The translations under genes were made by a program, and so were the position numbers. From NCBI GenBank assembly GCA_029959085.1, contig JARWIR010000018.1, positions 3,224,001 to 3,288,000 of the forward strand: 64,000 nucleotides of DNA. Reading direction: 5' to 3'. This DNA comes from Nemophila menziesii (lineage: Eukaryota > Streptophyta > Magnoliopsida > Boraginales > Hydrophyllaceae). The notes beneath the pieces were generated by a model. It worked only from the letters and a program-made list of their open reading frames with translations, ran no database searches and was not told where the DNA came from. Below are positions 1 to 64,000 of this stretch, piece after piece (the stretch's first letter is position 1; each line of letters begins with the position of its first letter).

Positions 1-99
1 CAATTTTAAGTTTTAAGACTTGCAAATACATTTTAAAGGATTGGTAACTCTCTATAAGAAAAATCTTGATACATCATATTTGCTTGTATAAGCAAGCTA

Positions 100-738
<639 letters not shown>

Positions 739-1460
739 TTTATTTTATTTTGTCCTCCTGTGTTTTGGTGGAGCTGATGAAGCTTTAGAAAAAGAGGCGA
801 CGAGAAAGTTTTTTAAAGATAATAGTTGCCCTAGATCCATTGGCAGACTCGAATAGAGTAAAGGTGGGCTTGAGCCCACATGTAATTTTTCTTTTTAATT
901 TTGGGTCGGGACATGTGATTTTTTTTTTTTTAAAAAAAAGAAAGTAGTACTATTCAATTTTCCACATTTTCAAACAAGAAACAAAAAATTAGTGCCTGAT
1001 TATTGTTAAAAATGTTTTTTTGATTGAAATTAAATTATTTGTAAAAATATTTAAAAATATTTAGATATCTAATATCACTTTAAGTGATTATTTTAATAAT
1101 TACTTATCTAGTGTTTTTTTTAAAAATGATTTTAAAGGTTTGATGTATTTTTATGGATCTAAAATCACTTCAAATGATTATTTTAAAAAGCAATCTCAAA
1201 CGGGATCTTAGTGTTTTTTTCACCGATGACATATATTTAAGGGGGTGTTTGTTTGCACTTAATGAGATCTAATCTGGTTCGTTAAGACACTGAACCAATA
1301 AGACAGTTTTTTTTTTTTGCCTATTCAGATATGAATGGCTTTTACGAGTAAAGATATATATCACCCATATTTGCTTCACCCATGTATCACCTCCGATGTG
1401 GAGGTTTTAAACACCAATAAAAAAGTTTCTCTCTTTTTAATGATTATTTTCTCTTTCCTA
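739..1460. other. Upstream flank of RPL34; no gene seen
   Basis: This AT-rich spacer separates the divergently arranged RPL34 gene (minus) and the MULE remnant (plus). It should hold the RPL34 5' UTR and promoter, but I cannot place a convincing TATA box. The stretch holds T- and A-runs near 920-945 and 1308-1320 and no ORF of note. Confidence 0.5.
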
Positions 1461-1462
1461 CT

Positions 1463-3250
1463 ATGGAACCCTACTATGGAACCCTCATGTTAAATGCGTT
1501 GTATGCAACGAAAGAAGAGATTTTGATGGATGTGGATATGTGGCATATTAAGAAGGGTAAAGAATATAAGACTGATCGAACGACAAGTACATTGGTGACA
1601 CGTAAATGTGCATATGCTGAAGATGGGTGTAAGTGGCACCTTCGGTGGGGCATTCATTTCACGTAGTAAAATGTGTGAGATTAGAAAGCTAGGGATACAT
1701 ACTTGTCTAGTCGTAATTCTTATAAAAAATCACTGTCAACTCACTTCCACCTTCGTGTCAAGACGTGCATACACTATGGTGTTTAGTGACATAGACACCA
1801 AAATTGCATCGATTCAATCGTTGATACATTCGGAAACTGGATACCATATTTTGTATGGGAAGGCGTGGCGTGCTAATCATAAAATTCTTGAAGAATTATT
1901 TGGAACCCATGAGGGGGCTTTTACCGCATTACCGAGACTTTTTGGTGCGTTGGTTAACAAAAACCCGGGTACCATTGTCGAGTTTGAATACAAGTCAATA
2001 ATAGACAACAAAGCAACTTTCAATATGGTATTTTGGGTATATAGGGCTTCCACAGTAGGGTTCCAATATGTGATGCCCGTTGTTATTATTGACGTGACTC
2101 ATTTATACGGTAAGTATGATGGAAGGTTACTTATTGCGGTTGCGTATGATGGGAACAAGCAGTTGTTTCCGTTATGTTATGCCCTGGCTGATAGTGAATC
2201 CACACGTTCTTGGACTTTTTTTCTTGAACGTCTAAAGAGATATGTTACGATGCAACGTGAAGTATGTATACTCTTTGACCGACATCCAGGTATCTTGGCA
2301 GCAGTTGCAGCTGTATATCCAGAGCCTATTGGAGCCCATCGATGGTCCATTCGTCACTTTGCGAGTAATCTAAAGCACAAGTTCAAAGACGCTCGTGCAA
2401 AAAAAATGCTCAAAAAAATCGCATACAAGGCTAATAAGGGTGAGTTTGATTTTCATTATGAACAATTTTGTGCTATGAAAAAGGGTAAATATAGAGAGTG
2501 GATCGGAAGTAAACCCTTAGAAAAATAGGCCCTTGCTTATGATGGAGGGTATCAGTATGGTAACATGACCACTAATTTATCGGCGATATACAATTCCGTG
2601 TTAAAAGGGGTAAGAGGGTTGCCTGTAATGGCCGTTGTGGAGTTAACATTTAGTAGAACAGCTGAATATTTCGAGGATAGGAGAACACGTAAAGTAACTA
2701 AGGAATTAGCTTCTAACAGTTTATGGCCACCAGAAGTGACGATCCTTATAAGCGCCACTGAAACAGAAGCTAAAAACTATGCTTGTTGTGTTTATGATAG
2801 AGCAGATGGTATATGACACGTTCAATATATACGTGGAAGGATGTCCCAAAATAATAGAGTAACTTTTACAGTAAATTTGGTGGAGCAAACATGTACGTGC
2901 GGGAAATGGCAAGTGTTTCATCGTCCTTGTGAACACGTAATTTATGTTACACAATATGATGATAAATCGTATGCATCCTATGTGTCACCGTATTTAACTC
3001 TCATAATTACATGTTATCGTATGCGGGAAAGTTTAGACCACTAATGGATAAGCTAGACTATCCAATGTATGACGGGGTACAAGTTGTGGCGTGCAAAAAA
3101 AGAATTATTACGAGGAGTGGACGGAGAAGATCATCACGCATACACAACGAGATGGATGCTAGAGAAATTCATGGTAAAAGCAAATGTGGTAAATGTCATC
3201 AATATGGGCACAATCGTAAAACTTGTAAGCCTGTGATTCGAAAGGTGTAA
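1463..3250 (+). pseudogene. Mutator-like element (MULE/MuDR) transposase, broken
   Basis: Fragments in two frames line up in the order of a MuDR-type transposase. Codons from 1463 hold an N-terminal DNA-binding domain ending in a CAYAEDGCKWHLRW-like C-x5-C-x-W motif. 1608-2528 holds the MULE catalytic domain, with IIDVTHLYGKYDGRLL (first acidic residue), LADSES and ILFDRHPGI (second acidic residue). 2841-3044 holds a SWIM zinc finger (CTCGKWQ...PCEH). 3011-3250 holds a CCHC knuckle (CGKCHQYGHNRKTC). Breaks are a frame change near 1610-1660, a TAG at 2526-2528 where the family normally has Trp, a TGA near 2814 and a frameshift near 3011-3040. MULE transposases cut and paste DNA between long terminal inverted repeats. 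I could not recognise this element's TIRs. The copy cannot make a full protein. Confidence 0.9.
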
Positions 3251-3435
3251 TTTTATCTAACTTGTAAGCACAATCGTAAAAAATGGATGATTTAATTAAT
3301 TTGTAATGAATATCAAACTTAAATGATGTTCTTAATTTTTACCAAACTGTGTAATTAGTGTGTTATTTTATATAGTGGAATGTTTTATAAATATATAGGC
3401 TATGCATGTTAAAAATATAGTAATAATAAGTCTTG

Positions 3436-3560
3436 AGGTGAGGCGCTCATTGGAGAAGCGCCTCCTCATGAGGCTCTCCTTAGAGAAGCGCCTCGCTTCC
3501 TTAGGAGCTCTCGCTAAAAAGAAGCGCTTCTTAGAGAAGCGCCTCGCATACTTTTTTTTT
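3436..3560. repeat. GC-rich inverted and direct repeats built on GAGGCGC/GCGCCTC
   Basis: GAGGCGC (3440-3446) faces GCGCCTC (3458-3464) as a short hairpin. The 17-mer TTAGAGAAGCGCCTCGC then occurs twice, 51 bp apart (3480-3496 and 3531-3547). A GAAGCGCTTC palindrome lies just before the second copy. The block is far richer in G+C than its surroundings and lies just 3' of the MULE remnant. It may be part of the MULE's terminal region or an unrelated small element. No protein is supported. Confidence 0.6.
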
Positions 3561-3597
3561 TGGAAAATTGAATTAACCTATTGTATTTGAGGATTAA

Positions 3598-3661
3598 ACA
3601 AACTACTTTAGATTAAAAAAACTACTTAAGATTAAAAAAACTACTTTAGATTAAAAAAACA
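3598..3661. repeat. Short tandem repeat, about 20 bp x 3
   Basis: A unit close to CTACTTTAGATTAAAAAAA is repeated three times with small changes. Confidence 0.7.
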
Positions 3662-4384
3662 TTGTATATTACTAAAAACAATAAAAATCATGCAAATTCG
3701 ATTATTAGCTAACACTGTTCACATCCTAATATCGATTACAATCATTCAATTTCTTCTTTTCCTTCTTCTTAGTTGACAATTAGATGTTTATCATGCAATT
3801 ATTTTGTAAAAAAATGTCAGAAAAAAAAAAAGGTGTCTGAAATAAGTACTGAATGTTTATCAGTATTTATTGCATAAAAAATGTATCTGTAAAAAAATAA
3901 TAATAAATACTAAATATTGAATAAACAGCTGAATAAAACTTATTTTGTTAAGAGGCATTGTCTAACTAATATATATTTAAATAAAATAATTATAAGAAAA
4001 CAAAAAGTGTGAATGGTGCAATTATGAGACTAGATTTATTGAACAACTTCTTCTCTATTGCGTATTTAGCCATGTTAGTTGTACAGATTAAAATTGATAC
4101 CAAGAGAGCTAAAAATTGAAAAATTGTTTGAAGATTATTCAAAGTTATGAGAATAATAAATGTGATCGAATAATAATTACAATTTTCATACTTTGCACAT
4201 TCTGAAATATAAAGAAAATGAGAATGCAAACATGGACTTTTTGACAAAAGAGGAAGGAACCTTATGGAAGTTAATCTTAAGACAAATATTCTCATAAAAT
4301 ATATTCGCGGGGATAATTATTTAACGGTCAGATAAACTACGAGCGAAAAACAATGTCCACCTAGAACATTTTCTTACAAGTCTA
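3662..4384. other. AT-rich intergenic stretch, nothing recognised
   Basis: This low-complexity A/T sequence has no credible coding region, RNA gene or terminal repeat. The 101-codon reading frame on the minus strand (3990-4295) has no recognisable family. Confidence 0.4.
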
Positions 4385-4387
4385 TGC

Positions 4388-4823
4388 TGCAGATCTCTCC
4401 GTCTAGGCGTCAACTTCCTCCTCAAACGCTTACGCCTAGTTAAAACTCTAGGCGTTTTTTCCTAGCGTCTTAGTCGTTGTGGAAGAGGCGTCTAGCCCGT
4501 CTAGGCACCGATTAATGGCAAAAACTGGCCGCCTAGGCGCCGATTAATGACAAAACATGATCTTCTTGTTATTTTTCTTATTCTCGAGAATTTTTTAATT
4601 GATATTATAACTCAATTTTTAGTATATTTATATATACTATAGTATTGTTAGATGAATTTAATGACTTAAATAGTTAAAATTACTATAATTACTACATATA
4701 TATTACTTGATATACAAAATTACACAGCGGGATTCAGAACCGTATAATTCCTCCTAGATCCCGTGTAATCCCGCCTAGGCGCTAGGCCCGGGTCGACCGC
4801 CTAGGCCTCAAAACCGAGATCTA
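4388..4823. mobile_element. Possible MITE with CGCCTAGGCG palindromes
   Basis: The block opens with AGATCTC followed by TCTAGGCG and closes with CGCCTAGGC followed by GAGATCT, an imperfect inverted arrangement about 435 bp apart. Perfect CGCCTAGGCG palindromes lie at 4530-4539 and 4772-4781. A 32-bp direct duplication starts at 4501 and 4533 (CTAGGC(A/G)CCGATTAATG). The middle is AT-rich and noncoding. These traits suit a small nonautonomous DNA element, but I see no clear target-site duplication, so the boundaries and class are tentative. Confidence 0.35.
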
Positions 4824-5021
4824 CATCATAGCTTACAACAAGCAAATATTACAAGATAATGTAGAAATACTTTGGTTCGGTGGTGTTTCATTTACAAATA
4901 GATGATAGGACACAGTTATATCATATCTCGCTATCAATAACAATAGAAACCTTATCCATAAAGAAACAAAAGTAATCAAAGAAAAATCAATTGTTGAAGG
5001 GAAGTGACCTTCATCGTTCCC

Positions 5022-5256
5022 GTTAATAAAATGAAGCACAAAATATATGAGAATCGACTCCACAGAGTACGGATCGTAGGTTAGAAAGAATAGATAAGTA
5101 GGGTTATCGTTCGCGGGGATAAAGTGCGATCAAATGTTTTCAAAGCAACATAAAGATGTAAGTATATTATTCGAATAACAAGATAGAAATATAAAATGAA
5201 AAATAGTTGTTTTGTTTTTAAACTAACTAAACTAATTCTGCGCGAAGTATAAAGCT
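5022..5256. repeat. LTR-like fragment, tandem copy 1, part A
   Basis: This piece matches 6262-6489 with scattered differences. Shared blocks include GAATCGACTCC, GATAAGTAGGGTTATCGTTCGC and AATATAAAATGAAAA. It continues, after the retroposed insertion, at 6050-6261. The GTTATCGTTCGC region resembles the U5-side sequence of the other minus-strand LTRs here (ATTCGTTCCAAGGACGG). Confidence 0.65.
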
Positions 5257-6043
5257 TTTTTTTTATGAAAGAACATATATTAAAATGAAGAAAGATTACA
5301 TAATGCATAGATTGTCCAACCAATCTCGTAACTAACGAATCAAATAAACATCAAAGAAGAAAACCCCCAAATACAACAAGCAAAGGCAGAGGAAGAAGCG
5401 GAAAAGGTAGTCAAAACTCAAACAGCAACACCATCCCAAGAAGAAATAGTAACCAAGATGTCACCGAAGTAGCGGGCGAAGATCGACAAGGGTCGAAGAA
5501 GAATGATCCTTAAGAAAGACAAACTCAAGCCTCCAAATAAGGGGGGGAATGTCGACTACCATTTTAATAACCTCCGTGGTTATCAACTCATTGCCTCTAA
5601 CAACCGCTGCATTAACGAAGATCCTGGTAGCCCTCAAAACATAACAAGTATCACTAGCCCAAGTGATTTTAATACAAGCAGAAACGAGAAGGGTTGAAAG
5701 AGTCCACAAATACCCAACCACCAAAACATGTCTCTGCCAAAAACAAGATGAAACAAACACGTAAAACTTTTCCAACAAAACTCCAAAATCATGAGCCAGT
5801 GGTATCAGACAAAAGAGATCTAAACACCAAAAATCCCGACTAAACAACAAACTCCCGAAATTCTTAATACCAGACTCAACTGAAGGATAAACCATGGTCC
5901 AAAGTGAATCACCACCGAAGATTAAAGAGAGCCTTGCAAGAAAAGTTGAAACAACACCAACAACCAACTTGACCACAAAACTAAATATTATGTAATCCAA
6001 TACAAGTGCAAGACAAAATTCTAGATCAAATAAAAAACGAACA
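5257..6043 (-). mobile_element. Poly(A)-tailed retroposed insertion, 6-bp target duplication
   Basis: The insert splits tandem copy 1 of the LTR-like repeat. AAAGCT is present on both sides (5251-5256 and 6044-6049), and joining the flanks restores the sequence seen uninterrupted in copy 2 (...AAAGCTAAGGATGC at about 6493). On the minus strand the insert ends in a run of A (T-run 5256-5264), so its transcript ran right to left. It carries an open minus-strand frame of 179 codons (6000-5461) that I do not recognise. A 5'-truncated LINE or a processed transcript copy both fit. No RT motif is visible. Confidence 0.6.
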
Positions 6044-6049
6044 AAAGCT

Positions 6050-6261
6050 AAGGATGCTAGTAAGAACCTATCCTATTGAAATGCGTTCTATCACGAGTAA
6101 GTGTTATTCACATTAGCCTAGATTCTAATTCACGCTACCTTACTAGTCTCTTGGCTTTCAGGTAGGCTTAATATCTATAACCTATTCGCTCCTAATGTAC
6201 TAATATTGTCCGATAAAAGACACTAAGCACTCGTATACTAGTTATGTAATATTGCCCCTAT
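6050..6261. repeat. LTR-like fragment, tandem copy 1, part B
   Basis: It matches 6490-6716, sharing AAGGATGCTAGTAAGAA, CTACCTTACTAGTCTCTTGG and a GTATACTAGTT block. Together with 5022-5256 it forms a unit of about 447 bp that is directly repeated at 6262-6716. Confidence 0.65.
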
Positions 6262-7719
6262 CTGTTAATAAAGTAAAGCACAAACAATATGGGAATCGAC
6301 TCCGCGGAGTACGGATAAGAGGTTAGCAAGAATTGATAAGTAGGGTTATCGTTCGCAAGGATGAAGTGCGCTCAAAGTTTTTCAAAGCAATGTAAAGATG
6401 TAAGTATGTAAGTTGGATAATATAACAGAAATATAAAATGAAAATAGTTGTTTTACTTTTAAACTAATTAAATTAATTATGCACAAAGAATAAAGCTAAG
6501 GATGCTAGTAAGAATCTATCATATTGAAATATGTTCGATAAATACGGGTGAATGTGTTTTGTTGTTCATATTAGTCGGTATTCCAATTCACACTACCTTA
6601 CTAGTCTCTTGGCTTTAAGGTAGACTTAATATCTATACCCTATTGACTACCTAGCGTGATAATATCGTCCGACAAAAGGCATTACGCTCTGGTATACTAG
6701 TTCTGTAATATCCCCCCCCCCCCCCCCGTCCGAGTGTTAGGTCAATTACAACAGCTAATGCTACTTTGGACAAAGAATATGAGTAATTAAATCGTGTATA
6801 CAAAAAATTGAAATATAATTCAAAACCCAATTCAATTAAATACAAAGATCCCAAATGCAATTAACAGCAAAACAATACTTGGTTTGTTATTAAAATAACA
6901 ATCTTAAGCAAAATGAATTAATAATGCATAATACAACCTTTGAATTAAATAAATCAGAGTTAATCTATAAACAAATTAAAACTATTACTAAATTACCCAA
7001 AAAATTTAGAGACGGAGAAGTGTAGACGCGTTAAGGTGAAGTTCCGACGTTGTTTCTTCCTCCTCTAATTTTTCCTGACTTCTTTTGTGGTTAAATTTCT
7101 TCTTGAAAAATAAGCCCTGGAAGCCAAAAGATAATTTACTAATGATGTGAGCTGATATTTATAGTGATAATTCATTTCGGTGGGCTTTGGACTCATTAAA
7201 ATGACCTAACACATCCAAAATTCGTTTTACCCAAAGAGGGGTCAGGTTCGAGTCACGCCAACTGCAGAATACATATCTTCTTTGTTACAACTCCGAATTG
7301 CAAAATCTCAGTTTCCACATTACCGTGATTTAGAGCACTATATGAATGTCAAACGGCTCATCCAAATTCTTTGTCAATCTTGCATGGCATAAAAAAGAAT
7401 CCACTTTCTAATTCTGGTCGGTGACTCATTCACTTTCTAAAAACGGTTTGTTTGTCCTTTACTCTTGTGTTCCTTCTTTGATCTTCTTTACTATACTTTT
7501 TATCAATGTTTTGGCATCTTATATCATTCATGTACCTAAAAACACTTCACATTTAACAATCAGATTACGCACAAATAGCTATAAAAGTGACAACTAGCCA
7601 AAACAAGGCAAGAAATGAGATTATATCAAATAATAGGGAAAAAACGCAGCTGAGCACAAAAGGAATAAAAAAAAGTGTCTCACATTGTGATGTATCTGTC
7701 ACAAAAAAGGGAGACATCA
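6262..7719 (-). mobile_element. Remnant 3' LTR of Athila-like element E0 (minus strand)
   Basis: The right end reads GGGAGACATCA and, across the copia insertion, runs directly into ACCCTAACTCAAAACTTTGTCC. This is the LTR/polypurine-tract junction seen intact at 33031-33055 and 48911-48936. Reading leftwards it starts TGATGTCTCCC, like the other Athila LTRs. A 16-C run lies at 6712-6727. The left edge of the LTR is not certain, because the tandem repeat (5022-6716) overlaps it. Confidence 0.6.
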
Positions 7720-7720
7720 A

Positions 7721-9125
7721 TGTTGGCATATAGCCTCCCTTAATAGGTTGTTTTAATGTGACAAATCCTCTTGTGTTTAGTGTGCTAATTATTCTTGTTA
7801 TACATATTCTATCTTGCACTCTAATTCATCAAAAGCACATTCTTTATCATTTAGATCAAAGCTTTATTGTTTTATCTTAAGAAACTAATTCTCATACAAA
7901 TACCTTTAACCTTATCTTTGTGTACATTGAGAATTAGCTTTAGTGATAAACTACAAAGTTTATTAGAATGATGTTCTCTACAACTCTCGTGAAGAAAGTT
8001 TTCTGATCCGAGCATCGTAGTAAAAGATATACTCATTAAAAGGTGTTTTAGACCTTTGGCGCGGTACACCGGACCTTGGGTGCGGTACACCGCAGATGTG
8101 CGGACCAGGGCACGGAGCATGGCTAGCCCGGGACTAGAAAATGAGCAATAAGCGAAAGTCGGCGCGGTGCACCTCACCAACCCCGCGGTGCACCGCAAGT
8201 TAGGGTTTCCTGCAGCAAAATGAAGACAAAAGGAATATATCCGTTGGGGATATTAATATATCCGTTGGAGACAAATCTTATGACCGTTGGGAGCATTTTG
8301 CAGCTATAAATTAAAGGTCTTTCAAGGCTACAATCACACCTTCAACCCATATACATTAAGGGGGTATATTGTTATCATCCAAGAAGGTGTCAAGAGCTAT
8401 AATTGTCATATCTACTCATTCAAGGAGTAAATCAAAGGAGCTTCAAAGTTATTATCAACTCAAGAGAAGTTTTAAGCTTATAGTTATATCATCTCTTTAG
8501 GAGTTCATTAGCAAAGTTGTTTCACCCTTTAAACAATTTGTATTTATCCTCTTAAGTCTAGTTCTTGTAATAGATAGGTTAAGAGAGAATTTGAGTATCG
8601 GGAGTATACTCGGTATCCTAGTGTTGTGATTACACAAGAGTTTCCTTCGTGGTTTCGAAGAGGTTGTCCTTCGTGTTATCGAAGAGGTTGTAAGGGTTAT
8701 TGAGTTCTCGACCCGGTTAAGAGAGACACGGGAGCTTAGTGAAAAGCTTGAAATCCTAAGGAGGCTTCCTTAGGTAGTGGATGTAGGGAAACCGAACCAC
8801 TATAAATCGTGTGTATCTTTCTATCCCTACTCTATTTACTTTCCGCACTTTATATGTTTGATAATATGCTAGCATGAATATTGTGATATTGATTATCTAG
8901 TTTATCTAACATATTGTCATCTAGAGTAGTAAGAGATTAGAAACTCGTTTTACTTGTATCACTTATATATAGAACCTCTTAGCTTATCCATTGTATGATC
9001 CCTTAGGAGTTTGATATATTAGTTGACTTAGAAGTTTCTTTCTTAAACTTATAATTGTCCAAAAGATTTTTAATTAGGCATTAATCTTATTAGTAATCCT
9101 ATTCAACCCCCCTCTAGGACTTTCA
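7721..9125 (+). repeat. 5' LTR of the copia-type element
   Basis: It begins TGTTGGCATATAG and ends GGACTTTCA. U3 carries two pairs of GCGGTRCACCGC palindromes (8061-8196), then TTAGGGTTT (8200-8208), then a TATA box TATAAATT at 8305-8312. Transcription probably starts shortly after the TATA box. Confidence 0.93.
8061..8196. promoter_or_regulatory. Two paired-palindrome units in copia U3 (5' LTR)
   Basis: Pair 1 starts at 8061 (GCGGTACACCGG) and 8082 (GCGGTACACCGC). Pair 2 starts at 8164 (GCGGTGCACCTC) and 8185 (GCGGTGCACCGC, a perfect 12-bp palindrome). Both pairs have a 21-bp start-to-start distance, and the pairs are 103 bp apart. The TATA box lies about 109 bp downstream. The identical module is in the 3' LTR (11959-12094). 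Confidence 0.75.
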
Positions 9126-9127
9126 AT

Positions 9128-9139
9128 TGGTATCAGAGC
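9128..9139 (+). other. Primer-binding site, initiator tRNA-Met type
   Basis: TGGTATCAGAGC lies two bases after the LTR end. This is the standard PBS of plant Ty1/copia elements. Confidence 0.93.
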
Positions 9140-9237
9140 CTAACTCTACGTGAATAGCTTAACCGTTAGTAGAGTAAACGATTTGGAATTTAATCTTTTG
9201 GAAGAGTTGTTTTCTACACAATCTCCATTTTCTTGTA

Positions 9238-9324
9238 GGTGATCGTTACTTTGCTTGGAGGAAACAAATGGAAGAATTAATATACGAAAGAACACTCAAA
9301 TCTCGAAAAAGGAAAATCCGGTGA
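9238..9324 (+). pseudogene. Scrap of a copia gag N-terminus
   Basis: The frame reads GDRYFAWRKQMEELIYERTL and runs to a TGA at 9322. The F-x-W-x3-M spacing resembles the start of copia Gag. It is preceded by a TTTTCTTGTAG acceptor-like stretch. Nothing Gag-like follows, so it is a remnant at best. Confidence 0.45.
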
Positions 9325-9529
9325 TTTCTTTTCTTTATCTCGTATATATTTTTGCGTTCCTCCTTATGGCTTGTGTTTATAATTATGTTTTGGTTTTGAT
9401 TTGATTAGTTGTGTTTATCATGTTTTATCTTTGGATATTATCTTGTGTTACTAATCATTGTTTCTATGTTATAAATGATATTGCATCAAAATCACTTGAA
9501 TCATGTTATTGCACTTTATCTCTTAGTTT

Positions 9530-10362
9530 TTGGTAATTGCATTTTAGTCCCCAAAATTTTCAAAATTGCACTTTGACCCCTCATATTTATTAAATTCTCC
9601 AAAGTGTCATAGTTTGGACTTCATAATCTTTCACATGTAAAATTTGCCATTTTAGTTCATATTTTTGAAAAATTGCATTTTTAGTCCCTACTATGTGAAA
9701 TTGCTTTTTAGTCCCTCAACGATTATAAATTGCACTTTGTATTCTTACAAGTTTTTATATCTTTCAAAAGTGCCTATTGTTTCTTTTTATCGTTGACAAA
9801 AGGGAAGAAAGATCAAAGATACTAGTTTTCACTTTCAAATCTCAATTTATCTTTGAATACATATTTGCATTTTCATACGTCTTTTAGTAAGGGTGAGTTT
9901 TAAAGAAATTGCTTTTCAAATATTTTTCCGATAATCTTTTGCATTTCCCATATCATTTCAAAAATGTTTTTATGCATAGAATTATGGGGAATTAATCCAT
10001 TATTGGTCATTAACTCATTTGCATGAAATTGTTTAGCCTTACTATCTATATGATGTGCTTCATTATGTGCTTATATGGTTTATTCCCTATTGTGAAAATA
10101 TCTTGTATGACTTGACCTTTTCATACTTAAAATTGCTTAACTTTGATTTTGGGTCTTTTCGTATTTTTTAGAAAATATAGGGGTATTTGTGAAATAAACT
10201 GTTCTATGTGTTTTCGGGTTTTACTTTGTGTTTCTTTTCAAAACAAAAATTATCTTATAAGTTTTATACCATTCCGAATCTTTTGGGGAAGTTTCGAATA
10301 TGTTTCGGGTGTTTTTAAAAGAACCAAAAAATTCCTTCTTGTTCACTTCGCCGAACGTTTTT
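9530..10362 (+). repeat. Degenerate TTGCA...TTAGTCCCT repeats in copia interior, left block
   Basis: Phrases such as TTGCATTTTAGTCCC, TTGCACTTTGACCCC and TTGCTTTTTAGTCCC recur every 35-55 bp between about 9530 and 9770. The remainder to 10362 is T-rich and noncoding. The block has no supported protein. Confidence 0.6.
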
Positions 10363-10498
10363 GCGGTGCACCAGACCACTCCGCGGTACACCGCGATCCA
10401 GGGTTTCTGTCTTTGTTATTTTTCTTTATCTTTCGCCCTGTTTATTCGCAAACATATTCTACAGTGCGGTACACCACACAGTAATAGCGGTACACCGC
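10363..10498. promoter_or_regulatory. Two paired-palindrome units in copia interior
   Basis: Pair 1 starts at 10363 (GCGGTGCACCAG) and 10383 (GCGGTACACCGC). Pair 2 starts at 10466 (GCGGTACACCAC) and 10487 (GCGGTACACCGC). Within-pair distances are 20 and 21 bp. The pair-to-pair distance is 103 bp, exactly as in the LTR, although the flanking sequence differs. AGGGTTTC (10400) and TAGGGTTTC (10503) follow each pair closely, as TTAGGGTTTC follows the second LTR pair. A TATA-like element downstream is not convincing. Confidence 0.7.
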
Positions 10499-10719
10499 GG
10501 AATAGGGTTTCACCTGGATCCATGTTTTGGATATTTAGGATTTTATTGCTATATTTGGTATGATTTGGATATTTGGTTTAGTATGCTATGTTTTAATTTC
10601 GGATATTTGATGTTTAGATGCTTTAATTATATGCTTCGGATTTTATATTGTTGTGTTGATGTTGCTAACTCTTTCCTTGATGATATAGGTACTATTACAT
10701 CTTTTATCCTTGATCTTGT

Positions 10720-11000
10720 TTTATTTTGCATTGTGGTCCCTATTGGTTGAAAATATTGCATTGTGATCCCTATAGGTTGGAAAATATTGATTTGAGGTCC
10801 CTATAGTTTGAACAAGTTGCATTTAGCTTTCTTATGCTTGAAAATTACACCTAGATCGCTACTGTCTTGAGAAAGTTATACTTAGGTCCTTAAAGTTTTT
10901 CAAAATTGCATTAGTCCCTAAACTTTTGAAAAATGCATATTGACCCCTATACTTTTCAAAGATTAATTTTTACCCCTGATTTCTTAAAATCGGTTCAAAT
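10720..11000 (+). repeat. Degenerate TTGCAT...GGTCCCTA repeats in copia interior, right block
   Basis: Units such as TTGCATTGTGGTCCCTATTGG, ATTGCATTGTGATCCCTATA and AAATTGCATTAGTCCCTAAAC recur about every 38-45 bp. The block mirrors the repeats at 9530-9770 on the other side of the internal palindromes. Confidence 0.6.
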
Positions 11001-11604
11001 ATTCTTATTGGTAAAAGGGGAGAAATTATTGGTCAAACTTTTTCAAAATTGAAGCAAACACTCTATGCATTTTGTGAGGGGGAGTTTTTCTTAAAATTAC
11101 CTTTGAAAACTCAAATGCTTGGTTAATCGTTTGTACTAATCGTTTATCTTATAATTGCACTAATCGTTTGTGTTGTTATAAAGCTTATAAGATGAAAATC
11201 TATCGATCCAGAAGTTGGTAAAACGTTCTTATCCCTTGTATCTTTCTTCATCCTTTTTATGCTTTGAAATTGTTGATCTTTGTGCATCTCAAATTAAAAT
11301 GTTTTAATTGCTCTAAACTCTTGGACTCCTTTTATCATTGTTTAAAATCTATTCACTTGAGTTTTAGCTCTTCTATGTTTAGTTGTTTGATTTTATTTTA
11401 TTGTCCCGTCTTTTTGATGAAGACAAAGGGGGAGAAATATGTGCACTAAAACTTTCCAAATTGCACTTTACAAAACTCACAAATGCATATCATTTTAATA
11501 AAAATACACTTTGACTTAATGCTTATTGTGAGGGGGAGTTAGACTCCATATGTGCTTTATTCATATCATTCCTAAGGTGTTTTAGTGAAGGTTTTGTCAT
11601 CATC
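11001..11604 (+). other. Copia interior 3' part, no gene
   Basis: This noncoding T-rich stretch carries two GTGAGGGGGAG purine blocks (about 11076 and 11529) that resemble the PPT further on. No protein domain is visible in any frame. Confidence 0.5.
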
Positions 11605-11618
11605 AAAAAGGGGGAGAT
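11605..11618 (+). other. Polypurine tract of the copia-type element
   Basis: AAAAAGGGGGAGAT lies directly before the TGTTGG start of the 3' LTR. Confidence 0.9.
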
Positions 11619-13023
11619 TGTTGGCATATAGCCTCCCTTAATAGGTTGTTTTAATGTGACAAATCCTCTTGTGTTTAGTGTGCTAATTATTCTTGTTATA
11701 CATATTTTATCTTGCACTCTAATTCATCAAAAGCACATTCTTTATCATTTAGATCAAAGCTTTATTGTTTTATCTTAAGAAACTAATTCTCATACAAATA
11801 CCTTTAACCTTATCTTTGTGTACATTGAGAATTAGCTTTAGTGATCAACTACAAAGTTTATTAGAATGATGTTCTCTACAACTCTCGTGAAGAAAGTTTT
11901 CTGATCCGAGCATCGTAGTAAAAGATATACTCATTAAAAGGTGTTTTAGACCTTTGGCGCGGTACACCGGACCTTGGGTGCGGTACACCGCAGATGTGCG
12001 GACCAGGGCACGGAGCATGGCTAGCCCGGGACTAGAAAATGAGCAATAAGCGAAAGTCGGCGCGGTGCACCTCACCAACCCCGCGGTGCACCGCAAGTTA
12101 GGGTTTCCTGCAGCAAAATGAAGACAAAAGGAATATATCCGTTGGGGATATTAATATATCCGTTGGAGACAAATCTTATGACCGTTGGGAGCATTTTGCA
12201 GCTATAAATTAAAGGTCTTTCAAGGCTACAATCACACCTTCAACCCATATACATTAAGGGGGTATATTGTTATCATCCAAGAAGGTGTCAAGAGCTATAA
12301 TTGTCATATCTACTCATTCAAGGAGTAAATCAAAGGAGCTTCAAAGTTATTATCAACTCAAGAGAAGTTTTAAGCTTATAGTTATATCATCTCTTTAGGA
12401 GTTCATTAGCAAAGTTGTTTCACCCTTTAAACAATTTGTATTTATCCTCTTAAGTCTAGTTCTTGTAATAGATAGGTTAAGAGAGAATTTGAGTATCGGG
12501 AGTATACTCGGTATCCTAGTGTTGTGATTACACAAGAGTTTCCTTCGTGGTTTCGAAGAGGTTGTCCTTCGTGTTATCGAAGAGGTTGTAAGGGTTATTG
12601 AGTTCTCGACCCGGTTAAGAGAGACACGGGAGCTTAGTGAAAAGCTTGAAATCCTAAGGAGGCTTCCTTAGGTAGTGGATGTAGGGAAACCGAACCACTA
12701 TAAATCGTGTGTATCTTTCTATCCCTACTCTATTTACTTTCCGCACTTTATATGTTTGATAATATGCTAGCATGAATATTGTGATATTGATTATCTAGTT
12801 TATCTAACATATTGTCATCTAGAGTAGTAAGAGATTAGAAACTCGTTTTACTTGTATCACTTATATATCGAACCTCTTAGCTTATCCATTGTATGATCCC
12901 TAAGGAGTTTGATATATTAGTTGACTTAGAAGTTTCTTTCTTAAACTTATAATTGTCCAAAAGATTTTTAATTAGGCATTAATCTTATTAGTAATCCTAT
13001 TCACCCCCCCTCTAGGACTTTCA
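11619..13023 (+). repeat. 3' LTR of the copia-type element
   Basis: It has the same length (1405 bp) as the 5' LTR and about five substitutions by eye. It contains the palindrome pairs at 11959-12094 and a TATA box at 12203-12210. It ends in TTTCA followed by the ATCAA target duplicate. Confidence 0.93.
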
Positions 13024-13028
13024 ATCAA

Positions 13029-14056
13029 GACCCTAACTCAAAACTTTGTCCTCCCGACAAATAAAAAGAAATAGCAATGGGGAAGTCTCAAAGATATCAG
13101 TTGAGGTAAATAAGCAAGGGAGAAGGAGAATGTACAAAATAGTCCTAAATCAACTACCTAGTGAGTTTCATGTAATAATATTCACAAACTAATTAATATA
13201 TATATTTACATTTATCACACAAACACTAAACATAACTTAAATTAAAATTTAGATTAGTTTCGCAATGCACGAATGAGAGGTTCTTTTCTTAGTTTATATG
13301 GAGGCTATAGAGTTTTCATTGATACTAAATAGTCTCTAATAGTCCATCTAACTACTCTCTAAAGGTTAAATCCTTCCTGAATCACATAGTTAAGAATCAT
13401 AAGGTCTTTTATGGTTGTAATGTAGGCTTAGGGATGGTATGATCATATATTTGGATAATTTAGAGTGAGATTTTGGTTCTCTCCTCACTAGCGATCAATG
13501 AGCCTCCCTAGGCTTGAGTTACTCTCATAAAGTTTACTCACTCAACCTAACTTTGATGCACTATTTCGCATCCCCAATAACCAATACACAACCCAATATG
13601 AATACATAATAATTATTCCACTTTGCCAGTCTAGATGTATATACGTTTCTCTTGCAAGTTAGCTATGACTCTCTTTTTTATGTGAGAAGTCATGCTACTG
13701 TGCTTCCACATTTTTCTTTTTTTCACTATATATATTTTTCTTTTCAAATCTTTTTTCTCTTACACCGGCAAAGGGTTACATTGTAAAACAAGTGAATCAT
13801 CACATAGCACAAATACATAGCTCAAAACCCACCCAATAATGTTTCCCATAATCTTTCATACCACCCCAAACTCAAGATCTTAAAACAAGTGTCAAAGCAT
13901 CGAAATTCGAGTGCGAGTCATATGGAAATATTCCTATAATCTAAGGGGTATGGCTTGTAACGTGGCTAATAAAAGTTTGTAGAAAGGCTAGGAGGGGGAT
14001 GAGATGGATAATATAACAATTATAATGGAAAGAAAGCTAAAAAAGGCACAGAGGGT
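13029..14056 (-). mobile_element. 3' noncoding region of Athila-like element E0 (minus strand)
   Basis: It reads as the reverse of the stretch between ORF3 and the 3' LTR in the other elements and is closest to E4 (49290-49940). It has the PPT complement (ACCCTAACTCAAAA), the AGAGAACCAAAATCTC block, CTTTGCCAG at 13621 facing CCGGCAAAG at 13765, and a CACCCCAAACTCAAG PPT-like motif near 13863. No ORF3, pol or gag of this element follows. LTR X begins at 14057 instead, so the rest was deleted or lies outside the window. Confidence 0.7.
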
Positions 14057-14288
14057 TGGTGGGTCCTGGGGTGTTATAAAATAATTCGATAAAAATATAG
14101 GATCCACAAATCGCAAGTGCACGGTTCTCCAAGTAATACTCCGATAAATTGGGTTTCGTTCACAGGGACGGATAGTTATAACACAAGTATTAATCAAATA
14201 GTAGGAATAATTGTAAAACAGAAAAAATAAATGATAAGATTTTTGTTTGGGTTTTCTAAAAACTAAAGTTGCAATAAAATAAAGTACT
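14057..14288 (-). repeat. LTR X, left piece (minus strand)
   Basis: It starts TGGTGGGTCCTGGGGTGTT, like the inverted LTR ends at 31475 and 44402, and holds the CGCAAGTGCACGGTTCTCCAAG and TTCGTTCACAGGGACGG blocks of the U5 side. It stops abruptly where the E1 gag sequence begins. The same LTR seems to continue at 24959-25082 and 63946-64000. Confidence 0.65.
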
Positions 14289-14289
14289 A

Positions 14290-15875
14290 GATGTTCCGAG
14301 GTTCCGTCCAGATTCGGGTATGTTAGCTCAATTCCAAAGTTTTGGAAACTTTCGTGGCAAAGCTGGAGAAGATCCCCTCCGAGCAGTACAGAAATTCAAG
14401 CAGATATGTGATTCTTACATCACACAAGGAGTTTCAAAGGAACAAATGTATTTTGCTGAAAGTTTCGATTTTTCGTTATTGATGGAGCGAGTGAATGGCA
14501 GGATACACAAGATCCTACGAAGATAACAAATTGGGATCAACTAGAAACTGCTTTCTTTGACAGGTATTACCCAAGTAACATGCGGTTAGAGGATCAACTT
14601 GAATTAACTCAGTTCCATCAAGAATATGATGAAACTTTGGGTAAAAGCTGGACAAGATTTCAGATGTGCTTACGTAGAGTTCCCGATCATGACCTTTCAG
14701 AACAACAACAACTAAAATTTTTATACAAGGGTCTTGATGGGACTTCAAGAAAAGACTTAGATTTGCTATGTGGTGCTGGGTTTTTACAAGTTCAACCTGC
14801 TCATGCGAAACTCATCCTAGAGAGAACGGTAAAAAATGAAGTCGGATGGAATTCAGTAAGAACCCAAGTTAAAGGAGTGAATAAAATTAATATCGAAGAA
14901 AAGTTCGCTACCCTTGAGAACAAGATTCAAACCACCATAGAGCAACAATTAAAACAGGTCACTTTAGCTGTAAAAGAAGGATTTTTGGGTAAGAAGGTAG
15001 CTGTGCAAGCTACACAAGAAGTTTATATGTGTTCGTATTATGGTATGAATGATCATGACGAGGAGAGCTGTCCGAATAATCAAGAGCCTGTGATGTTTGT
15101 CTCCAACAGAGGAAATTTTAATTCAAGTGGTAATGGATATCAACCTAATAGAAACCATCATGGGTTTCAATACTCAAATCCTAATGGGGCAGCCAATCCG
15201 ACATATGCGTATCAGCCGCGTCCCCAAGGTAACAACTTCAATCCAAGACCACATAATAATTATCAAGGAGGACAGAATCAAGGAAACTATGCGCAAAGAC
15301 AAGCTCCTCAAGAAACTTACAATGAAACTATGAACCAAAAAGCCTTACCTGCCCATCCACAAGAAGGTGTGGTTACCCTTCAGAAAACCGTTGAAAGCCT
15401 AATTGCTCTCCAGACGCAAGCTATGCAAAATCAACAAGCGTCTGACGCAAGTGTCAAACTATTACAGAACCAAATGGATCAATTCGCAAAACATCTTAAT
15501 CAACGTCCACAAGGGCAACTCCCTAGTGACACAAAAAATCCGAGACAACATGAAGATTGCAAAGCTGTTACTCTCAGAAGTTGTAATAACCTCCCTCCAC
15601 CTAGTTTTCCTATTATGAAAGAGAAAGAAGTTCCAAGAAAATAAAAGGATGTGGGTGAGAAAGAAAAAGATGTTGAGGTTGAAGAAATAGAGAGGCCGAG
15701 TGAAATTCCAAAGAAGAAAGATGATGTTATGAGTAATCGCCCTCCTCCACCATTTCCATCTCGAGTTCAGAAAAAGGGTGATTTGGCCGATTTTCAGAAG
15801 TTCTTTAATAGAGTGAGAGGCCTTAGTATTAACATTCCGTTGTTAAAGCTATCCGAGATATTCCCAAGTACATGA
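14290..15875 (+). pseudogene. E1 gag, N-terminally truncated and broken
   Basis: Gag would form the virus-like particle that packages element RNA. The retrotransposon-gag block is visible as GEDPLRAVQKFKQICDSY (14368 onward) and TLGKSWTRFQMCL (14634 onward). The knuckle reads CSYYGMNDHDEESC (about 15030), with Tyr where the second Cys should be. A Q/N/P-rich linker follows. Damage includes a frameshift near 14455-14475, a TAG/TAA break around 14524, a TAA at 15642-15644 and a frameshift near 15850. E3 keeps the matching sequence, which makes the breaks clear. Confidence 0.85.
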
Positions 15876-15889
15876 TATTTTTGAAGAGA

Positions 15890-16210
15890 GCCCTCACTAA
15901 CAAAAGGCCATACTGAAATAATGAGATGATTGGTCTTCCTGAAGAATGTAGTGCTATTTGTCAAAGTAAATTGCCTCCAAAGTTACTTGATCCTGGGAGT
16001 TTCACAATTTCGATATCGATTGGAGAAGAATGGAAAGGTAAAGCACTATGTGATTTGGGTGCGAGCATCAATCTGATGCCCAAATATATCTTTGATAAGC
16101 TAAAAATTGGAGAAGCAAGACCTACTTCTATGGTCTTGCAAATGGCGGACAGATCTCTTGCACATCCAGAAGGCCGAATTGAAGATGCCCTTGTTAAGGC
16201 AGGTCGTTAG
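15890..16210 (+). pseudogene. E1 aspartic protease, frameshifted
   Basis: The retropepsin active site appears as CDLGASINLMPK (near 16049-16084), with flanking PGSFTI and VLQMADRSLAHPEG blocks. The frame ends at a TAG (16208) because one or two bases are missing relative to E3 at about 16203. The domain's C-terminal part resumes in the next frame, as the start of the long Pol ORF. Confidence 0.85.
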
Positions 16211-16269
16211 TATTTCCTGTTGATTTCGTTATACTTGAATACGACGCGGATAGGAATGTCCCCATTGTT

Positions 16270-19200
16270 TTGGGAAGACCATTCCTAGCCATGGGGCGTA
16301 CATTGATTGATGTAGAAAACGGCGAATTGACGATGAGAATCCAAGACGAGGAAGTCAAATTTAATGTGTTCCGAGCTATGAAGTTTCCAGATTCTCAAGA
16401 AGATTGCTTTCGAATGGATGTAGTTGAGCAGGCATCACAAGAGGTATTTGATTGTTTTAATTATGATGATATCTTGCAGGCCGCTTTAACACTAGACCTA
16501 CCAGAGATGATGGAAGAGCTTGCCGAAACAGTGGCAGCTCTTAATTATGAGAATCTAAAGTATAGGCGTCTTGCCTATGAACCTATAAGAGAACCGGGGG
16601 AGATTATTCCTAAAAATAAGCCTTCAATTGAATCCCCCCCGGAATTGGAAGAAAATCCATTACCAGCACACTTGAGGTATGCGTATTTAGGTACTAATGA
16701 AACTTTACCTGTTATTGTTTCAGCAAATTTAACAGGTCCTCAAGAAGATAAACTATTGCGTGTGTTAAGAGCCAACAAAGAGGCAATAAGTTGGACAATT
16801 GCTGACATCAAAGGCATTAGTTCCTTCTATTGTCAACACAAAATCATACTTGAAGACGATAACGCACGCTCAGTTGAAGGTCAAAGAAGATTAATGCCCG
16901 CTATGAAGGAAGTCGTGAAGAAGGAAGTTATCAAGCTTTTAGACGCTGGGATTATTTATCCCATCTCGAGTAGTGAATGGGTGAGCCCAGTTCAGTGTGT
17001 ACCAAACAAAGGAGGAATCACAACAATTCTTAATGATCAAAATGAAGCAATTCCTTCAAGAACGGTAGTTGGTTGGAGAGTTTGTATGGATTATCGTAAA
17101 CTGAACAAGGCCACCAGAAAGGATCATTTTCCACTTCCTTTTATTGATCAAATGTTAGATAAATTGGCGGGTCGAGAATATTACTGTTTCTTAGATGGTT
17201 ATTCTGGGTATAATCAGATTTACGTGGCTCCAGAAGATCAACATAAGACAACATTTACATGCCCCTTTGGTACTTTTGCATATCGCAGAATGCCATTTGG
17301 GTTGTGTAATGCACCTGCTACCTTTAAAAGATGTATGATGGCCATCTTCTGGGATATGATCGATAACTTTCTTGAAGTTTTTATGGACGATTTCTCCGTG
17401 TTTGGTGATGATTTCGATAGATGTTTAGATAACTTGGAGAAAGTTTTAATCAGATGCAAGGAAACAGATTTGGTTTTAAACTGGGAGAAGTGTCATTTCA
17501 TGGTTCGCGAAGGTATAGTTCTGGGTCACAAGGTTTCAAGTGCTGGATTAGAGGTTGATAGAGCAAAGATAGAGGTAATTAAAACTCTTCCCCCTCCTGT
17601 TTCTGTTAAATGGGTAAGAAGTTTTCTTGGCCATGCTGGCTTTTATAGGCGATTTATTAAAGACTTTTCTAAGATTGCTAAACCGCTATGCAGCTTACTT
17701 GAAAAGGATTCCAAATTCCTTTTTGATGAAGCTTGCTTAGCGGCATTTCAAGCAATCAAAGAAAAGCTTATTTCTGCTCCTATAGTATTACCTCCAGATT
17801 GGAGTTTACCTTTTGAAGTTATGTGTGATGCGAGTGATTTATGTAGTGGAGCTGTATTGGGACAGAGAAAAGATAAGATATTTCATTCGATATATTATGC
17901 TAGTAAAATTTTTAATGGTGCTCAAGTTAATTATATATTTACAAAGAAAGAATTATTAGCAGTTGTGTATTCATTCGATAAGTTTCGCTCTTATCTTCTT
18001 GGAGCAAAAGTTATTGTTTATACAGATCACTCAGCGATTAGATATCTTATGGAAAAGAAGGATGCTAAACCACGGTTAATCAGATGGGTTTTATTGCTTC
18101 AAGAATTCGATTTAGAGATTAAGGATATAAAGGGTTGTGAGAATCAGGTTTCAGATCATCTATCGCATCTTGAAGGTTCAAAGATGAATGGTGGTACTGA
18201 AGTAGTTAGAGAAGAGTTTCATGACGAGAATTTGTTTGTTGTTCATGATTATGAAGCCCCTTGGTATGTAGATATTGCGAATTTAGTTTTGAGTGGTTCT
18301 TTTCCTGAAGGATCCACTTATCAAGAAAGGAAGAGGTTAGCCCATCGTGCTAGACAATTCTTTTGGGAGGATCCCTTCCTCTACAAAGTGTGTGCTGACC
18401 AAATGATAAGAAGATGTGTAGCCAAGGAGGAAACAGAAGCGATTATAGCTGGGTGTCATGATTCTCTCTACGGAGGACATTTCAAGGGAGATAGAACTGC
18501 TGCTAAAGTATCCCAATCAGGTTTTTACTGGCCTTCTCTTGTAAAAGATTGTCATGATTATGTGAAGAAATGTGCGAGATGCCAGTTTACCGGAAACATA
18601 TCCAAGAGGGATGAGATGCCACGTAGTAATGTGTTAGAAGTTGAAATATTCGATGTTTGGGGTATAGATTTCATGGGTCCCTTCGGTCCTTCAAATGGTA
18701 ACCTCTACATCTTATTAGCTGTTGATTACGTGTCTAAATGGGTAGAAGCTGTGGCTTTACTAACCAATGATTCACGAGTGGTGATTAAGTTCTTGAAATC
18801 ACATATTTTCACTAGACATGGTACACCTAGAGTGATTATTAGCGATGGAGGATCTCATTTCGTTAATAAATATTTGAAGGCTGTTCTAGAAAAGTATGGA
18901 GTAAGACACCGTGTATCTACTGCATATCATCCACAATCCAATGGTCAAGCTGAAGTATCGAATCGTGAAGTAAAATCAATCCTAGAGAAGACTTTTGGTC
19001 CTACAAGAAAAGATTGGTCAATGAAGTTAGATGATGCATTGTGGGCCTATCGGACTGCGTTTAAGACTCCAGTTGGTGCATCTCCGTATCGTATGGTGTA
19101 TGGTAAGGCTTGTCACTTACCTCTTGAGCTTGAAATGGGTGCCTATTGGGCAATTGCGCAGTTGAACTTAGATCCTACCTTAGCCGGAGAGAATCGTATG

Positions 19201-19566
19201 ATGAAGCTTAATGAACTTGACGAATTCCGATTGAATGCCTATGAAAATGCTAAACTTTACAAAGAAAACAAGAAGAAATGGCATGACAATCGGATTCGTG
19301 TAAAGAACTTTGAAGTGGGACAAAAAGTATTGAAGTATAATTCAAAGTTCAGTAATTATCCGAGTAAGTTAAGGTCTAAGTGGTCGGGTCCATTCATTGT
19401 GACCAAAGTTACACCTCATGGGGCGATAGAAATAGAACATCCGCTCGAGAACCGCACCTTCATGGTGAACGGTCATCGTTTAAAGATATACCATGGAGGT
19501 GAAGATACCAACCGCTTGGAAGATCCACATCCCGGGGAGGTCATGTATCTCCTCGAGACTCCTTAG
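16270..19566 (+). CDS. E1 Pol: protease end, RT, RNase H, integrase (1098 aa open)
   Basis: It reverse-transcribes and integrates the element. Residues 1-40 are the protease end ([20 protein letters not shown]). RT follows, with [20 protein letters not shown] and the FMDD catalytic box at residues 371-374. RNase H starts around MCDAS (Asp520) with TDHSAIRYL later. Integrase has the zinc-binding residues H730, H737, C768 and C771 and the catalytic D800, D859 and E895, i.e. D,D-35-E spacing. The C-terminus has [18 protein letters not shown]. The strong match to Athila-type Pol and the lack of a chromodomain fit that lineage. The frame is open, but the frameshifted protease and gag upstream make the element as a whole defective. 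Confidence 0.92.
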
Positions 19567-19783
19567 AAGCGTGAGGTAACCCGTCGAGCTTAAGGGCGTT
19601 AAACAAAAGCCAATTCGTTGTATGTTAGTTAAGATTTTATTTTTCGTAGTGTAAACTAGTTTGATTTTTGTAAATTTAGTGTTTATTATTAAGAAATGAG
19701 GAAGGGTAGTTGTTTTTGATGAATTCGGGGGTAAAAAGGTCGTGAGTTTGGGGTCGAAAGGGCAAAAAGAGAAGAAAAATAGG
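19567..19783 (+). other. E1 spacer between integrase and palindrome array
   Basis: This short noncoding stretch carries the first PPT-like motif, GTGAGTTTGGGGTCGAAAGG, at about 19742. The matching position in E3 is 38440-38454 and in E2 46662-46675. Confidence 0.6.
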
Positions 19784-20214
19784 TGGTGTTCCAGGGGCAA
19801 ACCGGGAACCCGGTTTCGAGAGCTAAAATTTCCGAGGTTCTGACCTAGCGTTTTGGGTCCCATCGAGTTGCTGCGTCACCATTCGCGCCATCGACGGAAA
19901 CCGGGATCCCGGTTTCGCACAAACCGGGTACCCGGTTTTGGCGCTGTAAATTTTCCAACTTTCTGACCCAGCGTTTCCACTCCAGCCTTCTGCTGCGTCT
20001 TGGTCCGCGTCTTCACTCGCGCCGTCGACACGAACCGGGCCCCTGGTTTCACCAAAACCGGGTACACGGTTTCGAAGGGAAAAAGTTCTAACCCAGCATC
20101 TTGGGGTCCAGCCAAAATCTGCGTTTTGCGGTAAAAAAAAATTCAATTAAGTAATTTTCCGCGCCGACACAGCGGAACCGGGTACCCGGATTTCAAAAAC
20201 CAGGAACCCGGTTT
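19784..20214. promoter_or_regulatory. E1 paired-palindrome array (4 units)
   Basis: Palindromes of the form AAACCGGGNNCCCGGTTT come in pairs. The cores start at about 19784 (degenerate) and 19802, 19901 and 19924, 20035 and 20058, and 20178 and 20200. The 18-mers at 19898-19915 (AT centre) and 19921-19938 (TA centre) are perfect palindromes. The others have one or a few mismatches. Within-pair distance is 22-23 bp for pairs 2-4, and the pair period is about 122-143 bp. The array lies between integrase and ORF3. Flanks such as GCTGCGTCACCATTCGCGCC (about 19870) are nearly the same in E3, although E3's palindromes differ. Confidence 0.8.
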
Positions 20215-20601
20215 TCACGCTGTGATAGGCGGTTTTGTGCTTTTTAACCTAGTTTCTTTAGCCTCTTCTGCAAGTTTTTACCTAAAACGCACCCACACAC
20301 TTCCCACCTCCGAAAATCATTAAAACCTTTAAATATCATCAAATCCTACCCTCTTTCACCACAAAAACACAAGATCAACTCACTTCCTCTCCAAAATATC
20401 ATCAAATCCTTAGTTTTTCCCCAAGATTTTTCTTCACCCAATCCTTAAATTAAACCCAATTCTTTCTTCTCCCACACAAATTAAACATTACCCATCTCAT
20501 ATTCCACCTTATTCTTCAATTCCTAAGCCTCAAAACGTCAAAGTTCTAAACTTTTCTCTAGTTTCTCACTATTTGAAGTTTTGAGTTTGGGGTGGAAAGA
20601 G
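20215..20601 (+). other. E1 putative ORF3 leader
   Basis: This C/T-rich, CAC/ATCA-rich noncoding leader holds TTTTTAACCTAGTTTCTTTAGCC at 20240-20263, shared in part with the same place in E3. The second PPT-like motif, TTGAGTTTGGGGTGG, lies at 20581-20595, just before the ORF3 ATG. Confidence 0.5.
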
Positions 20602-21921
20602 ATGACCAATAGAACCGGTGATTTCCGAAGAACTGCTCCTAGAAAGAAGATCACCATTGGTGGTACTCAAGAACAAGCTATTGAGATTCCTGATTCGCGT
20701 TCTAAACGCAAGATTGAAGAGGTTAAGCTTGCTCACAAGAGAAAAGAAATCATAGGTCAGAAGAGAAGATTAATTGATGAACCAGAAAGTGAAGAAGAAC
20801 ATGAAGATGAGATTGAGAAGGAAATTGAGGATGAAACAGAACAAGAAGTTCCGGAAGTACCAGTTCAACAGAACCCCCCGCGAAAGAAGATGTGGGCCCG
20901 TAAGCCAAAGAGGGTTTATACTTCTTGGAATGATCAGGTTCGTGAAAAAATTGAATTTTTGAAGTTTGGTTAGGAGATGGATTTTCATAAGGGTATTATG
21001 AGTAGTGCTCACAAAGATTATGCTGTGGCTTGTGACAAGTTTGGTTGGAAAGAACTGCGAGAAAGGAAGCTTGAGTTTATTCCTACTTTTGTGCGAGAAT
21101 TTTATGAAGGTTTATCTATTTGCCGTGAGGCAATTGAAATTCGCAAAAAGGTAATTCCTTTCTCTATTGAACTTATTCGGAAATCTTTGAAGTTACCCAA
21201 CTTTACTGGGTTATGTCCGTTCCAAGAATCCCTTAATGATCCATCCTTTGATTATGAATCCCTTTGGGGAACTGTGCTTATTAATGGGGCTAGCCTAATT
21301 CCAGAAGGAGAAAGGTATCTTGGACAGTTTTATAGCAGTAATTTGACACCTCGTGCGAAGGTTTGGTCTCGTTTCATAATCCCTACTTTCTTTGGAATTA
21401 AACACACATCCGAGTTGAAGAAGGAACATATACTTTTTATCAAGTGTGTTATGGAGGAGAAACCGATGAACGTTGCCAAAATTATTTATGACACCATCAT
21501 GGAATTCGCGAGAGCTCCAATGAAACAACAAAATCTCAAGTTTCCTTGTACCATCACTACTTTGTGCCTAGACGCAAAAATTCCGTGTAGGAACGCAGAT
21601 ATTGACAATGTTTCAGTTGGAGTGAGCATGGCATTGAGTACGATCCAGAATCTCCATGACGAAGCAACACGAGCTACGAAGACTACTAGAGTACCTCCAT
21701 CAAAGAAAGCAAAGTCTGTTCCTGAGTTGGAATTGAAAATTAGGGTGTTGGAAGAGAATCAAGAGAAGATGATTGCTACCTTAGGAAACGTTACAAGAGA
21801 GCTGGACCTTATTCGCAATTTAATCCTTGGCGTGAACACACTTCAAAATGCGGTTTATAATGTTCTCACGCAAGATAAGGGTCCAGAACGCAACACCGGT
21901 AACCAGCCACACGCTGGTTAA
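20602..21921 (+). pseudogene. E1 ORF3 (plant-transposon-protein domain), one nonsense codon
   Basis: The start is set at MTNRTGDF because MT(N/Q)RT is conserved at this point in all four elements. A basic N-terminus is followed by an acidic Glu-rich stretch (about codons 55-85) and then KRVYTSWNDQVREKIEFLKFG. A TAG at 20971-20973 replaces the Glu codon seen in E3. The frame then stays open to 21921 through WKELRERKLEFIPTFVREF and IPFSIELIRKSLKLP. A C-terminal heptad-like segment (LELKIRVLEENQEKMIATLG) suggests a coiled coil. The central part resembles the putative plant transposon protein domain (Pfam Transposase_32) often met in Athila-type elements. Its function is unknown. Some authors call this position env-like, but I see no signal peptide or membrane span. 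Confidence 0.8.
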
Positions 21922-21981
21922 GATACGTTTTCTAATCCTTCCTTTTTAGTATAGATTAGTTTACTTGCTTTGAGTCTTTTC

Positions 21982-22001
21982 GAGTCGTGGGGACACGTCT
22001 C
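21982..22001 (+). other. E1 conserved hairpin after ORF3
   Basis: GAGTCGTGGGGACACGTCTC is an 8-bp stem with a GGGA loop and one mismatch. It is the counterpart of the perfect hairpins in E2 and E3. A PPT-like TGAGTTTGGGGTGG follows at 22007. Confidence 0.75.
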
Positions 22002-22759
22002 ATTTTTGAGTTTGGGGTGGGGTTCGTTGCCTCATCCCAGTTTTTATGTGTTATTTGTTTTATTTGCTTTCAATAAAAGAATTTTCGGAGTTGCGTTTGA
22101 CTGTAGAAAATTTTAAATATCCCTTTAAGCATACTTTTGATGAATCTATGATAATAAATAGTGGACTTTAGGGATTTATATAAAACGCATTTAGAATTGC
22201 ATGCAAACATAGGTAATTGATAGGAAAAATTAATGAACAATGCAAATGAAGTAAGCTTGTACTTAAGGAATATGTTTGGTGTGTAGAACGTGAAATCCTA
22301 ATTAGTAGAGAACGCACCTAGATATGAACTAAAGACGAGCTATGTACATAGGAAAATGATAGGGGCAGTTCTTTGTTAGCCATTTGTGACCTTTTTAGCC
22401 TTCTATCCCTTGTATTAATTATTATCCGTCTTAGCCCACTTTGAGCCTTTAGCCTTTTCTTTTGTAGCCACAATATAAGCCATTATCCCTTAGATTATTA
22501 GGCATGACCATAAGACCCTCACTTGAATCACAATCCCGAGACATGTCTCGAGCTTGAGTTTGGGGTGGTGGGTCCACTTATGGGGAATTTATTGGGTAGA
22601 GATTAATGTGCTTTGTATTGTAGCACAATTGCAGATAATATATACTTGTAACCCTTTGCCGGGAATGAGAAAAAATGAAAAAGAAAGAAAAAATAAAAAT
22701 TCGAAAATCCAATACAGTAGAAACCGGGAACCCGGTTTGCAACTGTACAAAAAAAAAAG

Positions 22760-22790
<31 letters not shown>

Positions 22791-23370
22791 GAAAAATATG
22801 AAAGAATAAACATCCGGCAAAGTGGAATTTTCTGAAAAATCATCTTAGTTGTAATGGGTAGACATGGGACGCTAAATTGTTGCGTGAATGGGTGAGTGAG
22901 AACATTTTTTAGCGTAAACTCAAGCTCGAGGACATTGTTGATGGTAAGTGAGGAGAGAGCCAAAAGCTCACTTCAAATTTACCAAATATACATCCACACC
23001 GTCCTTAAGCCAATATTAAAACCATAAAGACCTCGTGATTCCTAAGTGCATAGTGAATTTATGATTCTGTTAATAGGAAATATACTAGGTGGAGCGTTCA
23101 AAATGATTTAGGATTGAGGAACACCCTATTGCCATCATACATAGATGAGTACAAGTGTAATCTTCAAGCATTGCGACTTTAATTTTATGATTGAGATTAT
23201 TTGTGTTTGATTTTGCATTATAGATGTATGTGTATATTAGTTTCTAGAGTTTGCTCTATGAGATTTATCTTGAGAATTGCTTTAGGTGTATTTGCTAGCT
23301 TCTATTTGTTCTTATGTTTACTTCTACCCCTTTGTTTTGTTTTGTTTTACTTTGTCGGGACGACAAAGGT
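22002..23370 (+). other. E1 3' noncoding region
   Basis: No gene is supported. It holds PPT-like motifs at 22007-22020 and 22554-22570. The inverted repeat CTTTGCCGG (22654-22662) and CCGGCAAAG (22814-22822) brackets an A/G-rich tract. A lone AAACCGGGAACCCGGTTT lies at 22721-22738, identical to the array copy at 19799. The GGAGAGAGCCAAAAGCTCACTT block is common to E2, E3 and E4. Confidence 0.65.
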
Positions 23371-23385
23371 TTGAGTTGGGGGTCT
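23371..23385 (+). other. E1 polypurine tract
   Basis: TTGAGTTGGGGGTCT abuts the TGATGTCTCC start of the 3' LTR. Confidence 0.85.
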
Positions 23386-24958
23386 TGATGTCTCCCTAAT
23401 TGTTCTTATTTTCGACCCTTGGGAGACATCATTTTTTATGTTTAATTGAATATTTTGATAGACTTTTGAGTTAAAAATGCAATAATCCGAAATTCCTATT
23501 TTATTTCTAGTATTTTTGATTTATTAAACTTTTGCGCGTAATCTTGTGTATTTTAGTGAAAAGTTTGTAGGTTTTGAATATTAGCTAGGAAAGGAAACCG
23601 AGAAGAGAGTCAAAGATCGTGACATGGAGTCAAAGCTTGAAGATAAATCCCGAAAGAATTATATTTTGGAGCTGCAAATCTGGAAAACAGGCCAATGATT
23701 GCTGATTTCTAGGAACTTAAGAGTTGATTTAGCCGCTGACCTTTGAAGAGAATATGTTCCTTATCGAGTTACGGAAATTTAGCAAGTGATTTCAGGTCAA
23801 TCGGAATTATAACAAATCGGCTAGAGCTGTTTTAGTGGAGGTGGTGCAGCAGTTACGGGATTTTGGGCTTAGAAAATGGACTTGAGCTTTTAATTAGTGA
23901 TTTAATTTTAGGTCCAAGGCCTAATTCGTTTTTATTATTATAAAAGGGGCTTTTGACTTCTATTTTCAAAACAACTCATTATTCATAAGCAGAAGCATCA
24001 GAGAGAAGTCAACGAAGGAAGAAGAAGAAAGTTGTAGAGCTGGAGAGTGTCTATATATCCATTCTCAGCCAAATCCAATTCCGGAAATTAGGTTTTATTT
24101 ATTTTTAATTCTGTAAAACATTATGAGTTCTCTTTCTTTTAATTTATTTTTATTTTTAATTAGTATGAGCTAATTTCTTCATAGTACTTGAGAATGCATA
24201 ACGGGTGAATCCCTATTCTGTTGAATCTCATATGTCTGAATTTGGGTTTTCAATAAATTAAATTGAATTGGGTCTTTTACATTTTTCTGTAATTTGAGAT
24301 TATTTACTGTTTTTGGAGTGATCAACTAAGAACAGGTGTTAGTATCTAGGCTATTCCACATATGTGCCGTGTGGATCATCCTGACGGAGGGTTTAGGTAT
24401 GGACTTAATTACTCAATCTAAAATCGAAACTATTTGACTCTGACGAGCTTAGTTAATTTTAGGGCCAATGTGGTAAAATTACTTAATCATTCGAAAGTGG
24501 ATCATATTTACCCTGAAGGGACTAGTGACACTCTAGAATAGCCTTGTAGTCCACCCAGACGGGGGTACACGGAATTTAGAATCCCGACCAATGTAAATTG
24601 ACCAATTTAACCCTTAAACAACATATGTTATGAAATAGAATTCGGAGGATCCCTTGCGTTTCTCAAGTACTGCCTTCTCATATTCGCGTCTTACCTTCAT
24701 TTACTTGCGTTTGATTACTTATTTGCATTTTCTTTATAGTCTTTCATTACTTAGAATTAATACAAACAACCAATCAATCATTATATCTTTTACTTGCTTT
24801 CATAAGTGCAACCATTCATTATTTGATAAGCATTGTAGTTAACCAACCGTCCCTGCGAACGATCATGTTATCACTATTATTACTTGGGACAACCGTACAC
24901 TTGCGGTTGTGGTTCAATTACTTTTTGAATTTATTTTAGAACACACAAAGGACCATCA
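23386..24958 (+). repeat. E1 3' LTR (1573 bp)
   Basis: It starts TGATGTCTCC and ends GGACCATCA. The start forms a 10-bp inverted repeat with GGAGACATCA at 23422-23431. A TATA box, TATAAAAGG, is at 23939-23947. The GACGGAGGG and CTGACGGG-type blocks and the final ACAACCGTACACTTGCGGTTG are shared with the E3 LTR. Confidence 0.9.
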
Positions 24959-25082
24959 ATATCCAACATAAAATATTGAATTTAAATTAAATAATGAAAT
25001 CCCATATTCAAAAAACTATAATTAAAAGGATTAGGGTTCAACCAATAATGCGATTCTCAAGTACTAAATGAAATTAGATCAT
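24959..25082 (-). repeat. LTR X, middle piece (minus strand)
   Basis: Between E1 and E2 lies sequence that reads as an inverted Athila LTR segment: AGGGTTCAACC and GCGATTCTCAAGTACT, compared with ATTCACCC and TTCTCAAGCACT in E3. Its last five bases, ATCAT, are the left target duplicate of E2. Confidence 0.55.
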
Positions 25083-26656
25083 TGATGTCTCCTTATTTGT
25101 CATGAATTAATCCTAGTTGGAGACATCATTTTAGGTGTATTTATTAGAGTAAGAGTCGATTTTCCTACTATTTAGTTCACTTTCCTATTTCTTGTCTTGA
25201 TTTAATTATTTATTATTTTTAGAGCACATTGGGTTTAATTGTTTATTTAAGTGTGAAGCTTTAAAAATATATACAAGAATTTATTAGAGATAAATACCGA
25301 ATCAAGATCAAAAGGTAATAAGGAAAGAATATTTGCATGGAAACTTAGAGGGAAAGAAGGAAAAGATAGGATATGGAAATAAAAAGCTGCCAAGTAAATA
25401 AAAACTTTAACACCCACGACCACAAAAGAGCTTATATCTCAAAATCGGTGAGGAATTTGGAAGTATGGTCTGAAGCAAAGTGATAGATCTTTCTGAGATG
25501 ATGAGTTTCGACTATTGGAACACATCAAATGGATAAGTATTGAAAGAGTTACGGCCAATACATAAACGGGGTTGATTGTTACCTTTACTAGAATTTAGGC
25601 TACGAATTTGAGTTGGGCTAGAAGTGCATTACTTGTCTTCTACTCCAAGAAAACGTTTTAGGGTTCCTCTTACCCTATAAATACAACTTATTATTATTAG
25701 AAAATCATCCTTGGCCAAACCTTAAGCCAAGAGGAAGCTGCAACACAAGAGAAAGAAGTCTAGAAGGAGCAAAACACCATATGTCTTCTTCAACCTTTAA
25801 TTTTGTAATTTCTTCTCTTTCTTTCATTAGTATGAACTAAATAATTTTAGCTTGAGATTTAGCATATATGTATGAACCCAAGTTTTTCTATCTAATTTGG
25901 GATATTAAGGTATTTAACTGAATTCATGTTTTTATTCTCTGTTTATGTGTTTTGATTTATTGACTGTTTCCTTGCTAGTGCACGAGTATAGGATTACCTT
26001 AATAGTAGTTAGATGATCACCTTAGATGGGTGTCTAATTATTGAAACACCACATAACATATAGAATAAGGTTTAGACCTGACAAATCAACCTAACTAGAT
26101 AATCATTAGGGTATGTTTTCACCATTATCACCATGTTTGGAATTGAATTGCTTAGGGCCTTGGTGACGCTTGATAACCCTAGGTTTAGGCTGCCTCATGG
26201 TTGTGCTGTAGCCCCCTTACTCGCTCTCAAGGTCTAAGGTATGGGAATTTAGAATCCTGATTATTGCATATTACATGATTCACCCTTACATGATAGAATA
26301 AACACAACTAGTGGGGATTACTTGCTAATATCTCAGGCTAAACTATCATACTACTTGTTTCTTTCTCTTTTATTTAATTTTCTGTTTTTAATTTATTAGT
26401 TTAATTTTCTTAATCGAAAACCCAATAAAAATCTCTTTAGTATTCAATTTACTTGCGTATTATTTAATCTAACTGTCATATCTGCACTTGAATATTTGCA
26501 TAAGTTCTTCTTAACCTTCGTAGTCTTTGAGCAACGAATTCTACTTATTCATTAAAACTTGCATACGTCTTGTATACTTGCAGAACCGTGCTAGGCTAGG
26601 GTGTCTATTTTTGCACTCATTTATATCATGTTTTTATCACACCTTAGCCGACACCA
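25083..26656 (+). repeat. E2 5' LTR
   Basis: It starts TGATGTCTCC, with GGAGACATCA facing it about 45 bp in, and ends GCCGACACCA. A TATA box, TATAAATA, lies at 25676-25683, preceded by TTTTAGGGTTCC. Confidence 0.92.
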
Positions 26657-26662
26657 AGTTTT

Positions 26663-26680
26663 TGGCGCTGCTACCGGGGA
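26663..26680 (+). other. E2 primer-binding site, tRNA-Asp type
   Basis: TGGCGCTGCTACCGGGGA lies six bases after the LTR end. It differs at two positions from the copy in E3 and E4 and matches the complement of the plant tRNA-Asp 3' end closely. Confidence 0.88.
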
Positions 26681-26778
26681 CTACATCGTTAGTCCTTGTG
26701 CAATTATTTAGTGCTTTATTTCAGTTAGTTCTATTTTACGCTTTTGTCTTTTAGTTTTTGTTTTACAGATTTTTACAG

Positions 26779-27812
26779 ATGGAGAACCCAAGGAGACTTG
26801 AGCTACACATCACGTTTAGAGAGCAACCACGCGGAATCCGCACACCAGAAATCCAAGCCGCTAAATTTAGACCTGATCCAGGGATGATAGCGCAGTTTGC
26901 AAATCATGGACAATTTAGCGGTGCTGCACAACAAGACCCGGTCCGATATATTCAAAAATTCATGCAGATCTGTGATGCTTATATCGTAAAAGGAGTTACA
27001 AGGGAGCAGATATATTACGTTATGTTCCAGTTCTTCTTGACCGGAGGTGGAAGCGATTGGTACGATACCCAACATCTAGACGTTATTCCAGAATGGGACC
27101 AGCTGCAATCTAAATTCCTAGACTGATTCTATCCGGTTAGTAAAAGATTAAAAGATATGATTGAGCTCGAACCGTTTATGCAGGAAGACGGAGAGAGTTT
27201 GGGTGAAGCATGGTTACGATTTAATGAGAAAAAGGCGAGATGTCCATACCATAAATCATCGCCAGAATATTCTTTAACCATATTATATGGAGGACTCAAT
27301 AACGAGTCCAGGGCAAGAGCTGATTTGTTAGGAAACAAATGTTTCGTATTATTAGACCCTACAGAAGCTGAATGTATTATGGAGAATGTTATTGAAACCG
27401 AGAGAAGTTAGCCGGATGAATTAGAAAAAGATGAAGAGACCTTAGACTCTCTAAGGCTCAAAGAGTTAAACCAACAACTTGAGGAATTACGAGAACAAGC
27501 ACCGAAAATAGCTCAGGTAAATCTAGTACATACTTTACCTTCATGACCAGGTTGTGGATCAAAAAGTCATATGTGGGAAAAGTGTATGTTCTAGCCTCAA
27601 CCACCGTTATATCTCAAAGAAACCATTATTCTAATGGTCATTATCAACCTCACGGAAGTTATGCTAGTTAACAACCTCCACACAAACGAAGATGGGTCAA
27701 AAATCAAGAGACAGAGAATCAAACTCGACCCCAGTCGTATAATCCACCACAAACTATTCGTCAACAAGCGCCAATTTATAAACAAGCTTAACAAGAACCA
27801 CCGAAGCATTCA
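26779..27812 (+). pseudogene. E2 gag, N-terminal part, broken
   Basis: It starts at MENPRRLELH, after a doubled TTTTACAGAT. The Gag block is visible as QQDPVRYIQKFMQICDAY and GESLGEAWLRF. A TGA at 27124-27126, a TAG at 27409 and further stops near 27544 and 27592 interrupt it. The zinc knuckle is reduced to GCGSKSHMWEKC. Confidence 0.8.
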
Positions 27813-29534
27813 ATGCAACAGGCTAAACAAGTACAACCTTCAAGTTTGGATTCAAGAATGGCTGATATGATGAAATTAGTTGAAAAGAATATGAAGATGA
27901 GCCAGCAAAGACTCCGAACCCAGTCCAAGGTAATCAAAAATCTCGAGCAGACCTTATCACAAATGGCGAGTGCTTTACAAAATAGACCAAAAGGGCAACT
28001 CCCAAGTGATACTATTTCTCCTCAAGACGATGCCTGTCATGCAGTTGAATTGCGAAGTGGTAAACAATTACCACCACCTAGAAGAGAACCAGAACCAACC
28101 CCTGATCCTGAGAAAGAGGTTGAAGAAAAAGTAGAAGATAAGGTGGAAGAGGTAGTTGAACCGAAGAGTATCCCAGAAAGGACACCAGAACAGAAGAAAA
28201 GCTCAGTGGAACATAATACACGCTCTCCTCTGCCATATCCCTCATGTGTCAAGAAGGACAATCAAAAAGAATTGAAGAAGTTCTACGACATGGTGAGAAA
28301 GCTAGATATTACTATTCCATTTGTTGAAGCCCTCAAAAGAATGCCGAAATATCTGAAATTCATGAAAGACATTCTTTCTAACAAACGAAGCATAAAACCC
28401 GGGGAAACAATTGGATTGCCAGTGGAGTGTAGTGCGATTTGTCAAAACCAGTTACCACCGAAGCTACAAGATCCTGGAAGTTTTACGATTCCCATTGGTA
28501 TTGGAGACAGTTGGACCGGGAGCACATTATGTGATTTGGGCGCGAGTAGCAATCTCATGCCGAAGTCCCTTTTCGAGAAGCTTAATATAGGAGAGGTAGT
28601 ACCTACATCTGTGGTATTACAAATGGCGGATTGCTCCCTCTCTCATCCAGTAGGTAAAATTGAAGATGTTTTAGTTAAAGATGGTACTTTTATATTTCCT
28701 TGTGATTTTATTATTCTTGACTACGACGCGGATAAGAATGTCCCCATCATCTTGGGTAGCCCATTCTTAGCCACGGGGCGTACACTAATAGATGTTAAGA
28801 ATGGTGACTTGATCATGAGGGTCCAAGACAAACATATACGATTCAATGTGTTTAAGGCTATGAAGTTACCAGATACAAAAGATGAATGCTTAAAAATAAA
28901 TGTCATCGACAAAATTTCACAAGAGGTCTTTAATGAAACAAGCCCATATGACAATCTAGAAGAGGCCTTAGCACTTGAATCACCAGAGATAAATAATAAT
29001 ACCACTCGAGAAGTTGCAGCATTTGGATCAAACATACAAGAACAACTTCGTGAATCAGGTTACATTGAACCAATAAAGAAACCATCCATAATATGTCCAC
29101 CTGTTCTCGAAGAAAAACCTCTTCCCGACTATCTACGCTATGCATATCTAGGTACGAATAAAACTTTACCTGTTATTATGTCTGCTAATCTTTCAGGTCC
29201 TCAAGAAGAGAAGCTGCTCCGTGTGCTTCGTGCTAACAAAGAAGCAATTGGATGGACTATTGCCGACATCAAGGGAATTAGTCCATCTGTTTGCAAACAT
29301 AAAATTATTCTTGAGAACGAAGGAGGGCAATCTATAGAAGGAAAAAGAAGACTCATGCCATCTATGAAAGAGGTGGTAAGGAAGGAGGTAATCAAGTTAT
29401 TAGATGCGGGAATTATCTATCCGATTGAAAGCAGTGATTGGATTAGTCTAGTGCAATGTGTTCCAAAGAAAGGTATTACTACTGTCCTTAATGATCAAGG
29501 TGAAGCCATTCCATCAAAAACAGTTGTGGGGTAG
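27813..29534 (+). pseudogene. E2 gag C-terminus, protease and RT start (573 codons open)
   Basis: Gln-rich Gag linker and RPKGQLPSDT come first, then a Glu/Pro-rich stretch. The protease has active site CDLGASSNLMPK (Asp at codon 241) and IILGSPFLATGRTLIDV. The conserved lead into RT follows ([36 protein letters not shown]). The frame ends at TAG 29532-29534, where E1 has a Trp codon (GWRVCMDY). Confidence 0.85.
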
Positions 29535-31474
29535 CGAGTATGCATGGATACCGAAGGCTTAACAAGGTTACAAAGAATAATTAGTTTCTGTTACCTTTTA
29601 TTGATCAGATGCTAGATAAACTTGCTGGGAGAGAGTATTATTGTTTTCTTGACAGATATTCAGGATATAATCAGATTTGTGTGGATCCCCTTGATCAACA
29701 CAAAACAACTTTTACTTGTCCGTTTGGCACCTTTGCTTATAGAAGGATGCCTTTTGGTTTATGCAATGTACCTGCAACGTTCCAGAGGTGCATGCTGGCT
29801 ATATTTTGGGACATGATTGATAAATATTTGGAGGTGTTTATGGATGATTTTTCGGTATTTGGAGATAGTTTTGATGGTTGTTTGAATAATCTAGAGAAAG
29901 TCCTTGTAAGATGTAAAGAAACTGATCTTGTGCTTAACTAGGAGAAGTGTCACTTCATGGTTCAAGAAGGGATTGTGTTAGGACATAAAGTCTCGAAGGC
30001 TGGGATGGAGGTTGATCGTGCTAAAATTGAAGTTATAAAAACCTTGCCATCTCCAGTTTCTGTAAAAGAAGTGAGAAGTTTCTTGGGTCACGCAGGATTT
30101 TACCGAAGGTTTATTAAAGATTTCTTCAAAATCGCCAAGCTGCTTTGTTCTTTACTTGAAAAGGATACTCCTTTTAATTTTACTGACGAATTTCTTCAAG
30201 CGTTTGTGACGATTAAAGAGAAGCTAGTCTCCACGCCAATTGTTATACCTCCAGATTGGAAAGGTCCGTTTGAACTTATGTGCGATGCAAGTGATCACGC
30301 AATGGGTGTTGTGTTAGGACAGAGGAAGGACAAGATCTTTCATTTAATTTATTATGAAAGTAAGACCTTTAACGTTGCCCAGATGAACTATACAGTAACG
30401 GAGAAAGAGATGTTAGCTGTGGTATTTGCTTTTGACGAGTTTCGTTCCTACCTGCTTGGGAAGAAAACTGTTGTATTCACAGATCATTTAGCAATCAAGT
30501 ATCTTATGGAGAAAAAGTATGCTAAGCCGCGTCTTATTAGAAGGGATCTGTTGCTGCAAGAATTTGACATAGATATCCGGGACAAAAAAGGATGCGAAAA
30601 TCAAGTTGCTGATCATTTATCTAGACTCGAAGGATTTGATGCAAACAAATAACCATTATTGGTCAAAGAGGTATTCCTTGATGAACAACTTTTTACTTTT
30701 AAAGATTTGTTTGTTCCCTGGTATGCGAATATAGTTAATTTCCTTGTGAGTGGTGTTCTCCCTACGGATTTCGATTCACAACAACGAAAGAGATTAGTCT
30801 CCAGGGCCAAGTAATTCTTTTGGGATGAACCACACCTCTAGAAAATTTGCGCTGACCAAGTGGTTAGAAGATGTGTGCATGAAAGCAAAATTGATAAGAT
30901 TATAGCAAGTTGTCATGGTTCACCATATGGTGGCCACTTTAAAGGCGATAGAACCGCAGCTAAAGTTCTTCAATCCGGTTTCTTTTTGCCTACCCTACAC
31001 AAAGATTGCCATCAGTTTGTCCAGTCATGTCAAATATGCCAATTTACTGGTAATATATCAAAAAGAGACGAGTTTCCGCTTAACAATATTTTAGAAGTCG
31101 AAATCTTTGATGTATCGGGAATAGATTTCATGGGATCTTTCACCACTTCCCATGACAATCTCTATATTTTGCTAGTTGTAGATTATGTGTCCAAGTGGGT
31201 AGAAGCAGTATCTACACCAAATAATGATGCTCAAACAGTTATAAAATTCATAAAATCACATATATTTTCAAGAAATGGTACAACACGTGTTCTAATCAGT
31301 GATAAAGGTACCCACTTCATTAATGCGCAGTTGAGAGTTACCCTTCGTAAGTTTGGGGTGAGGCACCGCACTTCAACCGGTTATCATCCCCAAACTAACG
31401 GTCAAGCTGAGGTTTCTAACCGAGAAATCAAATCTATTCTTGAAAAGACCGTGAATAGAACGAGGAAAGACTGG
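29535..31474 (+). pseudogene. E2 RT, RNase H and integrase N-terminal two-thirds
   Basis: RT is readable at 29609-29941 with the FMDDFSVFG box. After a TAG at 29939 it continues at 29957 into RNase H ([20 protein letters not shown]). Integrase zinc-binding and core segments are at 30860-31474 ([40 protein letters not shown]). A frameshift near 29545-29600 and stops at 30650, 30812 and 30838 show it is dead. E3 interrupts it after RTRKDW, and it resumes at 45969. Confidence 0.87.
31470..31474. repeat. Target-site duplicate of E3, left
   Basis: ACTGG is repeated at 45964-45968. Both copies are part of the E2 integrase codons. Confidence 0.95.
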
Positions 31475-33037
31475 TGGTGGTCCTTTGTGTGTTCTAAATA
31501 AATGCAATTAATAATCGAACCACAACCGCAAGTGTACAGTTGTCCCAAGTAGTAATAACTGATAAATCAGATTCGTTCCAAGGACGGAATGGTTGATCAC
31601 AATGTCTAACAAATAGTGATTGATGCACTTATGAAAATAAAAGATAATAATATGTTTGTTTGGTTTTTGTTATTAAAGCTAATGAATGAAAGACAATTAC
31701 TAAAATGTAAATAAAAGCTAAGACGCAAGTAAAATGATGTAAAACGCAATATGAGATGTAGCACTTGAGAACGCAAGGATCCTCCCTATCCTATTTCTTA
31801 ACTTATGCTGTTTAAGGGCTAAATTAGTCAATTACAATGGTCGGGATTCTAATTTCCTTATACCCCCGTCAGGGTGGACTATAAGGCGATCCTAAAGTGT
31901 CACTAGTCCCGTCAGGGTAAATATGATCCGCCGTTGGATGATTAAGTGTTATTACCTCATTGGCCCTAGGATTAGCTAAGCTCGTCAGAATCATTAACTT
32001 CTATCCTAGATTGAATAAATGGGTCCGTATTTAAACCCTCCGTCAGGATGATCCAATTGCCACTAATTGGAATAGCCTAAATACTACTACCTGTTCCTAG
32101 TTCATGACGCTAAAAACAGTAAATATTCATAATTTATCGAAAAGAGTAAAAACCCTAATTTAGTTTAATTCAATAAAAACCCAAATTCAACATTCGTTAA
32201 TTAATAAGATTGGGATTCACCCATTGTTTGTTCTCAAGCACTATAGAAAACTTAGCTCATATTAAAATGAAATACGAAATTAAAAGTAATAGAATTCATA
32301 TTGTTTACAAAATTAAAAAGATAAAAGAACCTAATTTCCGGAATCGGAATGACTACGAACGGAGATATAGACCCTCTCCAGCTCTTGTAGCTTCTTCTCC
32401 TTCCTTCAGTTGCTTCTCTCTGGTGTTTTTTTTTCTTGCAAAATGTGAATTGTCTGTAAAATAGAAGTCCAGACCTCTTTTTATAAGCAATAATTCGTTC
32501 TAGGGCTTGGACCAGAAAATAGAATATTAATTAAATGTCCAAGCTCACTTTCTAAGCCCAAAATCCCGTAACTGCTGATACACCTTCACTAAAACGGCTT
32601 TTCCCGATGCGTTATGACTCCGATTGACCTCATTCTAGTTGCTAAAGTTCCGTAACTCGATAAGGAATGATTTCTCTTCAAAGGTCAGCTGCTAAATCAT
32701 CGCTTAAGTACCTCGAAATCAGCAATCTATGGCCTGGAAAATGGATTTTCAGCTCTAAAAATAATATCTTCGGGATTTCTTTTCAAGTCTTGACTCTATC
32801 TTTTGATCTTTGACTTTCTCCTCGGATTCCTCTTCTAGCTAACATCTAAAACCTGTAAAATCTTCACTAAAAATACCAATATTACGTGCAAAAGCTTAAT
32901 AAATCAAAAATGCTAGAAATAAAAGAGGAAAATCATATTATTGCATATTTAGTCCAAAAGTCTATCAAATTGATTAAATAAACACCAAAAATGATGTCTC
33001 CTAAGGGTCGAAAATAAGAACAATTAAGGAGACATCA
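31475..33037 (-). repeat. E3 3' LTR
   Basis: On the plus strand it reads TGGTGGTCCTTTG...GGAGACATCA. The TATA box on the minus strand is TATAAAAAG at 32477-32485. The 10-bp inverted repeat at its promoter-distal end is intact. Confidence 0.94.
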
Positions 33038-33055
33038 AGACCCCCAACTCAAACC
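33038..33055 (-). other. E3 polypurine tract
   Basis: The plus strand AGACCCCCAACTCAAACC is the complement of GGTTTGAGTTGGGGGTCT, which abuts the LTR. Confidence 0.85.
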
Positions 33056-34401
33056 TTTGTCGTCCCGACAAAGCAAAACAAAACAAGGGGTAGAAGTAAA
33101 CGTAAGAACCAATAGAAGCTTAGCAAATAGACCTAAAGCAATTCTAAAGATAAATCTCATATAGCAAAACTTTAAGAACTAACATATACATACACTAATC
33201 ATGCAACATCAAACATAAATAATCTCAATCATAAAATTAAAGTCGCAATGCTTGAAGGTTACACTTGTACTCATATCTGTATGATGGCTATAGGGTGGTC
33301 ATTAATCCTAACTCGCTTTGAACGCTCCACCTAGCATATTCCCTATCAACAGAATTATAAATTCACTATGTACTTAAGAATCAAGAGGTCTTTACGGTTT
33401 AATATTGGCTTAAGGACGGTGTGGATGTATATTTGGTAAATTTGAAGTGAGCTTTTGGCTCTCTCCTCACTTACCATCAACATGTCCTCGAGCTTGAGTT
33501 TACGCTCCAAAATGTTCTTACTCACCCATTTGACGCGCTAATGTTGCGTCCCCAATGTCAACCCAATAACAACTAAGATGATTTCCAAAAATATTCCACT
33601 TTGCCGATTTATTTATTCTTTCTTTCTTTTTATTTTCTTTTTCATTTCTTTTTTCTTTTTTTTTTGTACAAGATACCCATGACCATCGTTTTGATGTGGA
33701 AAGTCATGTCTCTTAAATTTTTTTTTTTTTTTTAAATCCCGGCAAAGGGTTACAAATAATATCATCTACCTTTTTGTGCCTCAATACAAACACATATAAT
33801 CCCTTCCCAATGTATCTTCCCAAATGTGGTCCCACCACCCCAAACTCAAGCTCGAGACAAGTCTCAGGGTTGTGATTCAAGTGCGGGTCATTTGGACATG
33901 CCTAATAATCTAAAGGATAATGGGCTTATATCGTGGCTACCAAAGAAAGGCTTAAGGCTCAAAACTGGGCTAAGACGGATAAAATTTTAATCAGGGATAG
34001 CAAGCTAAAAGGCTTCAAATGGCTAACAAAAAACTGCCCCTATCATTTTCCTAAGTACATAGCTTGTCTTTAGTTCATATCTAGGTGGGTTCTCTACTAA
34101 TTAAGATTTCACGTTCTACACACCAAACATATTCCTTAAGTACAAGTTTACTTCATTTGCATTGTTCATTAATTTTTCCTATCAATTACCTATGTTCGCA
34201 TGCAATTGTAAGTGCGTTCTATATCAATCCCTAAAGTTCACTATTTACTATCATAGATTCATCAAAAGTATGCTTAAAGGGACATTTAAAATCTTCTATA
34301 GTCAAACGCAACTCCGAAAATTATTTTTATTGAAAGCAAATAAAACACATAACACATAAAAACTGGGATGAGGCAACGAACCCCACCCCAAACTCAAAAA
34401 T
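33056..34401 (-). other. E3 3' noncoding region
   Basis: There is no gene. It contains CTTTGCCG (33599) facing CCGGCAAAG (33739-33747) around a T/C-rich tract. PPT-like motifs lie at 33831-33850 and 34381-34398. The block AGTGAGCTTTTGGCTCTCTCC (33447 on) is shared with the other elements. Confidence 0.65.
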
Positions 34402-34421
34402 GAGTCGTGTCCCCACGACTC
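34402..34421 (-). other. E3 conserved hairpin after ORF3
   Basis: GAGTCGTGTCCCCACGACTC has a perfect 8-bp stem and a 4-nt loop. It lies 67 bp beyond the ORF3 stop, as in E1, and in E2 at about 100 bp. Confidence 0.78.
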
Positions 34422-34488
34422 GAAAAGACTCAACGAAATAAAAACAAACTAAACTAACTAAAACGCGAAAGGGATTAGAAAACGTATC

Positions 34489-35823
34489 TTAACCAGCGCG
34501 AGGCTGGTTATCGGTGTTGCGGCCATGAACTTTCTCTTGCGTAAGAATACCATAGGTGGCGTGTTGAATTGTGCTCACCCCCATTAACATGTTTCGGAGA
34601 AGTTCTAGCTCTTTTGTAACGTTTCCCAAAGATGCAATCATCTTCACTTGATTCTCTTCTAACACCTTCACTTTCGCTTCCAACTCATCAGTTGTATGCA
34701 TCTTCTTCTTTGGAGGAGCTCTAGGATTCCTTGTTGCTTTCACCACCTCATCATGAATATTCTTGATCAAAGTTAAACCCATACTCTCACACACTACAAC
34801 ACGATCAATCTCTGCGTCTTTACGCGGAACCTTTGCGCCTAAACACAAAGCAGTGACGGTACAAGGAAATTTGAGATTTTGTTGTGAAGTAGGAATTCTA
34901 GCAAATTCCATGATGGTATCATATATCACACGAGAAACATCCATGGGTTTCTCCTCAATAATACACTTAATGAACAAAAGATGCTCCTTCTTCACTTCCG
35001 ATATGTGTTTAACTCCGAAGAAGGTAGGAATTATGAAACGTGACCAAATCTTAGCACATGGTAGCAAGTTACTACTATACATCTGTCCAGGATATCTCTC
35101 TCCTTCGGGAATTGGGCGGGCCCCATCAACAAGCACTTTCCCCCAAAGGGATTCATAATTAAACGAAGGCTCTTTAAGAGATTCTTGAAACAGACATATT
35201 CCAGAAAACTCGGGTAATTTCAATGATTTACGAATAAGTTCAACGGAGAAAGGAACTACCTTTTTGCGAATAATGACAGCTTCTTTTGAGAAGGCGATTC
35301 CTTCACAAAAATCTCGCACCAAGGTAGGAATATACTCAAGCTTCCTTTCTCTCAATTCCTTCCATCCCAATTTATCACAAGTAACACCATAATCTTTATA
35401 AGCACTAGTCATAATACCTTTAGGAAGATTCATCTCCTCACCAAACTTCAAAAATTCAATTCGATCACGAACCTGAGCATCCCATGGAACGAAGACTCTC
35501 TTAGGCTTTTGAGCCCAAGCTTTCCTACGCGGAGCTTTTGGTTGTTGCACTGGTTCTTCGGGTACCTCTTGTTCAGTTTCTTCCTCAATCTCTTCTTCAA
35601 CTTCTTCCTCACTTTCTTCATCACTCTCATCAATTAACCTGCTCTTTTTCGGATTAGCCTTACTCGGATTTTCTTTTCTTTTCGGAGCAATTGGGTTTTG
35701 GACAGTCTTTTTGGATCGCGAATCCGGAATCTCAATTGCTTGGTCTGGGCTAGCTCCAATATTGTTCCTGTTTCTTGGTATGTTTCTTCGATAGTTACAC
35801 ATGGAATCGGTTCTGTTAGTCAT
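34489..35823 (-). CDS. E3 ORF3, intact 444-aa plant-transposon-domain protein
   Basis: The start is MTNRTDSMCN, the conserved MT(N/Q)RT start. Residues 1-60 are basic and low complexity. Residues 65-92 are acidic (Glu-rich). Residues 100-330 form the conserved domain (KRVFVPWDAQ, DRIEFLKFGEEMNLP, LGWKELRERKLEYIPTLV, VVPFSVELIRKSLKLPEF, WSRFIIPTFFGVKH). Residues 370-415 contain a heptad pattern (DELEAKVKVLEENQVKMIAS) that suggests a coiled coil. I see no transmembrane segment or signal peptide. The domain resembles Pfam Transposase_32 (putative plant transposon protein). Its role is unknown. It is the only undamaged long ORF of E3. The CGCCACC region near its end and the hairpin follow closely. 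A DNA- or RNA-binding, multimerising protein is my inference from composition only. Confidence 0.87.
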   Translation of the reverse strand: MTNRTDSMCNYRRNIPRNRNNIGASPDQAIEIPDSRSKKTVQNPIAPKRKENPSKANPKKSRLIDESDEESEEEVEEEIEEETEQEVPEEPVQQPKAPRRKAWAQKPKRVFVPWDAQVRDRIEFLKFGEEMNLPKGIMTSAYKDYGVTCDKLGWKELRERKLEYIPTLVRDFCEGIAFSKEAVIIRKKVVPFSVELIRKSLKLPEFSGICLFQESLKEPSFNYESLWGKVLVDGARPIPEGERYPGQMYSSNLLPCAKIWSRFIIPTFFGVKHISEVKKEHLLFIKCIIEEKPMDVSRVIYDTIMEFARIPTSQQNLKFPCTVTALCLGAKVPRKDAEIDRVVVCESMGLTLIKNIHDEVVKATRNPRAPPKKKMHTTDELEAKVKVLEENQVKMIASLGNVTKELELLRNMLMGVSTIQHATYGILTQEKVHGRNTDNQPRAG

Positions 35824-36213
35824 CTCTTTTCACCCCAAACTCAAAACTTCAAATAGAGAAAAAGCTAGAGAAAAGCTTTGAAATTTGATGTTTTGAGGCT
35901 TAAAACTTGAAGGATTAGGTGGAATGTGAGATGGGTTAAGGTTATTTGAGAGGGATTTTGAAAGAATTGGGTTTAATTTCAAGGTTGGGAGAAAGAAATT
36001 TTTGGAGAAAATATGATTTTTGGTGATGTTTTGGAGAAGATGTGAGTTGATTTTGTGTTTTTGTGATGATAGAAGGCTTGATTTGATGATTTTATAGCTG
36101 TTTGGCGATGATTTTCGGAGTAGGTGGAGGCAAGGATTCGGAATATAAGGTTTGGCTTGGAAAAGAGGCAAAAAACTAGGTTTAATAAACTCAAAACCGC
36201 CTCTCGCAACAGC
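35824..36213 (-). other. E3 putative ORF3 leader
   Basis: It reads on the minus strand as a long noncoding leader. It begins with a PPT-like TTTGAGTTTGGGGTG (35831-35845) just ahead of the ATG and carries a weak TTATATTCC TATA-like site (36140-36149) about 70 bp from the first palindrome. Confidence 0.45.
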
Positions 36214-36393
36214 TGGCCGGCTAGCCGGCGGATTCGCCGCATGCCGGTCGCGAAGGCGGCGAAAAATAATTACTACTTTTGACATTTTTTTTTACCTCAA
36301 AACGCAAGTATATTGCGTCGTCGCTGACGCAGTGATCAGAACTCTCGACATTCTTGGCCGGCTAGCCGGCGGATTCGCCGGCATGCCGGTCAA
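36214..36393. promoter_or_regulatory. E3 paired-palindrome array, units nearest ORF3
   Basis: Cores start at 36217 (CCGGCTAGCCGG) and 36237 (CCGCATGCCGGT, damaged), then 36358 (CCGGCTAGCCGG) and 36378 (CCGGCATGCCGG). GCCGGCTAGCCGGC at 36216-36229 and 36357-36370 is a perfect 14-bp palindrome. The cores are 20-21 bp apart. The units are 141 bp apart. A solo LTR separates these from the other two units. Confidence 0.82.
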
Positions 36394-36420
36394 ATGTCGA
36401 TGGCGCATTTGATGACGCAG

Positions 36421-38183
36421 TGATGTCTCCCGTTTTGTTCTAATTATTAGCCCCTTGGAGACATCCTTTTAGGTGAATAAATGACTTGTTTGATAGACTT
36501 TTAAGCTTATTTGATCATATTACACTTTCTCCCTTTGGAAATTAACTATTTGCAGAATCTGAGCTTTTGTGCGTAAATTTGACTATTTTTAATGTAAAGT
36601 TAATTGGTTCTTGAATTTCATGAAAGACCAATCCAAGGAGAAAAAGTGAGAATAAAGTCTTAGTGTATTTTAGAGTGTTAGGAAATGATTTCTAGTCGAG
36701 TTTCTATTTTTAGAGTACACTTTCCTATTTCGATTTTTTGATTTCTTGATTTATTCTTTTTAAGCATATGCGGTTTAATTATTTATTTAATGTGAAGCTT
36801 TAAAGAGATAAATGGTAATTACTTAGAGGCCAAGTCAAGATAAAGATGAAAGGAAAGAAGATTTACATGGAAATAAGAAGATTTGGTAAAGATTTATTCA
36901 AAGGAGGAAAAGATAAAGCTGCCTTTTGAAATCTGAAATCCAGCCACGTTTTAAGAATTAAATCATAATAAAAGATTGGCATGGATTCTGGACGATTGGT
37001 CTGCACCAATAGAAAGAGCTTTCCAAGACAAGTGGTTTCATATATTGGAACTTCTCAAACGGATAAGTATTGAAAAAGATATGACCAAATCAAATCAGCA
37101 AAATCTTACCTTCTAAGAGCTACGAATTTGAGAGTCTTTGACTTGTCTTCCACTCCAAGCAAAATTCGACCTAGGGGCTTCCAACACCTATAAATACACC
37201 CCTTAACCTCCTACTTTCAGACACTTCAGAGAAATATACAAGAGGCTTAAGGTTTTCAAGTCATAGCACAAAGGAGAGAAGAAGCTAGAAGCTGGAGGAA
37301 TCTTGTTCTTCCAACCATAGTCATTCTACCCTTTAGATTTTTCGTTTATCTTTTGTATTTGAACATGAATTCCTTTTATTTAATGTTAGTTTTTAATTCC
37401 ATCATGAGCTAAATTTCTTTATACTTGAGAATCGCATAAAAGGGATGAACCTTAATTAATTAATCTATGTTTTGAATTTGGGATTGTTAGATTTAAATAG
37501 GATTGAGTTTTATATATTGGATATTACTTTGTTTTTATTACTAATTCTTTTAGGAACAACTAGAATTAGCTTTTAGTATTTGGGCTATTCCATATAGTGG
37601 CGTATGGATCATCCGACAAGGGGGTTTGAACACAGATCTAGGTAATACCCGTGTAATGTCCGTTATTGACCGACAGGCTTAACTAGTTACATAGCCAAAG
37701 AGGTAAAATCTTATCATCCGAAAAGCAATATTCGACCATACAGGTGTTTATGATACTTTAGGATAGCTTCTAGGTCCATCCGACAGGGGGCTAGGAGATA
37801 TTAGAGTCCCGACTAATATTATAATTCCAATTCTACCCTTAAACATAACATAGATTACATTGATTAGGTGGATTCCTTTGCGAGGATCAAGTATATCTCT
37901 CTTATCTGAAGTTAGTCGTTATTTGCTTTATTTCTTTTCTGTTAATTTAATCTTTAGTCTTTATTTTATTTGCATCTTTTAATTTACAAAAACCAAACAA
38001 AAATTCTATCTTTTATTTTTCTGTTTAGCAATTATCTCTACTATCTGATTAATATTTGGGTTGAACCTAATCCGTCCCTGAGAACGAACTTGTTTATCAT
38101 ATATTACTTGGGACAACCGTACACTTGCGGTTAAGTGGTTCCTCTATTTTGCACTTAATTTTATAACACCCTAGGACCCACCA
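36421..38183 (+). mobile_element. Solo LTR 1 (1763 bp) inside the E3 palindrome array
   Basis: It begins TGATGTCTCC and ends GGACCCACCA, flanked by CGCAG at 36416-36420 and 38184-38188. A TATA box, TATAAATA, lies at 37189-37196. The terminal inverted repeat at its start ends in GGAGACATCC. It is closely related to solo LTR 2 at 53915. It formed by LTR-LTR recombination of a full element. Confidence 0.93.
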
Positions 38184-38235
38184 CGCAGCAACCTTGCGTC
38201 GTCGCTGACGCAAGGACCAGAACCTTTCCTCCATT

Positions 38236-38394
38236 TGGCCGGCTAGCCGGTCAGTTGACCGGCATGCCGGCGGAATCTCGATAGCGCGAATGATGACGCA
38301 GCATTGCTGCGTTGTCGCTGACGCAGTGGTCAGAGAGTTGGGGTCCTTCAGCTCGTTTGGCCGGTATGCCGGCCAGCTCGCCGGCTAGCCGGTC
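38236..38394. promoter_or_regulatory. E3 paired-palindrome array, units nearest integrase
   Basis: Cores start at 38239 (CCGGCTAGCCGG) and 38259 (CCGGCATGCCGG), then 38361 (CCGGTATGCCGG) and 38381 (CCGGCTAGCCGG). Both pairs have exactly 20-bp spacing. Repeated CTGCGTC/GACGCAG words fill the spacer. Confidence 0.83.
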
Positions 38395-38632
38395 AGACTT
38401 GCTGTGGACTTCAATTTTTTTTCGTTTTCTCATCGTTTTGACCCCAAACTCATGACCATTATACCCCTGAAATCATCAAAAACAAACACCCTTCCTCATT
38501 TCTTTTTAAAAATAAACACTAAATTAACGAAAACCAATCTAATTTAAACTACGAAAAATAAAAACTTAAACTAATATACAAGAAATTGGCTTTTGTTTAA
38601 CGTCGTTAAGCTCGACGGGTTACCTCGTGCTT

Positions 38633-41600
38633 CTAAGGAGCTTCGAGGAGGTACATGACCTCTCCGGGATGTGGGTCTTTTGCACGATCGGTGTCTTCAC
38701 CTCCATGATAAATTTTTAAACGATGACCGTTCACCATGAATGTACGGTTCTCAAGTGGATGTTCTATCTCTATAGCTCCATGAGGTGTAACCTTGGTTAC
38801 AATGTAAGGACCCGACCACTTCGATCTTAGTTTCCCCGGATAATTACTGAACTTCGAATTATACTTCAACACTCTTTGTCCCACTACAAAGTTCTTCTCT
38901 CGAATTCGATTATCATGCCATCTCTTAGTATTTTCTTTATAAAGCTTAGCATTTTCATAAGCATGTAATCTGAATTCATCGAGCTCATTAAGTTTCATCA
39001 TTCGATTCTCACCAGCTAGCGTAGGATCTAGATTTAACTTTGCAATAGCCCAATAGGCACCCATTTCTAACTCAAGAGGTAAGTGACAAGCCTTACCATA
39101 CACCATTCGATACGGAGAAGCACCTACTGGAGTTTTGAAAGCAGTTCGATATGCCCAAAGTGCATCATCTGATTTCATAGACCAATCTTTTCTAGTAGGA
39201 CCAACAGTCTTCTCTAAGATAGACTTTACCTCACGATTTGATACTTCGGCTTGACCATTGGCTTGTGGATGATAGGCAGTAGATACACGATGTCTGACTC
39301 CATATTTCTCTAGAACAGTCTTTAAATACTTATTAACGAAATGAGTACCTCCATCGCTAATAATCACCCTTGGAGTTCCATGTCTAGTGAAAATATGTGA
39401 TTTTAAGAACTTAATCACCACTCTAGAATCATTGGTGGGTAAAGCTACTGCTTCTACCCACTTAGACACGTAATCAACAGCTAATAAGATGTAGAGGTTA
39501 CCATTTGAAGGAACGAACGGACCCATAAAATCTATACCCCAAACATCGAATATTTCAACTTCTAACACATTATTACGTGGCATCTCATCCCTCTTGGATA
39601 TGTTTCCGGTAAATTGGCATCTATTACATCTTTTAGTGTATTCATGACAATCTTTTATAATAGAAGGCCAATAGAAACCAGATTGTAATACCTTAGCAGC
39701 AGTTCGATCTCCTTTGAAATGTCCACCATAAGGTGAATCATGACACCCAGCTATAATCGCCTCAATTTCTTCCTTGGCTACACACCTTCTTACCATCTGA
39801 TCAGCACACACTTTGTAGAGGAAAGGATCCTCCCAAAAGAATTGTCTTGCACGGTGAGCTAATCTTTTTCTCTCTTGATAAGTTGAACCTTCAGGAAAAG
39901 ACCCACTTACCACTAAGTTTGCAATATCCGCATATCAAGGAGCTTCATAATCACGAACTACGAATAAATTCTCATCTGGAAACTCTTCCCTAACTGCTTC
40001 AGTACCATTATTCAACTCTGAACCTTCTAACCTCGATAGATGATCTGCAACCTGATTCTCACACTCTTTTCTATCCTTGATCTCTAAATCGAACTCTTGA
40101 AGCAATAAAACCCATCTGATTAACCTTGGTTTAGCATCCTTCATCTCCATAAGATATCGAATCGCTGAATGATCTGTATAAACAATAACTTTCGCTCCAA
40201 GAAGATAAGAGCGAAATTTATCGAATGAATACACAACCGCTAGCAACTCCTTTTCTGTAACTGTATAGTTCACTTGAGCACCATTAAAAGTTTTACTAGC
40301 ATAATAAATCGAATGAAAAACTTTATCTTTTCTTTGTCCTAATACAGCTCCCATACATAAATCACTCGCATCACACATAACCTCAAACGGTAAATTCCAA
40401 TCTAGAGGCACTACTATAGGAGCAGCAATAAGCTTTTCTTTGATTGCTTTAAAGGTCGCTAAGCAAGCTTCATCAAAAAGGAATTTGGAATCCTTTTCAA
40501 GTAAGTTGCATAACGATTTCGCAATCTTAGAAAAGTCTTTGATAAATCGCCTATAAAAGCCATCATGGCCTAGAAAACTTCTTACCCCTTTTACAGAAAC
40601 AGGAGGGGGAAGAGTTTTAATTACCTCAATCTTCGCTCTATCGACTTCCAATCCAACACTCGAAACTTTGTGACCCAGAACAATACCTTCGCGAACCATG
40701 AACTGACACTTCTCCCAGTTTAGAACCAAATCTGTTTCTTTGCATCTGATTAACACTTTCTCCAAATTATCTAAACACTTATCAAAATCATCACCAAATA
40801 TAGAGAAATCATCCATAAACACTTCAAGAAAGTTATCGATCATATCCCAGAAGATGGCCATCATGCATCTTTGAAAGGTAGCAGGAGCATTACACAACCC
40901 AAATGGCATCCTACGATATGAAAAAGTACCAAAGGGGCATGTAAATGTTGTTTTATGTTGATCTTCTGGAGCCACGTAAATCTGATTATACCCAGAATAA
41001 CCATCCAAGAAGCAGTAGTACTCTCTTCCGGCTAATTTATCTAACATCTGATCTATGAAGGGTAAAGGAAAATGATCTTTTCTGGTGGCCTTGTTCAGCT
41101 TTCTATAATCCATGCAAACTCTCCATCCAACTACCATTCTTGAAGGAATTGCTTCATTTTTATCGTTAAGAACTGTTGTCATTCCTCCTTTCTTCGGTAC
41201 ACACTGAACCGGACTCACCCATTCACTACTCGAGATGGGATAAATAATCCCCGCATCTAAAAGTTTGATCACCTCTTTCTTTACCACTTCCTTCATAGCA
41301 GGCATTAATCTTCTTTGACCTTCAACTGCGCGTGCGTTAACATCTTCAAGTATGATTTTGTGTTGACAATAGGATGGACTAATGCCTTTGATGTCAGCAA
41401 TTGTCCAACCTATTGCTTCTTTGTTTGCCCTTAACACACGCAACAGTTTATCTTCTTGAGGACCTGTTAAATTAGCTGAAACAATAACAGGTAGAGTTTC
41501 ATTAGTACCTAAATACGCATACCTCAAGTGTGCTGGTAATGGTTTTTCTTCCAATTCCGGAGGAGATTCAATTGAAGGCTTCTTTTTAGGAACAATCTTC

Positions 41601-42253
41601 CCCGGTTCTCTCACAGGTTCATAGGCAGGACGCCTATACTTCGGATTTTCAGAATTGAGAGCAGCTATTGTTTCAGTAAGCTCTTCCATCATCTCAGGTG
41701 AATCTAATGTTAAAGCAGCCTGCAAGATATCATCAAAATTTAAACAATTAAATACCTCTTGCGATGCTTGCTCCGCTACATCCATTCTGAAGCAATCTTC
41801 CTGAGAATCTGGGAATTTCATAGCTCGAAATACATTGAATTTTACTTCCTCATCTTGTATCCTCATCGTTAATTCGCCATTCTCTACATCGATCAATGTT
41901 CTCTCTGTAGCTAGGAATGGTCTACCCAAAATAATGGGGACATATCTATCTGCATTGTATTCAATTATTACGAAATCAACAGGAAATATAAGTGTACCTG
42001 CCTTAACAAGGACATCCTCAATGCGGCCTTCAGGATGAGCAAGAGACCTGTCCGCCATTTGCAAGACCATAGAAGTGGGTCTTGCGTTTCCAATTTTTAG
42101 CTTATCAAATATCGACTTGGGCATCAAATTGATGCTTGCTCCCAAGTCACATAGCGCTTTTCCTTTCCATTCCTCTCCAATCGATATGGGAATCGTGAAA
42201 CTCCCCGGATCTACTAACTTCGGAGGTAATTTACTCTGACAAATCGCGCTACA
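38633..42253 (-). pseudogene. E3 protease-RT-RNase H-integrase, one in-frame stop
   Basis: A single frame runs from the TAG at 42254-42256 to the stop at 38633, broken only by TGA at 39935-39937, where E1 has Trp (TGG). It holds protease (GASINLMPK, IILGRPFLAT), RT with FMDDFSIFG, RNase H ([20 protein letters not shown]) and integrase ([50 protein letters not shown]), then [18 protein letters not shown]. It ends at the same point as E1 Pol (MYLLEAP against MYLLETP). The damage is slight and fits recent inactivation. Confidence 0.9.
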
Positions 42254-43561
42254 CTATTCCGGAAGACCAATCATCTCATTATCACAATAGGGCCTTTTGT
42301 TAGTGAGGGCCCTCTTCAAAAACTTCGTGTACTTAGGAATATCTCGAATCGCCTCAAGTAACGGAATATTAATACTTAGACCCTTCACTCTATTAAAGAA
42401 TTTCTGAAAATCACCCAAATCACCCTTTTTCTGAACTCGCGATGGAAACGGTGGTGGAGGGCGATTAATCACAATATCATCCTTCTTTTTCGGAACTTCT
42501 CTTGGTCTCACTATTTCTTCAACCTCACTATCTTTCTCATTTTCTTTCTCTTTCTCAACCACTTCCTTTTCTTTTCTTGGTATTTCTTTCTCTTTCATAA
42601 CGGGAAAAGGAGGTGGAGGAAGATTCTTACCACTTCTCAATGTAACAGCATTACAATCTTCGCGTTGCTTCGGATTCTCAGTATCGCTTGGAAGTTGTCC
42701 TTGTGGACGTTGATTGAGTTGTTTATTAATCTGGCTTAGCTGATTCTGGAACAAACTCATATTGGCTTCGATTGCATTTTGACGTTCCATAGCTTGTGTT
42801 TGGAGAGCAATTAAATTTTCAACTGATTTCTGAAGAGCGACTACTCCTTCTTGTGGATGGGCAGGTAGGGCTTTTTGGTTTAAAGTTTCATCGTATGTAT
42901 TTCGAGGAGTATTCTGAGGAGCTTGCCTTTGTACATAATTACCCTAATTCTGTCCTCCTTGATAATTGTTGTGTGGTCTTGGATTATAGTTGTTACCTTG
43001 GGGACGCGGCTGATACGCATAGGTAGGATTGGCTGCCCCATTAGGATTTGAGTATTGAAACCCAGGATGGTTTCTGTTAGGTTGATATCCATTACCACTT
43101 GAATTGAAGTTACCTCTATTGGACATAAACATCACGAATTCTTGGTTATTCGGACAACCTTCCTCATCATGATCATCTACTTTGCAAATCGAACACATAT
43201 AAACCTCTTGTGCAGCATGCACAGCTACCTTCTTACCCGAAAATCCTTCCTTTACAGCTAAAGTAAGCTGCTTCAATTGTTGCTCAATAGTACTCTGAAT
43301 CTTATTCTCAAACGTAGCAAATTTTTCTTCTATATCAACATTATTCACTCCCTTGACCGGTGTTCTTACTGAATTCCACCCAACTTCATTCTTGACTGTT
43401 CTCTCTAAGATGATTTTAGCATGAGCGGGTTGAACTTGAAGAAAACCTGCACCACATAGCGTATCCAATTTCTCTCTTGAATTCCCATCAAGGCCTCTAT
43501 AAAAGATCTTTAACTGTTGTTGTTCTGAAAAGCCATGATTGGGAACCTTACGTAAACACAT
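42254..43561 (-). pseudogene. E3 gag C-terminal part, in-frame stops
   Basis: It holds the second Gag block, a complete CCHC knuckle (CSICKVDDHDEEGC, CX2CX4HX4C), an N/Q/P-rich linker and a Lys/Glu-rich stretch leading to protease. Stops are TAG at 42944-42946 and TAG at 42254-42256, where E1 has CAA and GAA. The frame is the same as in pol downstream, so gag-pol was one reading frame. Confidence 0.87.
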
Positions 43562-43613
43562 CTAGAATCTTGTCCAACTCTTACCCAAAGTTTCATCATA
43601 TTCTTGTCCAACC

Positions 43614-44270
43614 TTACGTCAATTCTAATTCAGCATCTAACCTCATGTTACTTGGGTAATACCTGTCAAAGAAAGCAATCTCTAATTGGTCCCAGTTGGT
43701 TATCTTCGTAGGATCTTGCGTATCATGCCATTCACTTGCTCCATCAATAGCAAAGAATTTAAACGCAGCAAAATACATCTGTTCTCTCAAAACTCCTTGT
43801 GTGATATAAGAATCACATATCTGTTTAAACTTCTGTACTGCTCTAAGAGGATCTTCTGATGGTCTACCACGAAAATTTCCAAAGTTTTGGAATTGAGCTA
43901 ACATACCCGAATCTGGACGGAATCTCAGAACATCTATATCTGGAGCACCTACTCCTATAGCTGGAGCACGGAATGGAACTTCTGGAGGACCATTAGTAAA
44001 CCACGGATCTTGATTCATCACTATTTGAACTTGAGGATTAGGAATCACTGGTGGAACGGGAGGGATAGCGCCTGGGGCCAAAGGTTGGCCATTTGCGCCT
44101 AGTTGATTGTTTTGACCATTAAGATTGATATCTTCCATTCTGTTACTTAATTCTTCTACTTCTAAAGCTTCTCGTTCTCTTCTTCTCTTGTTAGCAAGTC
44201 TGATCAACGATTCTGGATTACTAAGGATCAGAGGTGTTGGCTCTAGATCCTTGAATAGTCTTCTTCGCAT
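43614..44270 (-). pseudogene. E3 gag N-terminal part
   Basis: It starts MRRRLFKDLEP, 108 nt after the PBS. It has a basic segment, a Pro-rich segment and the Gag core PSEDPLRAVQKFKQICDSY. It ends in a TAA at 43614, and a frameshift between 43561 and 43614 separates it from the next gag part, whose frame starts after a TAG near 43561. Confidence 0.85.
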
Positions 44271-44377
44271 ACACCAAACCTAAAAACCTGAAAAGAACTA
44301 AACAAAAAGCGTAAAACTGATAAAATAAAATAAATGCACTATCACTAAAGGATAAACACCGTGGTCACACGCTACCG

Positions 44378-44395
44378 TCCCCGGCAGCGGCGCCA
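44378..44395 (-). other. E3 primer-binding site, tRNA-Asp type
   Basis: The minus-strand TGGCGCCGCTGCCGGGGA lies six bases inside the 5' LTR end. Plant tRNA-Asp ends ...CCCCGGCAACGGCGCCA, a one-mismatch match over the PBS. tRNA-Asp priming is typical of Athila elements. Confidence 0.9.
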
Positions 44396-44401
44396 AAAAC
44401 T

Positions 44402-45963
44402 TGGTGGTCCTTTGTGTGTTCTAATAAATGCAATTAATAATCGAACCACAACCGCAAGTGTACGGTTGTCCCAAGTAGTAATAACTGATAAATCAGATTC
44501 GTTCCAAGGACGAAATGGTTGATCACAATGTCTAACAAATAGTGATTGATGCACTTATGAAAATAAAAGATAATAATATGTTTGTTTGGTTTTTGTTATT
44601 AAAGCTAATGAATGAAAGACAATTACTAAAATGTAAATAAAAGCTAAGACGCAAGTAAAATGATGTAAAACGCAATATGAGATGTAGCACTTGAGAACGC
44701 AAGGATCCTCCCTATCCTATTTCTTAACTTATGCTGTTTAAGGGATAAATTAGTCAATTACAATGGTCGGGATTCTAATTTCCTTATACCCCCGTCAGGG
44801 TGGACTATAAGGCGATCCTAAAGTGTCACTAGTCCCGTCAGGGTAAATATGATCCGCCGTTGGATGATTAAGTGTTATTACCTCATTGGCCCTAGGATTA
44901 GCTAAGCTCGTCAGAATCATTAACTTCTATCCTAGATTGAATAAATGGGTCCGTATTTAAACCCTCCGTCAGGATGATCCAATTGCCACTAATTGGAATA
45001 GCCTAAATACTACTACCTGTTCCTAGTTCATGACGCTAAAAACAGTAAATATTCATAATTTATCGAAAAGAGTAAAAACCCTAATTTAGTTTAATTCAAT
45101 AAAAACCCAAATTCAACATTCGTTAATTAATAAGATTGGGATTCACCCATTGTTTGTTCTCAAGCATTATAGAAAACTTAGCTCATATTAAAATGAAATA
45201 CGAAATTAAAAGTAATGGAATTCATATTGTTTACAAAATTAAAAAGATAAAAGAACCTAATTTCCGGAATCGGAATGACTACGAACGGAGATATAGACCC
45301 TCCCCAACTCTTGTAGCTTCTTCTCCTTCCTTCAGTTGCTTCTCTCTGGTGTTTTTTTTTCTTGCAGAATGTGAATTGTCTGTAAAATAGAAGTCCAGGC
45401 CTCTTTTTATAAGCAATAATTCGTTCTAAGGCTTTGACCAGAAAATGGAATATTAATTAAATGTCCAAGCCCACTTTCTAAGCCCAAAATCCCGTAACTG
45501 CTGATACACCTTCACTAAAACGGCTTTTCCCGATGCGTTATGACTCCGATTGACCTCATTCTAGTTGCTAAAGTTCCGTAACTCGATAAGGAATGATTTC
45601 TCTTCAAAGGTCAGCTGCTAAATCATCGCTTAAGTACCTCGAAATCAGCAATCTATGGCCTGGAAAATGGATTTTCAGCTCTAAAAATAATATCTTCGGG
45701 ATTTCTTTTCAAGTCTTGACTCTATCTTTTGATCTTTGACTTTCTCCTCGGATTCCTCTTCTAGCTAACATCTAAAACCTGTAAAATCTTCACTAAAAAT
45801 ACCAATATTACGTGCAAAAGCTTAATAAATCAAAAATGCTAGAAATAAAAGAGGAAAATCATATTATTGCATATTTAGTCCAAAAGTCTATCAAATTGAT
45901 TAAATAAACACCAAAAATGATGTCTCCTAAGGGTCGAAAATAAGAACAATTAAGGAGACATCA
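44402..45963 (-). repeat. E3 5' LTR
   Basis: It is 1562 bp and nearly identical to 31475-33037. The minus-strand TATA box TATAAAAAG is at 45403-45411. It ends GGAGACATCA, followed by ACTGG (45964-45968). Confidence 0.94.
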
Positions 45964-45968
45964 ACTGG

Positions 45969-46500
45969 TCATTAAAGTTAGATGATGCTCTCTGGGCTTA
46001 CAGAACAACATTTAAAACACCAGTTGGGGCCTCTCCTTATCGCATGGTCTACGACAAAGCATGTCATCTACCTATTGAGATTGAAGCTCGAGCCTTCTGG
46101 GCCATTAAAACTCTGAATCTGAAGCCAGAATTTGGCCGGAAAACAAAGGTTGATGCAGTTAAATGAGTTGGAGGAATTCCGTTCCCATGCCTATGAAAAT
46201 TCACGCCTTTATAAAGAGAAAACAAAGAGATGGCATCATAACCGAATCCGCCCAAAGAGGTTAGGGAGAGGACAAAAGGTACTATTATATAATTCTCGAT
46301 TCTCGAACTACCCAGGCAAGCTTAAATCCCGCTGGGGAGGGCCTTATATTGTTACAAGAGTCACACCTCATGGAGCGATCGAAATTGAACATCCAACCGA
46401 TCAAAGGACATTCATGATGAATGGCCAGTGTTTGAAAATGCACCATGATAGTGAAGAATTTGGGCGAGAGGAGACAATCCATCTCGCAGAATGTGCTTAG
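45969..46500 (+). pseudogene. E2 integrase C-terminal third, after the E3 insertion
   Basis: It continues the codons cut at 31474 (RTRKDW | [13 protein letters not shown]). A frameshift near 46125-46135 moves it to the frame that runs from about 46132 to the TAG at 46498-46500. That frame holds QLNELEEFRSHAYEN and [18 protein letters not shown]. Confidence 0.88.
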
Positions 46501-46705
46501 CCTGAGGTAACCGTCTAACTCAAAGTCGTTAAACAAAAGTGCTCTGGGGAGACACCCCTTTTTTAATTGCTTTCTAGATTAGTTTTAGTTTTATGTAGTG
46601 TATATTTTAATATGTTTACAAGCTGATAGGAGAGAAAGGTAGTGTGTTATTGTGCAGGAAATTGAGTTCGGGGTCAAGAGGAAAAATTTGGGAAAATTCT
46701 GGACC
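46501..46705 (+). other. E2 spacer between integrase and array
   Basis: It is noncoding and carries the PPT-like ATTGAGTTCGGGGTCAAGAG (46661-46680). Confidence 0.5.
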
Positions 46706-47067
46706 ACTGGCCGGTAGGCCGGTCAAACCACCGGCATGCTGGTGGGGAGACACAAGCTCACGGGATTGGTGGATTCGGGTTTATAGCCGAGGCGTGCAAA
46801 AGAAAGACCATGCGCACCCGTATGCCGCCCAGGGCACCGGTATACCGGCCAGAAGAAAAACACGAGGCCTCGGGTATCTTGACTCGGGTATTTTGACGGA
46901 GTGAAAAAAATCGACAAATGGCTCACCGGTATGCCGGACATTCCACCGGTATGCCGGCGTGACAACATGTGAGCACGGGTTTTAGGCTCGGGTTTCACTG
47001 CCGAGGCATGCATCGTTTGTTCATCTCCAGCACCGGTATGCCGCCGACCTGGGCGGTATGCCGGCCC
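46706..47067. promoter_or_regulatory. E2 paired-palindrome array (4 units)
   Basis: Cores start at 46711 and 46731, 46817 and 46837, 46924+2 and 46944+2, and 47033 and 47053. Each pair is exactly 20 bp apart, and pairs recur every 106-109 bp. Examples are CCGGTATGCCGG (46926 and 46946) and the perfect CCGGTATACCGG (46837-46848). This is the most regular of the arrays. Spacers contain CTCGGGTATTTTGACG and GAGCACGGGTTTT words that also occur in E4. Confidence 0.85.
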
Positions 47068-47167
47068 GAAGGTCGGTTTTGAAGTGTTTATTTCCTAATC
47101 CACATCTTACCTTATTATTATTATGAAACCCTAGCCTCCTTAATATGAATTTTTCAAACCCAAACCT

Positions 47168-47175
47168 TATAAATA
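47168..47175 (+). promoter_or_regulatory. TATA box of the putative E2 ORF3 promoter
   Basis: TATAAATA lies about 104 bp after the last palindrome and 267 bp before the ORF3 ATG. AAACCCTA (a telo-box word) lies at 47126-47133 between array and TATA. A CA-rich, leader-like stretch follows. Confidence 0.55.
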
Positions 47176-47441
47176 CACCTTGATACTTGATTAAACCTCC
47201 ACAACAGACACAACAACATCAATAATCATCTCCTCCATCTTCCATAAACACATATTCTTCATCAAATTCATCACACTACACCATTAAACATCACCAAGAT
47301 CATCAAGTTATCAAGAATTCTTCCAAGAATGATCAAGAAACCTTCTTCTATCATCAAATCCAAGCAAGAAACTCAAGCCACACCAATCTTTCTTAACTCT
47401 AATCCATCCTTGGTGTAACTTGAGTTGTCTGTCAATCAAGC

Positions 47442-47510
47442 ATGACAAACAGAACAGATGCTATGGATTATTAGAGGAAGTTTTCTATCCTAGGGAAGAA
47501 CAAAAATTTG
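47442..47510 (+). pseudogene. E2 ORF3, first part
   Basis: It starts MTNRTDAMDY, the conserved start. It has an in-frame TAG at 47472-47474 and is cut by E4 after codons for NKNL. The frame resumes exactly at 60438. Confidence 0.8.
47506..47510. repeat. Target-site duplicate of E4, left
   Basis: ATTTG is repeated at 60433-60437. Both copies are part of E2 ORF3. Confidence 0.94.
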
Positions 47511-48920
47511 TGGTGTCGCCTAGGGTGTTATACGAATGGGTAAATAATAACGAGTAAGAAGTAATTAATTAAAAGACAGGAAATAAAAGGAATAAATTCG
47601 AGATTAATGATTAAACTAATGAAAATAAAAGACAGCAAACTAAAATATAAGAAATATGAGATGAGAAGTATAGCTTAGGTTTTGCTAGTATGCACTAATC
47701 CTTCTAATTCTTTCTATCAAATCTAGTTAATAAGGGAGATTATTAGCTCTTAGATACTTAGTCAAGATTCTAAATTCCCATACCTTAGACCTGGAGAGCG
47801 ACTAAGGGGGCTACAGACACATCATGAGGCAGCCTAAACCCAGGGTTATCAAGTGCTACCAAGGCCATAAGCAATTCAATTCCAAACATGATGATAGTGG
47901 TTTAAATATACCCTAACGACTATCTAGTTAGAATTAGTGTTGTCAAGACCAATAATATCGACACTAGACGTTATGTGGTGTTTCAATAATTAGACACCTA
48001 GTTAAGGTGAACATCTAACTACTATTAAGAAAGCCTAAAGTGATCAGTTCTAGGACAGGCAATAATTCAAAACACATAAACAAATATATAAGTAAGAAGC
48101 TAATATCAGATTAAAACATATAATTCCCAAAGAAACTTAGATAGAAAGAAAATAGAATTCATAGATTACACATGATGCAAAACCCAAGCTATGGGAAAAT
48201 TAGTTCATACCTGAAGGAAATAAAAAGAAATAAAAGACTTCATCATGCACTCTACAATAATTCTGATGATAATAAGCCTAAAGACTAATTACTATGAGGC
48301 AAGGATAAGCAAGGATGATTTACAAGTGATATAGGGTGTATTTATAGGTGTATAGAAGCCCTAATTCGTTTTCTTTAAGGAGAAGGTAAGTAGTGGACTC
48401 CTAGCCCAACTCAATTTCGTAACCCTAAAATATGAAATCAGGCCCGTTTTTGTTTTGGCCCTAACAACTTCAGTTCTTATCCGTTTGACGCATAAGAGTA
48501 GTCGAAATTCATAGTCTCGGAAAGATCTTTAACTTTTCTCTTGACCGGTTCTCCAAATTCCCTACCGATTTTGAGATATAAGCTGATTTGTGGTCGTGGG
48601 TGGTGAAATTAAGATTTAAGGAAACTTTTCCTTTTCCATATTTTTAGCTTTTCTTTACTTATCACCAATTTCCATGCTAATATTCTTTCCTTATCTCTTA
48701 ATCTTTGACTTGGACTCTAATTAATCTCCATAATTATCTTTAACGCTTCACACTAAACAAATAATTAAACCCAATATGCTCTAAAAATAATAATTTACTA
48801 AATCAAGACTAGAAATAGGAAAGTGTGGTATTTCTCAAGAAAATCGACTAGAAAGATTTCTAAATCACTAAAAATGATGTCTCATCCTAATAATAATTCA
48901 TGACAAATGAGGAGACATCA
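47511..48920 (-). repeat. E4 3' LTR
   Basis: On the plus strand it reads TGGTGTCGCCTAGGG...GGAGACATCA. The minus-strand TATAAATA is at 48339-48346. By eye it differs from the other LTR by a few percent. Confidence 0.92.
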
Positions 48921-48936
48921 AGACCCCCAACTCAAA
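48921..48936 (-). other. E4 polypurine tract
   Basis: The plus-strand AGACCCCCAACTCAAA is the complement of TTTGAGTTGGGGGTCT. Confidence 0.85.
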
Positions 48937-50331
48937 GTTGTATTGTCCCGATACAATAAAGATAAAAATAAAGGGAAGTCTCTAAATACACACCTAGTTA
49001 ATTTTTAACACAATGGGAAGAACATAGCAGAATATATAGAATAGACATAAATCAACTACTCAGAAAATTTCATGCAATAATATTTGTAAACTACATACAT
49101 TTACACTTCTCATATCCATAGTCATCATGGTTCGAATTCAAGATTAGATTAGTTTCGCAATGTAAGAAGGATCGGGACTTTACTCAGTTCACCAAGGAAG
49201 CTATAGATTGTTCATCAAACTTTACTAGTATCCAAAGATCCATTTAACTACTCTCTATTGGCTCAATCACTTCTCGATTACATAGCAAAGAATCAAAAGG
49301 TCTTTAAGGTTGTAATTTAGGCTTAGGGACGGTATGATAGTATATTTGGATAATTTAGAGTGAGCTTTTGGCTCTCTCCTCACTAGCCATCAACGAATTA
49401 CCCTAGAGCTTGAGTTACTCTCATAAAACGTTTCTCACTCAACCCAATGAATTCTTGATGCACAAAGTAGCATCCCCAATAACCGAATTAAAGCATAAGA
49501 TTTTCACATAAATATTCCTCTTTGCCGGTCCGAATATATATATTCTTTTCAAATCAATTTTTTTTTCTTTTGTAAAGCTATGACTCTCTTTTTAATGTTC
49601 GAGATATCACACTATTTTTTTTTCAATGTTATGCCTTTTCATAACTTTAGCTCGTAGCTTCTTTTTCATTCACTATTACCCCGTCAAATGGTTACAGTAT
49701 AAACCAGTGAATCATCACCAATATAATAACAGAGCACCATTAATAAGCTCAAAAATCCCAACCCAAAATCAATTCCCATAATGGTGGACCTACCGCCCCA
49801 AACTCAAGCTCTAAAACAATTGTCTATGCATCGCGATTCGAGTGCGGGTCATATGGAAAAGTCCTATAATCTAAAGGAATATGTCTTATAATGTGGCTAA
49901 ATAAAAAGCTTTAGAAAGGCTAGAAGGGGCTGAGAAGGATATAACATATTAAATCAAATAACAGGGTGAGAAGGTATAAAAAGGCTTCAAGTGGCTTCAA
50001 TATGAAAGAACTGCCTTAATCATTTTCTACACCATGCAATTTCGTTATTTTCTTACCTTTAGCACTTTCATCAAATGGGTTTGTCAACTAGCTTGGATCT
50101 CACGGCCTACACACTACTCAAGGTTCCCTGAGATTGAACATACTTTCTATCGCATTGCTTACTAATCTTTTCTTTACTATCAATGTGTGTTTCCTGCAAA
50201 TACTCAAAGCATACAAAATAAAATAGCTCATGAACATACTACTTACTATCATCAATTTCACTGAGCTTATGCTTTCAAGCTATTAAACACACTATATATC
50301 TAATTCCCATGTATCAAAAAAAATTTAATAT
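48937..50331 (-). other. E4 3' noncoding region
   Basis: No gene is present. The AGTGAGCTTTTGGCTCTCTCC block (49351 on), CTTTGCCGG at 49520-49528 with a degenerate partner CCGTCAAAT near 49681, and a CGCCCCAAACTCAAG PPT-like motif near 49795 correspond to E0-E3. Confidence 0.6.
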
Positions 50332-50395
50332 TTACCTAAAAACAGAAAAAAATGGAGATGAGAGACAACAAATCCCCACACCCCAACTAAAAAAT

Positions 50396-50415
50396 GAGCC
50401 GTGTCCCCACGACTC
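50396..50415 (-). other. E4 conserved hairpin after ORF3
   Basis: GAGCCGTGTCCCCACGACTC has the same stem-loop as E1-E3 with one mismatch. A PPT-like CACCCCAACTAAAAA lies just left of it (50378-50394). Confidence 0.72.
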
Positions 50416-50566
50416 GAAAAAGAAATTAAAATTAGCAGATAAAGCATTTACAGAAATGGTAAGGAAGACAGAGAACATACTCTCGAGGCTATTGTCTCGC
50501 ACGACATCCAAGATAGGATTTGCTTGATCTTTCATTAATTGCTCAAGGAGTGTCATGATGTGCACT

Positions 50567-52077
50567 TGGTACGGCCTAGGGTGTGATAAAAAGATATAAT
50601 AATTAGATGCAAATAAACATCCTAAAGTTAGCACGGTTCTGCAAGTATACAGATCGTATGCAAGTTTTAGAAAATAAGTAAGATTCGTTCCGCAGAGACT
50701 ACAATAGTTAGGGGAATCTTATGCAATAATCAAGTGCAGATAATTAAAGTGAGAACAAATAAAACGCGGAAATAGTGAAGACAAATAGATATTTATTTGG
50801 CTTTCAATTGAACTAAATTAAACTACGAAAGTAAAGACATAAAATTAAACACGAAAGAAGAAGTAGTATGAGAATATAGCTTGAGTCAATAGCATGTAAT
50901 CCCCAATAGTTTTGCCATTCTAAACATGTAAGGGTGAATTATGTAGTATTTCAACAATCGGTTCCAATTGCGCTAGGTAGTTTTAAATAGGATTTACCTG
51001 TGTCAATAAGGGGTCCTAAGCAAACTGTTCCTGCAATTGGTAAATAGCAATATATACTAAACCATAATGATTATCTAGTTAGGTTTGATTAATCAGATCT
51101 AAACCAAATACTAGACGTTATGTGCTAAACATGTAATTAAACACCGTTGTCAATGGTGACCTAATTACTAGATGGTAATTCTATATGGGTGCACTCCACA
51201 AGAACACAGAATATAAATCCAAACACATAAACAGAGAATAAAAACTATAATTCAATTTTAAACATAAAATTCCCAAATTAGATAGATGTCAACCAAAACT
51301 AGGGTTCATACATATATGCTATCACTCAAGCTAAATAAATTTAGTTCATACTAATGCAAGAAAAGAAAGAAATTACAAATTCAAAGGTAGAAGAAGACAT
51401 TGTGATGAACAACTCCTTCCAGACTTCTTTTCTTGTGTTGTAAGCTTCCTCTTGGTTAAAGGTTTCACCAAGGATGATTTAAGAGTGTTAAGAGGCTGTA
51501 TTTATAGTGTATAGGTTGACCTAATTCGTTTTCTTGAAGGAAAAGGTAACTATGGGCTCCAAGCCCAACTCAAATTCGTAGCCCAAAAACATGCAATCAA
51601 CCCCATTTTTCTTTTGGTCCTAAAAGCTTCAATATTTCTCCGATTGATGCGTATGAGTATACCAAATTCATCGTCTCGGAAATATCTTCAACTTTGCTCT
51701 TGACCGTTTCTCCAAATTCCTCACCGTTCTTAATATATAAGCTGATTTATGGTCGTAGGTGCAGAAATTCAGATTTAAGGCAGGTTTTCCTTTTCCATGT
51801 TTTTAGCTTTTACTTCCCTATCTTCAATTTCCATGTTTATCTTCTTTCCTTTAGCTCTCTTTACCAACTTGGACTCTAATTAATTACCATATATCTATAA
51901 AGCTTCACACTAAATAAATAATTAAACCCAATATGCTCTAAAAATAATAAATAATTAATTCAAGACCCAAAATAGGAAAGTGTACTAAATCAAGCTAAAA
52001 TTGACCTATAAACTAATAAATACGCCTAAAATGATGTCTCAGAAATTGATTTTATTATCACAAATGAAGAGACATCA
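50567..52077 (-). mobile_element. Solo LTR 3 (1511 bp) inside E4 ORF3
   Basis: It reads TGGTACGGCC...GAGACATCA, with target duplicates GCACT at 50562-50566 and 52078-52082. The duplicated codons restore the ORF3 frame when one copy is removed. Confidence 0.92.
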
Positions 52078-53207
52078 GCACTTGATTAGCTTTGATTTGT
52101 GCCACATCGTTGGCTAAGGAAGTTTGAGCTTCTTTGAAATTGTTTAAACGCTCCTCCATCTTCTGTTGCCAACTTTGCTCCTTTTTTTCTTTTGAGACTT
52201 GCGTAGAACCTGCTCCTCTCAAGACTTTCCCGATCCAAGCATTATCAATAGTAATCTTCTTAAATTCAAGTTTCTCTTCTTCACCCAATATAACATTCAC
52301 GTTCGCACAAGACACGTGATCATAGTAGGATATTTAACATTATAAACTGATTTAGGAGAGACCGGAAATCGCATCACCTCCTCAAAGATCAACTATGCCA
52401 CTTCCACTTCTTCTTCTCTTAAAATACAATCCAAAAGTAGAGCGTTCTTCTTAGTCACATCCAAAGTTTGTGTGTTTCCAAAGACATTAGGAATAAGGAA
52501 ATTGTGCCAACTCTAGCATCTGGTTGAAGATATTTGTAAGGCCAAGGTGCCTTCAATTCTCCCTTATGTGATTGCACTTTCTCCATGTCTAAAACATGCT
52601 CATAAAGTAATTCCCAATCACAGATTTTTCGTTTAGCCACCGCTTCGCTATACTTGCATGGTCCAACCAATTTCTTAAACTGGAAGTGGTTTTTAATCTT
52701 TTTAACTGCGAAAGGAACTAACTTTCCTCTAATCGGAACACAACCTTCACTATATCGGCTAAAAAGGCCTAAACAGAAATCTAAAATTAGCTCATGACAT
52801 AAATCAGAACGTCTTACCATGAATGTAGACCAACCCAATCTTTCACCAAGCTCCAAGAATCTCTTATATTCTTCTGTACCAACTTCTTCATCGAATACTT
52901 TCGCATAAGCAAAAGGTAGTTCCTTTAAGTGTTTCTCCGCAGATGCTATCAAGGCCTTTGAAGCTTTCTCTTTATCTTTGGGTGTAGGACCTTTGAATGG
53001 AAGAGGTTGTGTTTTCTTCTTGGAATAGAGTGGAACCCTTTTTCCCATTGAATTAAACATAGCCGGCTTACCTCCCTTTTCATTATCGATTTTACCCTTG
53101 GTTTTGGAACTAGAACCTCTGTTACTTGATTTCTTCTCAATTGAACCCAATACCTTGCTTTTCTTCACCTCCCTCTTGTTAGAAAATGTTTCTGTTCTTT
53201 GAGTCAT

Positions 53208-53652
53208 CTCAATTAACCCCCAACTCAAAGCTGTAACAATCCTAAAAATTTGAACACTTGATTATAGGTTGAACAAGCTTAATTTGGTTTAGGAAAGGTG
53301 AATTGATGATGAATCTCTATGTGGGTAAGAGGAATTCTTGATGGATTGGTATGGATCTAAGAAATTGTAGGATGAATTTCGAAAATTTAAGCTTTCGATT
53401 CTTCAATTCAATATGTTTGGTGAGAATTGGGTGATTGAATCTCCTTTGTAATGATGTGGAGAGAAGATTTGTTGTGTTTCTATGATGATTGGGTAGTGTT
53501 TTGATGTTTGGGAAAGGTTTGATTGAGCTTCAATGGACTTGGGAGAGGTTTGGAGAAGAAAGAGAGGCTTAATGATTAAAAATTTCGGAATATACAGACC
53601 TCTTTCTCTTTTATAACCTAAAAACGAAGCTTTCTTCTCTCTCCAGCGGCGT
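53208..53652 (-). promoter_or_regulatory. E4 ORF3 leader with TATA box
   Basis: The minus-strand TATAAAA at 53609-53615 lies about 40 bp from the first palindrome and about 400 bp before the ORF3 ATG. A PPT-like TTTGAGTTGGGGGTTA precedes the ATG (53214-53229). Confidence 0.5.
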
Positions 53653-53914
53653 CGGGCGGCATACTAGCCATAAGGCACAGCATGCCGGTGCTGGAGCTCT
53701 TGGAATCCGAGTTACGTCAAAATACCCGAGACGAGGACTCGTGGGCACGGGTTTTTCTTTTGATCGGCATACCAACGATATCGCCCGGCATGCCGGTGCT
53801 GTTGATGATCGAATTTCAATGTATCCTGTCTTGTCCACGTGACGACACCTGTGGGAACGGTTTTTTTGACCTAAGTGGCATACCGGAGATGTAGCCCGGC
53901 AATACCGGTGCTGG
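53653..53914. promoter_or_regulatory. E4 paired-palindrome array, three units
   Basis: Cores start at 53656 (degenerate) and 53677, 53764 and 53785 (CCGGCATGCCGG, perfect), and 53875 and 53896. Each pair is 21 bp apart, and the period is 108-111 bp. The second member of each pair is followed by TGCTG. A solo LTR separates the fourth unit. Confidence 0.8.
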
Positions 53915-55710
53915 TGGTGTCTCCCTATTTGTTCTAATTATTAGCCCTCTGGAGACATCATTTTAGGTGAATTATTGACTTAGTAGCTAGACTTTCATGC
54001 ATAAATTTCCATATTACACTTTTCCCCCTTGGAATTTAACTATTTGCATTTTCTGAGCTTTTGTGCGTAAATGTGACTATTTTTGATGCAAAGTTAAATA
54101 TGTTCTTGAATTTCATGAAAGACCAATCCAAGGAGGAGAAGTGAGAATAAAGTCTTAGTGTATTTTAGAGTGTTAGGAATGATTTTTACTCGAGTTCCTA
54201 TTTTTAGAGTACACTTTCCTATTTCGTTTTCTTGATTTATTGATTTATTTATTTTAAGCATATGCGGTTTAATTATTTATTTAATGTGAAGCTTTAAAAG
54301 ATAAATGGTAATTTCTTAGAGACCAAGTCAAGATAAAGATTAAAGGAAAGAAGATTTACATGGAAATAAGAAGATTTAGGAAAGATTTATTCAAAGAAGG
54401 AAAAGATAAAGCTGCCTTGTGAATCTGAAATTCCAGCCACGTTTTAGAGATTAATTCATAATTAAATATTGACAAGGATTCTGGACGAATGGTCTGCACC
54501 AATAGAAAGAGCTTTCCAAGACAAGTGGTTTCATATATTGGAACTTCTCAAACGGATAAGTATTGAAAAAGATATGACCAAATCAAATCAGCTTATCTTT
54601 TTTAGAATTTAGGGTTACGAATTTAAGAGTCCTTGACTTGTCTTCCACTCCAAGTAAATTCGACCTAGAGGCTCATAACACCTATAAATACACCCCTTAG
54701 CCTCCTCTTTTACACACACTTCATATAATTATCAAAGAGGCTTAAGGATTCAAGTCAGAGCAAGCAGGAAGGAAGAAAGCTAGAGCTGGAGACTGTCTAT
54801 ATCTCCAATTCAAGCCAAACCCAACCTCTTCATTAGGTTTTATTTATTTCTTTCTGTAAAACATTATGTCTTTTAATTTCATAGTTTTAGTTTTATTTTC
54901 CATTATGAGCTAAACTTCTTAAGTGCTTGAGAATCGCTATATAGGTTGAACCTTAATTTATTTAATTGATGTTTTCTGATTTGGGATTTTTATAATTTAA
55001 TTCGAATTGAGTAATTTAGTATTGTTTGTTATCGTAAATTAATTTCGCTATATTTAATCTGATCAATTAGACATAGGTTTGAGTAATTAGGCTATTCACT
55101 TTGGTGGGGAGGTGATCATCTTGACGGGGGGGGGGGGTTTAATTACTGACATAGCTAATAAACGTAAGATAGAAATTATTGATCCTGACGGACTTAGTTA
55201 ATCTTATAGCCAATTGGGTAGAGAACCTGACATTCGAAGGTGGATTATGATCGCCCTGACGGGGTTTGTAACACCTGCGAATAGCTCCTAAGTCCACCCT
55301 GACGGGGGTTAGGAGAATCTAGAATCCCAACTACTACTAGTTACTAATTTGTCCCTTAGAAGAAGCATTGATTAAGTTTATTTTGGTGAAACCTAGCGTG
55401 ACTCAAGTACTACTCTCTCATATTTTAGTCTCTTCATATTTAATTTCTTGCATTAGTTTAATTTTAGTTTAATATTTACTTTAATTGCACTTTAGTCCTT
55501 TAATCAAAAATCAAATAAAAATCTATTTTCTTTACTTTTAATTTTCATTCAAGCAACTATTTCCATTTATTGCATAACACTTTAATCATACCTAATCCGT
55601 CCCTGAGATCGAAATCCCGTTTACCAGATATTACTTGGACGACCCGTACACTTGCGGTACGTGTCTTGCCTTTTTAGGTGTGTTTATTTAGAACACACTA
55701 GGAGACACCA
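53915..55710 (+). mobile_element. Solo LTR 2 (1796 bp) inside the E4 palindrome array
   Basis: It reads TGGTGTCTCC...GGAGACACCA, with GCTGG at 53910-53914 and 55711-55715. A TATA box, TATAAATA, lies at 54683-54690. It is of the same LTR family as solo LTR 1. An 11-G run (about 55126-55137) is present. Confidence 0.93.
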
Positions 55711-55821
55711 GCTGGCATCTCTCGAAAGCTAACCTTCTGTCTTGAACACGTGGCCTGACCCGTGGGCTCGGGTCTTTGCCCGCCGGCTTACCGGTGTTAA
55801 TGGCCGGCATGCCGGTGCTGG
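55711..55821. promoter_or_regulatory. E4 paired-palindrome array, fourth unit
   Basis: Cores start at 55783 (CCGGCTTACCGG) and 55804 (CCGGCATGCCGG, perfect), 21 bp apart. After removal of the solo LTR the unit lies about 107 bp from the third. Confidence 0.8.
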
Positions 55822-56100
55822 CATCTGAATATTCCAAAATATTTCGTTTTTCTTCCTCAACTCGATTTCTCTAACACCTAAACATCAAAAACACTAATAC
55901 CTTTCTCAAATATGCAATATCAGCTAAAACAACTAAACTAAACACAAACTAAAAACATAAAAAGCATAAAAACATAAAAAATTTGCGGGTTGTCTCCCGT
56001 ACAACACTTTCATTTAACGTCTTTTAAAGATAGATGCTTTACCTCTATCAAGATTTGCGAGTATAGCCTCCCCAACAACGAGTTAGGCTATGAACGTCAA
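55822..56100 (-). other. E4 spacer after the integrase remnant
   Basis: This A-rich noncoding stretch has no feature beyond a degenerate PPT-like word near 55857. Confidence 0.4.
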
Positions 56101-56310
56101 CTAATCTGCGCTTGTTCCCTTTTTGGGTCGGATTTCTATCACCTTGGTTGAAACAACCTTAGTGACGATGAATGGTCCCATCCACGAGTCTTTGTAATTT
56201 CGTGGCCTATTTTCGCATTTGTGAGCTTTCCATAGAACTTCATGGCCAACCCCAAACTCAATGTTTGGCTCAGTATCCACAGTTTTATATGGATTTTCTC
56301 TGTAGGGACT
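56101..56310 (-). pseudogene. E4 integrase C-terminal remnant
   Basis: On the minus strand the frame reads from SPYRENPYKTVDTE through VGHEVLWKAHKCENRP and [19 protein letters not shown] to a TAG at 56101-56103. GPFIVTKV matches the integrase tail of E1-E3 ([12 protein letters not shown]). The catalytic core upstream is missing. Confidence 0.72.
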
Positions 56311-57047
56311 TTGTGATGTGAAAGGTTGTGGATGACAGGAACGATGGGATCTAACTTCCTTGGTTTCTTACCCAAGACATAGAAGGTCTCGGATATGTTC
56401 TTAGCATGAAGGGTAATGGTCCCTTCTTGGAAGTTGATGACACTTTGATTTGTGGCCATGAAAGGCCGTCCAAGTATGATTGGAACCTGCTTATCTGCAT
56501 CGAACTCAAGTATAACAAAGTCAGTAGGGATAGCGATACTACCTGCTCGGACTAGGATGTCCTCCACTGTTCCCCATGTCTTGGTAACTGAGTTGTCAGC
56601 AAACTGCAACTTCACTGGAGCTTTCTATGATTTCTGAAGTCCAAGTCTCTCGAACAAGGACTTAGGCATAAGATTCACACCCGGACCCACATCGTACATA
56701 TCTTTCACCTTGAGCATACCATTTATTTGAATAGGAAGGTTAAATCTACCCGGATCCTTGAGCTTTAATGGTAACTCTCTTTCACTTCTTCTTGAGACTC
56801 TCAAGTTCTCCCTCTTTGCTTCTACACTTGCTTCTTTCTCAGGAATAACTTGCGTAAGAACTTGTTGTGGTGTAAGCCCTTTCTTCGCAATCTCAAGCAT
56901 TTTGGCGTTGATATTTTCAGGAGTGTACGCCTCTATAAATATCTTGAGTTCAGTGTCATCCTTCGGATTTGCATCAGGACTAGTTGATGACACTGTTTGA
57001 GCAACTAGTGGCGATTCCACCTTCTCTTCTTCTTTCTCTTCTTGCAC
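56311..57047 (-). pseudogene. E4 aspartic protease
   Basis: It contains PLKLKDPGRFNLPIQI, then MYDVGPGVNLMPKSLFERLG in place of the usual DLGAS. After a TAG at 56625-56627 come LQFADNSVTKTWGTVEDILV and VPIILGRPFMATNQSVINF. The catalytic Asp-Thr/Ser-Gly-like triplet is D-V-G, with Pro after it. It fuses to the integrase tail near 56310-56340, which marks the pol deletion. Confidence 0.8.
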
Positions 57048-57529
57048 AACAGGTGCAACTTCAACTTCAACTCTTGTATCCTCCTTTGAGGTTTCTTCCT
57101 CTTTCTCTTTACTAGCTCATCTTGAAACTCAATTACCGATCTAATCTCTTCTTGCATATCCTTCAGAAGCTGTATAAATTCGGATTTTTCTGAATCTTCC
57201 TCCACATCACTCTCAGAACAGTTAGAGTCCACGGGGCTAGACTTTTTTGGTTCTTCTTCGGTACTCGGAACCTCCACGGCACTAACGGCAGCATGTGGTG
57301 CTTCCTTCTTGTCTTCAATCTCAAGGCAAATAGCCTTACAAGCTTCGAACTCAACATTATGATCACCTCCTTCGATAGCCTTCAATTCTTTTTGTTCCAT
57401 AATTCTTGTCAAAACTTTGTTCATCTGTTCTACTTGAGTACCTAAAATCTGAATTGAAGCTTCTTGTTCTCGTAACTTCTTGCTCTGGGAATGCATATTA
57501 GTGGTCATAAGATCCATGAACTTTGTCAA
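57005..57529 (-). pseudogene. E4 gag C-terminal linker
   Basis: It starts MTKFMDLMTTNMHSQSKKLR with heptad-like spacing and continues as Glu/Lys/Ser-rich sequence. It overlaps the protease frame by 43 nt through a frameshift near 57110. It is preceded by a TAA at 57530. Confidence 0.7.
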
Positions 57530-57581
57530 TTATTGATTATCCATAGCTCCCTCTTGAAGATAATGTGGTAAAGCTTCTAAG

Positions 57582-58865
57582 CTAACGAATCGGTATAGGC
57601 GTCTTGAACAGGTTGTTGTGGGGAGCAGGTCTATTCTGATATTGATTTTGATACTGACCTCTTGGTTGGAAGGAGTTATTCTGGGGACGTGGTTGATAAT
57701 GACCAGGATTAGCGGCCCCATGTGGATTTGAATACTGCATTCCCAGATGATTCCTATTACCAAATTGATAACCTCCTCGGTTGGATATGAAATAAACAGA
57801 TTGTGCATTTCCTTCGGACTCTTCCCATGTATGATTCATAGCCCCACAATGAGGACAACCATGTGCTTCTTGCACTACATTCATTGCGACTAAATTTTTC
57901 TGCATCTCAAACTTAAGTTCTTTGATTTGATTCTCTAGAGCGGATAATTGAGCTGAGTTTGCAGTTTTTGCGTCTAATCGAAGCGTACCTCGGGTTTTTG
58001 TAACAAGAGCTCGCGAAGATGGCCAACTCCTTTCTTGTTCAATGCATTTTTCTAAAACCTCGGTAGCCTCAGCAGGTTGCATGGACACAAAATTCCCTTT
58101 CCCAAGATTATCCACCTTCAATCTACTGTCTCTGTTGATAACTTCATAGAATATAGCTAACTGTAGAGACGGGGTATAACCATGGAGCAGACATCTAGCT
58201 AACTTCTGTTGAAACCTTGTCCATGCTTCTCCTACTTTTTCTCCATCTTCTTGACAAAACTTTGCAAGCTCGCTTTGGTCTTTGAGTCTCATACTCTTCC
58301 GATAAAAACGGTTAAAGAAAGCAGCTTGAAGTTCTGTCCATGAGTTAATTGTCCCTGGTGGTTGCCTATCTAGCTGCCTACCAGCTTTACCGGTCAGAAA
58401 GAACGAAAACATATGACAATACAGTTGCTCGCATGTAATGCCTGGAGTAAAATAAGCATCACAAATCTGCATAAACTTCTGAATCGCTCTTATCGGATCT
58501 TGAATTGTTGTACCACTGTAGAGTCCAAAACTTTGAAACTGACTGAGCATACCCGGATCGATCCTAAATTTGATGTTTTGGATCTCTAGAGGACGGTAAC
58601 CTATTGGTTGAATATGAAAAGGTACTCCCAAGCCTGGGAGGTCTTGCTCTACTCTGTTCTGATTGACATTGTTGTTCCCGTTACCTCTTCCTTGTGGTGG
58701 TTGTAAATGTCCTAAAGGACCTAGGAATCTCGGATCTAAGGGTGGATCTACTTGATCTCGTACGTCTGACATAGCTCTTCTTAAGGCTCTTTCCTCGCGT
58801 TTACGTTTGTTATAACCTCTGAAGCTCCTCTCAGGCTCCGGTAACGGAGGCCAAGAATTAAACAC
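57582..58865 (-). CDS. E4 Gag, 427-aa open frame
   Basis: It starts MFNSWPPLPEPERSFRGYNK, 136 nt after the PBS. The retrotransposon-gag domain spans about residues 100-280 (IQDPIRAIQKFMQICDAYF, KVGEAWTRFQQKLARC). The knuckle CPHCGAMNHTWEES lacks the last Cys (Ser instead), as it would be CX2CX4HX4C. A repeat-like Q/N/R-rich tail follows (QPRPQNNSFQPRGQYQNQY). The particle-forming part could still be made. The end of the frame may be a frameshift, since GNYVQ-like linker codons seen in E3 are not reached. Confidence 0.82.
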   Translation of the reverse strand: MFNSWPPLPEPERSFRGYNKRKREERALRRAMSDVRDQVDPPLDPRFLGPLGHLQPPQGRGNGNNNVNQNRVEQDLPGLGVPFHIQPIGYRPLEIQNIKFRIDPGMLSQFQSFGLYSGTTIQDPIRAIQKFMQICDAYFTPGITCEQLYCHMFSFFLTGKAGRQLDRQPPGTINSWTELQAAFFNRFYRKSMRLKDQSELAKFCQEDGEKVGEAWTRFQQKLARCLLHGYTPSLQLAIFYEVINRDSRLKVDNLGKGNFVSMQPAEATEVLEKCIEQERSWPSSRALVTKTRGTLRLDAKTANSAQLSALENQIKELKFEMQKNLVAMNVVQEAHGCPHCGAMNHTWEESEGNAQSVYFISNRGGYQFGNRNHLGMQYSNPHGAANPGHYQPRPQNNSFQPRGQYQNQYQNRPAPHNNLFKTPIPIR

Positions 58866-59000
58866 GGTTAAAACCTAAAAAAGACTAAAGCAAACCACAA
58901 GCATAAATCTGGAAAAAATAAAAACTAAAATATTGAAAAATAAAAATTAACTAAAAACTACTACTCGAAATAGATAGCCCACACGCTAACGAGACACAAG

Positions 59001-59018
59001 TCCCCGGCAGCGGCGCCA
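59001..59018 (-). other. E4 primer-binding site, tRNA-Asp type
   Basis: The minus-strand TGGCGCCGCTGCCGGGGA is identical to E3 and again lies six bases from the LTR. Confidence 0.9.
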
Positions 59019-59024
59019 AAAACT

Positions 59025-60432
59025 TGGTGGTTCCTAGGGTGTTATACGAATGGGTAAATAATAACGAGTAAGAAGTAATTAATTAAAAGACAGGAAATAA
59101 AAGGAATAAATTCGAGATTAATGATTAAACTAATGAAAATAAAAGACAGTAAACTTAAAGATAAGAAATATGAGATGAGAAGTATAGCTTAGGTTTTGCT
59201 AGTATGCACTAATCCTTCTAATTCTTTCTATCAAATCTAGTTAATAAGGGAGATAATTAGCTCTTAGATACTTAGTCAGGATTCTAAATTCCCATACCTT
59301 AGACCTGGAGAGCGACTAAGGGGGCTACAGACACATTATGAGGCAGCCTAAACCTAGGGTTATCAAGCGCTACCAAGGCCATAAGCAATTCAATTCCAAA
59401 CATGATGATAGTGGTTTAATTATACCCTAATGAATATATAGCTAGAATTAGTGTTGTCAAGACCAATATCGACACTAGACGTTATGTGGTGTTTCAATAA
59501 TTAGACACCCAGTTAAGGTGAACATCTAACTACTATTAAGAAAGCCTAAAGTGATCAGTTCTAGGACAGGCAATAATTCAAAACACATAAACAAATATAT
59601 ATGTAAGAAGCTAATATCAGATTAAAACATATAATTCCCAAAGAAACTTAGATAGAAAGAAAATAGAGTTCATAGATTACACATGATGCAAAACCCAAGC
59701 TATGGGAAAATTAGTTCATACCTGAAGGAAATAAAAAGATATAAAAGACTTCATCTTGCGCTCTACAATAATTCTGATAATAATAAACCTAAAGACAAAT
59801 TACTATGAGGCAAGGATGAATAAGGATGATTTACAAGTGATATAAGGGTGTATTTATAGGTGTATAGAAGCCCTAATTCGTTTTCTTTAAGGAGAAGGTA
59901 AGTAGTGGACTCCTAGCCCAACTCAATTTCGTAACCCTAAAATATGAAATCAGGTCTGTTTTTGTTTTGGTCCTAACAACTTCAATTCTTATCCGTTTGA
60001 CGCATATGAGTAGTCGAAATTCACCGACTCGTAAAGATCTTTAACTTTTCTCTTGAATGTTTCTCCAAATTCCCCACCGAGTTTGAGATATAATCTGATT
60101 TGTGGTCGTGGGTGGTGAAATTCAGATTTAAGGCAACTTTTCCTTTTCCATATTTTTAGATTTTCTTTCCTTATCTCCAATTTCCATGCTAATCTTCTTT
60201 TATTATCTCTTAATCTTTGACTTGGACTCTAATTAATCTCCATAATTATCTTTAAAGATTCACACTAAATAAATAATTAAACCCAATATGCTATAAAAAC
60301 AATAATTTACTAAATCAAGACTAGAAATAGGAATGTGTAGTATTTCTCAAGAAAATCGACTAGAAAGACTTCTAAATCACTAAAAATGATGTCTCATCCT
60401 AATAATAATTCATGACAAATGAGGAGACATCA
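59025..60432 (-). repeat. E4 5' LTR
   Basis: It is 1408 bp. On the plus strand it reads TGGTGGTTCCTAGGG...GGAGACATCA. The minus-strand TATAAATA is at 59851-59858. Confidence 0.92.
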
Positions 60433-60437
60433 ATTTG

Positions 60438-60812
60438 CCTGGAACCATAATTAAAAAGGCCATCAATCTTGATGAACCTATTGAAAAGAAATCAAAGATA
60501 GAGGCACCAGCACAACCACTACGCGCAAAATTAACAGCAAGGTTACGTGTACCATTCAGGGCTAAAGACAAGACACAAATTCAAGATCAAGGTTCTTCTT
60601 CTTCTTCTTCTCCTTCATACAAAGATAATTTTTGCACACCCCCATGGGCTATCAAATTGCAACAAGAAGTCAATCATCAAAGGAAACAAAACATAGCACT
60701 TTGGGAGGAAATTGCAAAGATTAATCAACAATTAGGAGAGGTAACTGAGATTATGGATATTGATAATTACTCTTCTTCGGAGGAAGAAGACATGATGGAT
60801 CTTTATGGCTAG
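60438..60812 (+). pseudogene. E2 ORF3, second part
   Basis: It continues the frame cut by E4 (NL | PGTIIKKAINLDEPIEKKS). A basic stretch, a Ser run, WAIKLQQEVNHQRKQNIALW (helical, possibly coiled coil) and an acidic end follow. With the first part it makes only about 148 codons, and the central conserved domain of E1, E3 and E4 is absent, so this ORF3 is internally deleted. Confidence 0.75.
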
Positions 60813-60910
60813 GTACCCCGTTCTAATCCTTCTCCTTAATTGCTTGTATGCATTAGGTAGTTTATTTTAGGTTAAGTTTAAATTTTATTTCTTTTTACTC
60901 AGTCTTTTTC

Positions 60911-60930
60911 GAGTCGTGGGGACACGACTC
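60911..60930 (+). other. E2 conserved hairpin after ORF3
   Basis: GAGTCGTGGGGACACGACTC has a perfect 8-bp stem and a GGGA loop. A PPT-like TTTGAGTTGGGGGTGGGG follows at 60934. Confidence 0.78.
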
Positions 60931-62350
60931 ACTTTTGAGTTGGGGGTGGGGATTCGTTGTCCTCATCTTCCTTTTTGTTTTTGCATAAAGTTTAAAATTT
61001 TAGGTTTGAATAGGCATAGAATATGTTGAATCTACCTATTTGAGCATGATTTAATTAAGTTAAAGATAGTAGGTAGTATGTTTTTTAAAGATGTCACAAA
61101 TATGTTTAGTATGCATGTATGAAAATAGGAAATAAAAGATAGAAAAGTTAATGAGAAATGCTAAGACATCATGTTAAAAATTAGGGAGAGTTATTGGGTG
61201 TGTAGAACGTGAGGTTTGAAATTAGTTGAAAACCCGCTTATCTATGAACTAGTAGTGAAAAAGTAACAAAATCAGGTAGTTAGAAAAGTGAATAAGGCAG
61301 TTCTTTCATGTTTGAAGTCACTTAAAGCCTTTTGTCTTTCTCACTCTTTTATTTTATTATTGTTATTTATCCGTCTTAGCCCCTCTGAGCCTTTCTAAAG
61401 CCTTTTTATTAACAACATTATAATCCATACCCTTAGTTGTTAGTATTTATCTATATGACCTGCACTCGAATCGCAAAACCTGAGACAATTCGTTTTTAGA
61501 GCTTGAGTTTGGGGTGGTGGGTTTCATCATCAGGGAACATTGGGTTTGGGAATTTGTAATTGTGATAGTATGGATGATGAAACAATTATTATTGTAACCC
61601 TTTACCGGGGTAATAGTGAATGAAAAAGAAGCTAAGAGCTAGATTTATGAAAAGGCATAATTTATGAAAAAATATATATAAAAAAATAGCGTGATACCTC
61701 AACATCAAAAAGAGAATCATAGCTATATAAAAGAAAAAAAGTGATATGAAAAGAATATACATATTTGGACCGGCAAAGTGGAATTTGTATATCATCATGA
61801 AAAAAGGTTCTATTTGGGAGTAATTGGGGATGCACATCAAAAGCATCAAAAATTGGGTTGAGTGAGAACATCTTCGAGTGAAAACTCAAGCTCTAGGGCA
61901 ATTCGTTGATGGAAAGCGAGGAGAGAGCCAAAAGCTCACTTTTCATTATCTAAATATACCACACCGTCCCTAGCCCCATTAAAACTGTAAAGACCTTAGG
62001 ATTTCTAGCTAATTGGTGGAGAAACGATTGAGTTATTAGGTAGTAGGTAAGTTGACCATTGGACGCTATATTAGAACCTATGAACAACCTATAGCCATTA
62101 GCGCAAATTGAGTTGAGACCTCTCCTTCTGGCATTGCGAAATTAATCTGGACTTGAATTTATGGATTGTTGATTATGTGTATATTAAGCATCCTTGTGCA
62201 TTATTTTTTGAGCATTACTAAATGAGACTTTTTTAGATACTATGCTCTAGGACAATTCATTATGTTCTATCGTTCTGCTCATCCTACTTCTTCTTCTTTG
62301 ACTACCCTACTGTTCTTTATTTGTATTTTTATTGTATCGGGACGATACAA
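60931..62350 (+). other. E2 3' noncoding region
   Basis: No gene is present. It holds PPT-like motifs (60934, 61502). The inverted repeat CTTTACCGG (61600-61608) and CCGGCAAAG (61770-61778) is present. The GGAGAGAGCCAAAAGCTCACTT block lies at 61920-61941. Confidence 0.62.
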
Positions 62351-62366
62351 CTTGAGTTGGGGGTCT
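62351..62366 (+). other. E2 polypurine tract
   Basis: CTTGAGTTGGGGGTCT abuts the 3' LTR. Confidence 0.85.
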
Positions 62367-63940
62367 TGATATCTCCTTATTTGTCATGAATTAATTCTAG
62401 TTGGAGACATCATTTTAGGTGTATTTATTAGAGTAAGAATCGATTTTCCTACTATTTAGTGCACTTTCCTATTTCTTGTCTTGATTTAATTATTTATTAT
62501 TTTTAGAGCATATAGGATTTAATTGTTTATTTAAGTGTGAAGCTTTAAAAATACATACAAGAATTTATTAGAGATAAATACCAAATCAAGATCAGAAGAT
62601 AATAAGGAAGAAGATTTGCATGGAAATTTAGAGAAAAAGAAGGAAAAGATAGGATATAGAAATAAAAAGCTGCCAAGTAAATCTGAATTTCACACCCACG
62701 ACCACAAAAGATCTTATATATCAAACTCGGTGAGGAATTCAGAAGTATGGTCTGAAGCAAAGTGATAGATATTTCCGAGACGATGAATTTCGACTATTGG
62801 AACGCATCAAACGGACAAGTGTTGAAGCAGTTACGGCCAATACAAAAACCGGGCTGATTGTTACCTTTCTTAGAATTTATGGCTACGAATTTGAGTTGGG
62901 CTAGAAGTGCATTACTTGTCTTCTACTCTAAGAAAACGTTTTAGGGTTCCTCTTACCCTATAAATACAACTTATTATCATTAGAAAATCATCCTTGGCCA
63001 AACCTTAAGCCAACAGGAAGCGTCAACATAAATGAAAGAAGTCTGGAAGGAGCAAAACACCATATGTCTTCTTCAACCTTTAATTTTGTAATTTCTTCTC
63101 TTTCTTTCATTAGAATGAACTAAATAATTTTAGCTTGAGATTTAGCATATATGTATGAACCCTAGTTTTTCTATCTGATTTGGGATATTAAGGTATTTAA
63201 TTGTATTCATGTTTTTCTTCTCTGTTTATGTGTTTTGATTTATTGACTGTTTTCCTTGCTAGTGCACGAGTATAGGATTACCTTAATAGTAGTTAGATGA
63301 TCACCTTAGATGGGTGTATAATTATTGAAACACCACATAACGTCTAGAATAAGGTTTAGACATGACAAATCAACCTAACTAGATAATCATTAGGGTATGT
63401 TTTCACCACTATCACCATGTTTGGAATTGAATTGCTTAGGGCCTTGGTGGCGCTTGATAACCCTAGGTTTAGGCTGCCTCATGGTTGTGTTGTAGCCGCC
63501 TTAGTCGCTCTCAAGGTCTAAGGTATGGGAATTTAGAATCCTGATTATTGCATATTACATGATTCACCCTTACATGATAGAATAAACACAACTAGTTTGG
63601 ATTACTTGCTAATATCTCAGGCTAAACTATCATACTACTTGTTTCTTTCTCTTTTATTCAATTTTTTGTTTTTAATTTATTAGTTTATTTTTCTTAATCG
63701 AAAACCCAATAAAAATCTCTTTAGTATTCTATTTCCTTGCGTATTATTTAATCTATCTGTCATATCTGCACTTGAATATTTTCATAAGTTCTTCTTAACC
63801 TTCGTAGTCTCTGGGGAACGAATTCTACTTATTCATTGAAACTTGTATACGTCCTATATACTTGCAGAACTGTGCTAGGCTAGGGTGTCTATTTTTGCAC
63901 TCATTTATATCATATTTTTATCACACCTTAGCCGACACCA
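62367..63940 (+). repeat. E2 3' LTR
   Basis: It is 1574 bp, like the 5' LTR. It starts TGATATCTCC (a G-to-A change from TGATGTCTCC) and ends GCCGACACCA. TATAAATA is at 62959-62966. Confidence 0.92.
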
Positions 63941-63945
63941 ATCAT

Positions 63946-64000
63946 GTTCGAATTAAAAACTGGATAAAATAAAAGAAAGACATGTTCCTCAATTACATAA
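63946..64000 (-). repeat. LTR X, right piece, runs off the window
   Basis: After the right ATCAT duplicate the flank continues as AT-rich sequence compatible with an inverted Athila LTR. This is too short to be certain. Confidence 0.35.

Follow-up and report, generated by a model that had tools for sequence, protein, structure and literature searches.

The closest described counterparts of the arrays considered here are the RM boxes of Sireviruses, which have a CGG-CCG signature, occur in LTRs and upstream of ENV, and are called Sirevirus-specific in the accessible text of Bousios et al. 2010 (PMC2829016). Palindromes of maize Sirevirus LTRs were described by Bousios et al. 2016, as cited in PMC5311732 and PMC10760457, and the passages available mention a proposed hairpin role. 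Among DNA transposons, VANDAL elements carry short, dense, non-coding motifs that diverge between families while their organisation is kept and that coevolve with an accessory element-encoded protein, VANC, whose binding was demonstrated by ChIP-seq and EMSA (accessible text of PMC5735166); copies of the VANC21 motif, YAGTATTAY, all point the same way in their arrays, and palindromes go unmentioned in the main text. Finally, PF20167 occurs in additional ORFs that include a sunflower Athila 3' ORF with a predicted nuclear signal, and the available part of PMC11728184 ties no cis array to this ORF.

In a 64,000-nucleotide stretch of the Nemophila menziesii genome (hereafter the window), paired CGG-CCG near-palindromes are present in all five elements, far above chance. 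Four of these elements, E1-E4, presumably belong to the Athila lineage, and the fifth is a Sirevirus-type copia element (Table 1). The core common to all five is CGG-N4-CCG, of which the window holds 29 exact sites against about two expected, 28 of them within array regions; the specificity for four central bases rests on a window scan of gaps 0-8, in which gaps 0-3 gave 0, 3, 1 and 2 sites and gaps 5-8 gave 4, 3, 1 and 9, the last count being mostly an echo of the pair spacing. Start distances within pairs are 19-23 bp overall: 23, 23 and 22 bp in E1; 20, 20, 20 and 19 bp in E2; 20 bp in all four pairs of E3; 21 bp in all four pairs of E4, where one site has an extra base; and 21 and 21 bp in each copia LTR, with 20 and 21 bp internally. 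Apart from the single 19 in E2 and the single 20 in the copia element, the coordinates and 20-23 bp spacings given in the earlier note hold on re-reading, as do two copia pairs per LTR plus two internal ones and a recurrence of pairs every 100-143 bp (about 99-143 bp as measured in the window; other copies mostly have about 91-167 bp, and L037 has 219 bp). Four pairs per Athila-like element were found in E2, E3 and E4, whereas E1 has three pairs and a first site without a recognisable partner. Likewise, geometry is kept while palindromes vary, as had been claimed, but the palindromes are not purely element-specific because CGG-N4-CCG is common to all and variation lies in the centre and outer flanks. 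Several sites, mostly in E4 and E3, are imperfect. Within the window, CpG is densest in the arrays, which overlap all 30 of the top 300-bp intervals.

Table 1. Positions of LTRs, palindrome arrays, TATA boxes, ORFs and inserts in the window.
Feature	Position	Strand	Details
5' LTR, non-autonomous Sirevirus-type copia	7721..9125	+	Self-BLAST, 99.3% identity to 3' LTR
3' LTR, copia	11619-13023		Self-BLAST
Copia target duplication ATCAA	7716-7720 and 13024-13028		Read from sequence
Copia 5' LTR palindromes, two pairs, GCGGTACACCGC / GCGGTGCACCGC type	8061..8196	+	Starts 8061/8082, 8164/8185
Copia 5' LTR TATA box TATAAATT	8305..8312	+	About 107-108 bp past last LTR palindrome
Copia internal palindromes, two pairs	10363..10498	+	Starts 10363/10383, 10466/10487
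Copia 3' LTR palindromes, two pairs	11959..12094	+	
Copia 3' LTR TATA box	12203-12210		
E1 array, AAACCGGGNNCCCGGTTT type	19802..20211	+	Unpaired site 19802; pairs 19901/19924, 20035/20058, 20178/20200
E1 ORF3	20974..21921	+	315 aa frame, PF20167 Transposase_32, E 2e-27
Lone E1-type palindrome downstream of E1 ORF3	22724..22735	+	
E2 array	36217..38392	-	Pairs 38381/38361, 38259/38239, 36378/36358, 36236/36217
Solo-LTR-like insert within E2 array	~36420-38183		5-bp target duplication CTGCG
E2 TATA-like box CTATAAAATC	36088..36097	-	Between array and ORF3
E2 ORF3	34489..35829	-	446 aa frame, PF20167, E 4e-23
E3 array, CCGGTATGCCGG type	46711..47064	+	Pairs 46711/46731, 46817/46837, 46926/46946, 47033/47053
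E3 TATA-like box TTATAAATAC	47167..47176	+	
E4 array, CCGGCATGCCGG type	53656..55815	-	Several sites degenerate; pairs 55804/55783, 53896/53875, 53785/53764, 53677/53656
Solo-LTR-like insert within E4 array	~53920-55710		5-bp target duplication CCAGC
E4 TATA-like box TTATAAAAGA	53607..53616	-	
E4 ORF3	52455..53261	-	268 aa frame; PF20167 E 0.053 only

A chance origin of the pairs is ruled out by shuffles and reversed-pattern controls. GC-rich 12-bp palindromes (at least 8 G+C, at most one mismatched pair) form eight pairs at 18-25 bp in the window, with LTR copies counted twice and one pair, at 25 bp, outside the arrays, and none in each of 100 dinucleotide shuffles made in 1-kb blocks. Across the 1.52 Gb of the host genome, 17,350 of 17,508 CCGG-N4-CCGG pairs (gaps 0-28 bp) are at 19-23 bp (99.1%), against three in the reversed-pattern control, and GCGG-N4-CCGC pairs number 3,481 (3,091 with gaps of 7-10) against five in the control; these roughly 21,000 pairs are not independent events because copies are related by descent. 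The geometry that two superfamilies keep, as the earlier note proposed, is conserved genome-wide, with spacers varying (62 distinct among the 78 pairs listed). The number of pairs per array differs between copies, from about three to five in fuller arrays to a single exact site in L042. In one Sirevirus LTR subfamily both pairs have shifted from 21-22 to 13 bp, indicating that the spacing is not universal.

The copia half of this architecture is already published. Like RM boxes in the accessible text of PMC2829016, the copia arrays here comprise many palindromic CGG-CCG copies, lie in the LTR before the TATA box and in the linker, are CpG-rich and have element-specific sequence. Against the RM-box figure of eight or more copies in linker and 3' LTR together, the copia element has four linker and four 3' LTR sites, the core being exact in two and three of them, respectively, and one mismatch away in the others; its LTR clusters lie in the upper half, 340-475 bp into the LTR and upstream of a conserved TATA box. 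In all 10 Sirevirus LTRs aligned (two from one element), the palindromes are followed by the same CTATAAATT stretch, and half-site columns in 10 LTRs have a conservation of 0.946 versus 0.81 in the rest of the array region, other CpG columns being as conserved as the half-sites (0.942). The PBS, repeated GGGGGAGA polypurine tracts and poly-C integrase signal that mark the genus are all present in the element, and a pattern scan of its relatives for PBS, PPT-like and poly-C tracts found some copies without one or another. Two relatives, L040 and L024, match copia gag PF14223; neither the window copy nor the internal part of L038 or L040 contains a long pol-sized frame. The accessory ORF seen in L038 and L040 is missing downstream of the internal pairs in the window, where linker sites are present, and exact CGGN4CCG sites lie within 600 bp upstream of this ORF in eight of eight Sirevirus-type copies examined.

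The Athila half seems new. RM boxes are reported as Sirevirus-specific in the accessible text of PMC2829016, whereas similar arrays are found here in Ty3/gypsy elements of Athila type, including E1, which matches gypsy gag PF03732, as does a gag ORF at 57582-58874. We class the Athila arrays as the same kind of motif as RM boxes but not as members of them. The gag matches, the PF20167 matches of E1 and E2 and the LTR pairs support the Athila placement; no palindrome arrays occur in the three Athila-type LTRs examined, and a search of viral contigs with E1 pol returned no relatives. Each E2 pair consists of one CCGGCTAGCCGG and one CCGGCATGCCGG-like site. Where E1 has a lone palindrome after ORF3, other copies of its type carry a pair, about 2.5 kb past the array. 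E4 ORF3 matches PF20167 only at E 0.053, but tblastn links two copies of E4 type, L001 and L006, to the ORF3 of E1 and E2. We found no earlier description of Athila-type arrays in the open-access literature searched, where six palindromes, taken as literal strings, matched only eight papers, all unrelated by title and the start of the abstract.

Arrays of different families are related to one another outside their palindromes. The spacers of E1-type arrays can be aligned with those of E2-type arrays, with 555 of 821 positions identical outside the sites and 74 of 181 inside, the within-site identities depending on the alignment chosen; this suggests that the sites of an array all changed in concert, with symmetry and spacing kept. 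In L033, an array whose exact palindromes are GCGGTNTACCGC is followed by a leader and the start of an ORF3 that are E4-like (82% over 501 bp).

From the sequence, geometry, position and genome-wide recurrence of the arrays we infer protein binding, promoter activity and dimer or tetramer states. The arrays are probably cis-regulatory DNA, that is, clusters of paired dyad sites for a putative dimeric, sequence-specific protein, with CGG and CCG half-sites four bases apart and two dyads 19-23 bp apart that would hold two dimers per pair. The Athila cluster, between pol and ORF3, would most likely serve an internal ORF3 promoter as its upstream activating, or anti-silencing, part; the Sirevirus-type cluster lies in the LTR, ahead of its TATA box, and a second time before the accessory ORF. 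Speaking for this reading are the core and geometry that two superfamilies have in common and keep genome-wide, the CpG richness of the arrays, the conservation of their half-sites in LTRs, the array-wide changes of palindrome sequence or, in the 13-bp LTR subfamily, of spacing, and the self-symmetry of E2-type pairs. Of 12 Athila stretches examined, 11 have a TATAWA no more than about 170 bp after the array (E1 is without one), and all eight further E2-type ORF3 copies have it 120-121 bp past the last palindrome, the Athila copies representing only about three lineages and chance providing, by our own estimate, roughly 0.3 per 150 bp of such AT-rich DNA. After the TATA-like box comes a G-poor leader, about 270 nt long in copies of E1/E2 type and about 400-450 nt long in those of E4 type. 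None of eight Sirevirus-type copies has a TATAWA in the 600 bp ahead of the accessory ORF, array included. The earlier note had placed both dimers on one face of the DNA, about two turns apart; E1-type pairs at 22-23 bp and the LTR subfamily at 13 bp speak against such a single strict helical phase. Nucleosome phasing was also discarded, as the distance from one pair to the next varies from about 91 to 167 bp. Integration-target palindromes were considered because of the solo-LTR-like inserts within the E2 and E4 arrays, but the insertion points are outside the dyad cores and the preference of integration for palindromes is weak in the accessible text of PMC6911290, so integration targeting does not explain the arrays.

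As the binder under this cis-regulatory reading, a host family of transcription factors or chromatin proteins with a CGG half-site, convergently exploited and with different members giving the element-specific centres and flanks, is quite possible. The core is common to two superfamilies otherwise without detectable DNA similarity (best E 0.011 for L040 against nine Athila-type loci and positions 13101-63900 of the window), and it is also reported in Sireviruses of monocots and dicots, including a Citrus motif containing CCGGCTWRCCGG that fits CCGGCTAGCCGG of E2 (accessible text of PMC2829016). Simultaneous change in all sites of one element would be less expected with a slowly evolving host factor, and no plant factor with such paired geometry was identified. 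LBD proteins are a possible lead.

A PF20167 (Transposase_32) nuclear coiled-coil protein, encoded by the element, could instead bind the pairs of its own family and activate or un-silence it as VANC does, a possibility that we hold as somewhat doubtful. A PF20167-like ORF lies downstream of the array in both superfamilies: in Athila-type elements in E1, E2 and L033 (E 2.7e-9), and in Sirevirus-type elements in L040 (E 3e-8), L038 (E 2.5e-7) and L024 (E 1.2e-4), although the Sirevirus matches (34.2, 31.2 and 22.4 bits) and that of L033 (37.6 bits) are under the curated Pfam cut-off of 45 bits. By our own count, no internal stop interrupts 73 of the 95 ORF3 copies and 69 of the 97 L040-type copies that were scored, numbers biased because the scored copies are best matches. 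The change of family palindromes as a set, in the E1/E2-type alignment and in L033, also fits this proposal, as do the nuclear signal predicted for the sunflower ORF and the likeness to VANC motifs, since the arrays here are likewise dense, short and non-coding and differ between families; they differ in belonging to LTR retrotransposons. However, an HMM of local Athila ORF3s did not find the L040 ORF (E 0.59), the reverse search was not significant (best Athila ORF3 E 0.089), and hhalign of two small alignments was negative. E2 ORF3 has a basic stretch, KRKENPSKANPKKSR, and, as read by eye, a C-terminal coiled-coil-like region, but no recognised DNA-binding domain is present except a bZIP_1 match over this region that is below cut-off (E 0.0024, 18.4 versus 27.6 bits); the predicted ORF3 structure is uninformative (pLDDT 35.6), and a protein database search with E2 ORF3 returned no relatives. 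In addition, E1 and E2 ORF3 are 67% identical, yet their palindromes are unlike, and LTR boxes are reported in Sireviruses without ENV in the accessible text of Bousios et al. (PMC2829016). Rather doubtful is the broader proposal of a cis-trans module common to both superfamilies, in which paired CGG-N4-CCG dyads, with the same palindrome GCGGTRYACCGC in both, would be read as two dimers by the PF20167 protein encoded just downstream, activating or un-silencing the family, and dyad sequence and spacing would switch array-wide as families diverge.

It appears improbable that the arrays act as RNA, with the inverted repeat of each pair forming a hairpin that serves the element or is recognised by small-RNA pathways of the host. 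Small RNAs map to maize Sirevirus palindromes in the available passages of PMC5311732 and PMC10760457, and in six arrays the predicted fold exceeds that of dinucleotide shuffles in strength (z -1.6 to -8.7), but any palindrome array yields such scores, which we set aside as non-diagnostic. A hairpin needs no self-symmetric arms, whereas E2-type arms are self-symmetric at the cost of arm-to-arm pairing: in 13 listed non-E1-type pairs (CTAG plus CATG-like in 10, stemming from few elements) the centre mismatch is 0.19 for self-symmetry versus 0.58 for arm-to-arm pairing, a difference better explained by two dimers than by a single RNA hairpin with two arms. The 37 E1-type pairs (0.45 either way) and the TATG/TATG pairs (58 of 78 listed, mismatch equal either way) are neutral and compatible with a hairpin. 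Finally, slippage or unequal crossing-over of a functionless, CpG-rich palindrome unit would leave tandem units in numbers that differ among copies, as observed, but is a very improbable source of the arrays given that spacers inside the unit diverge while dyads and spacing persist, 99.1% of CCGG-type pairs being at 19-23 bp.

New here are the arrays that Ty3/gypsy elements of Athila type carry between pol and ORF3, the strict geometry of the pairs, the switching of palindrome sequence by whole arrays while flanks stay alignable, and the PF20167-like ORF downstream in both superfamilies, with Sirevirus matches below cut-off; neither fixed pair spacing nor this ORF is described for RM boxes in the accessible text of PMC2829016. 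Athila and Sirevirus elements have a conserved array, of fixed geometry and family-specific sequence, directly before their env-like/ORF3 gene, so that the role of this gene becomes a binding question with defined probes. If a host factor binds, the arrays would name a regulator common to two abundant element groups. If the element protein reads the array, LTR retrotransposons would have, to our knowledge, their first self-recognition system of the VANC kind.

The window, whose content reads as plant DNA and which maps to G000:C89:3224001-3288000 in a 1.52-Gb assembly, is made up of nested LTR elements, five of which (the Athila-type Ty3/gypsy elements E1-E4 and a non-autonomous, Sirevirus-type copia element) bear palindrome arrays, and the building block of all five arrays is a near-palindrome with the core CGG-N4-CCG. 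The exact core occurs 29 times in the 64 kb, where about 2 are expected from base triplet frequencies, and 28 of the 29 sites fall in array regions (6,984 bp as we drew them, with the whole copia element counted in). The same half-sites were found 0, 3, 1 and 2 times in the window at gaps of 0-3 bases and 4, 3, 1 and 9 times at gaps of 5-8, and the 30 CpG-richest 300-bp windows all overlap arrays. An earlier note had proposed that such palindromes are held in pairs at a kept distance, a pattern not expected as often in shuffled sequence. At distances of 18-25 bp, GC-rich near-palindromes formed eight pairs in the window and none in any of 100 shuffles.

Element layout (see table) suggests, from sequence, that E3 is the outermost element, with E2 and E4 nested inside it; E4 lies directly downstream of the E3 array and its TATA-like box. 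The solo-LTR-like inserts in the E2 and E4 arrays are related to each other (77% identical), possibly reflecting a preference for array regions.

Features of the window by position
Feature	Position	LTR identity	Remarks
Open frame, 309 aa	1599-2528		presumably resembles a MULE-type transposase fragment
E3 LTRs	25082-26657 and 62366-63941	94.6%	from LTR pairs and matches
E2 element	31475-45963	99.1%	both flanks ACTGG
Solo-LTR-like insert inside E2 array	36420-38183		target duplication CTGCG
E4 element	about 47.5-60.4 kb	95.4%	
Solo-LTR-like insert inside E4 array	53920-55710		target duplication CCAGC

Scans of the 1.52-Gb host assembly, with the same pattern read backwards as control, returned 17,508 pairs of CCGGNNNNCCGG at gaps of 0-28 bases (control, 3). 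Gaps of 0-6 accounted for 36 pairs, gaps of 10-11 for 7,848 (all those listed being of the CCGGGNNCCCGG type) and gaps of 12-28 for 122 (many of those listed being triples), leaving by subtraction 9,502 at gaps of 7-9. Thus 17,350 of the 17,508 pairs (99.1%) have a start distance of 19-23 bp, clearly bearing out the earlier claim that pair distance is non-random among related elements, with the proviso that genome pair counts are of repeat copies and hence of non-independent events. Pairs of GCGGNNNNCCGC numbered 3,481 (control, 5), with gaps of 7-10 in 3,091; among the 50 listed, 40 had gaps of 7-10 and the remaining ten a gap of 1, which constitutes a second class with a 13-bp start distance. 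Finally, CCGGYATGCCGG pairs gave 801 matches (control, 0), and the 78 listed pairs, 77 of them with a spacer of 8 or 9 bases, had 62 distinct spacers. At G000:C46:30081049-30081240, about ten copies of CCGGCTTACCGG follow one another in tandem, each exactly 20 bp from the next, which looks like an expansion of the pair unit. GCGG-type 20-bp pairs also occur in four genome stretches (L032, L036, L037 and L039) that lack a match to the window's Sirevirus LTR and are possibly a third element group; the scanned frames of L036 and L037 gave no informative match to Pfam.

In Athila-type copies, the array follows the end of the integrase ORF and precedes the accessory ORF, ORF3. Within 1.5-kb flanks, eight Athila-type array loci comprised two with both neighbours, three with ORF3 alone, one with no more than a weak pol-end match and two with neither; six distinct places (14 overlapping loci) comprised three with both, two with ORF3 only and one with neither. 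For the first eight ORF3 copies in the genome match list, the window's own excluded, exact sites lay at most 1.3 kb upstream in all eight, pairs in seven (20 bp each, near-sites being sought at 19-21 bp only), and a TATA-like box 120-121 bp past the last site in all eight. Across stretches with E1-, E2-, E3- and E4-type arrays, TATAWA lies at most about 170 bp downstream in 11 of 12, E1 being the one without, and is followed by a G-poor leader. Where an ATG with an open frame of at least 60 aa is in reach, it comes about 273-275 nt past the box in E1/E2-type copies and about 408-447 nt past it in E4-type copies; E3 and L006 have no such start codon in that range. Of the window's Athila LTRs, three were checked, and none holds a CGG-N4-CCG-type site. 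By our reading of the E2 array, which is on the minus strand, E2-type spacers also contain a second, imperfect dyad of the YTGCGTC-N6-RACGCAR type in three of the four units.

The Sirevirus-type LTR has two pairs upstream of CTATAAATT, which is present in 10 of 10 aligned LTRs, one of which (L040b) has lost a site. Exact sites also lie upstream of the Sirevirus-type accessory ORF in 8 of 8 copies, seven of which have one or more exact pairs at 20 or 21 bp. TATAWA is absent from the 600 bp before this ORF in all eight, which weakens the reading of an internal promoter in Sirevirus-type elements.

Arrays of the E1 type (L010) and E2 type (L017) can be aligned, with 555 of 821 positions identical outside the sites and 74 of 181 inside, counts that depend on the alignment. 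A GGG-N2-CCC core is common to the ten L010 sites, eight of which have near-symmetric A/T flanks, and all eight L017 sites read CCGGC-N2 followed by GCCGG or ACCGG. Thus all sites of an array have been altered alike, with dyad and spacing kept. L033 is 82% identical over 501 bp downstream of its array to the E4 leader and ORF3 start, and its array's two exact palindromes, GCGGTATACCGC and GCGGTGTACCGC, are of the Sirevirus type. In a Sirevirus LTR subfamily (L025, L027 and L030), both pairs are at 13 bp as against 21-22 in relatives, and the bases lost differ between the two pairs. In E2-type pairs, a site with a CTAG centre is joined to one with a CATG-like centre (4 of 4 in the window; 10 of the 13 non-E1-type pairs listed). 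Column conservation across ten LTRs was 0.946 in half-sites, 0.81 in the remaining array region and 0.876 over the whole LTR, but 0.942 in other CpG columns.

ORF3 matches Transposase_32 (PF20167) in E1 (2e-27) and E2 (4e-23), the E4 frame reaching only 0.053, and matches under the curated cut-off were obtained for L033 (2.7e-9) and the Sirevirus-type L040 (3e-8), L038 (2.5e-7) and L024 (1.2e-4). These matches are suggestive of a PF20167 ORF common to Athila- and Sirevirus-type elements. An HMM built from local Athila ORF3s missed the L040 ORF (E 0.59), the reverse HMM from the Sirevirus-type side missed Athila ORF3 (best E 0.089), and hhalign of the two tiny alignments was negative. By our count, 73 of 95 E2-ORF3 copies (best 95 of 25,990 candidates) and 69 of 97 L040-ORF copies (best 97 of 2,440) are stop-free, the copies scored being best matches. 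In E2 ORF3 we read a basic stretch and a putative coiled-coil-like end, the latter spanned by a bZIP_1 match below cut-off. For a PF20167-bearing Athila ORF of sunflower, a nuclear location is predicted in the accessible text of PMC11728184.

Sirevirus LTRs are known to carry recurring palindromic boxes marked by a CGG-CCG signature; the accessible text of Bousios et al. (2010; PMC2829016) places them upstream of the TATA box and of ENV, notes that they form CpG islands and terms them Sirevirus-specific. The window's copia element fits this description, with a PBS, a poly-C signal, repeated GGGGGAGA-like tracts and, in relatives, copia gag (PF14223; L024 above and L040 below cut-off), and the copia half is therefore an instance of these known boxes. 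Moreover, the Citrus Sirevirus motif in the same text contains CCGGCTWRCCGG, in agreement with the E2 palindrome CCGGCTAGCCGG. As far as searches of an open-access library show, the new features are arrays of this kind in Athila-type Ty3/gypsy elements, the strict geometry of the pairs, whole-array switching and a downstream ORF that both element types appear to share.

On the most economical reading, each array would be a set of paired sites for dimers, placed upstream of a promoter. A pair could instead form a single RNA hairpin, a less favoured reading because site self-symmetry exceeds between-site complementarity: in the 13 non-E1-type pairs listed (mostly E2-type), centre mismatch is 0.19 for self-symmetry and 0.58 for complementarity, the former being kept at the cost of the latter. 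That comparison points towards protein dimers on DNA; it is neutral for E1-type pairs (37) and for TATG/TATG pairs (58 of the 78 listed). Candidates for the putative binder of such dimer sites are an element-encoded or a host protein. In sunflower SIRE elements, CG methylation falls strongly between the LTRs (accessible text of PMC12844716), which would fit anti-silencing but does not demonstrate it. Since all sites of an array change jointly, the putative reader may shift its specificity with family, by analogy with the VANC anti-silencing system of VANDAL transposons, for which the accessible text of PMC5735166 describes such family-linked shifts.
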